64,000 nucleotides of DNA. Origin: Lysobacteraceae bacterium (GTDB taxonomy: Bacteria > Pseudomonadota > Gammaproteobacteria > Xanthomonadales > Rhodanobacteraceae). Made by a program: the position numbers and the translations under genes. Below the pieces are notes generated by a model. The model was not told the origin of the DNA. It saw only the letters and a list, made by a program, of their open reading frames with translations, and did no database searches. The stretch covers positions 1-64,000 of the forward strand of contig SEHB01000013.1 in the NCBI GenBank assembly GCA_004143945.1, read 5' to 3'. This document shows, piece by piece, positions 1 to 64,000 of the stretch (position 1 is the first letter of the stretch; each line of letters opens with the position of its first letter).

Positions 1-69
1 CCGGTGCTCCTGCACCAGCCGGACGGCCCGCTCACGCACCTCAGGGGAAAACTGTTTGGTCTTGGTCAT
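1..69 (-). CDS. IS3-family transposase OrfA, N-terminal fragment cut by the window edge
   Basis: Only the first 23 codons are visible, read leftward from an ATG at 69-67. They begin MTKTKQFSPEVRERAVRLV, the usual opening of the small helix-turn-helix OrfA protein of IS3-type elements, which binds the transposon ends and works with OrfB, made by frameshifting, as the DDE transposase. A purine-rich stretch (ttgagagaatggag) precedes the start. The rest of the gene and OrfB lie outside the window, so intactness cannot be judged. Family assignment rests on this short N-terminus plus the end repeat at 90-118. Confidence 0.75.
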   Translation of the reverse strand, partial: MTKTKQFSPEVRERAVRLVQEHR

Positions 70-128
70 GGCTCCATTCTCTCAAGAGTTGGAGCCTCCA
101 CGAATCCCGGGGCGGTTCAGGGAGTCCA
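1..128 (-). mobile_element. Left end of an IS3-like insertion sequence
   Basis: Besides the OrfA start, positions 90-118 read on the minus strand begin TGAACCGCCCCGGGATTCG and continue GTGGAGGCTCC, which looks like a terminal inverted repeat just upstream of the transposase start. The exact outer boundary is uncertain: it is 118 if the TGAACC end is terminal, or up to about 128 if the following ggactccc belongs to the element. Immediately outside it the sequence becomes an integron attC-like site, so the element appears to have inserted into that site. Confidence 0.65.
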
Positions 129-130
129 TA

Positions 131-150
131 CATGAATTGTTAGGGCGCAT
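131..150 (-). repeat. Truncated attC-like recombination site (5' half)
   Basis: On the minus strand the cassette gene ends in ATGCGCCCTAACAATTCATG. The CCCTAAC core followed by AATTCAT matches the start of many integron attC sites (R'' box then L'' box). The 12 bases 139-150 are perfectly complementary to 546-557 at the other end of the gene, as expected because a cassette's R'' box pairs with the bases at its own 5' end. The remainder of the site is replaced by the IS end, so it is probably inactive. Confidence 0.55.
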
Positions 151-547
151 CCGGTAGGCCGAGATATGCCCTGTTTGCAGCGGTCACAGGGGCCAAGACT
201 GCCAGAAGATGCCGCGCTAGATCACGGATTGGCTCCCAGGCCGGGCTTTGCATAGCTGCAAGATTTGCGGAACGGCCCGATCCGGCTGGCATGTCATTTA
301 CAGGCACGGGATCTATGGCTGCAAGGAACTCAAGAACGGCCGCCTCTTGTTGATCCGTGAAAAGACCTGAGCCAATCAAGTAGTGGCCGGCGAGCGCGTC
401 ATCTCTCAACTCCCAGGCAGTGTTGTAGTCACCCATTAGCTCGCACTGCTTCTCTGCCGGACTGGCGAGCGCCTCAAGCGTAAAGAGGAATACGTCATAA
501 GCGTTGTGCGACGTTTCTAGTGCTGAAATTTGCGATGGATCAGACAT
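140..547 (-). CDS. Unknown 135-aa protein carried on an integron-like gene cassette
   Basis: I do not recognise this protein. It begins MSDPSQISALETSHNAYDVF, is acidic, has no signal peptide or membrane segment, and contains a central WELRDDALAGHYLIG segment suggesting a small soluble helical protein. Its TAA stop lies inside the putative R'' box (GCCCTAAC), and its ATG follows the opposite boundary GTTAGGGCGC by one base; this gene-fills-the-cassette layout is typical of integron cassettes. Base composition is visibly lower in GC than the rest of the window, consistent with acquired DNA. No integrase gene is visible to the right, where intI would be expected next to the first cassette. It could be a sedentary-array cassette of unknown role. 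Confidence 0.7.
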   Translation of the reverse strand: MSDPSQISALETSHNAYDVFLFTLEALASPAEKQCELMGDYNTAWELRDDALAGHYLIGSGLFTDQQEAAVLEFLAAIDPVPVNDMPAGSGRSANLAAMQSPAWEPIRDLARHLLAVLAPVTAANRAYLGLPDAP

Positions 548-557
548 GCGCCCTAAC
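546..557 (-). repeat. Cassette 5' boundary (GTTAGGGCGCAT), complement of the 139-150 box
   Basis: Read on the minus strand this is GTTAGGGCGCAT, with the gene's start codon following directly. It is a perfect 12-bp inverted partner of 139-150. In an integron, recombination occurs between the G and the first T of such a core, so this would be the junction with the preceding cassette or attI. Confidence 0.5.
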
Positions 558-920
558 TATAAGTAGACCCCGAATCGGGGGTGTTGCACGTCATCGTTCA
601 GCAAGTCTCGGAGCCGGTCAAGGAAAATTGCCCCGGGCGATCAGCGACTTCAACGAGTCCGAAAGCTAGGCTTGGCGCACTGGCCTGCGCGCAACACTCC
701 GAATGCGGGGTGGTATGCGTTACCCCTGCGAATGCGGGTGCGTAAACAGCCCGCACGTCGATGCCCCCGATCTTGCCGGTTCGAAGGCGTTCGTGGCGGG
801 ATCGGTGCAGGACCGGACGTTTTCGGGTTGGTCGGACACTTTGCGGGACCGCCCGCCCATTCATGTCCGCAAAGCATCGCCGCTTCGCGGGCCTTGTCCC
901 GCCGCCTGCGCGCTCAGGCG
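558..920. other. Intergenic region without a supported gene
   Basis: A short GC hairpin (gaccccgaatcgggg, about 567-582) lies next to the cassette boundary. The rest contains imperfect palindromic stretches (for example cccctgcgaatgcggg near 722) but no reading frame with a recognisable protein or start signal on either strand. No integron integrase and no clear attI were found here. Confidence 0.6.
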
Positions 921-1448
921 TTAGTTCGGCAGCGCGAACAGCGCGTGGTCGAGCGCCCAGAACGCGAGCACCCAGGTCGCGACGAGACCGAGCGCGAAGC
1001 CGAAGCTCGAGTCCATCGCGTGGCGCACGATATGCGCGTTGACCGCGATCTGCCAGAAGAACAGGCCGAGCGTGAACCAGCCGAGGACGATCTGCGCAGC
1101 GCCGAGCTCGGCCGCCGCCTCGGGCACCGGGCCCGCGATCATCGCGACCGGCAGCTGCAGCAGCGAGAACGCGATGCTGCACGTGAGCAGCGCGGTCGCG
1201 GTCTGCACGTAGCGGTGGCCGAGCTTGCGGATCGCGAGCGCGACCCAGCACAGCCCGAGCACGACGATGCTCGAGAGCAGCGAGCGCATCGGCGCGGTGT
1301 CGCCATCGCCGAGGACGACGCCGATCGCACTGTCGAGCAGCGTCGCCGCCGCGAGCAGCAGCAGCGCGAGTCGCGGCGCGTGCGGGAATTCCTGCGGCGC
1401 GCGGCGCAGCCGGCACAGGCCGACCACAAGGTCGATGAAGGCATTCAT
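921..1448 (-). CDS. Small integral membrane protein of unknown function
   Basis: A 175-aa protein starting MNAFIDLVVGLCRLRRAP with four likely membrane segments at roughly residues 27-46, 58-74, 82-105 and 118-168 (the last probably two passes). No catalytic motif is apparent. It lies 90 bases downstream of adk on the same strand and may share its transcript. The size and layout resemble Yip1-like or other poorly characterised xanthomonad membrane proteins, but I cannot name a family. The ATG at 1448 is the natural start because the first hydrophobic segment follows soon after. Confidence 0.75.
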   Translation of the reverse strand: MNAFIDLVVGLCRLRRAPQEFPHAPRLALLLLAAATLLDSAIGVVLGDGDTAPMRSLLSSIVVLGLCWVALAIRKLGHRYVQTATALLTCSIAFSLLQLPVAMIAGPVPEAAAELGAAQIVLGWFTLGLFFWQIAVNAHIVRHAMDSSFGFALGLVATWVLAFWALDHALFALPN

Positions 1449-1538
1449 CGCACGATCACGCCGGATGGACCGGCGCGCCCGAGGCGCTGCGCGTCGCGCC
1501 CGCCTGCCACCGTCGACGCGTTCGGCCGTTCGGCCGCC

Positions 1539-2120
1539 TCAAGCTGACGCAGCCGCGCTGCGCGGCAACGCGGCGAGGATGCGACGCGAGACATCGGCGA
1601 GCTCGCCGACGCCGTCGACGGTCGTGAGCTTGCCGATCGCGGCGAAGTGCGCCGCGACCGGCTCGGTCTGTTCGGCATACACGCGCAGGCGTTCGCGCAC
1701 GGTTTCGGGCGTGTCGTCCTTGCGGCCTTCCTTCTCGGCACGGCCCGCGATGCGCTCGACGATGAGTTCGTGCGGCACCTCGAGCTTGATCGCGACTTCG
1801 AGCGGCTGGCCGATGCGCTCGAGCACGCGCTCGAGCGCCTCGCACTGGGCGAGGTTGCGCGGGTAGCCGTCGAGGATGAAACCCGACGCGGCATCCGCAC
1901 GCGCAAGGCGCTCCTCGAGCATCGCGAGCACGATCTGGTCGGACACCAGCTTGCCCGCTTCCATGACCGCCTTCGCTTCGAGCCCGAGCGGCGTGCCCGC
2001 CTTGACCGCAGCGCGCAGCAGGTCGCCGGTGGACACGTGCGGGACACCGAGTTCGGTCCGCAGCAATTCGGCCTGCGTGCCCTTGCCCGATCCGGGCGCG
2101 CCGAGTAGAACGAGTCGCAT
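1539..2120 (-). CDS. adk: Adenylate kinase
   Basis: Catalyses ATP + AMP = 2 ADP in the cytosol. The P-loop GAPGSGKGTQ is at residues 7-16, followed by STGDLLRAAV (AMP site), the DGYPRN motif with the AMP-binding arginine, and a short LID region (RAEKEGRKDDTPETVRERL). At 193 aa this is the short-LID bacterial form, without the zinc-binding or extended LID insertion seen in 214-aa enzymes. ATG at 2120 has a CGGAGC ribosome site. The gene is divergent from the PPi-dependent phosphofructokinase and H+-PPase genes; together with the soluble PPase at 13 kb these handle adenylate and pyrophosphate balance. Confidence 0.97.
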   Translation of the reverse strand: MRLVLLGAPGSGKGTQAELLRTELGVPHVSTGDLLRAAVKAGTPLGLEAKAVMEAGKLVSDQIVLAMLEERLARADAASGFILDGYPRNLAQCEALERVLERIGQPLEVAIKLEVPHELIVERIAGRAEKEGRKDDTPETVRERLRVYAEQTEPVAAHFAAIGKLTTVDGVGELADVSRRILAALPRSAAASA

Positions 2121-2410
2121 GATGCTCCGATGCCGCCTCGCGGGGCGCTGCCTACGCTGTCGAACAAGCCGGTCGCGCCGGGGGCCGGCGCGCCTGCAAC
2201 CGCGGTAACGCTAGCGGCTGGCCCAAAGTGTGTCAAACCGCGCGCGGACGCGGGCCCATGCACACGGCACCGCGCGCGGCAGACGGCGCATCCGCGTGAA
2301 AACGGGCAGGATAGGCGTGCCGATCGCAGGACCCGGTCGGACGCGGATCGCGCCATCTCGCGCGGCGTCGCGCCACGCCGGGGCGTTCGCACCGTTTTCG
2401 AGGAGAACCC
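2121..2410. promoter_or_regulatory. Divergent promoter region adk / pfp
   Basis: These 290 bases separate two divergent genes and so must hold both promoters. I see no strong consensus pair; GGATAG at about 2309 could be a -10 for the rightward gene. No additional gene is supported. Confidence 0.4.
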
Positions 2411-3673
2411 ATGAGACAGGGCAAATTGCTGTACGCGCAGTCGGGCGGCGTCACCGCGGTGATCAATGCGACGGCCGGCGCGGTGATCGAGACCGCGCGC
2501 CGCCACCGCGTGCCGGTACTCGCCGCGCGCAACGGCATCCTCGGCGCGCTGCGCGAGGATCTCATCGACACGACGAAGGAAACCGCCGCGGCGATCGCGG
2601 CGCTGCGCCACACCCCGGGCGGCGCATTCGGCTCGTGCCGCTACAAGCTGAAGCCGATCGAACAGGGACGCGTCGAGTACGAGCGACTCGTCGCGGTGTT
2701 CAAGGCGCACGACATCCGCATGTTCCTCTACAACGGCGGCAACGATTCGGCCGATACCGCGCTCAAGCTGTCCGAAGTCGCGCGCGCGCTCGGCCATCCG
2801 CTCGACGTGATCGGCGTGCCCAAGACCGTCGACAACGACCTCGCGGTGACCGACTGCTGCCCGGGTTTCGGCTCGGTCGCGAAGTACACCGCGGTGTCGG
2901 TGGCCGAGGCGAGCTTCGACGTCGAATCGATGCACGACACCTCGACCAAGGTCTTCGTCATCGAGGTGATGGGCCGCCACGCGGGCTGGATCGCCGCTTC
3001 CGCCGGGCTCGCGGCGCGGCGTCCGGGCGACGCGCCGCACCTGATCCTGTTCCCGGAGATCGCATTCGACGAGGAAGGCTTCCTCGCGCGCGTGAAGGCA
3101 TCGGTCGCGCGCGGCGGCTACTGCACCGTGGTCGCGTCCGAAGGCCTGCGCAATCCGGACGGCCGCTTCCTCGCCGAGGCCGGCACGCGCGATGCGTTCG
3201 GCCATGCGCAGCTCGGCGGCGTCGCGCCGGTGCTCGCGCAATTGGTCAAGGATCGGCTCGGATACAAGGTCCACTGGGCGTTGCCGGACTACCTGCAGCG
3301 CTCGGCGCGCCATGTCGCCTCGAAGACCGACGTCGAGCACGCGCGCGCGGTTGGCAAGGCCGCGGTCGAGTACGCCCTCGCGGGCAGCAACGCGGTGATG
3401 CCGGTGATCGTGCGCACCTCGGACTCGCCCTATCGCTGGAAGATCGAAGCGGCGCCGCTTGCGCGCATCGCGAACCGCGAGAAGAAGCTGCCGAAGGGAT
3501 TCATCCGGCGCGACGGCTACGGCATCACGGCCGCCGCGCGGCGCTATCTCGAACCGCTGATCCGCGGCGAGGACCCGCCGCGCTACGGTCGCGACGGACT
3601 GCCCGACTACGTGCGCCTGCGCAATGCCGCGGTGCCACGCAAGCTGCCGGACTGGTCGCCGTCCGGTCACTGA
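2411..3673 (+). CDS. pfp: Pyrophosphate-dependent 6-phosphofructokinase
   Basis: Phosphorylates fructose 6-phosphate using PPi instead of ATP, reversibly, in glycolysis/gluconeogenesis. It has the PfkA fold: YAQSGGVTAVINA at the N-terminus, NGGNDSADT at about 109-117, PKTVDND at 137-143, and MGRHAGW. Two residues point to PPi rather than ATP as donor: Asp112 where ATP enzymes have Gly, and Lys138 (PKT) where ATP enzymes have Gly (PGT). The first acidic residue of the usual GGDD motif is Asn111 here, a variation to note. Length (420 aa) fits non-allosteric PPi-PFKs. A GAGGAGAA ribosome site precedes ATG 2411. The H+-PPase gene follows on the same strand. Confidence 0.92.
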   Translation: MRQGKLLYAQSGGVTAVINATAGAVIETARRHRVPVLAARNGILGALREDLIDTTKETAAAIAALRHTPGGAFGSCRYKLKPIEQGRVEYERLVAVFKAHDIRMFLYNGGNDSADTALKLSEVARALGHPLDVIGVPKTVDNDLAVTDCCPGFGSVAKYTAVSVAEASFDVESMHDTSTKVFVIEVMGRHAGWIAASAGLAARRPGDAPHLILFPEIAFDEEGFLARVKASVARGGYCTVVASEGLRNPDGRFLAEAGTRDAFGHAQLGGVAPVLAQLVKDRLGYKVHWALPDYLQRSARHVASKTDVEHARAVGKAAVEYALAGSNAVMPVIVRTSDSPYRWKIEAAPLARIANREKKLPKGFIRRDGYGITAAARRYLEPLIRGEDPPRYGRDGLPDYVRLRNAAVPRKLPDWSPSGH

Positions 3674-3754
3674 GACCGCGCCCGGCCGGCGGCTGCGGCC
3701 GGCGCGCGCCGTGCCGCCCTGCATCGCGGCACCCGCCAGCGCGACGCGCGCGGC

Positions 3755-3760
3755 TATACT
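3755..3760 (+). promoter_or_regulatory. Putative -10 element (TATACT) for hppA
   Basis: TATACT lies about 64 bases before the hppA start in the 150-base gap after pfp. The matching -35 region (about 3732-3737) is poor, so a separate hppA promoter is plausible but unproven. Confidence 0.35.
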
Positions 3761-3823
3761 CGGCCGGTTGGGTTGCGCCATTCCGGGGCTTTTCCGAATC
3801 CTGCACGTCAAGGGAGGGTTTTC

Positions 3824-5878
3824 ATGCTGTTCCAACAATACGGTCTCTGGATCGCGCTGGTCTGCGCGGTCCTCGCGATTCTCTACGGTGCCTGGTCGAT
3901 CCGCTGGATCCTGGCCAAGCCGACCGGCAACGCACGCATGCAGGAGATCGCCGCGGCGATCCAGGAAGGCGCGCGCGCCTACCTCAATCGCCAGTACCGC
4001 ACGATCGCGATCGTCGGCGTGGTGCTGTTCGTCGTGATCGGGCTCGCGCTCGACTGGGCCACCGCGGTCGGCTTCGCGCTCGGCGCCGTGCTGTCGGGCC
4101 TCACCGGCTACATCGGCATGAACATCTCGGTACGCGCGAACGTGCGCACCGCCGAAGCCGCGCGCAGCGGGATCCCGGCTGCACTCGCGGTCGCGTTCCG
4201 CGGCGGCGCGATCACCGGCATGCTGGTGGTCGGCCTCGCGCTGCTCGGCGTGGCGGGCTACTACGTGGTGCTGCAGCGACTTGGCTACACCGTCGACCAG
4301 GCGCTGCACGCCCTGATCGGCCTCGCGTTCGGCTCCTCGCTGATCTCGATCTTCGCGCGCCTCGGCGGCGGCATCTTCACCAAGGGTGCCGACGTCGGCG
4401 CCGACCTCGTCGGCAAGGTCGAAGCCGGCATTCCCGAGGACGATCCGCGCAACCCCGCGGTGATCGCCGACAACGTCGGTGACAACGTCGGCGACTGCGC
4501 TGGCATGGCCGCCGACCTGTTCGAGACCTACGCGGTCACGCTGATTGCGACGATGCTGCTCGGAGGCGTGATGGCGGCGCAGGCCGGCGCGAACGCGGTG
4601 CTCTACCCGCTCGTGCTCGGCGGCGTGTCGATCATCGCCTCGATCATCGGCACGTTCTTCGTCAGGACCAGCACCGGCGGCAAGATCATGAACGCGCTCT
4701 ACAAGGGCGTGATCGTGTCCGGCGTGCTCGCGCTGCTCGCGTTCATCCCGGTGACGCAGCAGCTCATGGGCGACAGCGCCTACGGCGTCTGGAACGTGTT
4801 CGGCTGCGCGGTGATCGGCCTCGTGCTGACCGGCGCGATGGTGCTGATCACCGAGTACTACACCGCAACCGAGTACAAGCCGGTGCGGCACATCGCGCAG
4901 GCGTCCACGACCGGCCATGCGACCAACATGATCGCGGGCCTCGGCGTCTCGATGCGCTCCACCGCATGGCCCGTGCTCGCGGTCTGCGCCGCGATCTGGG
5001 GTGCGTACGAGCTCGCGGGCCTCTACGGCATCGCGATCGCCGCGACCGCGATGCTGTCGATGACCGGCATGATCGTCGCGCTCGATGCGTACGGCCCGAT
5101 CACCGACAACGCGGGCGGCATCGCCGAGATGGCCGAGCTGCCGCCGGAAGTCCGCGCGGTCACCGATCCGCTCGACGCGGTCGGCAACACGACCAAGGCC
5201 GTCACCAAGGGCTATGCGATCGGCTCGGCCGGCCTCGCCGCGCTCGTGCTGTTCGCCGACTACACGCACAAGCTCGGCGCCGAGCACCCCGACCAGATCT
5301 TCACGTTCGACATCTCCAACCACTACGTGATCATCGGCCTGCTGATTGGCGGCCTGATCCCGTACCTGTTCGGCGCGATGGCGATGGAAGCCGTCGGCCG
5401 CGCGGCCGGCAGCGTGGTCGAGGAAGTGCGCCGCCAGTTCCGCGAGATCAAGGGGATCATGGAAGGCACGACCAAGCCCGACTACTCGCGCGCGGTCGAC
5501 CTGCTGACCAAGTCCGCGATCAAGGAAATGATGGTCCCGTCGCTGTTGCCGGTGCTGGTGCCGATCGTGGTCGGCTTCGGTTTCGGCTTCATCGGCGGCC
5601 CGCTCGCGGGCGCGCAGGCGCTCGGCGGCCTGCTGATCGGTACGATCGTCACCGGCCTGTTCGTCGCGATCTCGATGACAACCGGCGGCGGCGCCTGGGA
5701 CAACGCGAAGAAGTACATCGAGGACGGCAACTTCGGCGGCAAGGGCTCCGAGGCGCACAAGGCCGCGGTGACCGGCGACACCGTCGGCGACCCGTACAAG
5801 GACACCGCGGGCCCCGCAGTGAACCCCCTGATCAAGATCATCAATATCGTGGCACTGCTGCTCGTGCCGCTGCTCTGA
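3824..5878 (+). CDS. hppA: Membrane-bound proton-translocating pyrophosphatase (K+-independent type)
   Basis: An integral membrane enzyme coupling PPi hydrolysis to H+ export, about 16 transmembrane helices. The PPi-binding motif [11 protein letters not shown] begins at residue 190, followed by the acidic signature [13 protein letters not shown]; a second acidic segment ([10 protein letters not shown]) and the C-terminal [11 protein letters not shown] are present. In the [10 protein letters not shown] segment, Lys458 is at the position where K+-dependent enzymes carry Ala, which marks the K+-independent proton-pumping subclass. I chose ATG 3824 because AGGGAGGG sits at 3811-3818; an upstream in-frame ATG at 3773 would add a non-hydrophobic stretch. 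It follows pfp, an arrangement also described for pfp and V-PPase in methanotrophs. Confidence 0.96.
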
Positions 5879-5885
5879 CCGAAGC

Positions 5886-5921
5886 GACGCCCTCTCTCCC
5901 GTTTGCGCGAGAGGGGGCGTC
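5886..5921 (+). terminator. Hairpin after hppA, terminator-like
   Basis: An 11-bp inverted repeat (gacgccctctc / gagagggggcgtc) begins a few bases past the hppA stop. There is no T-run, so an intrinsic terminator is possible but weak; it may instead protect the mRNA 3' end. Confidence 0.4.
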
Positions 5922-5957
5922 CGCGAGGCGTGCGCGCGCGGCGCGACGCTCTCGCAA

Positions 5958-6121
5958 TCTGGACGCGCACAGCGCGGCCGGCACCTTCCGGCCTTCGTAG
6001 GCTGGACGCGCGCAGCGCGGCCGGCGCCTTCCGGCCTTGCAGGCTGGACGCGCACAGCGCGGCCGGCGCCTTTTCTCACGCACGTCAGGAGCGCCGGCCG
6101 GCCTTCGGCCGTCCAGCCTAC
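5958..6121 (+). repeat. GTAG-type palindromic repeat cluster (three forward units, one inverted)
   Basis: Three tandem units of the form (g/c)ctggacgcgc(g/a)cagcgcgg followed by ccggc(g/a)cc start near 5958, 6000 and 6041. A unit of the second hairpin type (gcgccggccggccttcggcc, then gtccagcctac) is in reverse orientation at 6090-6121. It belongs to the same family as the copies at 9.7, 15.4, 40.3, 50.1 and 55.7 kb. The element sits between hppA and the prolyl oligopeptidase gene and does not overlap either. Confidence 0.85.
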
Positions 6122-6238
6122 CGATCCGGCTGACGCATTCCGCCGAGTGCGGAGCACCGGCAGACCCGACGTTGCGCACTGGACAGCTTCGCCGCTCCTG
6201 CGCAGGATGGGCGTTCGCCTTGCCGAACGGACCACCCG

Positions 6239-8380
6239 ATGAAGCCGATCTCCGCCGCATTCGCCGTCCTCGCCGTGCTGGCCGGCTGCAGCCAGCCGGC
6301 ACCGAAGCCGGCGCCCGCAACGAGCACCGAGATGACGACTGCCGAAGACCCCTACCTGTGGCTCGAGGACATCCACGGCGAAAAGCCGCTCGCATGGGTC
6401 GCCGAGCGCAACGCCGAAACCGCGAAGGCCTACGCCGGCACGCCGGCGTTCGAGCGCCTGCGCACGCGCATCCTCGAGGTGCTCGATTCCGACGCGCGCA
6501 TCCCGACGGTGCAGAAGATCGGTGATCGCTACTACAACTTCTGGAAGGACAAGGACCACGTGCTCGGCCTGTGGCGGCGCACGACGCTCGAGGAATACCG
6601 CAAGCCCGATCCCGCGTGGGAAACCGTGATCGACCTCGACGCGCTGTCCGAGTCCGATGGCAAGCGCTGGGTCTGGCACGGCGCGAAATGCCTCAAGCCC
6701 GCGAACCGGCGCTGCCTCGTCGCGCTGTCGCCGGGCGGTGGCGATGCCGACGTCGTGCGCGAGTTCGACCTCGTCGACAAGGCATTCGTCGAAGGCGGCT
6801 TCCACGTGCCCGAGGCGAAGAGCGAGACGGCGTGGATCGACGCCGACCGGATCTACGTCGGTACCGACTTCGGTCCCGGTTCGATGACGAAGTCGAGCTA
6901 CCCGCGCACGGTGCGCGTCTGGACGCGAGGCACGCCGCTCGAGTCGGCGACGCCGGTGTACGAAGTCGCGATGGACGACCTCGCCGCGAGCGCGACGCGC
7001 GACCTCACGCCGGGCTTCGAACGCGACTTCCTCGTGCGCACGATCGATTTCTACACCAGCGAGACGTTCCAGCGCCGCGCCGACGGCAGTCTCGCGAAGA
7101 TCGACGTGCCGCTCGACGCGGTCATCGACGTGCACCGCGAGTGGCTGCTGGTGTCGCCGCGCAGCGAATGGAGCGTCGGTGGCCGCACGCATCCGGCCGG
7201 CTCGCTGCTCGCCACGCGCTTCGACGACTACATGGCCGGCAAGCGCGAACTCGTCGCGCTGTTCACGCCGAGCGAGACCACGTCGCTGGTCGATCACTCG
7301 TGGACGCGCAACCACCTGATCCTCAACCTGCTCGACGATGTCTCGAGCCGACAGGAAGTGCTGACGCCGGCGACTGCGGGCGCGTGGGCACGCGCCCCGC
7401 TCGGCGGTGCGCCCGCGCTGTCGCAGGTCGAGGCCGAAGGCGTGGATGCCGACGACGACGATGCCTATTTCCTCAGCGTCACCGGCTTCCTCACGCCGAC
7501 CACGCTGGCCTGGGGCGAGATCGGCGGGCCCGCGCCGACCACGCTGAAGCAGACGCCTGCGTTCTTCGATGCCGCGCCCTACGCAGTGAGCCAGCATTTC
7601 GTGCGCTCGAAGGACGGCACGCGCGTCCCGTATTTCCAGATCGCGCGCAGGGATCTGGTGCTCGATGGCAGCCATCCGACCATCCTCAACGGCTACGGCG
7701 GCTTCGAGGTCTCGCGATTGCCGGTTTACAGCGGCGCGATCGGCCACGCGTGGCTCGAACAGGGCGGCGTCTACGTCGTCTCGAACATCCGCGGCGGCGG
7801 CGAGTACGGGCCGCGCTGGCACCAGGCCGCGTTGAAGGCGAACCGGCCACGCGCGTACGAGGACTTCGCCGCGATCGCCGAAGACCTGATCCGACGCGGC
7901 GTCACCTCGCGCGAACGACTCGGCGCGACCGGCGGCAGCAATGGCGGGCTGCTCGTCGGCAACATGCTGACCGAGTATCCGCAGCTCTTCGGCGCGATCG
8001 TGTGCCAGGTGCCGCTGCTCGACATGAAGCGCTACACGCACCTGTCTGCGGGTGCCTCGTGGATCGCGGAGTACGGCGACCCCGACAAGCCCGAGGAATG
8101 GAACTGGATCCGCACGTTCTCGCCGTACCAGAACGTCGAGCGCGGCCGGGACTATCCGCCGGTGCTGTTCTACACCGCGACCAGCGACGACCGCGTCGGC
8201 CCGGTGCAGGCGCGCAAGATGGCCGCGCGCATGCGCGAATTCGGCCACGCGAACGCATGGTTCTACGAGAACACCGAAGGCGGCCACGGTGGCGCCGCCG
8301 ACAACCGCCAGGCCGCGTACATGAATGCGATGACCTACGCGTTCCTCGCGCGCGAACTCGGACTTGGGGAGCCGCGATGA
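6239..8380 (+). CDS. Prolyl oligopeptidase family serine peptidase (S9A), predicted lipoprotein
   Basis: A 713-aa peptidase that cleaves after proline in short peptides. The N-terminus MKPISAAFAVLAVLAGCSQP is a lipoprotein signal with Cys17, so it should be anchored in the cell envelope and not in the cytosol. The N-terminal half forms the beta-propeller cap. The catalytic triad is visible: Ser567 in GGSNGG, Asp650/651 in SDDRVGP and His683 in GGHGG. The GGGEYGPRWHQA segment typical of the family lies before the nucleophile. The stop overlaps the start of the thioredoxin-like gene (ATGA), so the two are probably translated together in the same compartment. Confidence 0.94.
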   Translation: MKPISAAFAVLAVLAGCSQPAPKPAPATSTEMTTAEDPYLWLEDIHGEKPLAWVAERNAETAKAYAGTPAFERLRTRILEVLDSDARIPTVQKIGDRYYNFWKDKDHVLGLWRRTTLEEYRKPDPAWETVIDLDALSESDGKRWVWHGAKCLKPANRRCLVALSPGGGDADVVREFDLVDKAFVEGGFHVPEAKSETAWIDADRIYVGTDFGPGSMTKSSYPRTVRVWTRGTPLESATPVYEVAMDDLAASATRDLTPGFERDFLVRTIDFYTSETFQRRADGSLAKIDVPLDAVIDVHREWLLVSPRSEWSVGGRTHPAGSLLATRFDDYMAGKRELVALFTPSETTSLVDHSWTRNHLILNLLDDVSSRQEVLTPATAGAWARAPLGGAPALSQVEAEGVDADDDDAYFLSVTGFLTPTTLAWGEIGGPAPTTLKQTPAFFDAAPYAVSQHFVRSKDGTRVPYFQIARRDLVLDGSHPTILNGYGGFEVSRLPVYSGAIGHAWLEQGGVYVVSNIRGGGEYGPRWHQAALKANRPRAYEDFAAIAEDLIRRGVTSRERLGATGGSNGGLLVGNMLTEYPQLFGAIVCQVPLLDMKRYTHLSAGASWIAEYGDPDKPEEWNWIRTFSPYQNVERGRDYPPVLFYTATSDDRVGPVQARKMAARMREFGHANAWFYENTEGGHGGAADNRQAAYMNAMTYAFLARELGLGEPR

Positions 8381-9687
8381 AGAACGTCCTCGCCACGCTG
8401 TTGCTCGCGACCGCCGCTTTCGCGGCGCAGGCCGCCGACGTCTCGACCGTCGATGCCGCGCTCGCGCGCGCGCAGCAGGCGCACCAGCCCGTGTTCATCG
8501 ATTTCACCGCGCCGTGGTGCTACTCGTGCTACTTCATGGCGAGCCACGTATTGAACGGCGCCGAGTGGGCCGCGCTCAAGCGTCGCGCGGTGACGGTGGA
8601 GGTCGATGCCGACTCCCCGGACGGTGCGGCCTGGATGAAGAAACTCGAGGTCAAGGCGCTGCCGGCTTACGTCGTCCTCGACGAACACGGCAAGGAGCGC
8701 GGCCGCATCCTCGCCGAGCAACCGCGCGCGAAGTTCTACCCGATGCTCGACGCGATCCTCGCCGGTGCCGGCACGCTCGACGACTACCGCGCGAAGGCGC
8801 AGGCCGGCGACGCCGAGGCCGCACGCACCGTGCTCGCGTCCTACCAGGCGCGCGGCGACGGCAAGGGCGGCCTCGACTGGTACGCGACGCTCCCTGCGAC
8901 ACTGCGCGCGAAGCTCGAGCGCGATGAACGCGCGACGCTGCTGCGCGACCGCCTCGCGCTGCAGCGTGCGCGCACGGACAAGGACGATGCCGCGGCCGTC
9001 GCCGCCGCGCAGCGCGTGCTCGCGGGCGATCCGGGCTGCGAACGCCTCTACGTCGTCATGGACCTGCTCGGCGCAAGCGAGGCGATGCCCAAAGCCGAGC
9101 GCGAACCGATCCTGCGCGCACAGAAGCCCGCGCTCGATGCGCTGCTCGCGCGCGACGTGTTCGTCGCCTCGCCGACCTGCGCCGACCAGCGCAGCGCGGT
9201 GTTCGCGAGCGCCGAACTCGCGGCCGCGCTCGGCGACGCCGCCGGCGAGAAAGCCGCGCTCGATCGCGGCATCGCGGCCACGCGCGCGGCGCTCGGCGAC
9301 GACATCGGCAAGGACCGCAACGCGGCCGACAACCTGCGCGTGTACCTCACGATGGCCAAGCGCACGGCCGAACTCGACGCGCTGTTCCCGAAGCTGATCG
9401 CCGCGTATCCCGACGATTACGTCTACCCGTATCGCTGGGGTCGCAGCCTGCTCGAACGTGGCGATGCGGCGAAGGCGCTGCCGTTGCTCGAGCAGGCGGC
9501 CGAGAAGGCCTACGGCGTGAACCGCCTGACCGTCGCGAAGCTGCGCGTCGATGCGCTCTCCGCGCTCGGTCGCGCGGATGAAGCCAAGTCCGTCGCGAGC
9601 GAGGTGCTCGAACTCAACGGCGCGTGGTTCCCGCAGCAATCGGCCGAGCTGCGCAAGGCGGCGGGCATCGGCGAAGCCAGCCACTGA
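8377..9687 (+). CDS. Exported thioredoxin-domain protein with C-terminal TPR-like helices
   Basis: A 436-aa protein. A Sec signal peptide (MKNVLATLLLATAAFAAQA) is followed by a thioredoxin fold with TAPWCYSCYF (Cys48, Cys51) and the cis-proline segment VKALPAYVVLD, resembling the C-terminal domain of DsbD or DUF255-type thioredoxins. Residues from about 130 onward are alanine-rich helical repeats, including RWGRSLLERGDAAKALPLLEQA, a TPR-like motif. A periplasmic disulfide reductase or chaperone role is likely. The ATG overlaps the stop of the prolyl oligopeptidase, suggesting the pair handles envelope proteins or peptides together. Confidence 0.85.
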   Translation: MKNVLATLLLATAAFAAQAADVSTVDAALARAQQAHQPVFIDFTAPWCYSCYFMASHVLNGAEWAALKRRAVTVEVDADSPDGAAWMKKLEVKALPAYVVLDEHGKERGRILAEQPRAKFYPMLDAILAGAGTLDDYRAKAQAGDAEAARTVLASYQARGDGKGGLDWYATLPATLRAKLERDERATLLRDRLALQRARTDKDDAAAVAAAQRVLAGDPGCERLYVVMDLLGASEAMPKAEREPILRAQKPALDALLARDVFVASPTCADQRSAVFASAELAAALGDAAGEKAALDRGIAATRAALGDDIGKDRNAADNLRVYLTMAKRTAELDALFPKLIAAYPDDYVYPYRWGRSLLERGDAAKALPLLEQAAEKAYGVNRLTVAKLRVDALSALGRADEAKSVASEVLELNGAWFPQQSAELRKAAGIGEASH

Positions 9688-9708
9688 CCCGCCGGCGCGG
9701 GGGGATCT

Positions 9709-9874
9709 CGCAAGAAGCGCCGGCCGGACTGCGGCCGTGCAGCCTACGACGTCGCCAGAGCCTGCCCGCACGCGTTGCAGAATGCCTTTGTAGGCTGGAC
9801 GCGCGCAGCGCGGCCGGCGCTCCCGGCGCGCAGGGTTCCCGCAAGAAGCGCCGGCCGGCCTGCGGCCGTCCAGC

Positions 9875-9879
<5 letters not shown>
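9709..9879. repeat. GTAG-type palindromic repeats; the TAG of the right end is the kinase stop codon
   Basis: A single inverted unit lies at 9709-9749 (gccggccggactgcggccgt, then gcagcctac). A pair follows at 9790-9879: a forward gtaggctggacgcgcgcagc unit and an inverted gcgccggccggcctgcggcc unit ending cagcctac. The last CTA (9875-9877), read on the minus strand, is the TAG stop of the Ser/Thr kinase gene. Confidence 0.85.
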
Positions 9880-12664
<2,785 letters not shown>

Positions 12665-12987
12665 GCGGACTCCCCTTCCGACGATCCGGCCAGTCAAGCC
12701 GAGTCGGGGTTCCGCGGCAAGTCCCGTTCGGCAGTCCGCGGTGTCGGCTCGGCGCAGCCGGGCGGGTGGCCCGCAGGCCGCGCGTCCGGCCTGCCTTGCG
12801 TTTCGTGCGCCACGCGACGCACCGCGGCCGGTGCGCGTCCGTGCAGCCGTAGAGGCAGCACCGCGACTGGGCGACCGGATGCTGCGGCGCCGCAATGTTT
12901 GCCGTATCCTGCGCGTCCCCTGTCGCGGGCCCTGCCCGCGCGCTTTCCTCGCGCCGCTGCGGCGGGCGACCTTGCCAGGAGTCATGC
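12665..12987. promoter_or_regulatory. Divergent promoter region between the Ser/Thr kinase and ppa
   Basis: These 323 bases hold no supported gene. TATCCT near 12905 (gccgtatcctgcgcg) is a reasonable -10 for ppa, about 80 bases ahead of its GTG. No operator-like repeat was evident. Confidence 0.4.
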
Positions 12988-13536
12988 GTGGGCCTTGAAC
13001 GTGTTCCCGCCGGTGCCGACGTGCCGCACCAGATCAATGTCGTCATCGAGATCCCGAAGGATGCCGAGCCGGTCAAGTACGAAGTCGACAAGGCCTCCGG
13101 CGCGATCTTCGTCGACCGCGTGCTGTCGACGCCGATGCGCTATCCATGCAACTACGGTTACGTGCCGCACACGCTCGGCGGCGACGGCGATCCGCTCGAC
13201 GCACTCGTGATCCTTCCGTTGCCGCTGGTGCCGGGTTCGGTCGTGCGATGCCGCCCGGTCGGCATGCTGAAGATGACCGACGAGGCCGGCGCGGACGAGA
13301 AGCTCGTGGTGGTGCCGATCGCGAAGGTGTTCGCGGGTTACGCGCACATCGACGACATCGCGCGCGTGTCCGGCCACTGGCTCGAGCGCATCGGCCACTT
13401 CTTCGAGCACTACAAGGATCTCGAGAAGGGCAAGTGGGTCAAGCTCGACGGATGGGCGGACGCCGCCGCGGCGCAAGCGGAAATCCTCGCGGGCGTGCAG
13501 CGCTACGCGGCCGCGGTGGACAAGCCGGTGTTCTGA
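12988..13536 (+). CDS. ppa: Inorganic pyrophosphatase, family I
   Basis: Hydrolyses PPi to phosphate in the cytosol, pulling biosynthetic reactions forward. The 182-aa sequence aligns with the E. coli enzyme from the start: MGLERVPAGADVPHQINVV, then RYPCNYGYV, the signature DGDPLDALV (metal-binding Asp66, Asp68 and Asp71), CRPVGMLKMTDEAG and the C-terminal HFFEHYKDLEKGKWVK. I chose GTG 12988 because AGGA (12977-12980) is correctly spaced and the protein then has the family's N-terminus. The coexistence with PPi-PFK and H+-PPase implies competition for the same PPi pool. Confidence 0.96.
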   Translation: MGLERVPAGADVPHQINVVIEIPKDAEPVKYEVDKASGAIFVDRVLSTPMRYPCNYGYVPHTLGGDGDPLDALVILPLPLVPGSVVRCRPVGMLKMTDEAGADEKLVVVPIAKVFAGYAHIDDIARVSGHWLERIGHFFEHYKDLEKGKWVKLDGWADAAAAQAEILAGVQRYAAAVDKPVF

Positions 13537-13633
13537 TCGACGTCGCGACGCCCGCGGAGATTTCCGCAGCGCGCGCGTCGTGTTGTCCCGGGGCAACGCG
13601 TGCGCGCGCGTTGCAGCGCACGCCCGGACGCGC

Positions 13634-15292
13634 TCAGCCCTCCTCGGGTTCGAGGTCGAGGTGGCTGTGCACGATGTCCTTGTCGGTGCCCGAGGCGATC
13701 GCTTCGCGCACCCGCCAGATCGAGACCTCGGTGCCGCGGAAATGCGCGCTGAAGTACGGCTGCGCGCGAAAGCGGTACTCCGGGTAGAAGCTCATGACCA
13801 TGCCGTCCGGATGCTCGTCGGCCCAGCGCTGCAGTGACTGCATGTCGTATAACGCGGGGATCGGCTCGACCAGCCGCCCGGCGAATTCGTACACGCCGTG
13901 GTGCCAGAACATGTGCACGAGCGGCGTGCCCTGCTGCTGCAGCGAGCGCACAACCTGCGAGACCGTCTGCGGGTTGTAGCGTTCACCGGTACCGTGCGCG
14001 ACGGCGAGCTTGACCACGAGCACGAGCGCGAGCGATGCGAGTGCGGGAGCCGCGAGCGTCTGGCGGCGCCGCGTTGCGAGGAACAGCACGACGCCGATCG
14101 CAGCCGCGAGCGCGCCCCACCACGGCGAGATGTCGGCCACCGCGGCGAGGTGGCGATCGCCCTCGGCGCGGAACGGCATCCACGCGAGTACCGCGCCGAT
14201 GCATCCGAGCACGAGCGCGAACAACCCGCTGCGAACGCGCCAGCCGCCGCGATCGAGCAGCACCGCTCCGATCAGCGCGAGGGGCGGGATCGCCGGCAAC
14301 AGGTAGTGCGGCTGCTTGCCGCCGATCATCGAGAACACCAGCAGCATCGCGACGAGCCAGGCGAGGCCGAGGCGCATCGCCGGCTCGCCGAGCAGCGCGC
14401 GCAGCGAGGCGAGCTTGCCGCGCAGCACGAGCGGCCACGGCAGGATCATCAACGGGAACACGATGCCGTACCACCACCACGGGCGGCCGTGCGTACTCGC
14501 GCCCTTGACGCCATGGATGCGATCGATCGTCTGGCGCAGGAAGATCGCGTGCGCATAGTCGGGGCCGCCGTGGAGCGCGGCCGGAATCGCCCATGCGAGC
14601 GCGACCGCGGCGCCGGCCAGCAGCGCGAGCGCGAGCGCGCCGAGGTAGCGCCACAGGCGTTCGCGCAGCGCGTCCCTCGCCCACCAGGGCGCGGTCAGCG
14701 CGACCACGCCGACATCGAGCAGCATCACCGGCCCCTTGACGAGGACGCCGAGGCCGATCGCGCCGCCAGTCAGCACGATGCCGCGCGCGAGCCGCGCGCC
14801 CGTGAGGTCGACGATGCCGTGCACGCCGAGCAGGACGCAGGTCGTCAGCAGCACGTCGAACATGATCGCGTTCGCGAACGCGCCGAAGTAGATCGTGCCG
14901 AGCAGGATCCAGACCGAATGCCGCGCGGCCTGGTCGGAATGGGTGAGCCGCAGCGCGAGGCGGTGCATCAGCACGAGGCTCGCGGCCGAACACACCAGCG
15001 CCATCGCGCGGCCGGTCCACGCGTGCACGCCGGTCAGCAGCCAGCCGAGGTTGATCAGCCAGAACAGCATCGGCGGCTTGTGCGCATAGGTCGCGCCGTT
15101 GAGATGCGGCACGAGCCACTCGCCACCGTGGCGCATTTCCCAGGCGACGGCGAGGTAGCGCGTTTCGTCGATCGGAACCGGCGGCAGCAGGAACACCAGC
15201 GGCACCAGCAGCAGCAGCGCGAGCAGCAGCGAGGGGTCGAGCAGGTGGCGCCAGGTCGGCGACGCGGTCAACGGGAACGGCGAGGTCGGCAC
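13634..15292 (-). CDS. ArnT-like glycosyltransferase family 39 membrane protein
   Basis: A 552-aa polytopic protein of the dolichyl-phosphate-mannose mannosyltransferase/ArnT superfamily, which transfers a sugar from a lipid carrier to lipid A or protein at the periplasmic face. The N-terminal loop carries IDETRYLAVAWEM, with the conserved acidic residue after the first helix, and YAHKPPMLFW, both hallmarks of the family. About 11-12 membrane helices follow, with a small C-terminal soluble domain. The start is GTG 15292; no other in-frame start fits better. No arn operon neighbours are present, so the donor and acceptor are unknown. Confidence 0.85.
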   Translation of the reverse strand: MPTSPFPLTASPTWRHLLDPSLLLALLLLVPLVFLLPPVPIDETRYLAVAWEMRHGGEWLVPHLNGATYAHKPPMLFWLINLGWLLTGVHAWTGRAMALVCSAASLVLMHRLALRLTHSDQAARHSVWILLGTIYFGAFANAIMFDVLLTTCVLLGVHGIVDLTGARLARGIVLTGGAIGLGVLVKGPVMLLDVGVVALTAPWWARDALRERLWRYLGALALALLAGAAVALAWAIPAALHGGPDYAHAIFLRQTIDRIHGVKGASTHGRPWWWYGIVFPLMILPWPLVLRGKLASLRALLGEPAMRLGLAWLVAMLLVFSMIGGKQPHYLLPAIPPLALIGAVLLDRGGWRVRSGLFALVLGCIGAVLAWMPFRAEGDRHLAAVADISPWWGALAAAIGVVLFLATRRRQTLAAPALASLALVLVVKLAVAHGTGERYNPQTVSQVVRSLQQQGTPLVHMFWHHGVYEFAGRLVEPIPALYDMQSLQRWADEHPDGMVMSFYPEYRFRAQPYFSAHFRGTEVSIWRVREAIASGTDKDIVHSHLDLEPEEG

Positions 15293-15378
15293 GGGGCGGC
15301 GGGTACGGGGCCAAACGGCGATCTTGGCATGCTTTCGCCGCGCATGCGCATCGAGGCTCGGTTGCGTGGTGGTCGGAA

Positions 15379-15530
15379 GCTGGACGCGCGCAGAACGGCA
15401 CCGGCCGACCTTCGGTCATCCAGCTACCGGTCAATGCGCTTGTTCGTAGGCTGGACGCGCGCAGCGCGGCCGGCTTCGCGGCACGCGACGAAGCAAAAGC
15501 GCCGGCCGACCTGCGGTCGTCCAGCCTACG
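15379..15530. repeat. Two GTAG-type palindromic repeats in tandem
   Basis: The first copy (15379-15426) is degenerate: agctggacgcgcgcagaacg followed by an inverted ccggccgaccttcggtcatc half. The second (15446-15530) is complete, with gtaggctggacgcgcgcagc forward and gccggccgacctgcggtcgt inverted. They lie between two minus-strand genes; the DUF2333 gene stops (TGA) 10 bases beyond the second copy. Confidence 0.85.
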
Positions 15531-15539
15531 AAATGCGCC

Positions 15540-16556
15540 TCAGCCGCGCTCGAGCAACCTGCGCAGGTCGATCATCGCGGCGTTCGCGCGCGAAATGTAA
15601 TTGGCCATCACGAGCGAATGGTTGGCGAAGAATCCGAACGGCCGGCCGTTCAGCACGATCGGGCTGCCGAGCGACTTCTGCGACTCCTCGAGTTCGCGGA
15701 TCACCTGGTCGAGGCTGACCAGCGCGTTCTTGTCGCGCAGCACCGGAGCGAAGTCGATGCGGATCGCCTCGAGCTGTTCGCGCAGCGCCCAGCTGTAGCC
15801 ACGCGCCTCGTAGAAGTTGTCGTCGATCTTCAGCCACGGGGTCTGCACCAAGCGCGGGCTGTCGGCCGGCTTGGACTGCTGCGCATTCGGGTCGCCCGCG
15901 AGGTCGGTGTCGACGCGGACCTGGCCGGCGGCGGCCGACAGGCGCTGCGACAGCGAACCGAGCCGAGTCGACGCGACCTGCAGGTAGTCGGCGAGGTTGT
16001 CCGCGCGCGCATAGAACTGCGCATTGGTCGGGTCGTTGTCGGTGAGTCGCGCGAGGTAGCCGTCGACGTGCGTGAGCGCCTTGCGATACTGGCCTTCCGA
16101 ACTCGGCAGCAGCCAGCGGTCGTTGGGCGAACTGAACAGCGGCTCGGCTTCCTGCAGGTCGCGGTCCTCGACCGACTGCGTCTGCGAACGGCTGAGGTCG
16201 TTGCGCAAGGCACGCGCGAGGTCGCGCGTCGCGGTCAGCACGCCGAATTCCCAGTTCGGCACGTTGTCCATCAGCAGGCCGGGCGGGAACAGGTCGTTGC
16301 TGAGGTAACCGCCACGCTTGTCGAGCAGCGTGCGCGCCGAGGCCATCAGCGTGGCAGTCGTGACGCTGCCGGTGGTCAGCGGCTGGCGACGCTCGCTCGC
16401 CGCGCGCTGCGCGTTCGCACCGACGTCGAAGTGCGCGGGCTCGTAGTCCCACCACCACATCAGCGCGAGCACGACGATTGCGTACACGAGCAGCACCGCG
16501 CCGAGCGCGCGCAGCAGCCACGACTTTCGATTCGCCTGTGTTGCCGTCGCTTCCAC
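15540..16556 (-). CDS. DUF2333 family membrane-anchored protein
   Basis: A 338-aa protein with one N-terminal membrane helix (about 12-34, ending MWWWDYEP) and a large helical periplasmic domain. The sequence matches the DUF2333 family as I remember it: a short cytosolic tail, the WWD motif after the helix, GGYLSNDLFPPG, MDNVPNWEFGVL, and a C-terminal region noting NHSLVMANYISRANAAMIDLR. Function is unknown; the family is common in gammaproteobacteria. The start is GTG 16556 with GGGAG upstream. A repeat lies just after the stop. Confidence 0.85.
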   Translation of the reverse strand: MEATATQANRKSWLLRALGAVLLVYAIVVLALMWWWDYEPAHFDVGANAQRAASERRQPLTTGSVTTATLMASARTLLDKRGGYLSNDLFPPGLLMDNVPNWEFGVLTATRDLARALRNDLSRSQTQSVEDRDLQEAEPLFSSPNDRWLLPSSEGQYRKALTHVDGYLARLTDNDPTNAQFYARADNLADYLQVASTRLGSLSQRLSAAAGQVRVDTDLAGDPNAQQSKPADSPRLVQTPWLKIDDNFYEARGYSWALREQLEAIRIDFAPVLRDKNALVSLDQVIRELEESQKSLGSPIVLNGRPFGFFANHSLVMANYISRANAAMIDLRRLLERG

Positions 16557-16685
16557 GTTTCCACTCCCGCTTCGCCGGCGGCCATCTTGCCACGCGGCTG
16601 CGCCGGCGCGCGAGTGCGCAGTTGCTGCCGCAGCCGCAGCCGCAGCCGTGATGTTGCACGGAGATGCCTGCGCGACCCGGCTTGG

Positions 16686-17252
16686 TCAGGAACCGGGCTT
16701 TGCGGGTTCGCCCTTCTTGCCGAAATCCTCCATTAGCGTCTTCATGTCCTCGGCGTGTTCTTCCTCGACCGCGAGGATCTGCTCGAGCATGCGCTTGGTG
16801 GTGGTGTCGCGGTCGCCGATGTACTGGATGATCTCGCGGTAGCTGTCGATCGCGATGCGCTCGGCGACGAGGTTCTCCTGGATCATCGCCGCGAGTTCCT
16901 CGGGAACGACGAACTCGGAATGGCTGCGGGACGTGAGTCCCTCCGGGGAGAAGTTCGGCGTGCCATCGAGCTGCGTGATGCGTTCGGCGATCTGGTCGGC
17001 GTGCTGCTGCTCCTCGATCGCATGCTCGAGGAACTCGGCGGCGACGCTCTTCGCGTTGATGCCGGAGGCCAGGTAGTGGTGCGCCTTGTAGCGCAGCACG
17101 CAGACGAGCTCGGTCGCGAGCGCCTCGTTGAGCAGCTTCAGCACCGTCTCGCGGTCGAGCGTGTAGCTGGCGGTGACGGCGCCGCGCTCCATGTGCTCGC
17201 GTGCGCGCTCGCGGATCGTCTGGATGTCGGAGAGAAACGGTTGCGCGGACAT
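16686..17252 (-). CDS. Ferritin-like (bacterioferritin/Dps-type) protein
   Basis: A 188-aa four-helix protein with ferroxidase-type ligands: Glu in NEALATELVCVLRYKAHH, ExxH in LEHAIEEQQHADQIAERI, and a second Glu/ExxH set in ENLVAERIAIDSYREII and AVEEEHAEDM. It likely oxidises and stores iron or protects against peroxide. ATG 17252 is preceded by GGAGG; a longer in-frame start at 17306 lacks such a site and adds a basic, non-conserved tail. It lies 111 bases downstream of thiC on the same strand. Haem-binding Met is not obvious, so non-haem ferritin-like is the safest name. Confidence 0.85.
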   Translation of the reverse strand: MSAQPFLSDIQTIRERAREHMERGAVTASYTLDRETVLKLLNEALATELVCVLRYKAHHYLASGINAKSVAAEFLEHAIEEQQHADQIAERITQLDGTPNFSPEGLTSRSHSEFVVPEELAAMIQENLVAERIAIDSYREIIQYIGDRDTTTKRMLEQILAVEEEHAEDMKTLMEDFGKKGEPAKPGS

Positions 17253-17363
17253 GCGGCCTCCTGCGGATGCGGTGGCGGGCGACGGATGCGCGGCCCGTCG
17301 CCGCATCTTACGTGCACGCCGCGCGTGCGACCTGACCGCCGGCTGAGTGCAGGCGTCCGCGCG

Positions 17364-19429
<2,066 letters not shown>

Positions 19430-19637
19430 GGCGCGCATTCAACCACGTTCGAGCCGGAGCGGCCAGCTGCTGCCTGCGGAACTGCCTCAATCCCGAGTTG
19501 ATCCAAGGCCGCGCAGGGGTTTGGTGCCACGGAACGATCGCGCAAGAATCAGGCCGAAGCCTGCCGCAAGCGGCGCGCTGTCGGAGGCGCGCATACTGCG
19601 ACGACGCCGCGCCCGGCGGCGTCAGTGGAGAATCCGC

Positions 19638-20174
19638 ATGGCAGCCAGGACCACGACCATGAACCGCCTTTCTTCCCTGCCCCGCGTGCTGCAGGCCGTG
19701 TTGCTGCTCGCACCGCTCGCGCTTTCCGCAGCCGACGCGCGCGTGAAGCTGGACTGGACCGATCCCGAAAAATTCACCGACACGCGCCAGAGCATGTGCA
19801 GCTCGACGATCGGGCCCGACGAGTGGCTCGGCGAGCTCGCGCGGCATGTCGAGTCTCGCGCGGCGAAACAGATCGAGCCCGGGCAGCACCTTGCGATCAC
19901 GATCACCGACGTGCGTCGCGCGGGCCAGTGCGAGCCGTGGCGCGGGCCGCAGGCGTCCGACGTGCGCATCGTGAAGGAACCGCATTCGCCGCGCATCGAC
20001 CTTCGCTACGTGTTGTCCGACGCGGACGGCAAGGTGCTGCGAGAAGGAACCGGGGAGCTGCGCGACCTCGCGTTCCTGCAGAGGGGGACCCTCAACGCGA
20101 ACGATCCGCTGCGGTTCGAGAAGCGCATGCTCGACGACTGGCTGCACAAGACCTTCCCGGCACACGCGCCGTAG
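19638..20174 (+). CDS. DUF3016 family exported protein
   Basis: A 178-aa secreted or periplasmic protein: signal peptide through about residue 36 (LLLAPLALSAADA), then the DUF3016 pattern with VKLDWTDPEKFTDTRQSMC near the start of the mature part, DEWLGELARHVESRAA and ITITDVRRAGQCEPW. Two cysteines may form a disulfide. Function is unknown. ATG 19638 has GTGGAG seven bases ahead; ATG 19659 is a possible alternative. Its TAG stop is the head of a degenerate repeat (gtaggccggac). Confidence 0.8.
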   Translation: MAARTTTMNRLSSLPRVLQAVLLLAPLALSAADARVKLDWTDPEKFTDTRQSMCSSTIGPDEWLGELARHVESRAAKQIEPGQHLAITITDVRRAGQCEPWRGPQASDVRIVKEPHSPRIDLRYVLSDADGKVLREGTGELRDLAFLQRGTLNANDPLRFEKRMLDDWLHKTFPAHAP

Positions 20175-20200
20175 GCCGGACGAGCGCAGATCATCCAGTC
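20171..20200 (+). repeat. Degenerate GTAG repeat supplying a stop codon
   Basis: The sequence gtaggccggacgagcgcaga followed by tcatccagtc looks like a decayed copy of the gtaggctggacg... repeat with its closing ...tccagcctac arm partly lost. The TAG (20172-20174) ends the DUF3016 gene. Confidence 0.6.
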
Positions 20201-20209
20201 CCGTGCGCG

Positions 20210-20441
20210 CTGAGCGCAGCGGACGAAGTCCGCGGAGTCGAAGCGCCGCGCGTGCCGCGATACCACCGCGAACGGCCCCTTCGACTCCGACCTTCGGTCT
20301 GCGCTCAGGGCGAACGGGGGGAGTCCGTTCCGGCTGAGCGCAGCGGACGAAGTCCGCGGAGTCGAAGCGCCGCGCGTACCGCGATACCACCGCGAACGGG
20401 CCCTTCGACTCCGACCCTCGGTCTGCGCTCAGGGCGAACGG
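20210..20441. repeat. Two tandem copies of a palindromic element, period 124 bp
   Basis: Copies at 20210-20317 and 20334-20441 are almost identical. Each opens with ctgagcgcag and closes with its exact complement ctgcgctcag, with inner arms gaagtccgcggagtcgaag and cttcgactccgacc that also pair, giving a long hairpin. They fill most of the 373-base gap between the DUF3016 gene and pepQ. Confidence 0.9.
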
Positions 20442-20547
20442 AGAGGTGTGCTGGTTGCGCGTTCAGCGCGCGAGGGAGCAACGCGCGGGCGTTGGCGGCG
20501 CGCAAGCGCCTCGCGCACAATGGCGCATCGACCGCCGGATGCGAGCC

Positions 20548-21879
20548 ATGCCCAACCTGCACCCCGACCTGCACCCGCTCTACGCCGCACACCTCGAGAC
20601 GCTGATGTCTCGCGCCGACAAGGCCCTGCTGCGCGAAGGCTTCGACCACCTCGTGATCGCGGCGGGCCAGCCGTTCGACCAGTTCCTCGACGACCGTCCG
20701 TATCCGTTCGCCGTCAATCCGCACTTCAAGCACTGGCTGCCGCTGACGAAGGCGCCGGGATCCTGGCTCGTCTACACGCCCGGCAAAAAGCCCAGGCTCG
20801 TGTTCCTGCAGCCGCGCGATTACTGGCACGTGGTGCCGGACGCGCCCGCGGGCTACTGGGTCGGGCACTTCGAGATCGTGACGATCCGCGAGGCCAAGGA
20901 GGCGCGCGCGCACCTGCCGAACGATGCCGCGCGTTGCGCGACGATCGGCGAGGCGAACGCGGCGCTCGACGGGTTCGCGCCGAACAACCCGCAGGGCGTG
21001 CTGGACTACCTGCACTGGCACCGCTCGTACAAGACGCCGTACGAACTCGCGATGATGCGCGTGGCGAGCCGGATCGGCGCGCGCTCGCACGTGGCCGCCG
21101 AGCAGGCGTTCCGCAGCGGCTGGTCCGAGCTCGACATCCACGTCGCGTACATGGCGGCTGCGCGCCAGACCGACAACGAGCTGCCGTACGGGAACATCAT
21201 CGCGCTCAACGAGCATGCCGCGGTGCTGCACTACATGGACCTCTCGCACGCGCCCCCTGCGCATGCGCATTCGTTCCTGATCGATGCGGGAGTGAGTTTC
21301 CACGGCTATGCGAGCGACATCACGCGCACCTGGGCGGCCGACACCGACGGCGAGTTCCAGGCGCTCGTCGACGCGGTCGACACGGCGCAGCGCGGACTCG
21401 CGGCGCGCGTGCGCGCGGGGCAGTCGTATCCGGAACTGCACATCCATGCGCACCACGTCCTCGCCGCGATCCTGCGCGAGCACGGGTTCATCCGGATGGA
21501 GCCGGAGGCGGCGCTCGAGTCGGGGGTGTCCTCCACGTTCTTCCCGCACGGACTCGGCCACCCGATCGGCTTGCAGGTGCACGATGTCGCGGGTTTCCAG
21601 GCCAGCGACAGCGGCGGCACGATCGCGCGCCCGCCGCGGCACCCGTACCTGCGGATGACGCGCGCGCTCGAACCCGGCATGGTGGTCACGATCGAGCCGG
21701 GGCTGTATTTCATCGACATGCTGCTGGAGGCCTTGCGCGCGAAGCCCGCGGCCAGGGATGTCGACTGGGCGCGCGTCGACGCGTTCCGCAAGTACGGCGG
21801 CATCCGCATCGAAGACGATGTCGCCTGCACCGAAGGCGAGCCGGAGAACCTCACGCGCGACGCGTTCGCGGGGGTGTAG
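20548..21879 (+). CDS. pepQ: Xaa-Pro dipeptidase
   Basis: A cytosolic metallopeptidase that splits Xaa-Pro dipeptides. It is 443 aa from ATG 20548, exactly the E. coli PepQ length. The pita-bread catalytic domain shows the five metal ligands: Asp in FLIDAGVSFHGYASDITRTW (two), His in HGLGHPIGLQVHD, Glu in TIEPGLYF and Glu in GGIRIEDDV. An alternative ATG at 20539 would add only three residues. CACAAT at about 20517 could be a -10. The tandem palindromes lie directly upstream. Confidence 0.95.
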   Translation: MPNLHPDLHPLYAAHLETLMSRADKALLREGFDHLVIAAGQPFDQFLDDRPYPFAVNPHFKHWLPLTKAPGSWLVYTPGKKPRLVFLQPRDYWHVVPDAPAGYWVGHFEIVTIREAKEARAHLPNDAARCATIGEANAALDGFAPNNPQGVLDYLHWHRSYKTPYELAMMRVASRIGARSHVAAEQAFRSGWSELDIHVAYMAAARQTDNELPYGNIIALNEHAAVLHYMDLSHAPPAHAHSFLIDAGVSFHGYASDITRTWAADTDGEFQALVDAVDTAQRGLAARVRAGQSYPELHIHAHHVLAAILREHGFIRMEPEAALESGVSSTFFPHGLGHPIGLQVHDVAGFQASDSGGTIARPPRHPYLRMTRALEPGMVVTIEPGLYFIDMLLEALRAKPAARDVDWARVDAFRKYGGIRIEDDVACTEGEPENLTRDAFAGV

Positions 21880-21952
21880 ACGCGGCTCGCCGGCGCCGCT
21901 GCGATCGGCGGAGTCGCGACACCGGACAGCGTTGCGATCGTGCAACGGGAAC

Positions 21953-21975
21953 TCCGCGGCTGCGCCGCTCCTACA
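21953..21975 (-). repeat. GTAGGAGCGGCGCAG repeat half supplying a stop codon
   Basis: Read on the minus strand: ctgtaggagcggcgcagccg. This is the second repeat family of the window (GTAGGAGCG...). Its GTAG provides the TAG stop (21971-21973) of the DUF2167-like gene. Confidence 0.75.
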
Positions 21976-22972
21976 GGTCGCGCAGCCGGTGGCGGCCCGT
22001 GACGAGGTCGACGAGGTCGAATCGCGACTTCTTGTCGAACAGGCGCGAGTAGTCGGCGTACGCGCGGCCTTCGAGGAAGCGGCTGCTGCCCGCGACAAGG
22101 CGCACCGCGCGCAGGCACAGCTCCTGCCTCGCCGGCGCCATGTCCTGGATCGAGAACTGCAGTGCGCCAGCGCGCCCGAGCTTGATCGCATGGCAGTTGC
22201 GGGTCGTGGCGCCTTCGTCGGCGTAGCGGATGTCCTCGGCCCAGGTCAGCAACGCGTCGGACACGTTGTACACCGGCGTTTCGGCAAAACGCGCGAGTTC
22301 GAATTCGGGTGTGTCGTCGAGCCCGGACAGTCGCTGCGCGGTCGCGCGTGCTTCGGCCAGCAGCGCGTCGTTGCCGTACACGGCCAGGCGGTCGGCGCTG
22401 ACGAAACCTTCGCCGAACCAGTCGAGGTCGATATACCAGGCCGTGTCGGATGCGAGGTCGACGCTCTCGTGCACGATCCAGCCGAGGGCGGCTGCATGCG
22501 GCACGTCGTCGACCTCGATGCCGGCCCCGCGCAGCGCTTCGGACGAGACGAAACGGAAGTGCGACGGCAGGTCGATCCGGGCCTGCGCCTGCGGCAACGC
22601 AATCGTGCCCGCGCGGTACGGCAGGCCCGCGTATGCGACCTTCAGGCGCATGCGGTCGTCCAACGCGTCGTCACCCGCGGGCGCGCCCGATTCGGTGAAT
22701 GCGCCAGCGAAGCGCTTTGGCGATTCGTGGGTGGTTCCCCAGGCGAGCAGGCCGATCCAGGTGCAGAGCAGCACCAGCGCGACCAGCATCGGCACGCGCG
22801 GGTTGTCCTTTTCGGCCGACCAGTAGCGGACCATCGCGTAGAGGCCGACCGGAAACAGAAGCGAGAGCATGCCGAGCCGCGGCTCGTGGCGATGGATGCG
22901 GATCACGCCGAACAGGTAGACCAGCCCGAACACCAGCGGCAACGCGATGGACGCGTAGGGCATGGTCGACAT
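21971..22972 (-). CDS. Membrane-anchored protein, DUF2167-like
   Basis: A 333-aa protein. Three hydrophobic segments near the N-terminus (about 5-23, 33-48 and 62-80) precede a soluble domain. The domain shows the DUF2167 pattern: LPSHFRFVSSEALRGAGI, GWIVHESVDL, DLDWFGEGFVSADRL, LLTWAEDIRYADEGATTRN, GRAGALQFSIQ and a final EGRAYADYSRL. Here the membrane part is N-terminal, whereas in typical members as I recall them the membrane segments come last. Function is unknown. It is 9 bases downstream of the Sm-like gene and probably cotranscribed with it. The TAG stop comes from a repeat head. Confidence 0.7.
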   Translation of the reverse strand: MSTMPYASIALPLVFGLVYLFGVIRIHRHEPRLGMLSLLFPVGLYAMVRYWSAEKDNPRVPMLVALVLLCTWIGLLAWGTTHESPKRFAGAFTESGAPAGDDALDDRMRLKVAYAGLPYRAGTIALPQAQARIDLPSHFRFVSSEALRGAGIEVDDVPHAAALGWIVHESVDLASDTAWYIDLDWFGEGFVSADRLAVYGNDALLAEARATAQRLSGLDDTPEFELARFAETPVYNVSDALLTWAEDIRYADEGATTRNCHAIKLGRAGALQFSIQDMAPARQELCLRAVRLVAGSSRFLEGRAYADYSRLFDKKSRFDLVDLVTGRHRLRDL

Positions 22973-22981
22973 CGGCAGCGC

Positions 22982-23482
22982 TCAGCGCGGGTCGACGCGT
23001 TTGACCTGCTCGCGACGCAGCGTATACGTCGCGTTTCCGCCGGGTCGACGCACCAGCAGCGTGACCTGGCGCGCATCGGCGGACTTGACGGTGCCGCGGT
23101 GCTGGCGGTCGCCGGTGGTCAGGATGTCCACGCGGTGGCCGATGTAGTGCTTGAGGTCGGCGAACGGCAAGCCGTCCTGCTCGATCGTCGGTACCAGCCA
23201 GGCATCGTTCTCGCTGGGTTCCGGCACCGCGGCGGTGACCTCGGCGATGACCGGGGTGGCGGGATCGAGGCTTTCCTGCCCGGCCGCGGGCGCGGCGGCG
23301 CTGGCCGCGCGCGCATTGCGCTCGGCCGTGCGCTGCGCGTTGCGCTCCGCGCGAAGCAGGGCCTCGATGCGGGCCTCGTCCTCCTGCAGGTTGCCCGCGC
23401 GCACGATCGGGCCGGGCGCGATCACGCCCAGCACCGCCGCGGCGAGCAGCCAGGCAAGCGGCACTGCTGGCAGCTGGTTCAT
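22982..23482 (-). CDS. Exported protein with a C-terminal Sm/SH3-like beta domain
   Basis: A 166-aa protein: hydrophobic N-terminus (LAWLLAAAVLGVIAPG) as signal or anchor, an arginine/alanine-rich probable coiled coil (about 30-65), then a domain with HYIGHRVDILTTGDRQHRG, TVKSADARQVTLLVRR and TYTLRREQVKRV. That pattern of a bent strand, G, and V-x-L repeats is Sm/SH3-like, as in proteins binding RNA, nucleotides or peptides. I cannot assign a family. ATG 23482 has an upstream GGGGG-rich region. It lies 82 bases after pepP on the same strand, in the place where ubiH is often found. Confidence 0.65.
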   Translation of the reverse strand: MNQLPAVPLAWLLAAAVLGVIAPGPIVRAGNLQEDEARIEALLRAERNAQRTAERNARAASAAAPAAGQESLDPATPVIAEVTAAVPEPSENDAWLVPTIEQDGLPFADLKHYIGHRVDILTTGDRQHRGTVKSADARQVTLLVRRPGGNATYTLRREQVKRVDPR

Positions 23483-23564
23483 GGTTTCCCCCTGTTGCGG
23501 GCGCGCAGCAACGCGCCCACCGACCAAGTCAAGCACGAATCGGCCGCGTTGTCCTCGATCGGGT

Positions 23565-24914
23565 TCACGTGTGAGCGGGCGCGCCGGCCATCAGCGCTTC
23601 GATCTCGTCGGCGTGCTTGGGCACGCCCGCGGAGATCACCTCCGGCCCGCCTGCTCCGACCACGACATCGTCCTCGATGCGGATGCCGATCCCGCGGAAC
23701 TTCGCCGGCACGCGCTTCTCGTCGGGCGCGATGTAGAGGCCGGGCTCGACCGTCACGACCATGCCCGGTTCGAGCACGCGGTAGTCGCCGTCGATGCGGT
23801 AGTCGCCGACATCGTGCACGTCGAGGCCGAGCCAGTGGCCGGTCTTGTGCATGTAGTAGCGCCGGTACCCATGTTCGCGCAGGTTCTTGCCGACGCTGCC
23901 CGCGAGCAGGCCGAGCCGGCACAGGCCGCGCGTGATGACCTGCACGGCCGCCTCGTGGTACGCGTCGAACGATCGCCCCGGCCGCACCTCGTCGATCGCG
24001 GCGAGTTGCGCCTCGAGCACGATGTCGTACAGCGCGCGCTGCTCGGGCGAGTAGCGCCCACCGACCGGGAACGTGCGCGTGATGTCCGAGGCGTAGCATT
24101 CGTACTCGGCGCCCGCGTCGATCAGCAGCAGGTCGCCCGCGCGCAGTTCGGCGTCATTCGAGCGGTAGTGCAGCACGCACGCATTCGCGCCGCCGCCGAC
24201 GATCGGCTCGTAACTCGGCACTGCGCCGGCGCTGCGGAATGCATGCAGCAGCTCGGCCTCGACCTCGTGTTCGTTCATGCCCGGGCGCGTCGCGCGCATC
24301 GCGCGCACGTGCGCGTCGGCGGCGATCCGCGCGGCCTTGCGCATGAGCCGCAGCTCGCCACGCGACTTGTACAGGCGCAGGTCGTGCAACAGGTGCGAGA
24401 GCGCGACGAATTCGTGCGGCGAGCGCGCGCCCTGGCGCACCAGCGCGCGCACGCGGTTGACCCAGCCGATCAGCTTGAGGTCGAAGTCGGGGTCGCGCCC
24501 GAAGTGGTAGTAGACGCGCGTGCGGCCCTCGATCAGCCCGGGCAGGATTTCGTCGATGTCGTCGATCGGAAACGCATCGTCCATGCCGAGCGAGGCGACC
24601 GCGCCTTCGGTGCCGACGCGAGGACCGTCCCATCGCTCGCGCTCGCGATCGCGTTCGCGGCAGAACAGGATTACCTCCGCCGGCTTGCGCCCGGGCACCA
24701 GCGCGAGCACCGCGTCGGGCTCGCCGAATCCGGTCAGGTAATGGAAGTCGCTGTCCTGGCGATACGGATAGTGCGCGTCGTTGTTGCGCAGCTGCTCGCG
24801 CGCCGCCGCGACGATCACGATCGCATCGGGCCCGGCCATGCGCATCAGTTGGCGGCGGCGTCGCGCGTATTCCTTCGGCTCGATCATCGCGTCCGGCTTC
24901 GCTCCAGCGGCCAC
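23565..24914 (-). CDS. pepP: Xaa-Pro aminopeptidase P
   Basis: A metallo-aminopeptidase releasing N-terminal residues next to proline. The N-terminal AMP_N domain includes YPYRQDSDFHYLTGF; the catalytic domain has the five metal ligands in LLIDAGAEYECYASDITRTF, HKTGHWLGLDVHD, TVEPGLYI and GIGIRIEDDV. The longest frame starts at GTG 24914 (449 aa); ATG 24887 (440 aa, beginning MIEPKEYARRRRQ) matches the usual family N-terminus and may be the true start. The gene lies in the ygfB-pepP order of other gammaproteobacteria, with a G-rich repeat between the two. Confidence 0.95.
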   Translation of the reverse strand: MAAGAKPDAMIEPKEYARRRRQLMRMAGPDAIVIVAAAREQLRNNDAHYPYRQDSDFHYLTGFGEPDAVLALVPGRKPAEVILFCRERDRERERWDGPRVGTEGAVASLGMDDAFPIDDIDEILPGLIEGRTRVYYHFGRDPDFDLKLIGWVNRVRALVRQGARSPHEFVALSHLLHDLRLYKSRGELRLMRKAARIAADAHVRAMRATRPGMNEHEVEAELLHAFRSAGAVPSYEPIVGGGANACVLHYRSNDAELRAGDLLLIDAGAEYECYASDITRTFPVGGRYSPEQRALYDIVLEAQLAAIDEVRPGRSFDAYHEAAVQVITRGLCRLGLLAGSVGKNLREHGYRRYYMHKTGHWLGLDVHDVGDYRIDGDYRVLEPGMVVTVEPGLYIAPDEKRVPAKFRGIGIRIEDDVVVGAGGPEVISAGVPKHADEIEALMAGAPAHT

Positions 24915-24935
24915 TGCCCTAGTTTACGCGACAGC

Positions 24936-25024
24936 GAAACAGGGAATGGGGAATGGGGAATGGGGAATAGTCAAAGCATGACTGCTCGATCATTCGCCAT
25001 TCCCCATTCCCGATTCCCTGCTCC
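24936..25024 (+). repeat. G-run repeat with inverted C-run arm (G-quadruplex type)
   Basis: Four G-runs (24942-24944, 24948-24951, 24955-24958, 24962-24965) are separated by AAT triplets, and an inverted arm ccattccccattcccgattc lies at about 24998-25017. It sits between pepP and ygfB. Related copies are at 37.7 kb and 53.3 kb. Confidence 0.85.
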
Positions 25025-25036
25025 CGACCCCCGCAC

Positions 25037-25606
25037 TCAATGCACCCTCCCGACCGTCAGCGTGCGCCGACGCGATTCGCGGTGCAGCAGCGCGGTGGCG
25101 TCGCGCACGAACTCGAGCACGTCGGCGAATGCGCGCGCGTCCTCGGCCTCGTCGTCGTAGTCGAAGTGCGAACCGGCGATGGTGCCGAAATCCGACAGCA
25201 CGTCGGCGGCGACCGCCGAGGGTTCCACGCTCGCGAGCGCGCCCGCGAGGCCGTAGCCACCGAGGAAACCGCGGCACCATTCGACGAGCGCCTCGGCGCG
25301 CTGCTCGAGCGGCGCGTTCGCGGCCGGCAGCAGGGGTTGCGGGCGCGGCGGGTCGGATGCGAATTGCGCGACCGCGGACGCATGCAGCACGCGCAGCAAC
25401 GGATGCGCTGCAGTCGCCTCGTCCGCCGGCTCGAGCGCCAGGCGATCGAGCCAGTCGTCTGCACCGGTGCTGCCGCCCGCGCACAGGTATCCGGTCAGCG
25501 AACCGTGCAGTTCGCTTGCATCGACGCCGAGTGCGAGGTCGGCCAGTGCCGCGGCGAGCGCCGCATGCGTCGGAGTTTCGGGAGGGGCGGGTCGAGCGGT
25601 TTGCAT
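25037..25606 (-). CDS. ygfB: UPF0149 family protein YgfB
   Basis: A 189-aa all-helical YecA/YgfB-type protein. Recognisable features are SELHGSLTGYLCAGG near the N-terminus, EWCRGFLGGYGLAG in the middle and DYDDEAEDARAFADVLEFVR toward the end. In Pseudomonas, YgfB affects beta-lactam resistance through AmpDh3 control; whether that holds here is unknown. It lies upstream of pepP on the same strand and is divergent from the large sensor protein. Confidence 0.9.
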   Translation of the reverse strand: MQTARPAPPETPTHAALAAALADLALGVDASELHGSLTGYLCAGGSTGADDWLDRLALEPADEATAAHPLLRVLHASAVAQFASDPPRPQPLLPAANAPLEQRAEALVEWCRGFLGGYGLAGALASVEPSAVAADVLSDFGTIAGSHFDYDDEAEDARAFADVLEFVRDATALLHRESRRRTLTVGRVH

Positions 25607-25709
25607 CGGCGCCGATTCTAGCCGCCAAGGCGCGCCGGATCACGCGCGCATGGCGCAGGTGCACGGAGTTGCCTACACTGCCCGCGGGACTTCAGCCAAG
25701 AACGAATCC

Positions 25710-28700
25710 ATGGCGGCACTCGCGCCGTACGGTCAGCCGCGTCGCGCATCCTGGCTTGCCGGCTTGTTCGCGGCGGGCCTCGTGCTGAGCGCGACCGCGT
25801 ACGCGGGCGCGATCCGCCGCGAGTTCCATTTCCAGTCGATCGGCGTCGAGCAGGGCCTTGCGCAGAACACCGTAAGCGCGTTCCTGCAGGACAGCGACGG
25901 CTTCATCTGGGTCGGCACCGACAGCGGGCTGCAGAAGTTCGACGGCTACCGCTTCGCGGATTTCACCGCGCCGCGCGGACCGAACCAGGTGGTGCCGGAA
26001 GGACCGATCACGGCGCTCGCGGAGGACGCATCCAGGGTCCTGTGGATCGGGACGCTCGGCGCGGGTCTCGTGCGCCACCCGCTCGACACCGGCCGGTTCG
26101 AGGGCGTTCCGCTCGCCGGCGCCACCGAAGGCGTCAACTCGATCCTGTTCGATCCGCGGCGCGGGCTGTGGGTATGCAGCAGCCGCCGCTTGTGGCTGCT
26201 CGATCCTGCCGACGGACGGATCCTGCGCGAGATCACGCCGCCGGCCGACAGTGCGCTGCTGTTGCGCCAGCTCAGCCTCGGCAAGGACGGCACGCTGTGG
26301 GCCGCGTCCAGCGATGGGCTCTACCGGCTGCAGCCCGCGGGCGACGGCTTCGAGCGCGTCGCGGCCGGCGCGATCGTCGATGCGCGTTCGGTACTGCACG
26401 GCGCCGACGGTCGCGTGCATGTCGCGAGCAGCCGCGGCCTGTACCGGCTTTCGGGCGACGATGCGGTGCGCACCTGGCCACGCGACGGCGAGCGCGTGGT
26501 CAATGCACTGGTCGAGGACCGGCGCGGCCGGCTCTGGCTGTCGGTGCCGCGCGGCGGCCTCGTGCTGGTCGATCCCGACGATGGCTCGGCACAGGAGCTG
26601 CCGCCCGACGCGGGCTCCGGCAGCCCGCCCGACGCGATTGCGACGGTCCTCAGCATCGATCGTTCCGGCCTGCTCTGGATCGGCACGCATGAACGCGGCC
26701 TGGCGAAGGTGGATCCGGAGGGCACGCCGTTCCTTCACGTCGCCGAAGGCGACGTCGCGCAGTTGCGCACCGCGACCAACTACGTCCGCTCGATCGCCGA
26801 GGACGTCGATGGCAGCCTCTGGCTCGGCACCGAAGCCGGCCTCAAGCGTTATGACCCGCGGCAGAACCGTTTCGAATCCTGGTCGGACCTGCTCGGCGAA
26901 TCGGCGCCACCGGCTCCGCACGTCGCGGTGCACGCGATCGTGCGCGCGCGCGACGGCACGCTCTGGCTCGGCACCAGCAAGGGGGTCGCGCGCGTCGATG
27001 CGCGCACGCGCCGCCTCGACGTGGTCGCGCTCGATGCGCAGGTCGCCAGCCCCTCCGCCGGGCGCCCCGAAGCGCGCGCGCTGGAACTCGCGAGTGACGG
27101 CAGCATGTGGGTCGGCACGATGCGCGACGGACTCGTCCGCCACGATCCGGCGACCGGACGCAACGAACGCTGGCGGCGCACCGCGTCGGAGGGCGCGCAC
27201 GGCGGCCTCGGCGACAACCGCGTGCTCGCGGTGCACGAGGACCGCGCGGGGCGCATCTGGGCAGCGTCGATGACCGGACTGAACCTGATCGACCCGCGCA
27301 GCGGGCAGGTCCGGATCTTCCACAAGGATCCCGCCGATCCGCGCTCGCTCAGCGCGAACCTCGTGCGCACGATCCACGAGACCGCGGATGGCGAACTCTG
27401 GTTCGGCACGCAGTCGGGCCTCAACCGGCTCGACGCGCTCGATGCGGGTGGCGCACGCTTCACGCGCTGGCTGCCGCGCGACGGCCTGCCGGGCGGCACC
27501 GTATACGCGCTCGCGAGCGATGCGGCAGGGCGCATCTGGCTCAGCACCAACCGCGGCATCGCCTCGTTCGAACGCAAGGGCGCGACCTTCCGCACCTTCA
27601 CGCTCGCCGACGGCCTGCAGGGCATGGAATACAACGGCGGCGCCGTCGCGACGCTCGCCGACGGGCGCATCGCGTTCGGCGGCACCAACGGCTTCAACCT
27701 GTTCGCGCCGCAGGCGATCGCAGGCAGCCGCTACGCGGCGCCGGTGGCGATCACGCGCGTGCAGGTGGGTCCGCGCGAACTGCCGGTCGAGCACGCGGGC
27801 GGCGTGATCGAGATGGACGCGGCGGACCGCCTCGTGCGTTTCGAGTTCGCTGCTCTGGACTACGCGGCTCCCGAGCGCAACCGCTTCCGCTACCGTCTCG
27901 AAGGCTTCGACGACGACTGGGTCGATGCCGGCACGCGCCACGACGCGACCTATACCAATCTGGGTGCCGGCAGTTACCGGTTCCAGGTGAGCGCGGCGAA
28001 CCATGATGGCTACTGGGGCGAAGCGGTCGCACAAGCGAATCTGCGCGTGGTGCCGCCATGGTGGGAAAGCGTGCCCGCTCGCGCGCTCTGGCTGATGCTT
28101 GCGGGCGTGGCGCTCGTGCTCGCCTGGAATGCGCGGCGGCGGCAGCGGCGACGCGTGCTCGTGCACCACCTCGACCTCAAGGAGCGCGAGGATCGCCTGC
28201 GCCTTGCGCTGTGGGGATCGGGCGACGACTTCTGGGACTGGGACATGCTCGGCGAGAGCATCGTCGTCACCGGTTCGGGCGACCTGTTCGGCGACGGCAG
28301 GCACGAGGAGAACGTGCTCGGCAACGAGTGGTTCGCCGAGCGCATGCATCCTGACGACATGCCGCTGGTGCAGCAGCGCCTGCAGAAGCACATCGACCGC
28401 ACCAGCGAGACCTTCGAGTCCGAACACCGGCTGCGCAACCACCGCGGTGAATGGGTGTGGTCGCTCGCGCGCGGCAAGATCGTCGAGCGCGACGCCGACG
28501 GGCGCCCGCTGCGCATGTGCGGCACCGCGCGCGACGTCACGCTGGAGCGCGCCGCCGAGCACGACCGCCGGGTCGCGCACGAGGTGATCCACAGCATGTC
28601 CGAGGCGGTCGCGGTGACCGATACCTCGCACCGCTTCATCAGCGTGAACCCGGCCTTCACGCGCATGACCGGCTGGCGCCGCGAGGAGGCGCTGGGCCGG

Positions 28701-30263
28701 TCCGCCTCGCTGCTGGACTGCTCGCAGCATCCGCCCGAGCACTACCACGCGATCCGGGACGAACTCGCGCGCAGCGGCCACTGGCGGGGCGAACTGTGGC
28801 AGCGCCGGCGCAACGGCGAGGAATTCCTGAGCAAGGTGGAAGTGTCGGAGATCCGCGACGGCAGCGGCGTGCGTACGCACTTCGTCAGCGTGATCACGGA
28901 CATCACCGATCGCAAGCGCGCCGAACAGGAACTGCGCTACCTCGCCAACTACGATGCGCTGACCGGTTTGCCGAACCGGACGCTGCTGACCGAACGCATC
29001 GGCCACGCGATCATCCGCGCGCGTCGCGGCAACCGCAAGGTCGCGGTGCTGTTCCTCGACCTCGACCGCTTCAAGCACGTCAACGATTCGATGGGCCACG
29101 CGACCGGCGACCGCATGCTCAAGGCCGCCGGCGGGCGCCTGCGCCACGTGGTGCGCGAAGGCGACTCGGTCGCGCGGCTCGGTGGCGACGAGTTCACGGT
29201 GGTGCTCGAGAACATCGGCAGCTCCGCCGAGGCCGAGCGCGTGGCGGAGAAGATCATCGCCGCGTTCGAGGAACCGCTCGAGCTCGACAATGGCCAGGAA
29301 GTGGTGATTTCGCCGTCGATCGGCATCGCCCTGCATCCCGACCACGGCCAGGTGCCGAGCGACCTGCTGAAGTTCGCCGACACCGCGATGTACCAGGCCA
29401 AGGACCACGGCCGCAAGACGTGGATGGTCTACACCGAGGCGATGGACGCGGCCGCGCGGCTGCGCGCGACCACGGTGGCCGCGCTGCGCAAGGCGCTCGA
29501 GCGCAACGAGCTGTCGCTGGTCTACCAGCCCAAGCTGTCCCTGCTCGACAACCGCATCACCGGCGTCGAGGCGCTGCTGCGCTGGCGCAGCGGCGACCTC
29601 GGCAATGTTTCGCCCGGCGTGTTCATCCCGATCGCGGAAGAGACCGGGATGATCGTGGAGATCGGCGACTGGGTCGTCGCGCAGGCCTGCGCGCAGCTCG
29701 CGCGCTGGCGCGACGCCGGCGTGCACGGCATCACGATGTCGATCAACGTGTCGGTCGCGCAGCTCCTGCGCGGCGATCTGATCCAGCGCCTGTGCGACGT
29801 GCTCGCCGAGCACGACATCGCGCCGAACCTGCTCGAGCTCGAACTCACCGAGAGCATGGTCATGGCGAATGCGGAACAGTCGATCACGACGCTGCGCAGG
29901 CTCAAGGCGATCGGCGTCACGCTCGCGATCGACGACTTCGGCACGGGCTATTCCTCGTTGAGTTACCTGAAGCGCCTGCCGATCGACACGCTCAAGATCG
30001 ACAAGGAGTTCGTCGGCGACATCACGACCGACCCCGACGACGAGGCGATCACCGCGACCGTGATCACGATGGCGCATTCGCTCGGCCTCAACGTGATTGC
30101 CGAAGGCGTCGAAAGGGCCGAACAGGTCGACTACCTGCGCGAGCAGGATTGCGACGAGGTGCAAGGGCACTGGCTGTCGCTGCCGCTGCCGCCGGACCAG
30201 TGCCTCGCGTTCCTGCGCGAGCGCCTCGGGGAGGCGCATCCCGCGGTCGGGGAACGCGGCTGA
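25710..30263 (+). CDS. Ligand-binding sensor / diguanylate cyclase-phosphodiesterase hybrid (Reg_prop, Y_Y_Y, PAS, PAS, GGDEF, EAL)
   Basis: A 1517-aa transmembrane c-di-GMP enzyme. A signal sequence (about 10-35) is followed by a periplasmic two-component-regulator propeller (about 36-690; repeated L-W-I/L-G-T motifs such as GFIWVGTDSGLQKF). A Y_Y_Y domain lies at about 705-770 (YRLEGFDDDWVDAG), then a membrane helix at about 790-808 and two PAS/PAC domains (about 830-1060). GGDEF (intact, residues 1158-1162) and EAL (1287-1289, with LTESMVM and DDFGTGYSSL) follow. Both output motifs look catalytically complete, so it may make and degrade c-di-GMP. Propeller-Y_Y_Y sensors often detect glycans, but the ligand here is unknown. 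Start ATG 25710; a TACACT -10 lies at 25674. Confidence 0.92.
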   Translation: MAALAPYGQPRRASWLAGLFAAGLVLSATAYAGAIRREFHFQSIGVEQGLAQNTVSAFLQDSDGFIWVGTDSGLQKFDGYRFADFTAPRGPNQVVPEGPITALAEDASRVLWIGTLGAGLVRHPLDTGRFEGVPLAGATEGVNSILFDPRRGLWVCSSRRLWLLDPADGRILREITPPADSALLLRQLSLGKDGTLWAASSDGLYRLQPAGDGFERVAAGAIVDARSVLHGADGRVHVASSRGLYRLSGDDAVRTWPRDGERVVNALVEDRRGRLWLSVPRGGLVLVDPDDGSAQELPPDAGSGSPPDAIATVLSIDRSGLLWIGTHERGLAKVDPEGTPFLHVAEGDVAQLRTATNYVRSIAEDVDGSLWLGTEAGLKRYDPRQNRFESWSDLLGESAPPAPHVAVHAIVRARDGTLWLGTSKGVARVDARTRRLDVVALDAQVASPSAGRPEARALELASDGSMWVGTMRDGLVRHDPATGRNERWRRTASEGAHGGLGDNRVLAVHEDRAGRIWAASMTGLNLIDPRSGQVRIFHKDPADPRSLSANLVRTIHETADGELWFGTQSGLNRLDALDAGGARFTRWLPRDGLPGGTVYALASDAAGRIWLSTNRGIASFERKGATFRTFTLADGLQGMEYNGGAVATLADGRIAFGGTNGFNLFAPQAIAGSRYAAPVAITRVQVGPRELPVEHAGGVIEMDAADRLVRFEFAALDYAAPERNRFRYRLEGFDDDWVDAGTRHDATYTNLGAGSYRFQVSAANHDGYWGEAVAQANLRVVPPWWESVPARALWLMLAGVALVLAWNARRRQRRRVLVHHLDLKEREDRLRLALWGSGDDFWDWDMLGESIVVTGSGDLFGDGRHEENVLGNEWFAERMHPDDMPLVQQRLQKHIDRTSETFESEHRLRNHRGEWVWSLARGKIVERDADGRPLRMCGTARDVTLERAAEHDRRVAHEVIHSMSEAVAVTDTSHRFISVNPAFTRMTGWRREEALGRSASLLDCSQHPPEHYHAIRDELARSGHWRGELWQRRRNGEEFLSKVEVSEIRDGSGVRTHFVSVITDITDRKRAEQELRYLANYDALTGLPNRTLLTERIGHAIIRARRGNRKVAVLFLDLDRFKHVNDSMGHATGDRMLKAAGGRLRHVVREGDSVARLGGDEFTVVLENIGSSAEAERVAEKIIAAFEEPLELDNGQEVVISPSIGIALHPDHGQVPSDLLKFADTAMYQAKDHGRKTWMVYTEAMDAAARLRATTVAALRKALERNELSLVYQPKLSLLDNRITGVEALLRWRSGDLGNVSPGVFIPIAEETGMIVEIGDWVVAQACAQLARWRDAGVHGITMSINVSVAQLLRGDLIQRLCDVLAEHDIAPNLLELELTESMVMANAEQSITTLRRLKAIGVTLAIDDFGTGYSSLSYLKRLPIDTLKIDKEFVGDITTDPDDEAITATVITMAHSLGLNVIAEGVERAEQVDYLREQDCDEVQGHWLSLPLPPDQCLAFLRERLGEAHPAVGERG

Positions 30264-30315
30264 GGCGCGACTTCGGCGCGTGCCCGCGTCGCTGTTCGCC
30301 CCCCGGGATTCGGGC

Positions 30316-30321
30316 TATATT
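30316..30321 (+). promoter_or_regulatory. -10 element (TATATT) implying a leaderless zapB-like transcript
   Basis: TATATT ends only six bases before the ATG at 30328, so transcription starting about seven bases downstream would begin at the start codon itself. No ribosome site is seen before this ATG, which supports a leaderless message. Confidence 0.45.
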
Positions 30322-30327
30322 CGGCGC

Positions 30328-30546
30328 ATGTCCGTGCATGAACAAAGCCTGCTCTCGATCAGCCAGCGGCTCGACCGCCTGCTCGAGCTGTGCCGCACGC
30401 TGCAGGACGAGAACCGCAGCCTGCGCCACAGCCAGGAGCAGCTCGCGACCGAACGCGCGCAGCTGCTCGCGCGCAACGAGCAGGCGCGCTCGCGCATCGA
30501 GGCGATGATCATGCGGCTGAAGTCACTGGAGCAGAACCAGGCATGA
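30328..30546 (+). CDS. ZapB-like cell-division coiled-coil protein (TIGR02449 type)
   Basis: A 72-aa, almost fully helical protein with heptads from LLSISQRLDRLLELCRTLQ onward. The N-terminal RLDRLLELC and QDENRSLR match the small TIGR02449 proteins encoded beside zapA in many gammaproteobacteria, which are thought to act with ZapA at the FtsZ ring. Its stop overlaps the zapA start (ATGA), indicating translational coupling. ATG 30328 has no ribosome site but follows a -10 box closely. Confidence 0.85.
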   Translation: MSVHEQSLLSISQRLDRLLELCRTLQDENRSLRHSQEQLATERAQLLARNEQARSRIEAMIMRLKSLEQNQA

Positions 30547-30851
30547 GCGACGGCGCGAACGAACCGGTGGCGGTGATGATCCTCGACCGCGAATTCTTCG
30601 TCGCCTGCACGCCGGAAGAGAAGCCGGGGCTGGTCGCCGCAGCGCGCTACCTGGATGCGAAGATGCGCGAGATGCGCGCGGCCGCGCGCGGCATCGGGGT
30701 CGATCGCGTCGCGATCCTTGCCGCGCTGAACATCAGCCACGAACTGCTCGGCGAACGTGAACGCGGCTCGGACGAATCGCGCAGGCTGGCAGAGAAACTG
30801 CAAGCGCTCAATTCCAAGCTTGATGGTGCGTTCGGCGCGTCGGTACAATAG
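30543..30851 (+). CDS. zapA: Cell division protein ZapA
   Basis: A 102-aa FtsZ-associated protein. The N-terminal domain contains VAVMILDREFFVACTPEE and LVAAARYLDAKMREMR, the typical ZapA fold that binds and bundles FtsZ, followed by VAILAALNISHELL and a C-terminal coiled coil. It overlaps the ZapB-like gene by four bases. Its TAG stop (30849-30851) coincides with the -10 box of the downstream 6S RNA promoter. Confidence 0.93.
   Translation: MSDGANEPVAVMILDREFFVACTPEEKPGLVAAARYLDAKMREMRAAARGIGVDRVAILAALNISHELLGERERGSDESRRLAEKLQALNSKLDGAFGASVQ
30820..30849 (+). promoter_or_regulatory. Promoter of 6S RNA inside the end of zapA
   Basis: TTGATG (30820-30825), an 18-base spacer and TACAAT (30844-30849) form a good sigma-70 pair. 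Predicted transcription start is about 30857, at the left border of the 6S closing stem. Confidence 0.6.
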
Positions 30852-30856
30852 CGCCA

Positions 30857-31048
30857 GGCGTCCTCTGCGGTGCCCGGCAGCGCACTCTTACATATTGCCT
30901 TGTTCCTATAGACGACCCCGGGACGGCGAAACGCGCGCCCTTGTGCATGTCCGCCTCGATGCGGAAAGCCTGAAGGCGCCGCCAGCCCTCCCACCTGATC
31001 CCCGGGATCAAGGTCGTTCGATGCGCACCGACACCCGCGGAGGATGCC
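30857..31048 (+). ncRNA. ssrS: 6S RNA
   Basis: The location between zapA and the 5-formyl-THF cyclo-ligase gene is the conserved 6S locus. The ends pair: cctctgcggtg (from 30862) with cacccgcggagg (ending about 31043), forming the closing stem; gcatgtccgcc and cgatgcgcaccgac fit inner segments of xanthomonad 6S sequences as I recall them. The length (about 190 nt) is normal. 6S RNA mimics an open promoter and sequesters the housekeeping RNA polymerase in stationary phase. Borders are estimated from the stem and promoter. Confidence 0.75.
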
Positions 31049-31192
31049 GTCCTGTTTTCGGGCGGCGCGCAGCCCTGTGCGAGTCCTCCCGCTTCCGGCG
31101 CGAAGAGCCCGGGACCGAAGTCCTTCGCGACGGCACGCTCGCTGCTGCCGCCCCGCGCTATCCTCCAGTCGACCCGGCCTCGCCTGCCTCCC

Positions 31193-31795
31193 ATGACCGA
31201 GACTCCCACGCGCGCGCAGCTTCGCCAGACGCTGCGCGCACGCCGCGAAGCGCTGTCGCCTGCGGCGCGCCTCGCCGCGGCGCAGGCGCTGCCCGCGGTG
31301 CTCGAACAGCTGCCCGAGTTCCTGACCGACCGCCGCATCGCGGGGTACTGGGCGATCGGTGGCGAACTGCCGCTGCTTGCGCTGACCAGCGGACTGCGCG
31401 CGCGCGGACAGGCGTGGTACCTGCCCCTGCTGGCCGGGGATCGGTGCCTGCGCTTCGCGCGCTGGCAGCCCGGCGACGCGATCGAGGCGAACCGTTACGG
31501 CATCCCCGAGCCGCGCGACGGCCGCGACGAGGCGCTCGCGGCGAACGAGATCGACGTGGTGCTGGTTCCGCTGCTCGGCTTCGACCGCCGCGGCCACCGG
31601 CTCGGTTTCGGCGGCGGCTGGTACGACCGCACGTTCGCGTTCCTGCACGGGCGCACCGGCGTCGCGCGCCCGCTGCTGGTGGGCATCGGCTACGCGATCC
31701 AGGAGGTCGACGAGATACCGATCGAGCCCTGGGACGTGCGCCTGGATTGCATCGCGACCGAACGCGAACTGATCGACCTCGTGCCGGCGGAGTGA
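31193..31795 (+). CDS. ygfA: 5-formyltetrahydrofolate cyclo-ligase
   Basis: Converts 5-formyl-THF to methenyl-THF with ATP. The 200-aa protein has the family signature VVLVPLLGFDRRGHRLGFGG followed by GWYDRTFAF, with the ATP-binding basic residues near the N-terminus (TRAQLRQTLRARREALS) and the folate-site GYWAIGGELPL. It lies downstream of 6S RNA, as in E. coli, where the two are cotranscribed. TATCCT at about 31159 may be an additional -10. No strong ribosome site is visible. Confidence 0.93.
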   Translation: MTETPTRAQLRQTLRARREALSPAARLAAAQALPAVLEQLPEFLTDRRIAGYWAIGGELPLLALTSGLRARGQAWYLPLLAGDRCLRFARWQPGDAIEANRYGIPEPRDGRDEALAANEIDVVLVPLLGFDRRGHRLGFGGGWYDRTFAFLHGRTGVARPLLVGIGYAIQEVDEIPIEPWDVRLDCIATERELIDLVPAE

Positions 31796-31880
31796 TCGGG
31801 CGCGCCGCGCGCTGCTAAAGTCGACATTCCGGTACGCGCCCGCGCGCGGCCACGCCCATGCCCTGCAACCAGGAGTTCCG

Positions 31881-32336
31881 GTGGCGCGCTACTGGCTCAT
31901 GAAGAGCGAGCCCGACACGTTCTCGATCGACGACCTCGCTCGCGTCGGCACCGAGCCGTGGACCGGCGTGCGCAATTACCTCGCGCGCAACTACATGCGC
32001 GACGAGATGCGCGTCGGCGACGGCGTGCTGTTCTACCACTCGAGCTGCGCCGAACCCGGTGTCGCCGGGCTCGCCGAGGTCGCGAGCGAAGCGTACCCGG
32101 ACCCGACCCAATTCGACCGCAAGAGCGACTACCACGACCCGAAGAGCACGCCCGCGCAGCCGCGCTGGCAGCTCGTCGACGTCGCGTTCACGCGCAAGCT
32201 CGCGCGCACGATCACGCTGGCGGAACTCAAGTCCGATCCGCGCCTCGACGGCTTCGCGCTGCTGCAGCGGGGCAACCGGCTCTCGATCCTGCCGGTGACG
32301 AAAACCCAGTGGAACCGCATCCTTTCGCTCGAATGA
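31881..32336 (+). CDS. EVE-domain protein
   Basis: A 151-aa EVE (PUA-like) protein beginning [18 protein letters not shown], with [17 protein letters not shown] and [19 protein letters not shown], all highly typical of this compact domain. EVE domains resemble YTH readers and are thought to bind modified bases in DNA or RNA; the stand-alone bacterial form has no proven role. GTG 31881 has AGGAG at 31871-31875. It sits between ygfA and rpiA on the same strand, which is common in proteobacteria. Confidence 0.92.
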
Positions 32337-32364
32337 CCGATACCGCCCTGCCGAGGAACGCCGC

Positions 32365-33009
32365 ATGACCGTCGATGAAGCCAAGCGCCAGGCCGGGCGC
32401 GCCGCGATGCGCTATGTCGAACCCGGCATCGTGGTCGGCGTCGGCACCGGCTCGACCGTCGCGCATTTCATCGACGCACTGGCCGAGCGCCGCCACGACA
32501 TCGAGGGCGCGGTGTCGAGTTCGGAGCAATCCACGCGCCTGCTCAGGGAGCGCGGCATCGACGTGCTCGAACTCAATGCGACCGGCGAGATCCCGCTTTA
32601 CGTCGACGGCGCGGACGAATGCGATCCGCAGCGCCGCCTGATCAAGGGCGGCGGCGGCGCCCTCACGCGCGAGAAGGTGATCGCGGCGGCCGCGCGGCGC
32701 TTCGTGTGCATCATCGATCCGGCCAAGCGCGTCGACGTGCTCGGGCGATTCCCGCTGCCGGTCGAGGTGATCCCGATGGCGCGCAGCCATGTCGCGCGCG
32801 CGATCGTGCTGCACGGTGGCCAGCCGGTCTGGCGCGATGGCTGCGTGACCGACAACGGCAACTGGATCCTCGACGTGCACGGCCTGCGCATCACCGACCC
32901 GGTCGGCCTCGAAGCCGCACTCAACCAGATCGCAGGCGTCGTCACGGTCGGCCTGTTCGCGCAGCGCGCGGCCGACATCGTCCTCGTCGGCGATCGCGAG
33001 ATGGCCTGA
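32365..33009 (+). CDS. rpiA: Ribose-5-phosphate isomerase A
   Basis: Interconverts ribose 5-phosphate and ribulose 5-phosphate in the pentose phosphate pathway. The 214-aa sequence contains [15 protein letters not shown] (phosphate loop), [27 protein letters not shown] with the catalytic acids, [17 protein letters not shown] and the C-terminal [14 protein letters not shown]. It is full length. It starts 28 bases after the EVE gene and is probably in the same operon; rpe, the partner enzyme of the pathway, is at 55 kb. Confidence 0.96.
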
Positions 33010-33021
33010 GAGGGCGCCGCG

Positions 33022-34584
33022 ATGCGTCATGCAGGGAATGCCGATCAACCCGGGATGTCGCGGATGACCCGAAACGCCACAGCACGCCGCGAGCGGACCC
33101 GCCTCGCCTGCGCGATCGCCGCGGTCCTCGCGCTCGCAGCCGCAGGACCCGGCGTTGCCGACGAGGACGCCGGCGACTGGATCCGTTTCCGCAACGATCC
33201 GGCGCAGCGCCTGTTCCCGACCCTGCCCGGTCCGCGCGACGCCACGCCCCCGGCCGCGCCTGCGGCCATCTGGCCGGTCACGCACTGTGGCGACGACGGG
33301 CCTGGCAGCCTGCGCGCGGCGGTCGCCGGCGCCGCGACCGGCGACACGGTCGACCTGACCGCGCTGGCCTGCTCGACGATCACGCTCGAAACCGGCGCGA
33401 TCGAAATCGGAATCGACGACCTCACGCTCGCGGGCCCGGGCCGCAACGAACTCGCGATCGACGGCAACCAGCTCGACCGCGTGCTCGTGCATCCGCGCGG
33501 CGGCACCCTGCACGTGCGCGGCCTCACGCTGCGCAACGGGCGCATCAGCGCCGAGAACTTCGACATCACCGGCGGTGGCTGCGTCGCGAGCGCGGGCTAC
33601 CTGCTGATCGAAGACTCGACCGTGCGCGACTGCGCGTCGGTCGCGATCGGTTCCTATGGCGGTGGCATCTACGCCTACTCGCTCGCGTTGCAGAGCAGCA
33701 CGCTCGCGTCGAACCGCGCGCTCGGCACCCACATCGACGCCGGTACCGCCGCATTCGGCGGTGGCGCGTTCGTCTACCAGATGCTGCTGCTCGACAGCAC
33801 CGTCAGCGGCAACCTCGCCGAGCACCGGACCGCGCCCTGGCGCGACAGCTACGACATCGGCGGCGGCATCGTGAGCGTGCGCGGCGGCTTCGTCAGCGGC
33901 TCGACCGTCGACCACAACATCGTCGACGGACGCGGTGGCGGCATCGCGACGTTCACGAGCATGGCCGTGTCCAACAGCACGTTCTCGGGCAACGTCGCGG
34001 CAGCCGGGATGGGCGGCGCATTGTTCGTGCGGCGGCCCTCCACGTTCGACATCGGCAACAGCACGATCAGCGCGAACAGCGCGAGCCACGGCGGCGGCGG
34101 GATCTGGATCGGCGCGGACACCTCGTACCTGCACAGCTCGATCGTGCACGGCAATGCGGGCGGCAGCGGCCCGGCCGACATCGAGAATCCGTTCCCGATC
34201 ACGATCGGCGGCCATGCCAACCTCGTCGGCGAAGTCGGCGCGCAGGTCGTGCTGCCACCGGACACGCTTGATGCCGACCCCTTGCTCGCGCCGCTCGCGT
34301 ACTACGGCGGCACCACGCGCACGCATGCGCTCCGGGCGGGCAGCCCCGCGGTGGACACGGGCTCCAACACCGCGAACCTCCCACGCGACCAGCGCGGCGA
34401 ACCGTTCCCGCGCGTGTACGGCCCGAGCGCGGACATCGGCGCGTTCGAACAGCAGGGCGTGCCGGTGGGTCCCGCCGCGTCACCGGTGCCGGCGTGGTCG
34501 AGCTGGCTCAGCGGCCTGCTCGCGCTGCTGGTGGGCGCCTGCGCCTGGCCGCGCCTTCGCCACGGGCGCGCGCGAGGCGCCTGA
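33022..34584 (+). CDS. Secreted right-handed beta-helix protein with choice-of-anchor Q domain and C-terminal membrane tail
   Basis: A 520-aa protein. A signal peptide lies at about 25-46 (ACAIAAVLALAAAGPGVAD), followed by CSLP-like text HCGDDGPGSLRAAVAGA. Parallel beta-helix repeats follow (GGGIYAYSLALQSSTLASN, GNSTISANSASHGGGGIW), then the choice-of-anchor Q pattern (GGTTRTHALRAGSPAVDTG, DQRGEPFPRVYGPSADIGAFE). A final VPAWSSWLSGLLALLVGA helix with a basic tail resembles IPTL-CTERM-type sorting signals. It is probably cell-surface anchored; the ligand is unknown. GAGAGGG precedes ATG 33022; later ATGs at 33055 and 33064 are possible starts. Confidence 0.8.
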   Translation: MRHAGNADQPGMSRMTRNATARRERTRLACAIAAVLALAAAGPGVADEDAGDWIRFRNDPAQRLFPTLPGPRDATPPAAPAAIWPVTHCGDDGPGSLRAAVAGAATGDTVDLTALACSTITLETGAIEIGIDDLTLAGPGRNELAIDGNQLDRVLVHPRGGTLHVRGLTLRNGRISAENFDITGGGCVASAGYLLIEDSTVRDCASVAIGSYGGGIYAYSLALQSSTLASNRALGTHIDAGTAAFGGGAFVYQMLLLDSTVSGNLAEHRTAPWRDSYDIGGGIVSVRGGFVSGSTVDHNIVDGRGGGIATFTSMAVSNSTFSGNVAAAGMGGALFVRRPSTFDIGNSTISANSASHGGGGIWIGADTSYLHSSIVHGNAGGSGPADIENPFPITIGGHANLVGEVGAQVVLPPDTLDADPLLAPLAYYGGTTRTHALRAGSPAVDTGSNTANLPRDQRGEPFPRVYGPSADIGAFEQQGVPVGPAASPVPAWSSWLSGLLALLVGACAWPRLRHGRARGA

Positions 34585-34616
34585 GCGGACGTCGGCGACG
34601 ACGCCGATGCCGGGAA

Positions 34617-34645
34617 CGAAAAAACCCGCCTTGCGGCGGGTTCTT
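34617..34645. terminator. Bidirectional intrinsic terminator
   Basis: Stem aacccgcc/ggcgggtt (34623-34630 with 34635-34642), loop ttgc. On the minus strand the stem is followed by six T, a strong terminator for rplM-rpsI-tRNA-Gln; on the plus strand it is followed by ttcttctt and can end the beta-helix gene transcript. Confidence 0.9.
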
Positions 34646-34693
34646 CTTGCGTTCCGTTGATGGCCGCGCCGGGCGCGATGCCATCGAGGAAGT

Positions 34694-34768
34694 TGGCAGC
34701 CCCGGATGGATTCGAACCACCGAATGCCTGAGTCAGAGTCAGGTGCCTTACCGCTTGGCGACGGGGCT
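34694..34768 (-). tRNA. tRNA-Gln (anticodon CTG)
   Basis: On the minus strand the gene starts agccccgtcgccaagcgg and ends in cggggctgcca, giving a 7-bp acceptor stem, D-arm gccaagcggtaaggc, anticodon arm cctga-ctctgac-tcagg, and T-arm ggtggttcgaatccatc. The seven-base loop ctctgac places CTG at positions 34-36, decoding CAG. The CCA end is encoded. It begins 11 bases after the rpsI stop and is followed by the terminator at 34617-34645. Confidence 0.95.
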
Positions 34769-34779
34769 GTGCAGTCAGT

Positions 34780-35172
34780 TTAACGCTTGGAGTACTGGGT
34801 CGCGCGGCGTGCCTTGTGCAGGCCGACCTTCTTGCGCTCGACCTCGCGCGCATCGCGCGTCATGAAGCCGGCCTTGCGCAGCGGCGACTTCAGCGTCTCG
34901 TCGTACTCCACCAGCGCGCGCGCGATGCCGAGGCGGATCGCACCGGCCTGGCCGGTCATGCCACCGCCTTCGACCGTGACCATCACGTCGAACTTGTCCT
35001 GGTTCTGGGTCAGCTCGAGCGGCTGGCGCACGATCATGCGCGAGGTCTCGCGACCGAAGAAGTCATCGAGCGTCTTGCCGTTGACCATGATCGCGCCGCT
35101 GCCCTTGCGCAGGAACACGCGCGCTGCGGAGGACTTGCGACGGCCGGTGCCGTAGTTCTGCTGGATCGCCAT
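34780..35172 (-). CDS. rpsI: 30S ribosomal protein S9
   Basis: A 130-aa S9 with the family's opening ([19 protein letters not shown]), middle [19 protein letters not shown] and the invariant basic C-terminus RRATQYSKR that contacts P-site tRNA. It lies 62 bases downstream of rplM. TAA is the stop, with tRNA-Gln following after 11 bases, so the ribosomal and tRNA genes very likely share a transcript. Confidence 0.98.
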
Positions 35173-35234
35173 GGGAAATACTCTAGTTGGACGGTTGCGG
35201 CCCTGCGGCCGCCTTCACGCGCAGGGACTGCGCC

Positions 35235-35663
35235 TCAGAATTCCAGGACCTGCGGCTGCTGCGCGGCATGCGGATGCTGCGCGCCGGCGTAGACCTTGAG
35301 CTTGCGGTACATCGCTCGGCCGAGCGGGTTCTTCGGCAGCATGCCCTTGACGCCGATCTCGATGACGCGCTCGGGATGACGCGCGAGCATGTCCTTCAGC
35401 GAGGTCGTCTTGAGGTTGCCGATGTGGCCGGTGAAGCGATGGTAGTTCTTGTCGTCGAGCTTGTTGCCGGTCACCGCGATCTTCTCGGCATTGATCACGA
35501 CGAGGTAATCGCCGGTGTCCACGTGCGGCGTGTAGACCGTCTTGTGCTTGCCGCGCAGGCGGTGCGCGAGCTCGGTGCACAGGCGACCCAGGGTCTTGCC
35601 GGCGGCATCGACCACGTACCAGTCACGCTTGACGCCTTCGGAGGTGGCGCTGATCGTCTTCAT
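35235..35663 (-). CDS. rplM: 50S ribosomal protein L13
   Basis: A 142-aa L13: [74 protein letters not shown] and [19 protein letters not shown] are all diagnostic. It is the first gene of the rplM-rpsI operon. In E. coli L13 represses its own mRNA at the leader; a short leader hairpin is present here too. ATG 35663 follows a cgagacATG context. Confidence 0.98.
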
Positions 35664-35681
35664 GTCTCGGGGACTCGGCTG

Positions 35682-35699
35682 GACCCCGCAGGCGGGGTC
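35682..35699 (-). promoter_or_regulatory. Leader hairpin before rplM
   Basis: gaccccgc-ag-gcggggtc is a perfect 8-bp inverted repeat with a two-base gap, about 20 bases ahead of the rplM start in the predicted leader. It could be the site where L13 regulates its own message. Confidence 0.45.
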
Positions 35700-35719
35700 G
35701 TCACAAATGAGGGCGCGGG

Positions 35720-35748
35720 AGGATAGCGGAACCGCGGACGTGCCGCAA
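35720..35748 (-). promoter_or_regulatory. rplM-rpsI promoter
   Basis: On the minus strand TTGCGG (35748-35743), a 17-base spacer and TATCCT (35725-35720) form a sigma-70 promoter starting transcription near 35713, about 50 bases before the rplM ATG. Confidence 0.6.
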
Positions 35749-35783
35749 CAGCAAAGCCATCCGGCGCAATCGGCGATGGTAGC

Positions 35784-37022
35784 ATGGCCGGCATGCCTTC
35801 CGCACCGCCTGGCACCGCCGCGGCCGACCCGGCCCTGACCGCGCTGGCCGACCAGTGCGTGATGTGCGGCCTGTGCCTGCCGCACTGCCCCACCTACCGC
35901 ATCGACCCGATCGAGGCGGAATCCCCGCGCGGGCGCATCGCGCTTGCGCGCGCGCTGAACGAGGGGCAGCTCGCGCCATCGCCCGCTGCGCTCGACCACC
36001 TCGACCGCTGCCTCGCCTGCCTGTCCTGCCAGCAGGTCTGCCCCTCCGGCGTCCGATACGAGGAGATCCTCGTGCGCACGCGCGCCCGGCTCGTCGACGC
36101 AAGGCCGTCGCGCACGCCGCGCCTGTGGCGCGATCCGCGCGCGCTGCTGCGGTGGTCGAGGATCGCGGCCGCGCTGCAGGCGCACCGCTGGCTGCGGCTG
36201 TTCGCCCCGCTGCTGCCGTTCGGCACGCGTTGGCGCCGCATCGCCGCGACGCTGGCGCCGCCGCCCGCGCGCCTTGCACTGCGCACGCGGACCGTCGCCG
36301 CAGGCCCGGAGCGCAGGCGCATCGCGCTGTTCCGCGGCTGCATCGCGGACCTGCACGATCGCGACACGCTCGCGGCCGCGCGCATCCTGCTCGAAGCCAG
36401 CGGCCATGCGGTGGTCGAGAGCCGCGGCGGGGACTGCTGCGGCGCGCTGCCGCGCCATCTCGGCGAGACCACGGTCGCGGCGGCGCTCGCGCGCTCGACC
36501 CGCGGCCGGCTCGAAGCCAGCGGAGCCGACCTCGTGATCGGCTGCGCGAGCGGCTGCCATGGCGACCTGCGCGACGAGGTGCTCGCCGCTTCGCCGCTCG
36601 CGCTGTCCGACGTGCATGCGTTCCTCGGCGCCGACGCGGGCTTCGCGCGCCTGCGCTTTCGCCCGCTCGCGCTGCGCGCGGCGCTGCACCTGCCGTGCAC
36701 GCAGGTCAACGTGGTCGGCGCGCTCGCGCCGCTGCGCGCGGTGCTCGCGCGCATCCCGGGCCTCGAACTGCACGAACTGCCGTTGCAGCCGCGCTGCTGC
36801 GGCGCCGCCGGCAGCCACGCGGTCGAGCGGCCCGCAGCCGCCGATCGCCTGCGCGACGAGAAGCTCGCGCAGGCCGCGGCGTTCGCACCGGACCTGTTGC
36901 TGACGACCAATATCGGTTGCCGCATGCATCTCGCCACGGGACTGCGACCGCGTGACGCTGAGATCCCGGTGCTGCATCCGCTGGTGTTGCTGGCCCGCCA
37001 ACTGGAGAATCCCGCGCCATGA
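35784..37022 (+). CDS. GlcF-like iron-sulfur protein (two 4Fe-4S motifs, two CCG domains)
   Basis: A 412-aa protein. Two ferredoxin-type clusters are marked by [12 protein letters not shown] (about 25-36) and [12 protein letters not shown] (about 76-87). Two cysteine-rich CCG-type domains follow, with [13 protein letters not shown] and [14 protein letters not shown] near their ends, as in glycolate oxidase subunit GlcF and heterodisulfide-reductase-type proteins. No GlcD/GlcE flavoprotein partner is adjacent. Its stop overlaps the coq7 start (ATGA), so a link to quinone metabolism is possible. ATG 35793 is an alternative start. It is divergent from rplM. Confidence 0.88.
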
Positions 37023-37663
37023 ACGCCCGTACGCTGACTCCGCTGGACCGCCTGCTCGCCGGCATCGGCCGTGCGCTCGAGACCACCACGATCGCGACGC
37101 CGGCCGCGGCGCGCCCCTCGCCCGCGGGCGACATTCCCGAAGCCGCACTCGACGACGCCGCGCGCCGTCATGCGGCCGGCCTCATGCGCGTCAACCATGT
37201 CGGGGAGGTCTGCGCGCAGGCGCTCTACATCGGGCAGGCCGCGATGGCGCGCGACGACGCGCTGCGCCGCCACCTGCTCGCCGCGGCCGGGGAGGAGAAC
37301 GACCACCTCGCCTGGTGCGGCGCGCGACTCGACGAACTCGGCAGCCGCCCGAGTCTGCTCAATCCGCTGTGGTACGCGGGCGCCTGGGCGATCGGCGCAG
37401 GTGCCGCGCTGGTCGGTGACCGGCTGAGCCTCGGCTTCGTCGTCGAGACCGAACGCCAGGTCGAGGCCCATCTCGACACCCACCTCGACCGCCTGCCGCC
37501 CGGCGACGAGCGCAGCCGCGCAATCGTGCGCGTGATGAAGGACGACGAGGCGCGCCACGCGGACAACGCGCGCGCGGCCGGCGCGGCCACCCTGCCTGCC
37601 CCGATCCCGACCCTGATGGGGTTCGCGGCGGACGTGATGAGGAAGGTGGCGTATCGCGTGTGA
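37019..37663 (+). CDS. coq7: Demethoxyubiquinone hydroxylase (2-polyprenyl-3-methyl-6-methoxy-1,4-benzoquinone monooxygenase)
   Basis: A di-iron carboxylate monooxygenase for the last hydroxylation of ubiquinone, membrane-associated. Ligand motifs are seen: [44 protein letters not shown] and [14 protein letters not shown]. The 214-aa length fits bacterial Coq7. It overlaps the GlcF-like gene by four bases. A G-rich repeat follows the stop, separating it from convergent speD. Confidence 0.95.
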
Positions 37664-37682
37664 GCGTTGCTCACACGCGATC

Positions 37683-37764
37683 GGGAATGGGGAGTGGGGA
37701 ATGGGGAATGGCAGGAGCCGGAGCGGGTGCGCTCCGCATTGACCATTCCCTGTTCCCCATTCCC
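37683..37764 (+). repeat. G-run repeat with inverted C-run arm (G-quadruplex type)
   Basis: G-runs at 37683-37685, 37689-37692, 37696-37699 and 37703-37706 with three-base spacers, then an inverted arm ccattccctgttccccattc at about 37742-37761. It lies between the convergent coq7 and speD ends, so the coq7 transcript could carry the G-rich strand. Confidence 0.85.
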
Positions 37765-37768
37765 TGCC

Positions 37769-38554
37769 TCACATCAGATTGCGCCCGTGGAACAGCTCTT
37801 CGATCTCGCGCTTGAGCAGCTGCTCGATGCGCTGGCGTTCCTTGAACGAGAGGTCGTCGGCGTTGGCTTCGAACAGGTAGGTGTCGAGGTCGAAGTCCTT
37901 CACGTGCATCTTCGTGTGGAAGATGTTCTCCTGGTACACGTTGACGTCGAACATCTCGTACTTCTGGCGGATGTGCTTGGCCAGGTAGTCCTGGATCGAA
38001 TTGATCTTGTGGTCGATGTAGTGCTTGCGGCCCTTCACGTCGCGCGTGAAGCCGCGCACGCGGTAGTCCATCGTCACGATGTCGGACTCGAAGCTGTCGA
38101 TCAGGTAGTTCAACGCGCGCAGCGGCGAGATGACGCCGCAGGTCGCCACGTCGATGTCGGCACGGAACGTCGCGATGCCGTTGTGCGGATGCGTTTCCGG
38201 GTAGGTGTGCACCGTGATGTGGCTCTTGTCCAGGTGCGCGACCACCGCATCGGAGATCACGTCCTTGCCGAGCTTGTCGACGATCGGGTGCTCGGAAATC
38301 AGGATCGTGACCGAGGCGCCCTGCGGATCGTAGTCCTGGCGCGCGATGTTCAGGATGTTCGCGCCGATGATCTCGGCGACGTCGCTGAGGATCTGGGTGA
38401 GGCGATCGGCGTCGTACTGCTCGTCGATGTACTCGATGTAGCGGCGACGCTGGTCCTCCGACACCGCATAGCAGATGTCGTAGATGTTGAAGCTGAGCGC
38501 CTTGGTCAGGTTGTTGAAACCCTGCAGCTGCAGGCGCGGAATCGGTTTGACCAC
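37769..38554 (-). CDS. speD: S-adenosylmethionine decarboxylase proenzyme
   Basis: Makes decarboxylated SAM for spermidine synthesis. It is a 261-aa E. coli-type Spe[56 protein letters not shown] and the final FHGRN. Self-cleavage should occur between Lys110 and Ser111 in [14 protein letters not shown], giving the pyruvoyl group. I chose GTG 38554, giving [10 protein letters not shown], because no ATG fits and related xanthomonad proteins begin with VKP. It is divergent from the clp regulator gene, an arrangement known in Xanthomonas. Confidence 0.95.
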
Positions 38555-38833
38555 GACGGACGACCTCGATGGCGGCGACGGAAGGCGGGCTTCACGGCGG
38601 GCTGCGCCGCAGCGCCGTCGTGGGCGCGGATTATGGGCCAAGCCCCGCCGCGATGAAACCGAAGGTGCATGGCTGGCTCGGCCTGCAGCCGCGCTGCAGG
38701 CGTCCGCGTGGGGCGACGCCCCGGCGGATTTGCAATAAGATGCAATGGAATCGAGCCGGCGGGCTCGCAATCGCGCCGATCGTGCGCGATCCGCCGTTTC
38801 GGCATGCCGCCCTGGAAGCGGAGGGGATTTCGA

Positions 38834-39547
38834 GTGGAACCGCAAGGCAAGATCGCCGATTTCCGATACAGCCTCGCGCGCGAGATCAATCGCGTGCAGG
38901 CGCCTCCGATGCTGACGCCCGATCGCGCAGCGATGGAACGCTTCCTCGGCGCCTGCCATCGACGGCGCTACCCGAGCAAGACCGCGATCATCCGCCCCGG
39001 CGACTCGGCGAACATCCTCTACTACGTCATCGACGGCTCGCTGACCGTCTCGTCCGAAGACGAGGAAGGACGCGAGCTGATCCTCGCCTACCTGAACCGC
39101 GGCGAGTTCATCGGCGAGATGGGCCTGTTCGTCGAGACCCCGCGCCGCGAAGTCATGGTGCGCACGCGCACGCCGTGCGAACTGGCCGAGATCGGTTACG
39201 AGCGCATGTTCAACCTGTTCGAAGGCCCGCTGCGCGAGGAATGCCCGAAGATCCTGTTCGCGATCGGCTCGCAGCTGACCAACCGCCTGCTGCATACCTC
39301 GCGCAAGGTCAGCCGCCTTGCGTTCATGGACGTGACCGGGCGCGTCGCCAAGACCCTGCTCGACCTCATCGACGAACCCGATGCGATGACGCATCCGAAG
39401 GGCAAGCAGATCCGCATCTCGCGCCAGGAAATCAGCCGCATCGTCGGCTGCTCGCGCGAGATGGTCGGGCGTGTGCTCAAGCAGCTCGAGGAACAGGGCA
39501 TGATCGAGGTGTCGGGCAAGACCATCGTGGTGGTCAGCGCTCGCTGA
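38834..39547 (+). CDS. clp: CRP-like global regulator Clp
   Basis: A 237-aa CRP/FNR-family regulator. The cyclic-nucleotide-binding fold spans about 35-150 ([36 protein letters not shown]), followed by a dimer helix and an HTH at about 185-215 ([20 protein letters not shown]). In Xanthomonas, Clp is turned off by c-di-GMP, not turned on by cAMP, and controls virulence and extracellular enzymes. The ligand preference here is inferred from the [11 protein letters not shown] context only. GTG 38834 has GAGGGG seven bases ahead. A large GGDEF-EAL protein in the same window could feed this regulator. Confidence 0.9.
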
Positions 39548-39572
39548 CACCACGGGCCCGCCGGCGTACCAC

Positions 39573-40325
39573 GTGGATCTTTCGCAGTTCCTGCTGTTCG
39601 TCGGCGTCGGACTCCTCGCACAACTCGTGGACGGCTCGCTCGGCATGGCCTACGGGCTCGTGTCCAACTCGGTGCTGCTCGCACTCGGGCTCCCGCCTGC
39701 GGTCGCGAGCGCAACCGTGCACGCGGCCGAAGTCGCCACCACCGCCGTGTCGGGTCTGTCACATGCGCGCTTCGGCAACATCAACTGGAAGCTGTTCCGC
39801 CGGCTCGCCATCTACGGCGCGCTCGGCGGCATCATCGGTGCGACCCTGCTCGCGAAGGTGCCGGGCGATGCGATCAAGCCGTTCGTCAACGCCTACCTGC
39901 TGATCCTCGGCAGCATGATCCTGCTGCGCGCCTGCGGGAAGCGCCTGATCCGCCACCAGGTGCGCCATCCGGGGCCGCTCGGCTTCACCGCAGGCCTGCT
40001 CGATGCGATCGGCGGCGGCGGCTGGGGTCCGCTCGCGACGAGCACGCTGCTCGCGCGCGGTGGCGCGGTGCGCAGCACGATCGGCACCGTCAACGCGTCG
40101 GAGTTCGTCGTCACCACCTGCATCTCGGCGACGCTGATCATGCACATCGGCATGGACCACTGGCAGGTCGTCGCGGGCCTGCTCGTCGGTGGCGTGATCG
40201 CCGCGCCGCTCGCAGCGTGGCTCGTGCGGCACCTGCCGGAAAAGCCCGTGATGATCGCGGTCGGCGTGCTGATCGTCGCGCTGAGCGTGTGGCAGCTCGT
40301 GCAGACATTCGTCGCGGCATCGTAG
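39573..40325 (+). CDS. TauE/SafE family permease (sulfite exporter type)
   Basis: A 250-aa membrane protein with about eight helices in two repeats; each repeat shows the family's glycine-rich loop ([17 protein letters not shown] and [16 protein letters not shown]). Members export sulfite, sulfoacetate or other small anions. GTG 39573 is the only fitting start. It lies 25 bases after clp. Its TAG stop (40323-40325) is the head of a gtaggctggacg repeat. Confidence 0.88.
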
Positions 40326-40413
40326 GCTGGACGGCCGAAGGCCGGCCGGCGCTCCTGCGTTCGCACGCTGGATCGGGGAAAAGCGCCGGCCGCGCTGCGC
40401 GCGTCCAGCCTAC
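40322..40413 (+). repeat. GTAG-type palindromic repeat pair supplying a stop codon
   Basis: A forward unit gtaggctggacggccgaagg followed by an inverted unit of the other hairpin type (gcgccggccgcgctgcgcgc, then gtccagcctac). The first GTAG contains the stop codon of the TauE/SafE gene. Confidence 0.88.
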
Positions 40414-40435
40414 GTGGCCGTCGGCCTCTGCGCAT

Positions 40436-41242
40436 TCAGCGTCCGGAAAAGAACAACCGCGCGAGCTCGGTGCCCGGCGACGGCGTGCGCATGAACGCTT
40501 CACCGACGAGGAATGCATGGATGCCCGCCGCACGCAGGCGCGCGATGTCGGCCGGTGCATGGATGCCGCTCTCGCTGACCAGCACGCGTTCGTCGCCGAC
40601 GCGGGCGCGCAGGCGCAGGCTGGTATCGAGCGAGGTGTCGAACGTGCGCAAGTTGCGGTTGTTGACGCCGATCATCGGCGCAGGCAGTTCGAGCGCGCGT
40701 TCGAGTTCGGCTTCGTCGTGCACCTCGACCAGCACGTCGAGGTCGAGCTCGGCCGCGAGCAGGGTCAGCTCGAGCAGCCGCTCGTCGTCGAGCGCCGCGA
40801 CGATCAGCAGCACCGCGTCGGCACCGATCGCGCGCGCCTCGTGGACCTGGTACGCATCGATCGTGAAGTCCTTGCGCAGCACCGGCAGCGCGCAGGCCGC
40901 GCGCGCCTGCACCAGGAATGCCTCGCTGCCCTGGAAGAAGTCCGCATCGGTCAGCACCGACAGGCAGGCCGCGGCCGCTCCGGCGTAGCCTGCCGCAATC
41001 GCGGCCGGATCGAACACCGCGCCTTCGGGCAGGATCACGCCGCGCGACGGGCTCGCGCGCTTGATCTCGGCGATCACCGCGGGCTTGCCCGCATCGATCT
41101 TCGCTTCGAGCGCTGCGGCGAAACCGCGCGTCGGCTCGAGTCCTTCGTTGCGCGCGGCGAGTTCCGCGAGCGGCACGCGAGCGCTGCGCTCGGCGACTTC
41201 TTCAGCCTTGCGGGCGAGGATGCGCTGGAGGATGTCGGTCAT
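40436..41242 (-). CDS. trpC: Indole-3-glycerol phosphate synthase
   Basis: Closes the indole ring in tryptophan synthesis. The 268-aa TIM barrel has [18 protein letters not shown] (catalytic Lys), [36 protein letters not shown] and [14 protein letters not shown]. It is a stand-alone TrpC, not fused to TrpF. ATG 41242 is chosen over an upstream ATG at 41290 that would add residues encoded by a repeat-like tggattcgggatcggg stretch. trpD is upstream on the same strand. Confidence 0.96.
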
Positions 41243-41328
41243 GGTGCATCCGGAGTCGGGATTCGGGATCGGGGTTCGGAAACGCGACATCGTGGACGAC
41301 CGGCGATCGCCGGCGTCCCTGACGGGAT

Positions 41329-42369
41329 CTAGCGACCGGCGGCGGCAGCCGCTCGGGTCGCGGCCACGAACGCGTCGAGTTTCGCGCGCGCGGCGCCGCT
41401 CGTGATCGCGGTGCGTGCGCGTGCGATGCCGTCGGCGATCGTCGGCGCGACGTCGGCGGCGTAGAGCGCGGCACCCGCATTCAGCAGCACGATGTCGCGC
41501 GCGATGCCGGGCGCGTCGGCGAGCGCGTCGAGCAGCATCGCCTTCGATTCGGTCGCGTCGGCGACGCGCAGGTTGCGGCTCGATGCCATCGCGAAGCCGA
41601 AGTCCTCGGGTTCGATCGTGTACTCGCGCACCTCGCCGTCGCGCAGTTCGCCGACCATCGTGGTCGCGCCGAGCGAGATCTCGTCCATGCCGTCGCGACC
41701 CCAGACCACCAGCGCATGGCGCGCACCGAGCTGCTGCAGCGCGCGCACCTGGATGCCGACGAGGTCCGGATGGAACACGCCCATGAGGATGTTGGGCGCG
41801 CCGGCCGGATTGGTCAGCGGACCGAGGATGTTGAACAGCGTGCGCACGCCGAGTTCCTTGCGCACCGGCGCGACGACCTTCATCGCCGGGTGGTGGTTCG
41901 GCGCGTACATGAAGCCGATGCCGGTCGCCTCAAAGCAGCGTGCGACCTCGGCGGGCGCGAGGTCGATCGCGGCCCCAAGCGCCTCGAGCACGTCGGCGCT
42001 GCCGGATTTCGACGACACGCTGCGATTGCCGTGCTTGGCGACGTTCGCGCCTGCGGCCGCCGCGACGAACATCGCGGCGGTCGAGATGTTGAAGCTGTGC
42101 GCGCCGTCGCCACCGGTGCCGACGATGTCGACGAAATGGTCCGGCGTGCCGACGTCGACGCGCGCGGCGAGTTCGCGCATCACGCGCGCGGCGCCGGTGA
42201 TCTCACCGATCGTTTCCTTCTTCACGCGCAGCGCAGCGATGATCGCGGCGACGAGTGCGGACGGCACCTCGCCGCGCATGATCGAGCGCATGAGGTCGAC
42301 CATCTCGTCGTGGAAGATCTCGCGATGCTCGATCGCGCGCTGCAACGCGTCCTGCGGAGTGATCGGCAT
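41329..42369 (-). CDS. trpD: Anthranilate phosphoribosyltransferase
   Basis: Adds phosphoribose to anthranilate. The 346-aa protein shows [17 protein letters not shown] (PRPP site), [42 protein letters not shown] and [12 protein letters not shown]. It is full length and not fused to a TrpG domain. Its ATG overlaps the stop of the upstream PD40 lipoprotein gene (TGATG), so its translation is probably coupled to that gene. Confidence 0.97.
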
Positions 42370-43304
42370 CAAGGATCCCCGGGCGCTGCAGGATTGAAAC
42401 GGATCTGGTGGATGTCGGCCGCGCCGGGACCCCCTTCGCGCCGGCCCGAGAACAGCAGCACGCCGGGGCGCGTCGGGTCCTGCGCGGGCGCGAGGATCCA
42501 GCCGCCCTCGACATTGACGCGCGCATCGAGCGCGCGCGCGTCGACGTAGCGACCATCGACACGTGTCGCGGCCCACAATGCGATCGGCTGCTCGTCGACA
42601 TCGGGGGAGCGCGCGAACACGAGCACGCGACCCCCGTCGATGAATGCCGCGTCGAAGTCGTCGCCGGCACCATTGACCTCGCCCATGAGCGGCTCGGCAG
42701 GCTGCCACGCGCCGTCGCGCCAGCGGCTCGTGAAAAGGTCGTGGCGGCCCGCGCCACCGCGCCCGTCGCTCGCGAACAGCAGAACGCTGCCGTCGGCCGA
42801 CGGAGTCGGCGCCCATTCGTCGCCGGCCGAGTTCAACGCGGCGCCGAGATTCCGGGCTTCGCCGAACGCGCCCGTGGCGGGATCGAACGCGACCTGCCAG
42901 AGGTCGTCGCCGCCAAGGCCCCCGGGACGATTCGAGAAGAAGTAGACCGTGTGACCGTCGGCACTGAACGCGGGATCGAACTCGTTGTCGCGCGTGTCGA
43001 ACGCGACCGCTGCCGGCGCGCTCCAGCCGTCCTGCGTGCGGCGACTGACCCAGATGTCCCAGCCGCCTGCGCCGCCGGGTCGATCGGTGCTGCCCCAGAG
43101 CACGCAGCAACCGTCGGGACTCACGCTCGCGCGGATCTCGGAGTACGCAGAGGACACGACGCCCGGAAGGAACGGCGTTGCATCGCCGACGAGTCCGAAG
43201 CTGCGCTCCGGAGCCGGCGTGCTGGATGCGCAGGCACCGAGCACTGTCGCAAGGCCCACCGCGGTTGCGCAGCGACGTGCCCGCGGCGCCGGATCAGGCT
43301 GCAT
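42369..43304 (-). CDS. PD40 beta-propeller lipoprotein embedded in the trp operon
   Basis: A 311-aa protein. A lipoprotein signal ([12 protein letters not shown]) predicts attachment to a membrane facing the periplasm. The mature part has repeated PD40/WD40-like motifs: [40 protein letters not shown] and [19 protein letters not shown], with about six blades, as in TolB-like or OmpA-linked propellers. Its start overlaps trpG by 11 bases and its stop overlaps the trpD start, so it is transcribed and translated with tryptophan genes. No biochemical link to tryptophan is known to me. Confidence 0.85.
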
Positions 43305-43890
43305 GCGGCAGGCTCCTGCCGATGAAATTGCCGAGCAGCGCGTGGCCGTGTTCGGTGAGGATCGATTCGGGATGGAACTGCACGCCTTCGACCGCGAGCG
43401 TGCGGTGGCGCAGGCCCATGATCTCGTCGATCGTGCCGTCCGCGTTCGCGGTCCATGCCGACACTTCGAGGCAATCGGGCAGCGACGCCTGCTCGACCAC
43501 GAGCGAGTGGTAGCGCGTGGCCTCGAACGGATCCGGAAGACCCCGGAACACGCCCTTGCCGTCGTGATGTACGCGCGAGGTCTTGCCGTGCATGATCTGC
43601 TTCGCACGCACGACTTTGCCACCGAACGCCTGCCCGATCGCCTGGTGGCCGAGGCAGACGCCGAGGATCGGCACGCTGCCCGACAGGCGCTCGATGATCT
43701 CGAGCGAGATGCCCGCATCGTCGGGCGTACCCGGCCCCGGCGAGATCACGATCGCGGACGGCTCGAGCCGCCGCAGCGCCGCGAGTGTCATCGCGTCGTT
43801 GCGGATCACGTGCACGTCCTCGCCGAGCTCGCCGAAGTACTGCACGAGGTTGAACGTGAACGAGTCGTAATTGTCGATCATCAACAACAT
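43294..43890 (-). CDS. trpG: Anthranilate synthase component II (glutamine amidotransferase)
   Basis: Supplies ammonia to TrpE. The 198-aa class I amidotransferase has [33 protein letters not shown], catalytic Cys79 in [15 protein letters not shown], and the His/Glu pair in [11 protein letters not shown]. It may also serve para-aminobenzoate synthesis (PabA), since such enzymes are often shared. It leads the minus-strand group trpG - PD40 lipoprotein - trpD - trpC; trpE lies about 3.8 kb upstream. Confidence 0.95.
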
Positions 43891-43966
43891 GGGCGACGCC
43901 GCGGGTCGGTCCGGGAGGCGCGATCATAGTGCAGCAGGCAGGACGGCGTGGCGTCCGCACTCCTCC

Positions 43967-44058
43967 TCGGGAGTGCACCCTGTGCGCGAACGCGCCGTTC
44001 GCATGCCGGCGCGCAACCCCTTCCAGGCGCGGATCGCGCACAGGGTGCGCTCCTACGG
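43967..44058. repeat. Inverted GTAGGAGCGCACCCTGTGCGCG-type repeat supplying a stop codon
   Basis: A forward arm gggagtgcaccctgtgcgcg (about 43968-43987) and an inverted arm tcgcgcacagggtgcgctcc followed by tacggg (about 44034-44058) face each other across about 45 bases. The CTA at 44053-44055, read on the minus strand, is the TAG stop of the antiporter gene. Confidence 0.85.
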
Positions 44059-45786
44059 GTTCGCGGTGGGCACGCCGGTTGTGCCTTCGTCCGCGACCTC
44101 GGGCCGCCGCTCGAACCAGCGCACGATGCCGTCGACCGCCTCGCACATGCTGCGCGCGACCTCGCGCTCGCCCATGATCGCGGCGTCGGCGCCGTTGCGC
44201 AGCAGGTAGGCGACTTCCTCGTCCGAGTGCGCGCGCGCCATCACCGCGATGCCCGGGTTCGCCTCGCGCGCGCGACGGATGATCTGGCCCGCTTCGAGCG
44301 GCTGCGGAATCGCGACGAGCAGCGCCCGTGCGCTCGCGATGTTGGCCGCCTCGAGCGTCTCTTCGGCCGCTGCGTTGCCGAGGATGCCTGCGATGCCGGC
44401 CGTACGCGCGTCCTCGAGGAAGTCGCGGTTCGATTCGACCAGCACGACCGGCCGGCCAGCCGCATGCAGCGTGCGGCCGACCAGCGACCCGACGCGGCCG
44501 TAACCGATCAGCACGACATGGTCGCGCTCGGGCACCGGGGGGCCGGGCGGAACGTCCGGCTCCACCGCGGCCTCCGCGGCGGCAGCCGCCTCGGCTTCGC
44601 GTTGCTTCGTCCAGCGATCGAGCAGCGTGAACAGAAACGGGTTCGCGCAGATCGAAATGATCGCTCCGGCCAGGATCAGGTCGCGCGCGTCGCGCGTAAG
44701 CAGTCCGAGGTCCACGCCGAGCCCCGCGAGGATGAACGAGAACTCGCCGATCTGCGCGAGGCTCGTCGAGATCGTGAGCGCCACCTCAGGCGTGCGGCCG
44801 AACGCGCGCACGATCGCGAACGCGCCGACCGACTTGCCGACGAGGATGATCAGCAGCACGCCGAGCAGCGGCAAGGGTTCGCGCAGCAGGATCGAAGGAT
44901 CGAACAGCATCCCGACGGACACGAAGAACAACACCGCGAACGCGTCGCGGAATGGCAGCGAGTCCTGCGCGGCCTTGTGGCTCAGCTTCGATTCGTTGAG
45001 CACCATGCCGGCGAAGAAGGCGCCGAGCGCGAACGAGACCCCGAACAGCGTCGCCGACGCATAGGCGACACCGAGCGCGATCGCGAGCACCGCCAGCGTG
45101 AACAGTTCGCGCGAGCCGGATCCGGCCGTCCGTTCGAGCAGCCACGGGATCACGCGCCGGCCCACCACGAGCATCACCGCGACGAACGCCGAGACCTTGC
45201 CGAGCGTGGTCGCGAGCGTGATCCACACGTCGCCGCCCTTCGCACTGCCGTCTTCGCCGCCGAGCAGGCCGGCAATCGCGGGGAGCAGCACGAGCACGAG
45301 CACCATCGCGAGGTCCTCGACGATCAGCCATCCGATCGCGATGCGCCCGCGCAGCGTTTCGAGCAGGCGTCGCTCCTCGAGCGCGCGCAGCAGCACCACC
45401 GTGCTCGCGACCGACAGCGCCAAGCCGAACACCAGCCCGGAGCCGATCGGCCACCCCATGAGCCATCCGAGCGCCATGCCGAGCAGGGTCGCGATCGCGA
45501 TCTGCGCGGCGGCACCAGGCACCGCGATTGCGCGCACCGACAACAGGTCACCGAGCGAAAAGTGCAGGCCGACGCCGAACATCAGCAGGATCACGCCGAT
45601 CTCCGACAGCTCCGGCGCGAGCGTCTGGTCCGCGAACATGCCCGGCGTGAACGGGCCCAGCACGACGCCCGCGAGCACGTAGCCGACGATCGGCGACAGC
45701 CGCAGGCGTTGCGCGGTCATGCCCGCGACATAGGCGAGCACGAACGCGGACACGAGCGTCGCGATCAGCGGGGTGTGGTGCGGCAT
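44053..45786 (-). CDS. Cation:proton antiporter of the CPA2 family (YbaL/KefB-like) with TrkA-N domain
   Basis: A 577-aa protein: about 12-13 membrane helices (LRLSPIVGYVLAGVVLGPFTPG, LMFGVGLHFSLGDLL, STVVLLRALEERRLLET), then a cytosolic RCK/TrkA-N domain from about 430 with the nucleotide-binding HVVLIGYGRVGSLVGRTL. It closely matches E. coli YbaL in the membrane part and is likely a K+ or Na+ efflux system gated by a nucleotide. I chose ATG 45786 (MPHHTPLIATLV), which fits YbaL; ATG 45807 is possible. TAG stop from a repeat. Confidence 0.9.
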   Translation of the reverse strand: MPHHTPLIATLVSAFVLAYVAGMTAQRLRLSPIVGYVLAGVVLGPFTPGMFADQTLAPELSEIGVILLMFGVGLHFSLGDLLSVRAIAVPGAAAQIAIATLLGMALGWLMGWPIGSGLVFGLALSVASTVVLLRALEERRLLETLRGRIAIGWLIVEDLAMVLVLVLLPAIAGLLGGEDGSAKGGDVWITLATTLGKVSAFVAVMLVVGRRVIPWLLERTAGSGSRELFTLAVLAIALGVAYASATLFGVSFALGAFFAGMVLNESKLSHKAAQDSLPFRDAFAVLFFVSVGMLFDPSILLREPLPLLGVLLIILVGKSVGAFAIVRAFGRTPEVALTISTSLAQIGEFSFILAGLGVDLGLLTRDARDLILAGAIISICANPFLFTLLDRWTKQREAEAAAAAEAAVEPDVPPGPPVPERDHVVLIGYGRVGSLVGRTLHAAGRPVVLVESNRDFLEDARTAGIAGILGNAAAEETLEAANIASARALLVAIPQPLEAGQIIRRAREANPGIAVMARAHSDEEVAYLLRNGADAAIMGEREVARSMCEAVDGIVRWFERRPEVADEGTTGVPTANP

Positions 45787-45883
45787 CGGGTCGTCCGGAG
45801 TCGGCATGCGACGGGACGCGGCACGCCATCGGCGCAGTTTAACCGACGGCGCGCGGCGCACCGGCCGGCGTCATTACACCAAA

Positions 45884-45920
45884 CGGTTGACAATCGACGA
45901 GACGACCGTATATTCAACCG
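45884..45920 (+). promoter_or_regulatory. Promoter with flanking operator-like inverted repeat for the arsR-type operon
   Basis: TTGACA (45887-45892), a 16-base spacer and TATATT (45909-45914) form a near-consensus sigma-70 promoter. CGGTTGA (45884-45890) and TCAACCG (45914-45920) are a perfect inverted pair overlapping the -35 and the -10 edge, 30 bases apart centre to centre. A third GGTTGACA follows at the start codon. This suggests autorepression by the ArsR-type regulator. Confidence 0.65.
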
Positions 45921-45921
45921 C

Positions 45922-46323
45922 ATGGTTGACAAAAAGTCCGAACGCCTCGACGCGCTGTTCAGCGCGCTGTCCGACCCGACCCGCCGCGCGATGCTCGAAT
46001 CGCTGGCAGACCACCCGCGCAGCGTCGGCGAGCTGGCGGCGCCGTTCGACATTTCGCTGGCCGGCGCTTCCAAGCACATCCAGGTGCTCGAGCGCGCGGG
46101 GCTCGTGCGGCGCGAAGTGAGCGGTCGCGTGCACACCTGCCACCTGGAGGCGCAACCGATGCACGCGGGCGCCGAATGGCTGCGGCACTACGAGCGCTGG
46201 TGGACGCGCAGGCTCGACGCGCTGGAAGCGTTGCTGCAAGCCGAAGACACAGGCGATCGCGCGCGACGCGCGACCGCGACCCGTCGCGCGCAGGCGCGCA
46301 CGAAATCGAGGAGCAGGAAATGA
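45922..46323 (+). CDS. ArsR-family winged-helix regulator
   Basis: A 133-aa DNA-binding protein: LFSALSDPTRRAMLESLAD, VGELAAPFDISLAGASKHIQ (recognition helix) and LVRREVSGRVHTCHLEAQP. No metal-binding cysteine pair is visible, so it is not an arsenic sensor; this SDPTRR-type subgroup often accompanies AHSA1-domain proteins. A basic C-terminal tail follows the fold. ATG 45922 lies at the edge of the operator repeat, giving a very short leader. Its stop overlaps the next gene (ATGA). Confidence 0.9.
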   Translation: MVDKKSERLDALFSALSDPTRRAMLESLADHPRSVGELAAPFDISLAGASKHIQVLERAGLVRREVSGRVHTCHLEAQPMHAGAEWLRHYERWWTRRLDALEALLQAEDTGDRARRATATRRAQARTKSRSRK

Positions 46324-46874
46324 AGAACACGGATCCCGGCGACTACGCCAACGTCATCGCGGCTGGCAGCGTGCGCATCGAGCGCCTGTTGCCCGGGCCG
46401 GTCGAACGCGTCTGGAAATGGCTGACCGACGGCGAGCTGCGCCGCCAATGGCTCGCGGCGGGCGACATGCGCCTCGAGGTCGGCGCGCCGTTCGAACTGG
46501 TCTGGCGCAACGACGAGCTGACCGATCCGCCGGGCCGCCGACCGGAAGGCTTCGCGGAGGAACATCGCATGCAGAGCCGCATCCTCGACGTCGATGCGCC
46601 GCGCCGGCTCGCGTTCACCTGGGGCGATGGCGATGTGGTGTTCGAACTCGAGCCGCGCGGGGAACGCGTGTTGCTGCGCGTGTCGCACCGTGGCATCTCC
46701 GATCGCTCGAACATGCTCATGATCGGCGCCGGCTGGCACATGCACCTGGACATCCTCGTCGCGCGCGTGAGCGGCGCACAGAGCGCGCCGTTCTGGGACG
46801 GCTGGAGCCGCCTGCGCGACGAGTACGATCGCCTCTTGCCGGCTGGCTCCGACGACGCACGCGGAGGCACGTAA
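46320..46874 (+). CDS. SRPBCC / AHSA1-domain protein
   Basis: A 184-aa protein of the START-like hydrophobic-pocket superfamily: SVRIERLLPGPVERVWKWLTD, LRRQWLAAGDM, RILDVDAPRRLAFTWGDG and VLLRVSHRGI, with the long C-terminal helix (GWHMHLDILVARVSG). The ligand is unknown; AHSA1 proteins paired with ArsR-type regulators are frequent in soil proteobacteria. It overlaps the regulator gene by four bases and the next gene by one base (TAATG). Confidence 0.88.
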   Translation: MKNTDPGDYANVIAAGSVRIERLLPGPVERVWKWLTDGELRRQWLAAGDMRLEVGAPFELVWRNDELTDPPGRRPEGFAEEHRMQSRILDVDAPRRLAFTWGDGDVVFELEPRGERVLLRVSHRGISDRSNMLMIGAGWHMHLDILVARVSGAQSAPFWDGWSRLRDEYDRLLPAGSDDARGGT

Positions 46875-47623
46875 TGAAGCGAGCAGTCATCGCGACCTCG
46901 GCCTTGCTCGTGCTCGCGAGCGCGATCGGCCGCCCCGGCCACGCTTCGGATGCAGCGCTCACGCCGATGCCGCCCGCACTGGAGACGCGCCTCGCCCTGA
47001 GCGCGCTGCCGGTGCCACTGCGCGACGCGGCGACGGTGCACGTGCTCGACCCGGCCAGCGGCTACCGCGTCGCGCGCGCGGGCAGCAGCGGAGTGGAATG
47101 CCTGGTCCAGAGGACCGCATGGGAACTGGCCGAACTTCGCGACGACCTCTACATTCCGCTCTGCTACGACGCCGCCGGCGCGCGCACCTATCTTCGCGTG
47201 ATCATCGATGTGGCCGCACTGCGCGCGCAGGGCCTCGATGCGCGCGCGCTCGAGGCCAGGATCGAGCAGCGCTACGCAGACGGCACCTACCGCGCACCGC
47301 GGAAATCCGGCGTGTCGTACATGATCGCGCCCGTGATGCGGACGGTCGGTCCCCCGGACATGTCGGTCCACACCATGTCGATGCCGCACTTCATGTTCTA
47401 TGCGCCCGGCGTCGGCAACGCCGATCTCGGCGCCAGGCCCGATCTTGCCGAACCCGCCAGCCTTCAGTATCCATTCGTCGACCGCCAGGGCAACGACGCC
47501 CAGAGTTACATCATCCAGATGGTGGGTGAGTCGGAGAAGGCCGCGATCCTCGCCGAGCACCGCGGATTGCTGCGTGAGCTCTGCACCCACCGCGAGGTGC
47601 TGTGTCTCGCGCGCGAGCGGTGA
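46874..47623 (+). CDS. Exported protein of unknown function, third gene of the arsR-type operon
   Basis: A 249-aa protein with a signal peptide (MKRAVIATSALLVLASAIG). The mature part includes VHVLDPASGYRVARAGSSG, AGARTYLRVIIDVAALRAQG and MPHFMFYAPGVGNADLG, with conserved-looking histidines (SVHTMSMPHFM) and three or four cysteines. I recognise it only as a kind of hypothetical protein seen in soil bacteria. It is translationally coupled to the AHSA1 gene, so the operon pairs a cytosolic ligand-binding protein with a periplasmic one. Confidence 0.7.
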   Translation: MKRAVIATSALLVLASAIGRPGHASDAALTPMPPALETRLALSALPVPLRDAATVHVLDPASGYRVARAGSSGVECLVQRTAWELAELRDDLYIPLCYDAAGARTYLRVIIDVAALRAQGLDARALEARIEQRYADGTYRAPRKSGVSYMIAPVMRTVGPPDMSVHTMSMPHFMFYAPGVGNADLGARPDLAEPASLQYPFVDRQGNDAQSYIIQMVGESEKAAILAEHRGLLRELCTHREVLCLARER

Positions 47624-47717
47624 CGACTGCGCATCGAAGCCCGCGCGCGCGTCTCGACCGTGCGGTCGCATGCCTCGCACGGCGGCGTCGTGCCTGCCTG
47701 CGCAACCTGAGGTGGAG

Positions 47718-49193
47718 TCACAGTCCGCCTGCCGCCTGCGCGACCGCGCGGAACAGCGCGCGCCCCTTGTTCATCGTCTCCTCCCATTCCTTGCCGGGAT
47801 CGGAGTCGAATACGACGCCACCGCCTGCCTGCACGTGCAGGCGGCCGTCCTGGATCACCGCGGTGCGGATCGCGATCGCGGTGTCGGCATCGCCGTTCCA
47901 CCCGATGTAGCCGATCGCGCCTGCGTAGAGGTTGCGCTTGTGCGGCTCGAGTTCCTGGATGATCTCGATCGCGCGGATCTTCGGCGCGCCGCTGACGGTA
48001 CCGGCCGGGAACGTCGCCTTCAGCACGTCCATGTACGACAGGCCTTCGCGCAGGTCGCCTTCGACCTGGCTGACGATGTGCATCACGTGCGAATAGCGCT
48101 CGATCACGAAGCGCTCGGTCAGCTTCACGCTGCCGGTGGTGCTGACGCGGCCGACGTCGTTGCGGCCGAGATCGATCAGCATCAGGTGTTCGGCGCGCTC
48201 CTTCGCATCGGAGAGCAGTTCCTGCTCGAGCGCGAGGTCCTGTTCCGGCGTCGCGCCGCGCGGGCGCGTGCCCGCAATCGGCCGCACGACGACCTTGCCG
48301 GCCTTGAGGCGCACGAGGATCTCGGGCGAGGAGCCGACGACCTGGAAGCCGCCGAGGTCGAGGAAGTACATGTACGGCGAGGGATTGAGCGCGCGCAACG
48401 CGCGGTACACGTCGACCGCGCGCGCGCGGAACGGCACCGACAGGCGCTGCGAAGGCACGACCTGGAAGATGTCGCCCGCTCGGATATGGTCCTTCGCGCG
48501 CTCGACGATCGCCTCGTACTGCTCGCGCGTGAAACTCGAGCGGAAGTCGGCCTCCTCGAGCGATTTCGGATCCGGCACGTCGGGATAGCCGGAGCCCGAA
48601 TGGCGCAGCCGGAACACGAGCTCGTCGAGGCGGCGCCGCGCGCGTGCATACGCCTGCGGCTGCGCGGGGTCCGCGTGCACGATCAGGTACAGGCGACCCT
48701 TGAGGTTGTCGAATACCGCGACTTCCTCGCTCTGCATCAGCAGTGCGTCGGGCGTGCCGAGTTCGTCGACGCGATCGCTGCGCGCGAGGCGCGGTTCGAT
48801 CCAGCCGATGCTCTCGAATCCGAAATAGCCGACCAGGCCGCCGCTGAACGCCGGAAGCCCCTCGGGCGCGGCAACCTTGAACGAGGCGCGGATGCGTTCG
48901 ATCTCGGCGAGTGGATCGTCGAGTTGGCGCGTCTCGACCACCTCGCCGAGTTCCTCGATCGCGAGCGTGTTTCCGCGCAGCACGTAGGTGCGCCGGCACG
49001 GCAGGCCGATGATCGAATGACGCCCCCAGTTCTCGCCGCCCTCGACGGACTCGAACAGGTAGGCGTAGGGACCGTCGGCGAGCTTGAGGTAGACCGACAG
49101 CGGCGTATCGAGATCCGACAGCACTTCGCGCACGAGCGGGATGCGGTTGCAGCCGGCGGCCGCGTACGCGTCGAATGCCTGCTGGGTGATCAC
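47718..49193 (-). CDS. trpE: Anthranilate synthase component I
   Basis: Converts chorismate and ammonia to anthranilate. The 491-aa protein has the N-terminal regulatory region with [19 protein letters not shown] (tryptophan feedback site type) and the chorismate-binding core: [48 protein letters not shown] and [19 protein letters not shown]. The start is GTG 49193, giving [14 protein letters not shown]; no ATG fits. No leader peptide with tandem Trp codons was found ahead of it. It is unlinked from trpG by about 3.8 kb of other genes. Confidence 0.95.
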
Positions 49194-49385
49194 GTCATTG
49201 GCCGGGATCGTAGGGGCCGGCGACGATATCAGGCCGCGTGGCGGCGCAACAGCCCGAACGTGCGGCGGCGGGCTTGCGCGGCACCGCCGGTCGGAGCACG
49301 CTGCGGCGCGATGCGCGGAACGTGGGTTCGCGCGCAGGCGGATCTTCGATCCGAAGGGCGCGCGGCACGGCGGGGAGACGCGGCG

Positions 49386-50090
49386 ATGGCACGGAAGGAA
49401 TCGCCCCGACGCGAGGGCGACGCGAACGCGGTCGAATGTGTGCCCGCTGCAGTGACGCGGAGACGTCCGCTCGAGGTCGCGGCCATCCTGCTGCGCCACG
49501 CCGCTCCACTCGCGACCCTCGTCGCGTGGCACGGCTCGGTGCACACCTACCTGCTGCTCGCGCTGTTCGACCTCGGCGTCGGGTACGCCGGCCATCAACT
49601 GCGCGGCAAGCCGGCCGGCACTCGCGATGCGCTCGCCGCTGCGCACACGCCGACCGAGCGTGCGCTCGCGTGGCTGCAGCTGCCGATGCTGATGGCGTTC
49701 GCGGGCGGGTTGTTCGTGTTCACCGCGATGCTGTTCCTGCTGCCCTTCCTCGCCGCGTTCCTGTGGCAGCCGCTGGCTGCGGCCGTGAAGGCGGATGCGG
49801 CCCTGATCGTCGCGAGCGCCGCGGTCACGAGCATCGCGGGCGCGCGCCAGTTCGACCACGCGCTGGCTGGCGCGGGAGCCGACGCGCGCACGTACCGCCT
49901 CGCGGGCGATCGCGGCGCGCGCCGCGCCCTGGCATCGCTCGGACTGTTCCTGATGCTCGCGGGTTACGCGCTCGCCTTCGGCCGCGCGTCGGTCGGCCTT
50001 TGGGTACTCGCGACGCTGTTCACCGCCTGGCTCTGCGCGATCGACCTCGAATGGAAGCCGCGCTGGCAGCGGCAGCGCAAGCCCTCGTAG
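49386..50090 (+). CDS. Integral membrane protein of unknown function
   Basis: A 234-aa protein with a charged N-terminus ([16 protein letters not shown]) and about five membrane segments ([85 protein letters not shown] and a final one). No motif is recognised. It is divergent from trpE. Its TAG stop (50088-50090) is the head of a gtaggctggacg repeat, so its last codons may differ from relatives without the repeat. Confidence 0.75.
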
Positions 50091-50168
50091 GCTGGACGCG
50101 CGCAGCGCGGCCGGCTCGCGCGTCGGCAGGGCGAAAGGCGCCGGCCGACCTTCGGTCGTCCAGCCCAC
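50087..50168 (+). repeat. GTAG-type palindromic repeat pair supplying a stop codon
   Basis: A forward unit gtaggctggacgcgcgcagc and an inverted unit gcgccggccgaccttcggtc ending gtccagccca. GTAG at 50087-50090 contains the stop of the upstream membrane protein. Confidence 0.88.
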
Positions 50169-50188
50169 GGGTGCGCTGCACCGTTGCG

Positions 50189-51223
50189 TCAGGGCCCTTC
50201 CGGCAGCTCGAAGCCGTCGGCGAACAATGGAGGCTCGGAGAACAGCACAACTTCGGGTTCACGCACGATGTCGTAGTCGAGTCCTCCAGGGCTGCGTCCC
50301 CAGTACAACTCGACGGTCGAGGCCGACGTGACCAGCGGATGTGGTTCGACGTCGTCTTCGTCCGGCGTGTCGGTGATCGTGATCGCAGGATCCCACGCGG
50401 TCCCGTCGAGCGAGCGACGCGCGGCGAGGTCGAACCCGGTGCCGTTCGCACGGATCCAGAACAGTGCGAACGCATCGTCGGGCATCACCACCGGCAGCGA
50501 GTCGTGGTTGTTCCCGGTCACGGCGAAATCCTGAGGTGGCGCGCTCCAGTCAAGCACGTCGGTGGTCGTCTTTACGTACATCTGCAACTGGTTGTTGCCG
50601 GGATTGACCTGGTAGCTCGCGAGGTAGAGCCCGTCGCTCTCGCGGTAGGCGATGCGCGGCAGCGCGGCGCCCGCGGCAATCTGCGTCTGCTCCGTGTCCC
50701 AGGTCACACCGTCGTCGGTCGACTGCGCAACGTAGGCGCCGCCCGAGAGCCGCTGGTAGCTCATCGTGAGCGTCCCGTCGGCATGCCGAATCACATGCGG
50801 ATTGATGTCACCGCTGGCCCAGCCCAGCTCCAGCACCGATTGCTCGGTGAAGGTCGTGCCGTCGGTGCCCGTCGCGCGCCAGATGCGGTAGCCGCCGGTG
50901 CTCTTGAGGTAGAACAGCGCATAGCTGGCGGGACCGAGCTGCACGAGGGCCGGGTGGCGTTCGTTTGCTCCGGTCGCGATGATCGCGACCGGTTCGCTCC
51001 AGGTCGCGCCATCATCGGTGGAGCGCGTGAGCAGGAGATCGCCACTGAGGCTCCCGTCGAGCCGCTCGAACACGGCGATCCGCGCGCCGTCGTCGCTCGA
51101 GCGGATCACCGAGGCTTGGTAGTCGGTTTCCGGGCCGCTGGTGACGTTCTCGACCGCGGACGCTGCGCTCGCCGCGAATAGCGCAAGTAGACCCATCAGC
51201 AGGCGGGCGTGTATTCCGGTCAT
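50189..51223 (-). CDS. Secreted BNR-repeat (sialidase-like) protein with DGFE C-terminal tail
   Basis: A 344-aa protein: signal peptide ([16 protein letters not shown]) followed by Asp-box/BNR repeats ([43 protein letters not shown]), forming a beta-propeller. No sialidase Arg triad or catalytic Tyr/Glu pair is evident, so it is likely a binding protein. The C-terminus [12 protein letters not shown] carries a DGFE-type end that I recall from many secreted proteins of Dokdonella-like bacteria, perhaps a secretion signal. Its ATG overlaps the stop of the sensor kinase gene, so it belongs to the same operon. Confidence 0.82.
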
Positions 51224-53247
51224 GCACTTTCTCCTTCCGCGAGGCGCCGGCGTGGCATGCCGGCAAGGGTGATCGTGAATTCCACGCCGCTGCCATCGGC
51301 GAGGTTCGCTGCGCTGGCGCGACCGCGATGCAGCTCGGCGACGAGCCGCACGACGTAGAGGCCGAGGCCGAGGTGCGGCACGGCCCCTTCGCGCGGCGCC
51401 GCGCGTTCGCGCAGCGAGACGAGCGAATCGAACAACCGCTCCTGCATCGAGGCCTGCAGCAACGGGCCCGAGTTGGCCACGCGGATCGATGCCTCGCCAT
51501 CGCGCAATTGCAGCGAGATCGCGATGCGACCCTGCGCGGGCGTGAACGAGCACGCGTTGTCGAACAGCTTGTCGAGCGCCTGCGCCACGAGGTCCGGGGC
51601 GCCATGCATCGGTACGGCACCCGGCGGGAGCGCGATGTCGAGACGGCGCGGCTGCGCGAGCACCCGATAGCCTTCGCCGCAGGCCGCGACCAGCGCACGC
51701 AGGTCGAAATCCTCGGCCTCGGCCGACGCGATCGCACGCTCGATGCGGTTCGCCTCGCTCATCGCGCGCACGATCGCGCCGAGCCGCTCGGCGCCCTGCC
51801 GCGCGCGCGCGAGGTACGCGCGCGTGGATTCTGGCAGCGGCTCGTGCTCGAGGTTGTCGAGCGAGGATTTCACGATCGCGAGTGGCGTGTTGAGCTCGTG
51901 CGACAGCTTCGAAGCGAGGCTGCGCAGGTAGTCGGTGTACGCGCGGACCTCGTCGACGAGGCGCGCGAAGCTGCGCGCGAGGTCGCCGAGTTCGTCGCGC
52001 GAGTCCGCCAACGGCATCGGGCCGTCCAGCCGTCCCGACGTCCGCACCGCCCGTTCGGCCGCGTCGCGCAGCCGGCGGATGCGCCACGAGAGGGTCGCGC
52101 CGAACGCGAGCAGCACGAGCCCGGCGACCACGAGCGCGGACAGCGTCGCGAGCGCGAGCCCGGTCAGCGCCCGGCGCGCGAGCGCCGGCACCGCGGCATC
52201 GGCCTGTTCGAACAACAGCGCGCCACGCCTGCCGGACGCGTCGTCGAGCGGAACGGCCGCAGCGAGCACGACGCCGCCGCCGACGTCCGCTGCACGCCAG
52301 CTCGTCGCCGGCGTACCCGCGAGCGCCGCACGCAGTTCGCGCTCGTCGAAGCGCGGCGAATCGAGCGCGAGCCCCGGCGATCCGTCGAGGCGCGGCGCGA
52401 TCAGCACGCGATAGACGAGGCTCGCGAACCAGCCCGGCGTGGTGCCGACTGCGTCCGCGAGGTCGAGCGATCCCGCCGCCGCGAGCAGGTGCGCCTGCGC
52501 CGACAGGATCCGCACGCGCGCATGCGCGGGTACCAGCGGCGCGACTTCGCGCGAAACCGTCGCGTCTTCGCGATCGAGCTCGCGCGCATGCACGGCGACA
52601 TCATCACCGGGGCGCGCGGCATCGTGCATCGCCAGGCCGATTCGACGCGGCGTGCCCGCGCGCGGCAGACGCAGCTCGATCCGGTAACCGGAGCCGTCTT
52701 CCTGCAGCGCTCCCTCGAGTTCTTCGGGCAGCACGGTGCCGTGCTCGCGCGCGCGCGTGCGGAACGAGCCGGGTGCGGCGCCCGAGAGCAGGTAGCTGCG
52801 CGCCTCGCCATCTTGCTCGAGCAGCAGCACGACATGGTCGCCATCGGGCGCGCGCGGACTCGACGGGTCGACGCGCGTGCGCGTCGCGTCGCGCACATCG
52901 AGGAACAGGTGCACGCCGTTGCGCGCTTCGCCGAGCAGCACCTGCAGGCGCGCCGGGTCTGCCACGGATCCGACCGCCTGCGCGTGCGCTCGTACCGCGG
53001 CCCAGTCGTCACCATACCCGTCGACCACCACCGCTTCGTCGAGCGCGTGCACGTACAGCGCGTCCGCCGGCGGAAGCGCGAGCCCGCGCGCGACCAGCGC
53101 GCTCGCGAGCATGCGCGCCGACGCCAGCAACGCCTGCTCCCGCCCTTCGCGCAGCAGCACTTCGGTCTGCCGCACGAACTGCCAGCCCGCCCATGGCAAG
53201 GCGAGCGTCGACAGGGCGACCAGCAGGAGCTTGAGGCGGAGGGACAT
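51220..53247 (-). CDS. Sensor histidine kinase, PdsS-like (proteobacterial dedicated sortase system type)
   Basis: A 675-aa membrane kinase. An N-terminal helix (about 5-22) is followed by a periplasmic CBM9-like domain (EAVVVDGYGDDWAAVRAHA, GVHLFLDVRDATRT) and a second helix (about 345-375). HAMP (RIRRLRDAAERAVR) and HisKA with phospho-His450 in SKLSHELNTPLAIV come next, then HATPase_c with LDKLFDNACSFTPAQG and LGLGLYVVRLVAELHRG. The layout and length match TIGR03785-type kinases. Start ATG 53247 with GGCGGAGG on the wrong strand and no clear ribosome site. A G-run repeat lies immediately upstream. It overlaps the BNR protein gene at its end. Confidence 0.85.
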   Translation of the reverse strand: MSLRLKLLLVALSTLALPWAGWQFVRQTEVLLREGREQALLASARMLASALVARGLALPPADALYVHALDEAVVVDGYGDDWAAVRAHAQAVGSVADPARLQVLLGEARNGVHLFLDVRDATRTRVDPSSPRAPDGDHVVLLLEQDGEARSYLLSGAAPGSFRTRAREHGTVLPEELEGALQEDGSGYRIELRLPRAGTPRRIGLAMHDAARPGDDVAVHARELDREDATVSREVAPLVPAHARVRILSAQAHLLAAAGSLDLADAVGTTPGWFASLVYRVLIAPRLDGSPGLALDSPRFDERELRAALAGTPATSWRAADVGGGVVLAAAVPLDDASGRRGALLFEQADAAVPALARRALTGLALATLSALVVAGLVLLAFGATLSWRIRRLRDAAERAVRTSGRLDGPMPLADSRDELGDLARSFARLVDEVRAYTDYLRSLASKLSHELNTPLAIVKSSLDNLEHEPLPESTRAYLARARQGAERLGAIVRAMSEANRIERAIASAEAEDFDLRALVAACGEGYRVLAQPRRLDIALPPGAVPMHGAPDLVAQALDKLFDNACSFTPAQGRIAISLQLRDGEASIRVANSGPLLQASMQERLFDSLVSLRERAAPREGAVPHLGLGLYVVRLVAELHRGRASAANLADGSGVEFTITLAGMPRRRLAEGESA

Positions 53248-53256
53248 TCGAGAGCC

Positions 53257-53482
53257 GGGTATGGGGAAGGGGTATGGGGCAGGCTGCGACCTGTGCCCGC
53301 GATGTGCGCGGATGAGAGTCACACGACTGCAACGCAATCGCCGACGAAGAGGATACTTCCACACCTACGCAAGATCGGGGCCCCAGGGATCGTGCGTGCA
53401 TGCGCGGTCGGTCATTCCGGCTCCGATGCGAACCGGGAAGCCCAGATCCCTGCGGTTCCATTCCCCGTTCCCATTCCCTATG
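53257..53482 (+). repeat. G-run repeat arm and distant inverted C-run arm flanking the kinase promoter region
   Basis: G-runs at 53257-53259, 53263-53266, 53269-53272 and 53276-53279 form a four-tract arm; the matching inverted arm ccattccccgttcccattcc lies at about 53460-53479. The about 175 bases between hold no gene. The whole element fills the gap between the response-regulator stop and the kinase start. Confidence 0.8.
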
Positions 53483-53491
53483 TCCCGCCTT

Positions 53492-54181
53492 TCATGCCCT
53501 CCACCGATACCCCGCCCCGTGGACGGTATCGATCGCGTCGAACGCGGGGTCGATCGCGAGGAACTTCTTGCGGATGCGCTTGATGTGCGAGGTGATCGTC
53601 GCGTCGTCGACGACCACCTGGGCGTCGCGCATGAGCTGGTCGCGGTTCTTCACGTGGCCGGGAAAGCGCACGAGGGTATGCACCATCCAGAACTCGGTCA
53701 CGGTCAGCGGCACGTCGACGCCGTTCCAGCTCACGCGCATGCGCTCGGCCTCGATCTTCAGCGGGCCGTGCTCGACCACGCTGTCGGCCGCGACCGGCTT
53801 GCGCAACGCATCCATGCGCCGGAACAGCGCATTGATGCGCGCGGCGAGCTGGTGCAGCGAGATGTCCTTGGCGAGGTAGTCGTCGGCGCCGAGGCGCAGG
53901 CCCGAGATCACGTCGAAATCCGAATCGCGCGCGGTCAGGAACAGGATCGGCAGGGTCGGCGCACGCGCGCGCAGGTTGCGGCAGAGGTCGAAGCCGCCCT
54001 CGGGTTCGTCGCCGAGGCCGACGTCGATGATCACGAGTTCGGGCAGGCGTTGCGCGAACGCAGCTTCCGCCTCGCCGCGCGAGGCGTAGCCGCGCACGTC
54101 GTATCCGAGCCGTGCGAGTGCTTCGGAGTAGTTCGCGCGGATCAAGGGTTCGTCCTCGACGATGGCGATGTGGCGCGGCAT
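53492..54181 (-). CDS. Response regulator, PdsR-like (OmpR/PhoB family)
   Basis: A 229-aa regulator. The receiver domain has EDEPLIRANY, phospho-Asp53 in LVIIDVGLGDEPEGGFDLC, the T/S in LPILFLTARDSDFD and Lys in DDYLAKD; a winged-helix output domain covers about 130-229 (LTVTEFWMVHTLVRFPGHV, DATITSHIKRIRKKF). The combination closely resembles TIGR03787 'proteobacterial dedicated sortase system response regulator'. AGGAGG precedes ATG 54181. It is followed by the kinase gene after a 244-base gap. Two very small genes are divergent from it and may be targets. Confidence 0.88.
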   Translation of the reverse strand: MPRHIAIVEDEPLIRANYSEALARLGYDVRGYASRGEAEAAFAQRLPELVIIDVGLGDEPEGGFDLCRNLRARAPTLPILFLTARDSDFDVISGLRLGADDYLAKDISLHQLAARINALFRRMDALRKPVAADSVVEHGPLKIEAERMRVSWNGVDVPLTVTEFWMVHTLVRFPGHVKNRDQLMRDAQVVVDDATITSHIKRIRKKFLAIDPAFDAIDTVHGAGYRWRA

Positions 54182-54355
54182 GGCGATTCCTCCTGGTGTC
54201 GCGGCCAGCTTATGGGCCGCTTCCGCACAGGCGCAACGGCCCGCGTGCCGATGCCCGGGAATTGCCACAACTCGTCGGCGCCGCGGCCGCGCGCCGGCGG
54301 CATGTGCACCCCGCACGGCGCTGCAATGGCAGCGCCTGCCCAGCGGAGAAATGCG

Positions 54356-54469
54356 ATGGACATCGAACGACCCGACCCGAACGCCGAACTTCACGCGCGT
54401 GAGCGCCTGCGCATCCTGTTCGCGATCGGATCGCTGCTGCTCGGCCTGCTCGCCGCAGCGCAGGTGTGA
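54356..54469 (+). CDS. Small single-pass membrane peptide (37 aa), candidate
   Basis: MDIERPDPNAELHARERLRI followed by a hydrophobic segment (LFAIGSLLLGLLAAAQV) that runs to the end. A CGGAG ribosome site lies nine bases before ATG 54356. It is divergent from the PdsR-like regulator and followed after four bases by another small gene and then a strong terminator, which supports expression. No family is recognised; a regulator-linked small membrane protein is possible. Confidence 0.5.
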   Translation: MDIERPDPNAELHARERLRILFAIGSLLLGLLAAAQV

Positions 54470-54473
54470 CGCG

Positions 54474-54629
54474 ATGAACCTGTACCACGACGACACGATG
54501 GACGGGACGCGCAGGTCCGCCACGGACTGGCTCGATGGCGGCACGGAAGCCGCTCCGCTCGCTGTGGCGCCGCCGGCGCGCGGGCCTGCGACGGAATCCA
54601 CGCCCGATCCGTCTTGGAGAGCGTTGTAA
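54474..54629 (+). CDS. Small soluble peptide (51 aa), candidate
   Basis: A short acidic, proline-rich peptide starting MNLYHDDTMDGTRRSATDWL. It begins four bases after the preceding small gene, within reach of translational coupling, and its TAA is followed by a terminator. No family is recognised and it could be spurious, but the spacing and terminator favour a real two-gene unit. Confidence 0.42.
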   Translation: MNLYHDDTMDGTRRSATDWLDGGTEAAPLAVAPPARGPATESTPDPSWRAL

Positions 54630-54663
54630 CGGCCCGATCGACCGGGCTGCCGTTTGCGTCACC

Positions 54664-54713
54664 CGCGCCGGGCCATGTCCCCTCCTCCCCCCGGGCCCGG
54701 CGCGGCTCTTTTC
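54664..54713 (+). terminator. Intrinsic terminator after the two small genes
   Basis: cgcgccgggcc (54664-54674) pairs with ggcccggcgcg (54694-54704) across a 19-base loop and is followed by gctcttttc. This is a strong GC stem with a short T-run on the plus strand. Confidence 0.65.
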
Positions 54714-54781
54714 GCACGCGGCGCCGCGGACGCGCCTCGAAGCCGGCGAAACCGCATGGCGCGCTGAACTCGCAGCATGAC

Positions 54782-54926
54782 GCTCGCGACTGCGCCGCTC
54801 CTGCGACGGCTGCGGCTGGTGCGTTTCCCGCCGTAGGAGCGCCGCAGGCGCGATCGACGACACGTCGGATCCGCATGACGCGGCGAACACGCGACATCAC
54901 GGTCGCGGCCGCGCCGCTCCTGCAGG
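54782..54926. repeat. Three GTAGGAGCG-type repeat units in alternating orientation
   Basis: An inverted unit (gactgcgccgctcctgcgac, about 54788), a forward unit gtaggagcgccgcaggcgcg (54833-54852) and another inverted unit (ggccgcgccgctcctgcagg, about 54907-54926). The cluster runs up to the rpe stop codon. Confidence 0.8.
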
Positions 54927-54927
54927 A

Positions 54928-55602
54928 TCACCGGGCGCCGATGGCGGCCTTCATGCGCGCGATCACGTCGGCGTAGTCGGGTTCGCTGAAGATCGCCGAG
55001 CCCGCGACGAAGGTGTCGGCGCCCGCGCGCGCGATCTCCGCGATGTTCGACGGCTTCACGCCGCCGTCGATCTCCAGCCGGATCGGCCGGCCGCTCGCGT
55101 CGATGCGCTCGCGCACCGCGCGCAGCTTGTCGAGCGCGGCGGGAATGAAGGACTGGCCACCGAAGCCCGGGTTCACCGACATGATCAGCACGAAATCGAG
55201 CTTGTCGAGCACGTGGTCGAGCCATGCGAGCGGCGTGGCGGGGTTGAACACGAGCCCGGCCTTGCAACCGGAGTCGCGGATCAGGCCGAGCGTGCGGTCG
55301 ACGTGCTCGCTGGCTTCGGGGTGGAAGCTGATGCAGCTCGCGCCGGCCTTCGCGAAGTCGGGCACGATGCGATCGACGGGCTTCACCATGAGGTGCACGT
55401 CGATCGGCGCGGTCACGCCGTGCTTGCGCAGCGCCTCGCACACCAGCGGGCCGATCGTGAGATTCGGCACGTAGTGGTTGTCCATCACGTCGAAATGGAC
55501 CCATTCCGCGCCGGCCGCGACGACCGCGTCGACTTCTTCGCCGAGGCGCGCGAAATTCGCCGAGAGGATCGAGGGCGCGATGACCGGTGATTGACGTGGC
55601 AT
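54928..55602 (-). CDS. rpe: Ribulose-phosphate 3-epimerase
   Basis: Interconverts ribulose 5-phosphate and xylulose 5-phosphate. The 224-aa TIM barrel has [33 protein letters not shown] (metal ligands), [31 protein letters not shown] and [12 protein letters not shown]. It is full length, and complements rpiA at 32 kb in the same pathway. ATG 55602. Repeats lie at both sides of the gene. Confidence 0.97.
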
Positions 55603-55689
55603 GTTGGTGTCCGCAGTCGTGTGTCTTGTGCAGGGGCGGCGCAGCAGCGACAGGCGCAGGTTAACACCGCATGCACGCCGGCCACTTCC

Positions 55690-55772
55690 GCAGGCTGGAC
55701 GGCCACAGGCCGGCCGGCGTCGTGCGCACGCGGAATGCGCGTGGCGGCCGCGCTGCGCGCAGCCAGCCTACA
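55690..55772 (-). repeat. GTAG-type palindromic repeat pair supplying a stop codon
   Basis: A slightly decayed forward unit caggctggacggccacaggc and an inverted unit gcggccgcgctgcgcgcagc ending cagcctac. The CTA at 55768-55770 is, on the minus strand, the TAG stop of djlA. Confidence 0.82.
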
Positions 55773-56559
55773 GGCCGCGCTCGGCCTTGATGTGTTCCCA
55801 GGCCGCATTGATCTCGCGCGCACGCTCCTCGGCGCGTCGCTTGAGTTCGTCGGGCACGTCGCCGAGCTTGTCCGGGTGGTGCTGGCTCATGAGGCGGCGA
55901 TAGGCCTGCTTGAGCTCGCGCTCGCCTGCATCGCGCGTGACGCCGAGCACGGCGTAGGGATCGATGTCCGCAGGGCGCTGCGCGCGGGGCCCGGGCCCGC
56001 GTGGACCGTACTGCGCACGCGGCCCGCCGCCGAAGCCGGGCGCGTAGCCCTTCATCGCCGACAGTGCCGCGAGTTCGTGGTCGCTGACGCCAAGCGATCC
56101 GCACAGCGTGCGCAGCAGCAGGAGCTTGGGCTGCGCGAGCGAGCCCTCGGCGTGGACGAGGTCGAGCAGCAGGTCGAGCACGAGGAACGCGAGGTCGCGT
56201 CGGCCCTGGCACCAGCGCCTGAGGTCGTTGATCGCCGCCTGGCTGTCGTAGCCGGCCTGCTTGCCTTCGCCGAAGCGTTCGATCGCGATGCGGCGTTGCG
56301 CGGGATCGAGTCGCAGGCGCGCAATCAGCGCCTCGGTCGCGGCGATCTCGGGCTCCGACACGCGCCCGTCGGACTTCGACAGCGCGCCCGCGAACGCGAA
56401 CAGCGGCTCGATGAAGCCGACGCCCATCGACGGCGGGCGCAGGCGCGCGACCGCGCTGTCCCAGAAATGCCCGAGCAGTGCACCGAACAGCAGGCCGATC
56501 GGGTTGTGGAAGATGATGAAGCCGAGGATCGCGCCGACGAGCTTGCCGGTGTGCTTCAT
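55768..56559 (-). CDS. djlA: Membrane-anchored DnaJ-type co-chaperone DjlA
   Basis: A 263-aa type III J protein: N-terminal membrane segment with glycines ([21 protein letters not shown]), a TerB-like helical domain ([35 protein letters not shown]), a Gly/Pro/Arg linker and a C-terminal J domain with [19 protein letters not shown] and the HPD motif in [10 protein letters not shown]. It stimulates DnaK at the inner membrane. ATG 56559 gives the family N-terminus. Its TAG stop comes from a repeat. Confidence 0.93.
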
Positions 56560-56736
56560 CGCGTACCTCGGCTCAGCGCGGCATGCGCGAAATTGGCGAA
56601 GCGGGCGTCGGTTGCGGATCGGCGCGGCATGCACGGAACGAGGGCGGGGAGTGGCAGCGATTCTAGCAACTCGCCCGGCAGGCGCCGTCGCACGCCCTCA
56701 GCGCGTGTTCATCGCGTTCCCGCGCGCCCGGCTCGT

Positions 56737-56742
56737 TACAAT
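56737..56742 (+). promoter_or_regulatory. -10 element (TACAAT) upstream of purC
   Basis: TACAAT places a transcription start near 56749-56750, only about 20 bases before the chosen GTG (56770) and 2-3 bases before an upstream in-frame GTG (56752). No good -35 is visible. Confidence 0.4.
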
Positions 56743-56769
56743 CGTCTTCCCGTGCCTGCCGGAACCGCC

Positions 56770-57666
56770 GTGCCGACCGTCCTTTCGCAATCGAACCTGC
56801 CCGGCATCGAACTGCTCCATCGCGGCAAGGTCCGCGACGTGTACGCGCTCGGCCCCGACGAGTTGCTGATCGTCGCGACCGACCGCCTGTCCGCGTTCGA
56901 CGTGGTGCTGCCCGATCCGATCCCCGGCAAGGGCGAGATGCTGACCCAGATCTCGAACTTCTGGTTCGCGAAGACCGCGCACCTGATGCCGAACCACCTG
57001 ACCGGCAGGGACGTGGCGAGCGTCCTGCCCGCAGGCGTCGACGTCGGACCGTACGCACGCCGCAGCGTCGTCGCGAAACGCCTGAAGCCGGTCCCGGTCG
57101 AAGCGATCGCACGCGGCTACCTGATCGGGTCCGGCTGGAAGGACTACCAGGCGACCGGGCGGCTGTGCGGCATCGGGCTGCCGGCCAGCCTGCGGCAGGC
57201 GGAACGCTTGCCCGAGCCGATCTTCACGCCCTCGACGAAGGCCGCGATCGGCGCACACGACGAAAACGTGAGCTTCGACGTGGTCGTCGCGACGATCGGC
57301 GCCGAGCTCGCCGAACGCATCCGCGATGCGACGCTCGCGATCTATCGCCACGCCGCCGCGCACGCGGCCGAACGCGGGATCCTGATCGCCGACACCAAGT
57401 TCGAGTTCGGCACCGATGCGGAAGGTCGACTCTACGTGATGGACGAGATGCTCACGCCCGATTCCTCGCGCTTCTGGCCAGCCGACGACTACCGCGTCGG
57501 CATCAGTCCGCCGAGCTACGACAAGCAGTTCGTGCGCGACTACCTCGAGACGCTCGACTGGAACAAGAGCGCGCCGGGTCCGCGCCTGCCGCAGGGGATC
57601 ATCGACGGGACCTCCGCGAAATATGCCGAGGCGCTGCAGCGGCTCGCGGGCATCGTCATCGACTGA
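56770..57666 (+). CDS. purC: Phosphoribosylaminoimidazole-succinocarboxamide synthase
   Basis: SAICAR synthase of purine biosynthesis. The 298-aa protein shows [65 protein letters not shown] and [17 protein letters not shown], the longer type found in xanthomonads. Start is GTG 56770 ([12 protein letters not shown]), which matches the family; GTG 56752 is in frame and near the predicted transcription start. No other pur gene is adjacent. Confidence 0.95.
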
Positions 57667-57679
57667 TCCAGAGTCCGCC

Positions 57680-57702
57680 GCAGGAGCGCACCCTGTGCGC
57701 GA
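57680..57702 (+). repeat. Single GCAGGAGCGCACCCTGTGCGCG repeat half
   Basis: gcaggagcgcaccctgtgcg followed by cga, identical in core to the inverted pair at 43967-44058, but with GCAG instead of GTAG. It lies 14 bases after the purC stop. Confidence 0.65.
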
Positions 57703-57771
57703 TTGCTGGCGCGCTTTCCGATGCGATGGCGGCGACGTAGAGTACGGGGCACCCGCACGACGAGGCGCGCC

Positions 57772-58236
57772 ATGCGCAGCATCACCGACTGGTTCGACGG
57801 CTATGGCGCGGATCACCAGCACCCGACCAATCGCTTGATCCACTGGATCTGCGTGCCGGCGATTCTCTGGACCGTCATCGCCGCTCTGTGGGTCGTGCCC
57901 GTATCGCCTCGCTTCGGGCGACCCGGCTTCTGGTGCGGGCTCGCGATGGTCGCCGCGTTCGCGTTCTACTGGCGGCTGTCGCGCCCGCTCGGCGCCGCGA
58001 TGCTCGGCGTGTTCGTGCTGTTCGGCCTCGTGACCGAAGGCCTGTACCGGCTGCTCGGCCCGCAGTCGCTGCTCTGGCTCGCGATCGCGGTGTTCGTGCT
58101 CGCCTGGGTCGGTCAGTTCCTCGGCCATCGCCTCGAAGGCAGGCGACCATCGTTCCTGACCGACCTTGCCTACCTGCTGATCGGTCCGGCCTGGCTCGTC
58201 GCCAAGCTCCTGCGGCGCGCCGGCATCGCGTACTGA
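57772..58236 (+). CDS. Mpo1/YGL010W-like (DUF962) membrane protein
   Basis: A 154-aa protein with four membrane segments. The family pattern is visible: WFDGYGADHQHPTNRLIHWI at the start (HxxxxN/H histidines) and WVGQFLGHRLEGRRP then SFLTDLAYLLIGP at the end. The yeast homologue Mpo1 is an iron-dependent dioxygenase acting on 2-hydroxy fatty acids; histidines needed for metal binding are retained. Bacterial function is not established. ATG 57772 is clear. A terminator follows. Confidence 0.88.
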   Translation: MRSITDWFDGYGADHQHPTNRLIHWICVPAILWTVIAALWVVPVSPRFGRPGFWCGLAMVAAFAFYWRLSRPLGAAMLGVFVLFGLVTEGLYRLLGPQSLLWLAIAVFVLAWVGQFLGHRLEGRRPSFLTDLAYLLIGPAWLVAKLLRRAGIAY

Positions 58237-58252
58237 CCGCGGTCTGCACCGA

Positions 58253-58284
58253 CGAAAAAGGGCGCGTCCTTCGACGCGCCCTTT
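58253..58284. terminator. Bidirectional intrinsic terminator between convergent genes
   Basis: aaagggcgcgtc-cttc-gacgcgcccttt: a 12-bp perfect stem with A- and T-rich flanks on either side, ending both the Mpo1-like gene and the convergent lipase gene. Confidence 0.9.
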
Positions 58285-58308
58285 CGCTTCGTGCGGGAAT
58301 GCGCGGAG

Positions 58309-60447
58309 TCAGTCGACCGGCTGCAGCACCGACGGATTCAGCACCTGCAGCACTTCGCCGTAGCTCGCGATCATGCTGGCCATTTCGCCCTGCATCTCGA
58401 CCGTCGCGGCCGGCGAGGCCGTCGGATCGAGCAGCGAGCCGTGGTTGCCGACGATGAAGCGCGTCGCCGCGCGGATGCCGTCGATCGACATGCTCGATGC
58501 ATCGGCCGCGCGCAGGCCGAGCGCCGCGATCAGCGGCTCGGTGCCCGAGGTCGGGGCGCCCGCAACGCGATTCGGGATCACCTGGTCCGGCGGCACGTCG
58601 CCGCCACCGACCACCTCCTGCACGAGGATGCGCTTCTTGAAGTCGAGTTCCGCATGCTCGACGCGCTGGTCGAGGTAGGTGCCGTTGCCCGCGAAGTTGA
58701 TCGGATCACCCGAGTCGATGACGGTCTGCGCGGCCGCCATGAAGGTGTCGTAGGTCGGCGTGCCCGCGACGACGCCGGATTGCGCGAGCCCGGCGCGGAT
58801 GCGCGGGCCGAACGTCGGCGAGCCGTCGAGCAGGCGCGCGATGCCGCCACCGGGCACGCTGAGCACGCCGACGTAGACGTTCGGGTCGGTCGCGAGGAAG
58901 GTGGTGCCGACGATGCTGCCGAGCGACTGGCCGACGAAATGCACGGTGCTGGCGTCGATGCCCGGGAACGTCGATGCCGCGCGGCGCAGGCTCATGAGGT
59001 CGGCGGCGCCCTGGCGCAGGTTGTCGCGCGAGGTCAGCAGGCTCGACAGGTTGATGAAGTAGCTGCCCGAGGAATCGATCGCACCGTCGTGGCCGGGCGC
59101 GCCGGTCGCGTTGTCCTGCAGGTCGAGGTCGAACGTGCGCTCCTGCGCGAGCGGCCCGAACGGCGAGTTCTCGATGTAGAACGGATTGCTCGTGCTCGTG
59201 ATGCCGTGCAGCGGCAGGTCGATCGCGACGACCGCGAAGCCTTGCGCCGCGAGCGTGGCCGCGACCGCGAACGCATCCGTGCGGTTGCGCGTGATGCCGT
59301 GCTGGTAGATCACGAGCGGCCAGCCCGACGCCGGCCGCACGCGGCCCGACGATGCGTTCGGCACCGTCATCACGAGCGGCACCGTCTGCATCGACTTGAC
59401 CGCCGGCACCGGGTTGCAGGCCGTGAGGTTCGTCGACGACGGATCGAGGCCGAACGGCGCGCACTGCGGGATGTAGCCACCCGCGGCAGCCTCCCAGCGA
59501 CCCGCGAGCGGCGCCATCACCTGTTCGTCGCTCGGTGCGGAAAGGTAGTACGGCAGTTCGATCGTGCCGATGTGGATGTCGGCGAAGCCGGGCAGGCCGA
59601 GGCCGAGTGCGGCCAGCGTCATGCCGGTCGGCGCGACGCGCGTCTTCGGCGGCGGCGAGGCGGCGACGATCGCGGCGACCGCCTGCATCGTCGGCGTGAT
59701 GCTCTGCGTCGTCGCGACCCAGCTCATGACGATCGAATCCGGGGCGACGCCGGCGGCAGCGGCCGCGGCGACCTGCGAATTGGTCAACTGGCGCAAGGGC
59801 TCCAGCGCACAGGCGCGGGCGGCATTGAGCGCCGGCACCGTCGACTGGCCGCCGATGCACAGCGGCGTCGTCATCTGCGAGAGCAGGTAGGTCAGCGAAC
59901 CGCGCACGCTGCCGCCCGCGGCGTTCTTGATGCCGTTGGTCAACACGGCCATGTAGGACGTGCGCTGCTTGAGCGCATGCGTCGGCACGATCGCGAGCGT
60001 GCGGCCGGTGGTGTCCGACGGCGCGAGTGCGACCACGAAGTCCTGCGGCGACTCGAGTTCGCGCGTGACGCCGGTGACACCGCCGCCGGGTCCGCTCAGC
60101 GTGACTTCGAACACGCGCACGCTCGATCCCGCCGTCAGCGTGGCCGCGTCGATCGGCGCGGTGAAGCCGGCCGACCACGGCGCGGTCGGGCTGAAACCGT
60201 CGAGCGCGTTCATCGCGACCTTCGGATCGCTGAAATCGCTCGCGTCCTCGACCGGGATGTTGAGCGTGAGGTCGGTGCTCCCGTTGAGCAGCAGGTTGTT
60301 CGGGAACGGAATGATCCCGTTGGCCGGATCGAAATTCGCGACCGTACGGAACTGCACCGGCGCGGTGTAATCGTAATCGGCGTGCGCCGCGAACGACGCG
60401 AATAGGGTCGCGACGACGGCCGCGGTCGTGATGAGTCGAACCTGCAT
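58309..60447 (-). CDS. Virulence-factor-type extracellular lipase (VolA/Pla-1 family)
   Basis: A 712-aa exported protein: signal peptide (LITTAAVVATLFASFAAHA), then the N-terminal 'bacterial virulence factor lipase' domain (VQFRTVANFDPANGIIPFP and NNLLLNG, VPTHALKQRTSYMAVLTNGI). An alpha/beta hydrolase domain follows, with YQHGITRNRTDAFAVAATLA (oxyanion region), nucleophile Ser508 in GQSLGS and the C-terminal His near IVGNHGSLLDP. It probably hydrolyses phospholipids or lysolipids. Unlike Vibrio VolA it lacks a lipoprotein cysteine at the signal end, so it should be released. GAGGGG precedes ATG 60447. Confidence 0.88.
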   Translation of the reverse strand: MQVRLITTAAVVATLFASFAAHADYDYTAPVQFRTVANFDPANGIIPFPNNLLLNGSTDLTLNIPVEDASDFSDPKVAMNALDGFSPTAPWSAGFTAPIDAATLTAGSSVRVFEVTLSGPGGGVTGVTRELESPQDFVVALAPSDTTGRTLAIVPTHALKQRTSYMAVLTNGIKNAAGGSVRGSLTYLLSQMTTPLCIGGQSTVPALNAARACALEPLRQLTNSQVAAAAAAGVAPDSIVMSWVATTQSITPTMQAVAAIVAASPPPKTRVAPTGMTLAALGLGLPGFADIHIGTIELPYYLSAPSDEQVMAPLAGRWEAAAGGYIPQCAPFGLDPSSTNLTACNPVPAVKSMQTVPLVMTVPNASSGRVRPASGWPLVIYQHGITRNRTDAFAVAATLAAQGFAVVAIDLPLHGITSTSNPFYIENSPFGPLAQERTFDLDLQDNATGAPGHDGAIDSSGSYFINLSSLLTSRDNLRQGAADLMSLRRAASTFPGIDASTVHFVGQSLGSIVGTTFLATDPNVYVGVLSVPGGGIARLLDGSPTFGPRIRAGLAQSGVVAGTPTYDTFMAAAQTVIDSGDPINFAGNGTYLDQRVEHAELDFKKRILVQEVVGGGDVPPDQVIPNRVAGAPTSGTEPLIAALGLRAADASSMSIDGIRAATRFIVGNHGSLLDPTASPAATVEMQGEMASMIASYGEVLQVLNPSVLQPVD

Positions 60448-60724
60448 GGACTTGCCCCTCTGGATGGCGTCCGGGAATGGAATGGACCCTGCGTGCTGCC
60501 TCACGATCTTAGGTCGTTCAAACGATCGTTGGCAACGCTGCACTGCGGCGAAAACCGCGCGACCGCCGTTCCGGCTGTGCCCGTGGAAGGGGCTTCGAGC
60601 CGGGAGCGCTCCGGACGGCGGGTCCGGCACCGATGCCGCGCAGGTGCCGCACGGTCAGGCTGCGGTGCCTTGCCGGGAAGTCTGGAACAGGGCTTTTCGC
60701 GCGAAGGGGGCCGATAGCGAGCCC
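60448..60724. promoter_or_regulatory. Region between the lipase gene and the DUF2884-like gene
   Basis: This holds the lipase promoter region. The palindrome aacgatcgtt (60518-60527) inside gtcgttcaaacgatcgttgg could be an operator. No gene is supported in it. Confidence 0.35.
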
Positions 60725-61480
60725 TCAGCCCGCTTCGATGTCGAGCAGGTGCAGTGGTTGCCCGTGCGCGTCGCGGAAGTCGCGCTGCAGGCGGTGCAGG
60801 CGTTCGAGCTCGGGGCATAGCGCCTCGATGCGAGCGCGCAGCGGCTGCATGCGCCGCTCCAGCCGCGGCTGGAGCTCATCCACGAGCCCGAACGCCTTCT
60901 GCTGCAGCTCGGCCGAACGCTCGAAATCCCCCTCGAGCGTCGCCGCGAGCGCCTGCTGCCCGAGATCCGCGGCCGCGAGCGGCGCGACGTCGGCGACGAT
61001 GCCTTCCAGTTCGCGTTCGAGCCGCTCGGCCTGCCACGCGTGTGTGCCGGTGCTCGTCGCGATGCGGCGCTTCAGCGCGACCGCATGGCGATCCAGCCGG
61101 CTTGCGATCTCCTCGCGCGTCGCCGCCCCGAGTCCGAGCGACGCGGCTTCCGCACGCAGCGCCGATACCGCAAGGTCCACGCCGTCGCTCGCGATGCGGC
61201 GCACGCGCGGCAGCAGCGCGCTGGCCGCCTGCTCGAACTCGACGAGGCGCGCTCGTGTCGCGGCGTCGGACGCGATCGCCTGCCCGTCCACGCGCAGCGA
61301 TCGCTCGCCGATCTCGACCAGCCGCGGCGCGGGATCGGCACGATCGAAGCGAAGCACGCGCGTGCCGACGTCGATGTCGTAGCTGCTGCTTGCGCCGCAG
61401 GTGTCGGCCAGCGCGGCGACGTCGGCGCGTGCGAGCGGTGCGCTGGCAGCGAGCGCGATCACGATCGCGAGTCTCGGCAT
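60725..61480 (-). CDS. DUF2884 (YggN-like) periplasmic protein
   Basis: A 251-aa protein with signal peptide (RLAIVIALAASAPLARA), a cysteine soon after (DTCGASSSYDIDVGT), and the DUF2884 pattern of FDRADPAPRLVEIGERSLRV, LPRVRRIASDGVDLAVSAL and a long helical end (LERRMQPLRARIEALCPEL). Function unknown. ATG 61480 has GGAAC ahead; ATG 61504 would add eight residues. It is the last gene of a three-gene minus-strand group with the epimerase and coiled-coil genes. Confidence 0.75.
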   Translation of the reverse strand: MPRLAIVIALAASAPLARADVAALADTCGASSSYDIDVGTRVLRFDRADPAPRLVEIGERSLRVDGQAIASDAATRARLVEFEQAASALLPRVRRIASDGVDLAVSALRAEAASLGLGAATREEIASRLDRHAVALKRRIATSTGTHAWQAERLERELEGIVADVAPLAAADLGQQALAATLEGDFERSAELQQKAFGLVDELQPRLERRMQPLRARIEALCPELERLHRLQRDFRDAHGQPLHLLDIEAG

Positions 61481-61550
61481 CGTGTTGTTCCATTCGCAGT
61501 GCATGGGCGCGAGGATCGCCGATCGCGGCTGAACCCCGACACGCGCGCGT

Positions 61551-62423
61551 TCAGCGCGAAGCGCGTCCGGCCAGCCCCCAGGTGGCCGGGTCCGGATGGA
61601 ACGGGCGCGGATTCCAGCCGAATTGCGCGCGTGCGGGTGCGTCGTCGGCGACGAGGTCCTCGCGCAGTCGCGCGACCGCGGCGGGCGTCGTCGCGACGCC
61701 GAGCGCGCGCGCGAAAGCGGCGAGCGCATGCGCCAGCGGCAGCGGCACGGGCACCGGCAGGCAGCGCATCGGCAGCGACAGGCGCACGCGCTCCAGCATG
61801 GCCGCGAACGCAAGCCGCTCGCCGCCGCCGAGCGCGTACACGCGCGCACCCGTCGCGTCGTCCGCAAGCAATTGCGCGCACGCCGCTGCGAGGTCGTCCG
61901 CATGCACGGGCTGGCGCAGTCCGTGCGCGAACGACACGCGCGGAAACACGCGCCAGCGCATCGCGTGGCGCGCGAGCGGCGTGAGGCTGCGATCGATGCC
62001 GGCGCCGTAGACCAGCGTCGGTCGCAGCACCGTGCAGACGCAGCCGCGCGCAGCGGCTGCAGCGAACAGGCGCTGCTCGGCATCGGCGAGGCGCGCGACG
62101 AGTGCACGCTCGGCCGGGTCGGGCGAATCGCGCTTGCTGTCGATGCTCTGCGATCCGAACGCGACCACGCGCGGGCGTCCGCCGGCAGGCGTCTGGTCGA
62201 ACCAGCGCGCGAACGCATCGAGCGGCCCGCAGCTCGCGATCGCGTCGAACCGGCCTGGTGATGGCGCATCGCGTTCGAGCGCGCCGACACGCCATTCGAT
62301 GCCGGGCTGCGCCGCCTGCGGGCGCCGGCTCATCGCGGTCACCGACCAGCCTGCGAGGACAAGGCGCGGCAGCAGGAAGCGGCCGATCGCGCCGCTCGCG
62401 CCGAACACGAGGACCGACTTCAT
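61551..62423 (-). CDS. NAD(P)-dependent epimerase/dehydratase (extended SDR)
   Basis: A 290-aa Rossmann protein: VLVFGASGAIGRFLLPRL at the start (GxxGxxG), AFGSQSIDSKRDSP, then VLRPTLVYGAGIDRSLTPLA. The catalytic Tyr/Lys pair of classical SDRs is not clear, so it may be a binding or atypical member. It lies four bases downstream of the coiled-coil gene and 70 bases upstream of the DUF2884 gene. The substrate is unknown. Confidence 0.85.
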   Translation of the reverse strand: MKSVLVFGASGAIGRFLLPRLVLAGWSVTAMSRRPQAAQPGIEWRVGALERDAPSPGRFDAIASCGPLDAFARWFDQTPAGGRPRVVAFGSQSIDSKRDSPDPAERALVARLADAEQRLFAAAAARGCVCTVLRPTLVYGAGIDRSLTPLARHAMRWRVFPRVSFAHGLRQPVHADDLAAACAQLLADDATGARVYALGGGERLAFAAMLERVRLSLPMRCLPVPVPLPLAHALAAFARALGVATTPAAVARLREDLVADDAPARAQFGWNPRPFHPDPATWGLAGRASR

Positions 62424-62427
62424 CGAC

Positions 62428-63024
62428 TCAGCGCAGTTCGTCGTCGCCTGCGCCGGCATCGGCGGGTTCGGGCAGCGCGGGCGCGGACTCCGACGTGGGC
62501 TCGGGCATGCGCAGTGCGCGCGCGTAGTCGGCCAGCACCTCGATCTCGCCGAGGCCGCCGTCGAGCGCACCTTCGCCTGCGTGCAGCGGATTCTTCTGCA
62601 GCGCCGCACGCGCCTCGAACAACTTGCGGCGCGCGCCCTCGACATGGCTCACGAGCTGGTCGAGCGTCGCCTTGTCGGCACCGAAGATCATCTCGACCGG
62701 CTGCAGGCAGTACTGGACCGCGGCATCGAACTGGCGCACGCGCTGGCGATAGTCGGCCAATTGCGCGTTGACTGCCTCGAGATGGGCGCGCGCCGATCCG
62801 AGCGGCGCATCGAGGCGGTCGGCCACCGCGACCATCGACTCGCGCGTCGCGACCGCGCCCGCCTGCGTCGATCGCAGCGAATCCAGTTCGTTCTCGATGT
62901 CGATCTTCGAATACAGGAGGTCATGCGCGCGCGCGCGTTCCTGCTGCAGCTGGCGCGCGAACCATGCCGCCGCGGCGATGGCCAGCACCGCCACGAGCGC
63001 GAGCACCAGGCTGATCCAGATCAT
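62428..63024 (-). CDS. Single-pass membrane protein with coiled coil, function unknown
   Basis: A 198-aa protein: membrane helix at 3-22 (ISLVLALVAVLAIAAAAW), a long coiled coil (FARQLQQERARAHDLLYSK to about 95), a helical domain with QYCLQPVEMIFGADKATL and an acidic, proline-rich tail ending DDELR. It resembles RmuC-type or scaffolding membrane proteins only in layout. It is the first gene of the group with the epimerase and is divergent from the ABM-domain gene. Confidence 0.75.
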   Translation of the reverse strand: MIWISLVLALVAVLAIAAAAWFARQLQQERARAHDLLYSKIDIENELDSLRSTQAGAVATRESMVAVADRLDAPLGSARAHLEAVNAQLADYRQRVRQFDAAVQYCLQPVEMIFGADKATLDQLVSHVEGARRKLFEARAALQKNPLHAGEGALDGGLGEIEVLADYARALRMPEPTSESAPALPEPADAGAGDDELR

Positions 63025-63141
63025 GACGCGCCTCCCCGGGCCCCGCGACCCTCCGACGTCCCATTATGGCGGCAACAAAGCGCCTGCGTCGCCCCCGGCG
63101 CGCGCGCGTGCGAAGATGCGCCCGGCAACCGGAGGTCTCCG

Positions 63142-63486
63142 ATGATCGCGCGCATCTGGCGGGGTATCACGCTGGCCGGCAAGGCGGACGCCTATGTCGC
63201 GTACCTGCACGAAACCGGGCTCAGGGACTATGCCGACACCGCGGGCAACCGCGGCGTCAGCGTGCTCCGCCGCGAGCAGGGCGAGCACTGCGAGATCATG
63301 CTGGTCTCGCTCTGGGACTCGATGGACGCAGTGCGCGCGTTCGCGGGCGAGAATCCGGAGCGTTCGGTCTACTACCCGGAAGACAGCCAGTACCTGCTCG
63401 AGATGGAGCCGCTGGTGCGCCACTACGAAGTCGCCGAACAGGTGCCGGACCCGGCTGCCGCGACCTTGGCAATCGCGCACGCCTGA
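63142..63486 (+). CDS. Antibiotic-biosynthesis-monooxygenase-like (ABM/dimeric alpha-beta barrel) protein
   Basis: A 114-aa protein with the ferredoxin-like ABM pattern: MIARIWRGITLAGKADAYVA, GVSVLRREQGEHCEIMLVSL and WDSMDAVRAFAG. Such proteins are small monooxygenases, haem-degrading enzymes or simply ligand-binding dimers; the residues needed for haem oxygenation are not evident. GGAGG (63131-63135) precedes ATG 63142. Confidence 0.82.
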   Translation: MIARIWRGITLAGKADAYVAYLHETGLRDYADTAGNRGVSVLRREQGEHCEIMLVSLWDSMDAVRAFAGENPERSVYYPEDSQYLLEMEPLVRHYEVAEQVPDPAAATLAIAHA

Positions 63487-63592
63487 TCCCGCGCCCGCGC
63501 GCGCGCATCCATGCGGTGGCGTTCGGCGCCGCGGCTTGCCTGGGGCTAGACTTGCGCGTTCGCCTGCACCGGCAGGCCCCGGGGAAACGTCG

Positions 63593-64000
63593 ATGACCAT
63601 CCGCTTCGCGCCTGTCGCCTTGCTCGCATTCGCGCTCGCCGTCCCGTTCGGGGCGGCGGGCGCCGCCACCCTGTCGCCGACGATGGGGGCGCAGCTCGCC
63701 GCGCGCCCGGCTTCGCCGACACCGCTCGCGCCACGCCACTTCACCGCCTGCGTCGACGGCATGGCCGACATCTACCCGTGTTCGAACATCGACCTGCTCG
63801 CGTTCGTGCCGGTGTCGGAGTTCGCGGCGGCCAGCACCAACAGCCTCTGGGGCTGGACCGACCCGACCACGCAGATCGAGTACGCGCTGATCGGCGCCGA
63901 CAACGGCGTCGCCTTCTACGCACTCGACCCGGCCGACCATCCGCGCTATCTCGGCAAGCTGCCGACGCATGCGGGGACCAGCGAATCGCTCTGGCGCGAC
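63593..64000 (+). CDS. Choice-of-anchor B family secreted protein, N-terminal part
   Basis: The 136 codons visible run off the window end. A signal peptide (FAPVALLAFALAVPFGAAGA) is followed by FTACVDGMADIYPCSNIDLL, SLWGWTDPTTQIEYALIGAD and VAFYALDPADHPRYLGKLPT, a typical choice-of-anchor B N-terminus built of LVIVD/propeller-like repeats. It is likely surface-exposed. GGGGAAA lies upstream of ATG 63593. The length and C-terminal anchor cannot be seen. Confidence 0.82.
   Translation, partial: MTIRFAPVALLAFALAVPFGAAGAATLSPTMGAQLAARPASPTPLAPRHFTACVDGMADIYPCSNIDLLAFVPVSEFAAASTNSLWGWTDPTTQIEYALIGADNGVAFYALDPADHPRYLGKLPTHAGTSESLWRD

Follow-up and report, generated by a model that had tools for sequence, protein, structure and literature searches.

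Repeats of the GTAG-tagged REP superfamily combine a GTAG head with a palindrome and occur in many intergenic copies near gene 3′ ends, features shared by the elements analyzed here (Di Nocera et al. 2013, PMC3733652). That work reports that the GTAG termini often supply the TAG stop codon (worded there as "opal") of flanking open reading frames, and the stop overlap itself is already in print before this analysis; its passage on the overlap offers no count, null model, empty-site comparison, or cause. The REPINs of Pseudomonas (Bertels and Rainey 2011, PMC3116915) resemble our elements as inverted REP doublets that form hairpins and are linked to a REP-associated tyrosine transposase (RAYT) but differ in the stem palindrome, GGGGGCTTGCCCCC, and the word "stop" occurs zero times in the text of that paper. 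REPs of Xanthomonas (Nunvar et al. 2010, PMC2817692) share with our family B the GTAGGAGCGCACC...GCGC arrangement and the GA between head and palindrome; they belong to another genus and have other loop and stem variants. The SMAG elements of Stenotrophomonas have the GTAG head and high copy number in common with our repeats, but a visual comparison with the stem sequences that PMC2817692 gives for SMAG shows them to differ from those of families A and B. In Escherichia coli, REPs that lie no more than 15 nt from stop codons likewise place a hairpin beside a stop and are said to stall ribosomes (PMC12306157, second-hand); there the stop is described as upstream of the repeat, whereas here it lies inside the repeat head.

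The window is the whole 64-kb stretch of DNA that was analyzed. An earlier note on it had placed 7 of 10 TAG stops inside GTAG heads of REP repeats, and we reproduced that count and recovered all seven stops that it named (9875, 20172, 21971, 40323, 44053, 50088, and 55768), each read in frame with a G directly before it. The 10 TAG codons agree and the totals differ, our home-made gene caller giving 54 visible stops (41 TGA, 3 TAA, and 10 TAG) versus 57 (42, 5, and 10, respectively) in the note. Six of its seven gene names are backed by Pfam matches (kinase, DUF3016, DUF2167, TauE, Na/H exchanger with TrkA-N, and DnaJ/TerB); the seventh product, a 234-amino-acid "membrane protein" (49386..50090, plus strand), has no Pfam family.

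Five of the seven stops involve family A, four of them inverted pairs and one a degenerate head. The minus-strand gene for a Ser/Thr protein kinase with TPR repeats (9875..12664; start codon uncertain) has its TAG at 9877-9875, in the minus-strand head (9878 downwards) of the pair at 9790..9878. The TauE/SafE-family exporter gene (39573..40325, plus strand) stops in the left head of the pair at 40322..40413, the right head of which lies at offset 26 (counted from the first stop base to the T of GTAG) from the stop of a converging gene. The gene for the 234-amino-acid protein stops in the pair at 50087..50168, which folds into one long hairpin that has the TAG at its base, and the djlA-like gene with TerB and DnaJ domains (55768..56559, minus strand) stops in the minus-strand head of the pair at 55690..55771. 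The DUF3016 gene (19659..20174, plus strand) ends within a degenerate head, GTAGGCCGGACG, at 20171..20190 (plus strand; end set by eye), the stem of which is gone and after which comes a different inverted repeat at 20200-20318. Two of the seven heads are weak, namely this one and that at 55771, which is two bases off consensus. Family B accounts for the other two stops, both on the minus strand: that of the DUF2167 gene (21971..22963), in a REP consisting of GTAGGAGC plus stem (21952..21974; far end by eye), and that of the Na+/H+ exchanger gene with a TrkA-N domain (44053..45807), in the near head of an inverted pair (43970..44056; far end by eye) in which the head of the far copy is missing its GTA. 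Other family A repeats in the window stop no gene, such as the pair at 15446..15529, one head of which is placed at offset 14 relative to the first stop base of the gene at 15540-16556, and the cluster at 5997..6121, with heads at 5997 and 6039 on the plus strand and at 6121 on the minus strand. Allowing two mismatches, GTAGGCTGGACG has 22 matches in the window versus 6.2 expected; GTAGGAGCG at up to one mismatch shows no enrichment (18 versus 18.7 expected), and its family is therefore defined by head plus stem.

Several features support assignment of these elements to the GTAG-headed REP/REPIN type with a RAYT. As in REPs and REPINs, a GTAG head stands directly 5′ of a GC-rich imperfect palindrome, and the copies are numerous and mostly extragenic. 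They also form inverted doublets of regular length: in this genome (G000) and a congener (G006), 103 GTAG heads can be paired with an inverted head of their own family no more than 150 bp away, and 78 of these pairings span 80 to 95 bp. A RAYT gene (C4:3775-4062; 179.5 bits to profile NF047646, cut-off 80) has exact family A heads on either side, at 3353-3478 and at 4179-4305, and from this position we infer that the transposase is cognate to the family A repeats. Exact family A heads number 115 in the genome, with 0 for a reversed-pattern control, and are spread patchily over the genus, in which two species carry 115 and 74 copies and the 14 others at most 1 each; the repeats are probably mobile. 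The REP/RAYT-type identity proposed earlier thus stands, with GTAG-headed, REPIN-like elements and a RAYT among the copies, and the likeness to SMAG does not extend to the stem sequences as compared by eye.

We extended the count to a genome sample consisting of the window plus 78 stretches, each of at most 20 kb (1.579 Mb, or 43% of the genome), which contains 1350 visible stops (1089 TGA, 191 TAG, and 70 TAA). Without the 37 stops that fall in repeat heads, TAG accounts for 154 of 1313. The sample holds 121 GTAG heads: 37 are an exact in-frame gene stop, 76 are intergenic (47 downstream of a same-strand gene, the nearest at offset 11, and 29 downstream of an opposite-strand gene), 5 are within genes (4 opposite-strand and 1 same-strand, 107 nt from the gene end), and 3 are unassigned. 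Uniform placement, in a null model that treats heads of tandem arrays as independent, yields only 5 expected stop overlaps, even though in-frame insertions across the last 15 codons are included, with a maximum of 14 over 2000 draws. The same model expects 10 out-of-frame read-through heads, and the sample holds 0. Furthermore, 10 of 51 GTAG heads in G006 are in-frame stops; over both genomes, the final 45 nt of same-strand genes hold no out-of-frame GTAG head, and offsets 1 to 10 behind stops are empty of GTAG heads (0/172) versus 47 at offset 0. The coincidence of GTAG head and stop is real and far above chance, and the chance-level overlap that the earlier note named as fatal to its claim was therefore not what we found in the sampled 43% of the genome. 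It is very improbable that wrong gene ends or a few cases from one window created the pattern. The window offers a small sample in which one head of the seven is degenerate, and the gene caller is home-made, but beyond the window 30 of 106 heads are also stops, the second species replicates the result, and orthologues exist for 16 of the 47 repeat-stop genes; the G006 replicate and the null model already contradict such a reading.

The spike at stops, its exactness of frame, the dependence on GTAG, and the RAYT are direct observations, and the explanation we prefer for them, held with somewhat less than even confidence, is that the tetranucleotide GTAG limits where REPINs come to lie behind genes. 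Each REPIN is a short unit of two inverted, GTAG-headed palindromes that the RAYT would move, and one of the two heads would be a GTAG that pre-exists at the landing site rather than new DNA. In this GC-rich genome GTAG is scarce in spacers and accumulates at stop codons, since a G commonly stands before stops of the TA type. Landing behind a G-TAG stop would leave protein and stop unaltered, and landing behind an intragenic GTAG would destroy the gene, so that the copy is lost; together these outcomes would leave many repeats exactly at stops, none out of frame in gene ends, and none just behind another stop. Shifted ends in other genes would stem from later mutation or deletion. Where the earlier note had suggested either insertion precisely at stops or selection for copies that end frames, our tentative preference is for GTAG-limited placement with loss of frame-breaking copies, and the stops of relatives, described below, are mixed.

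GTAG carries a repeat equally often at stops (37/119 in G000 and 10/36 in G006) and at offsets 11 to 299 downstream (38/147 and 24/79, respectively; pooled, 47/155 versus 62/226, p 0.57), and its density per position in G000 is ∼70× higher at stops than at those offsets. G precedes 82 of 154 TAG stops without a listed repeat in the G000 sample, 64% of TAA stops, and 15% of TGA stops. A GTGG-headed family, the head of which spells no stop, has 81 copies in the sample, and only 3 of its 50 downstream heads lie within 40 nt of the upstream stop versus 47 of 84 GTAG heads. The offset-0 spike, the equal occupancy, the distance of the GTGG family from stops, and relatives that end in TAG all favor the GTAG-limited reading. 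Excision of REPINs in Pseudomonas is described as leaving ∼6 bp of right-hand conserved sequence, and a remnant of this kind fits a head supplied by the target, which we infer here. In vitro, the RAYT enzymes that have been studied cut at CT or CA with GTAG serving as a guide, a point against the GTAG-limited reading, in which GTAG is a putative target.

Occupancy is no longer equal in a panel of 80 loci, mostly from other genera with at least five congeneric loci (L191 and L194-L197), where GTAG plus a 6-bp stem is found at 6/102 stops (5 of the 6 REP-like by eye) versus 42/179 downstream sites (p 1e-4). The same test in G000 gives 14/118 and 17/147, respectively, and its background is a few per cent. 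This panel result counts against the target-limited reading. None of 11 clean indels among 16 locus pairs of the panel passed the GTAG-plus-hairpin filter. We dropped the base before GTAG as a sign that the GTAG was there beforehand: once actual frequencies for each codon position are used, both models fit equally well (log-likelihood −50.4 versus −49.2), and the base is therefore not used as evidence.

Protein ends could be compared with those of relatives for 16 of the 47 repeat-stop genes, the other 31 having no filter-passing relatives in the fetched stretches; for the L166 gene, relative G001 (L275) was excluded because its frame ran off the stretch. Five of the 16 proteins end at the same residue as most relatives, and for three of these the relatives mostly use TAG: the 358-aa gene of L072 (TAG in 7/9), the 495-aa gene of L080 (3 TAG and 2 TAA; n = 5), and the 345-aa gene of L165 (4 TAG, 2 TAA, and 1 TGA; n = 7). 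The base rate is TAG in 10/97 same-end relatives of TGA genes, and a control for conservation that used ordinary TAG genes yielded 2 TAG in 16 pairs from 7 genes, too small a sample. Three genes suggest that the tetranucleotide was already present at the empty site; the others are ambiguous or say no. The 11 remaining proteins of the 16 have ends that differ by 1 to ∼14 residues or vary in any case. TGA is the usual stop among relatives for 12 of the 16 genes, and in one gene the single relative uses TAA. Effects on C-termini therefore look mostly small.

The TGA-using relatives weigh against the GTAG-limited reading, as do two shortened genes: djlA, for which 15/15 relatives are one residue longer and the far flank of the repeat, GGAAGTGG, resembles the lost AAGTGA end, and an L068 repeat-stop gene, which is 2 residues shorter than its relatives. 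Single repeat units that stop both of two converging genes (pairs L082 and L092 and the three-head cluster L072) also argue against it, since a target can supply just one head. The same observations, together with shifts of 1 to 14 residues in several genes and biochemistry that locates the cut outside GTAG, speak for an account that we consider unlikely though worth weighing: the repeat brings its own TAG and inserts at any position near gene ends, in-frame insertions take a few residues off the protein and survive, and out-of-frame insertions, through which ribosomes would read on, are lost. However, this account has to face the absence of GTAG heads at harmless offsets 3 to 10 (0/172 in G000 and G006, versus 47 at offset 0) and the mere five overlaps expected under the null model. 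Nor do the sequences behind the repeats show an evident ancestral stop that was displaced: among 25 stop heads with a partner, none has a TGA within 7 nt past the far end, 24 have no stop triplet within 10 nt (1/25, versus 10/78 non-stop heads), and 10 have one within 40 nt (versus 36/78). The 0/25 result within 7 nt also led us to reject a model in which the repeat enters C-TGA stops at their CT.

Missing displaced stops would be accounted for by capture through deletion, in which repeats land downstream and later deletions fuse the gene end to a head, tolerated only if its TAG is in frame. Such capture would likewise account for units that span the entire gap between converging genes and for proteins longer as well as shorter than their relatives. 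We nevertheless regard it as improbable: it predicts GTAG heads at offsets 3 to 10 behind intact stops and GTGG repeats near stops, neither of which is seen, and it leaves genes whose relatives mostly end in TAG unexplained.

A further extension of GTAG-limited placement, less likely than not, is that amber stops act as landing pads: the element would insert behind GTAG and adopt the gene's G-TAG as one of its two recognition heads, and the choice of stop would control repeat spread. About 30% of sampled G-TAG stops in this genome are already occupied by repeats. The RAYT in this landing-pad context would be a domesticated transposase, and if the idea is true, the question of where RAYTs insert becomes testable by comparing TAG with TGA genes. 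Even as an ordinary case, the pattern puts counts and controls behind what the literature mentions in a single sentence. If stop identity governs the placement of RAYT repeats, then stop-codon choice, mRNA 3′ ends, and repeat spread would be coupled.

All seven TAG stops that the earlier note had placed inside GTAG repeat heads were confirmed: those of the kinase (window position 9875), DUF3016 (20172), DUF2167-like (21971), TauE/SafE (40323), antiporter (44053), membrane protein (50088), and djlA (55768) genes each fall within a head of family A (GTAGGCTGGACG...) or family B (GTAGGAGC plus a stem). The protein names proposed there have consistent Pfam matches in six of seven cases. With our own gene caller, an iterated codon-pair model, TAG accounts for 10 of the 54 visible window stops, and 7 of those 10 lie in heads; the head at 20171 is a remnant that has lost its stem. 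Directly 3' of the DUF3016 stop lies an inverted repeat (window 20200-20318) whose core (CTTCGACTCCG...TTCGG) has 19 matches in our sample of the source genome, all 19 outside genes. Several TAG stops adjoin tandem GGGAAT-type heptamers, and a loose pattern finds 43 such arrays in the same sample, 38 of them outside genes (sites include window 24942 and 37698, L045:15457, L055:15207, and L068:11374; L-numbers denote fetched stretches).

The source genome (G000) comprises 3,669,871 bases in 29 contigs, which we sampled by taking mostly every second 20-kb block (79 sequences, the window being one; 1,578,922 bases; 1399 called genes; stops TGA 1089, TAG 191, and TAA 70). In this sample, 37 of 121 GTAG heads supply the exact in-frame TAG stop of a gene, and 47 lie downstream on the same strand but off the stop, the nearest at offset 11 (counted from the first base of the stop to the T of GTAG, so that offset 0 is the stop itself). 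The remainder are downstream of an opposite-strand gene (29), inside opposite-strand genes (4), inside a same-strand gene (1), or unassigned (3). The comparison with random positions that the earlier note had proposed gives 37 in-frame stops against 4.95 expected, with a maximum of 14 in 2000 draws, when heads are placed over noncoding DNA and the terminal 45 nt of each gene and array members are treated as independent; out-of-frame read-throughs number 0 against 9.65 expected under the same null. With the window and its 15 heads left out, 30 of 106 heads are gene stops. In 20 stretches picked around the repeats of a congener, G006, 10 of 51 heads are at stops, the nearest other offset is 12, and one head is intragenic, on the gene's own strand, 3111 nt short of the gene end. 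The overlap itself is not new, because Di Nocera, De Gregorio, and Rocco already state that GTAG REP termini often supply the TAG stop of flanking ORFs (PMC3733652); in the accessible portions of that paper and of other open-licence literature, we saw the overlap neither counted, nor set against a null, nor given a cause.

G000 carries 115 exact family A heads and G006 carries 74; each of the 14 further congener genomes searched has at most one. Among the 103 GTAG heads having an inverted partner, 78 span 80 to 95 bp, and the one pair that we folded forms a single hairpin (−51.3 kcal/mol; z −2.4 versus shuffles) with TAG at its foot. Contig C4 encodes a REP-associated tyrosine transposase (RAYT; NF047646, 179.5 bits) flanked by family A copies, and the G000 repeats and transposase are a RAYT/REPIN-type system. 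At L040:670-1294, six family A pairs stand in tandem with a period of ~108 bp, and the first head is the stop of the adjoining gene. Another repeat, of ~115 bp (roughly L080:2821-2935), recurs at many sites in G000, on contigs C25, C19, C28, C29, C17, C13, C10, and C8, the copies mostly sharing 78 to 88% identity with it.

A third, REP-like family, whose GTGG head (GTGGGAGGGACTTCAGTCCC type; consensus GTGGGAGGG[A/G]CTT[C/T]AG[C/T]CCC) holds no stop, served as a control. Its 81 copies in the G000 sample are mostly far from stops, 80 outside genes and 1 inside a same-strand gene (examples at L036:7179, L036:7266, L039:7470, and L040:14378); the G006 stretches contain no copy. Tight abutment to stops accompanies heads that spell TAG, since only 3 of 50 downstream GTGG heads come within 40 nt of the stop that precedes them, versus 47 of 84 GTAG heads, 37 of these at the stop itself. 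Family A and B heads lacking TAG (GCAG, GCGG, and GTGG) occur 5 times at offsets 6 to 9 and 22 times at offsets 11 to 40, whereas TAG heads occur 0 and 22 times, a contrast that is weak alone (p 0.056).

In G000, the density of GTAG at stops is ~70-fold that per downstream position. Repeats occupy 37 of 119 GTAGs at stops and 38 of 147 at downstream offsets 11 to 299 in G000, and 10 of 36 and 24 of 79 in G006; pooled, occupancy is alike (47/155 versus 62/226; p 0.57), as would be expected of a GTAG-limited element. None of 10 GTAGs at offsets 3 to 10 is occupied (p 0.04 if occupancy is 0.27). Our preferred reading, which we tentatively give a little less than an even chance, is that a preexisting GTAG would limit where the repeat lands and that insertions breaking genes would be lost. 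This accords with REPIN excision footprints, described in the available text of PMC3116915 as leaving ~6 bp of right-hand conserved sequence, and is compatible with, although not demonstrated by, the in vitro cutting of RAYT enzymes at CT or CA with GTAG as guide (available text of PMC8266576). A 6-bp stem follows GTAG at 14 of 118 stops and 17 of 147 downstream sites in G000; at 80 loci, mostly of other genera, the same test gives 6 of 102 versus 42 of 179, which speaks against a simple GTAG-occupancy rule, and the rule is not universal.

Orthologues in stretches fetched from relatives were found for 16 of 47 repeat-stop genes (G000, 12/37; G006, 4/10). The relatives, at ~70 to 90% DNA identity where matching, are too diverged for spacer alignment, and they count as lacking the repeat when no copy appeared in the bases inspected downstream of their stops. 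Five genes end identically in most relatives: DUF3016 (2/3), L072 358 aa (9/9), L080 495 aa (5/5), L165 477 aa (6/6), and L165 345 aa (7/7). For three of these, relatives mostly use TAG (L072 358 aa, 7/9; L080 495 aa, 3/5; L165 345 aa, 4/7), the base rate, taken from relatives that end at the same residue as a TGA gene, being 10 of 97; for DUF3016 and L165 477 aa, they use TGA. Relatives are constantly one residue longer for djlA (15/15), nearly constantly 2 longer for L068 187 aa (4/5), 1 to 3 shorter for L068 769 aa (4/4), and constantly 2 shorter for L082 577 aa (2/2); the antiporter, L040, L072 763 aa, L072 409 aa, L092, L165 264 aa, and L166 show variable, large, or single-relative differences. 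Across the 16 genes, relatives stop mostly with TAG in 3, mostly with TGA in 12, and with TAA (one relative) in 1.

The repeat might instead bring its own TAG, with a filter on frame, a reading we consider rather unlikely. A repeat inserted just before an old stop should have that stop behind its far end, yet none of 25 stop-giving heads with a partner (units in L072, L082, and L092 counted from both ends) has a TGA in the first 7 nt beyond that end. Any stop triplet occurs within 10 nt in 1 of 25 stop-giving versus 10 of 78 non-stop heads, and within 40 nt in 10 of 25 versus 36 of 78. Three units each fill the whole gap between converging genes and stop both (pairs at L082:11862-11941 and L092:4340-4431; three heads at L072:13706-13822). 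Such double use is not accounted for by one target-supplied head and may stem from spacer deletion; capture by deletion as the general account we judge improbable. In L146 of another congener, G005, a family B-type repeat (GTAGGAGCGCTGCC...) sits off the stop in the same gap as in L072, which may be a recurrent site.

In E. coli, ribosomes are said to stall at REPs located no more than 15 nt from a stop (second-hand, in the available text of PMC12306157). For the repeats studied here, a mixture of the models is likely.
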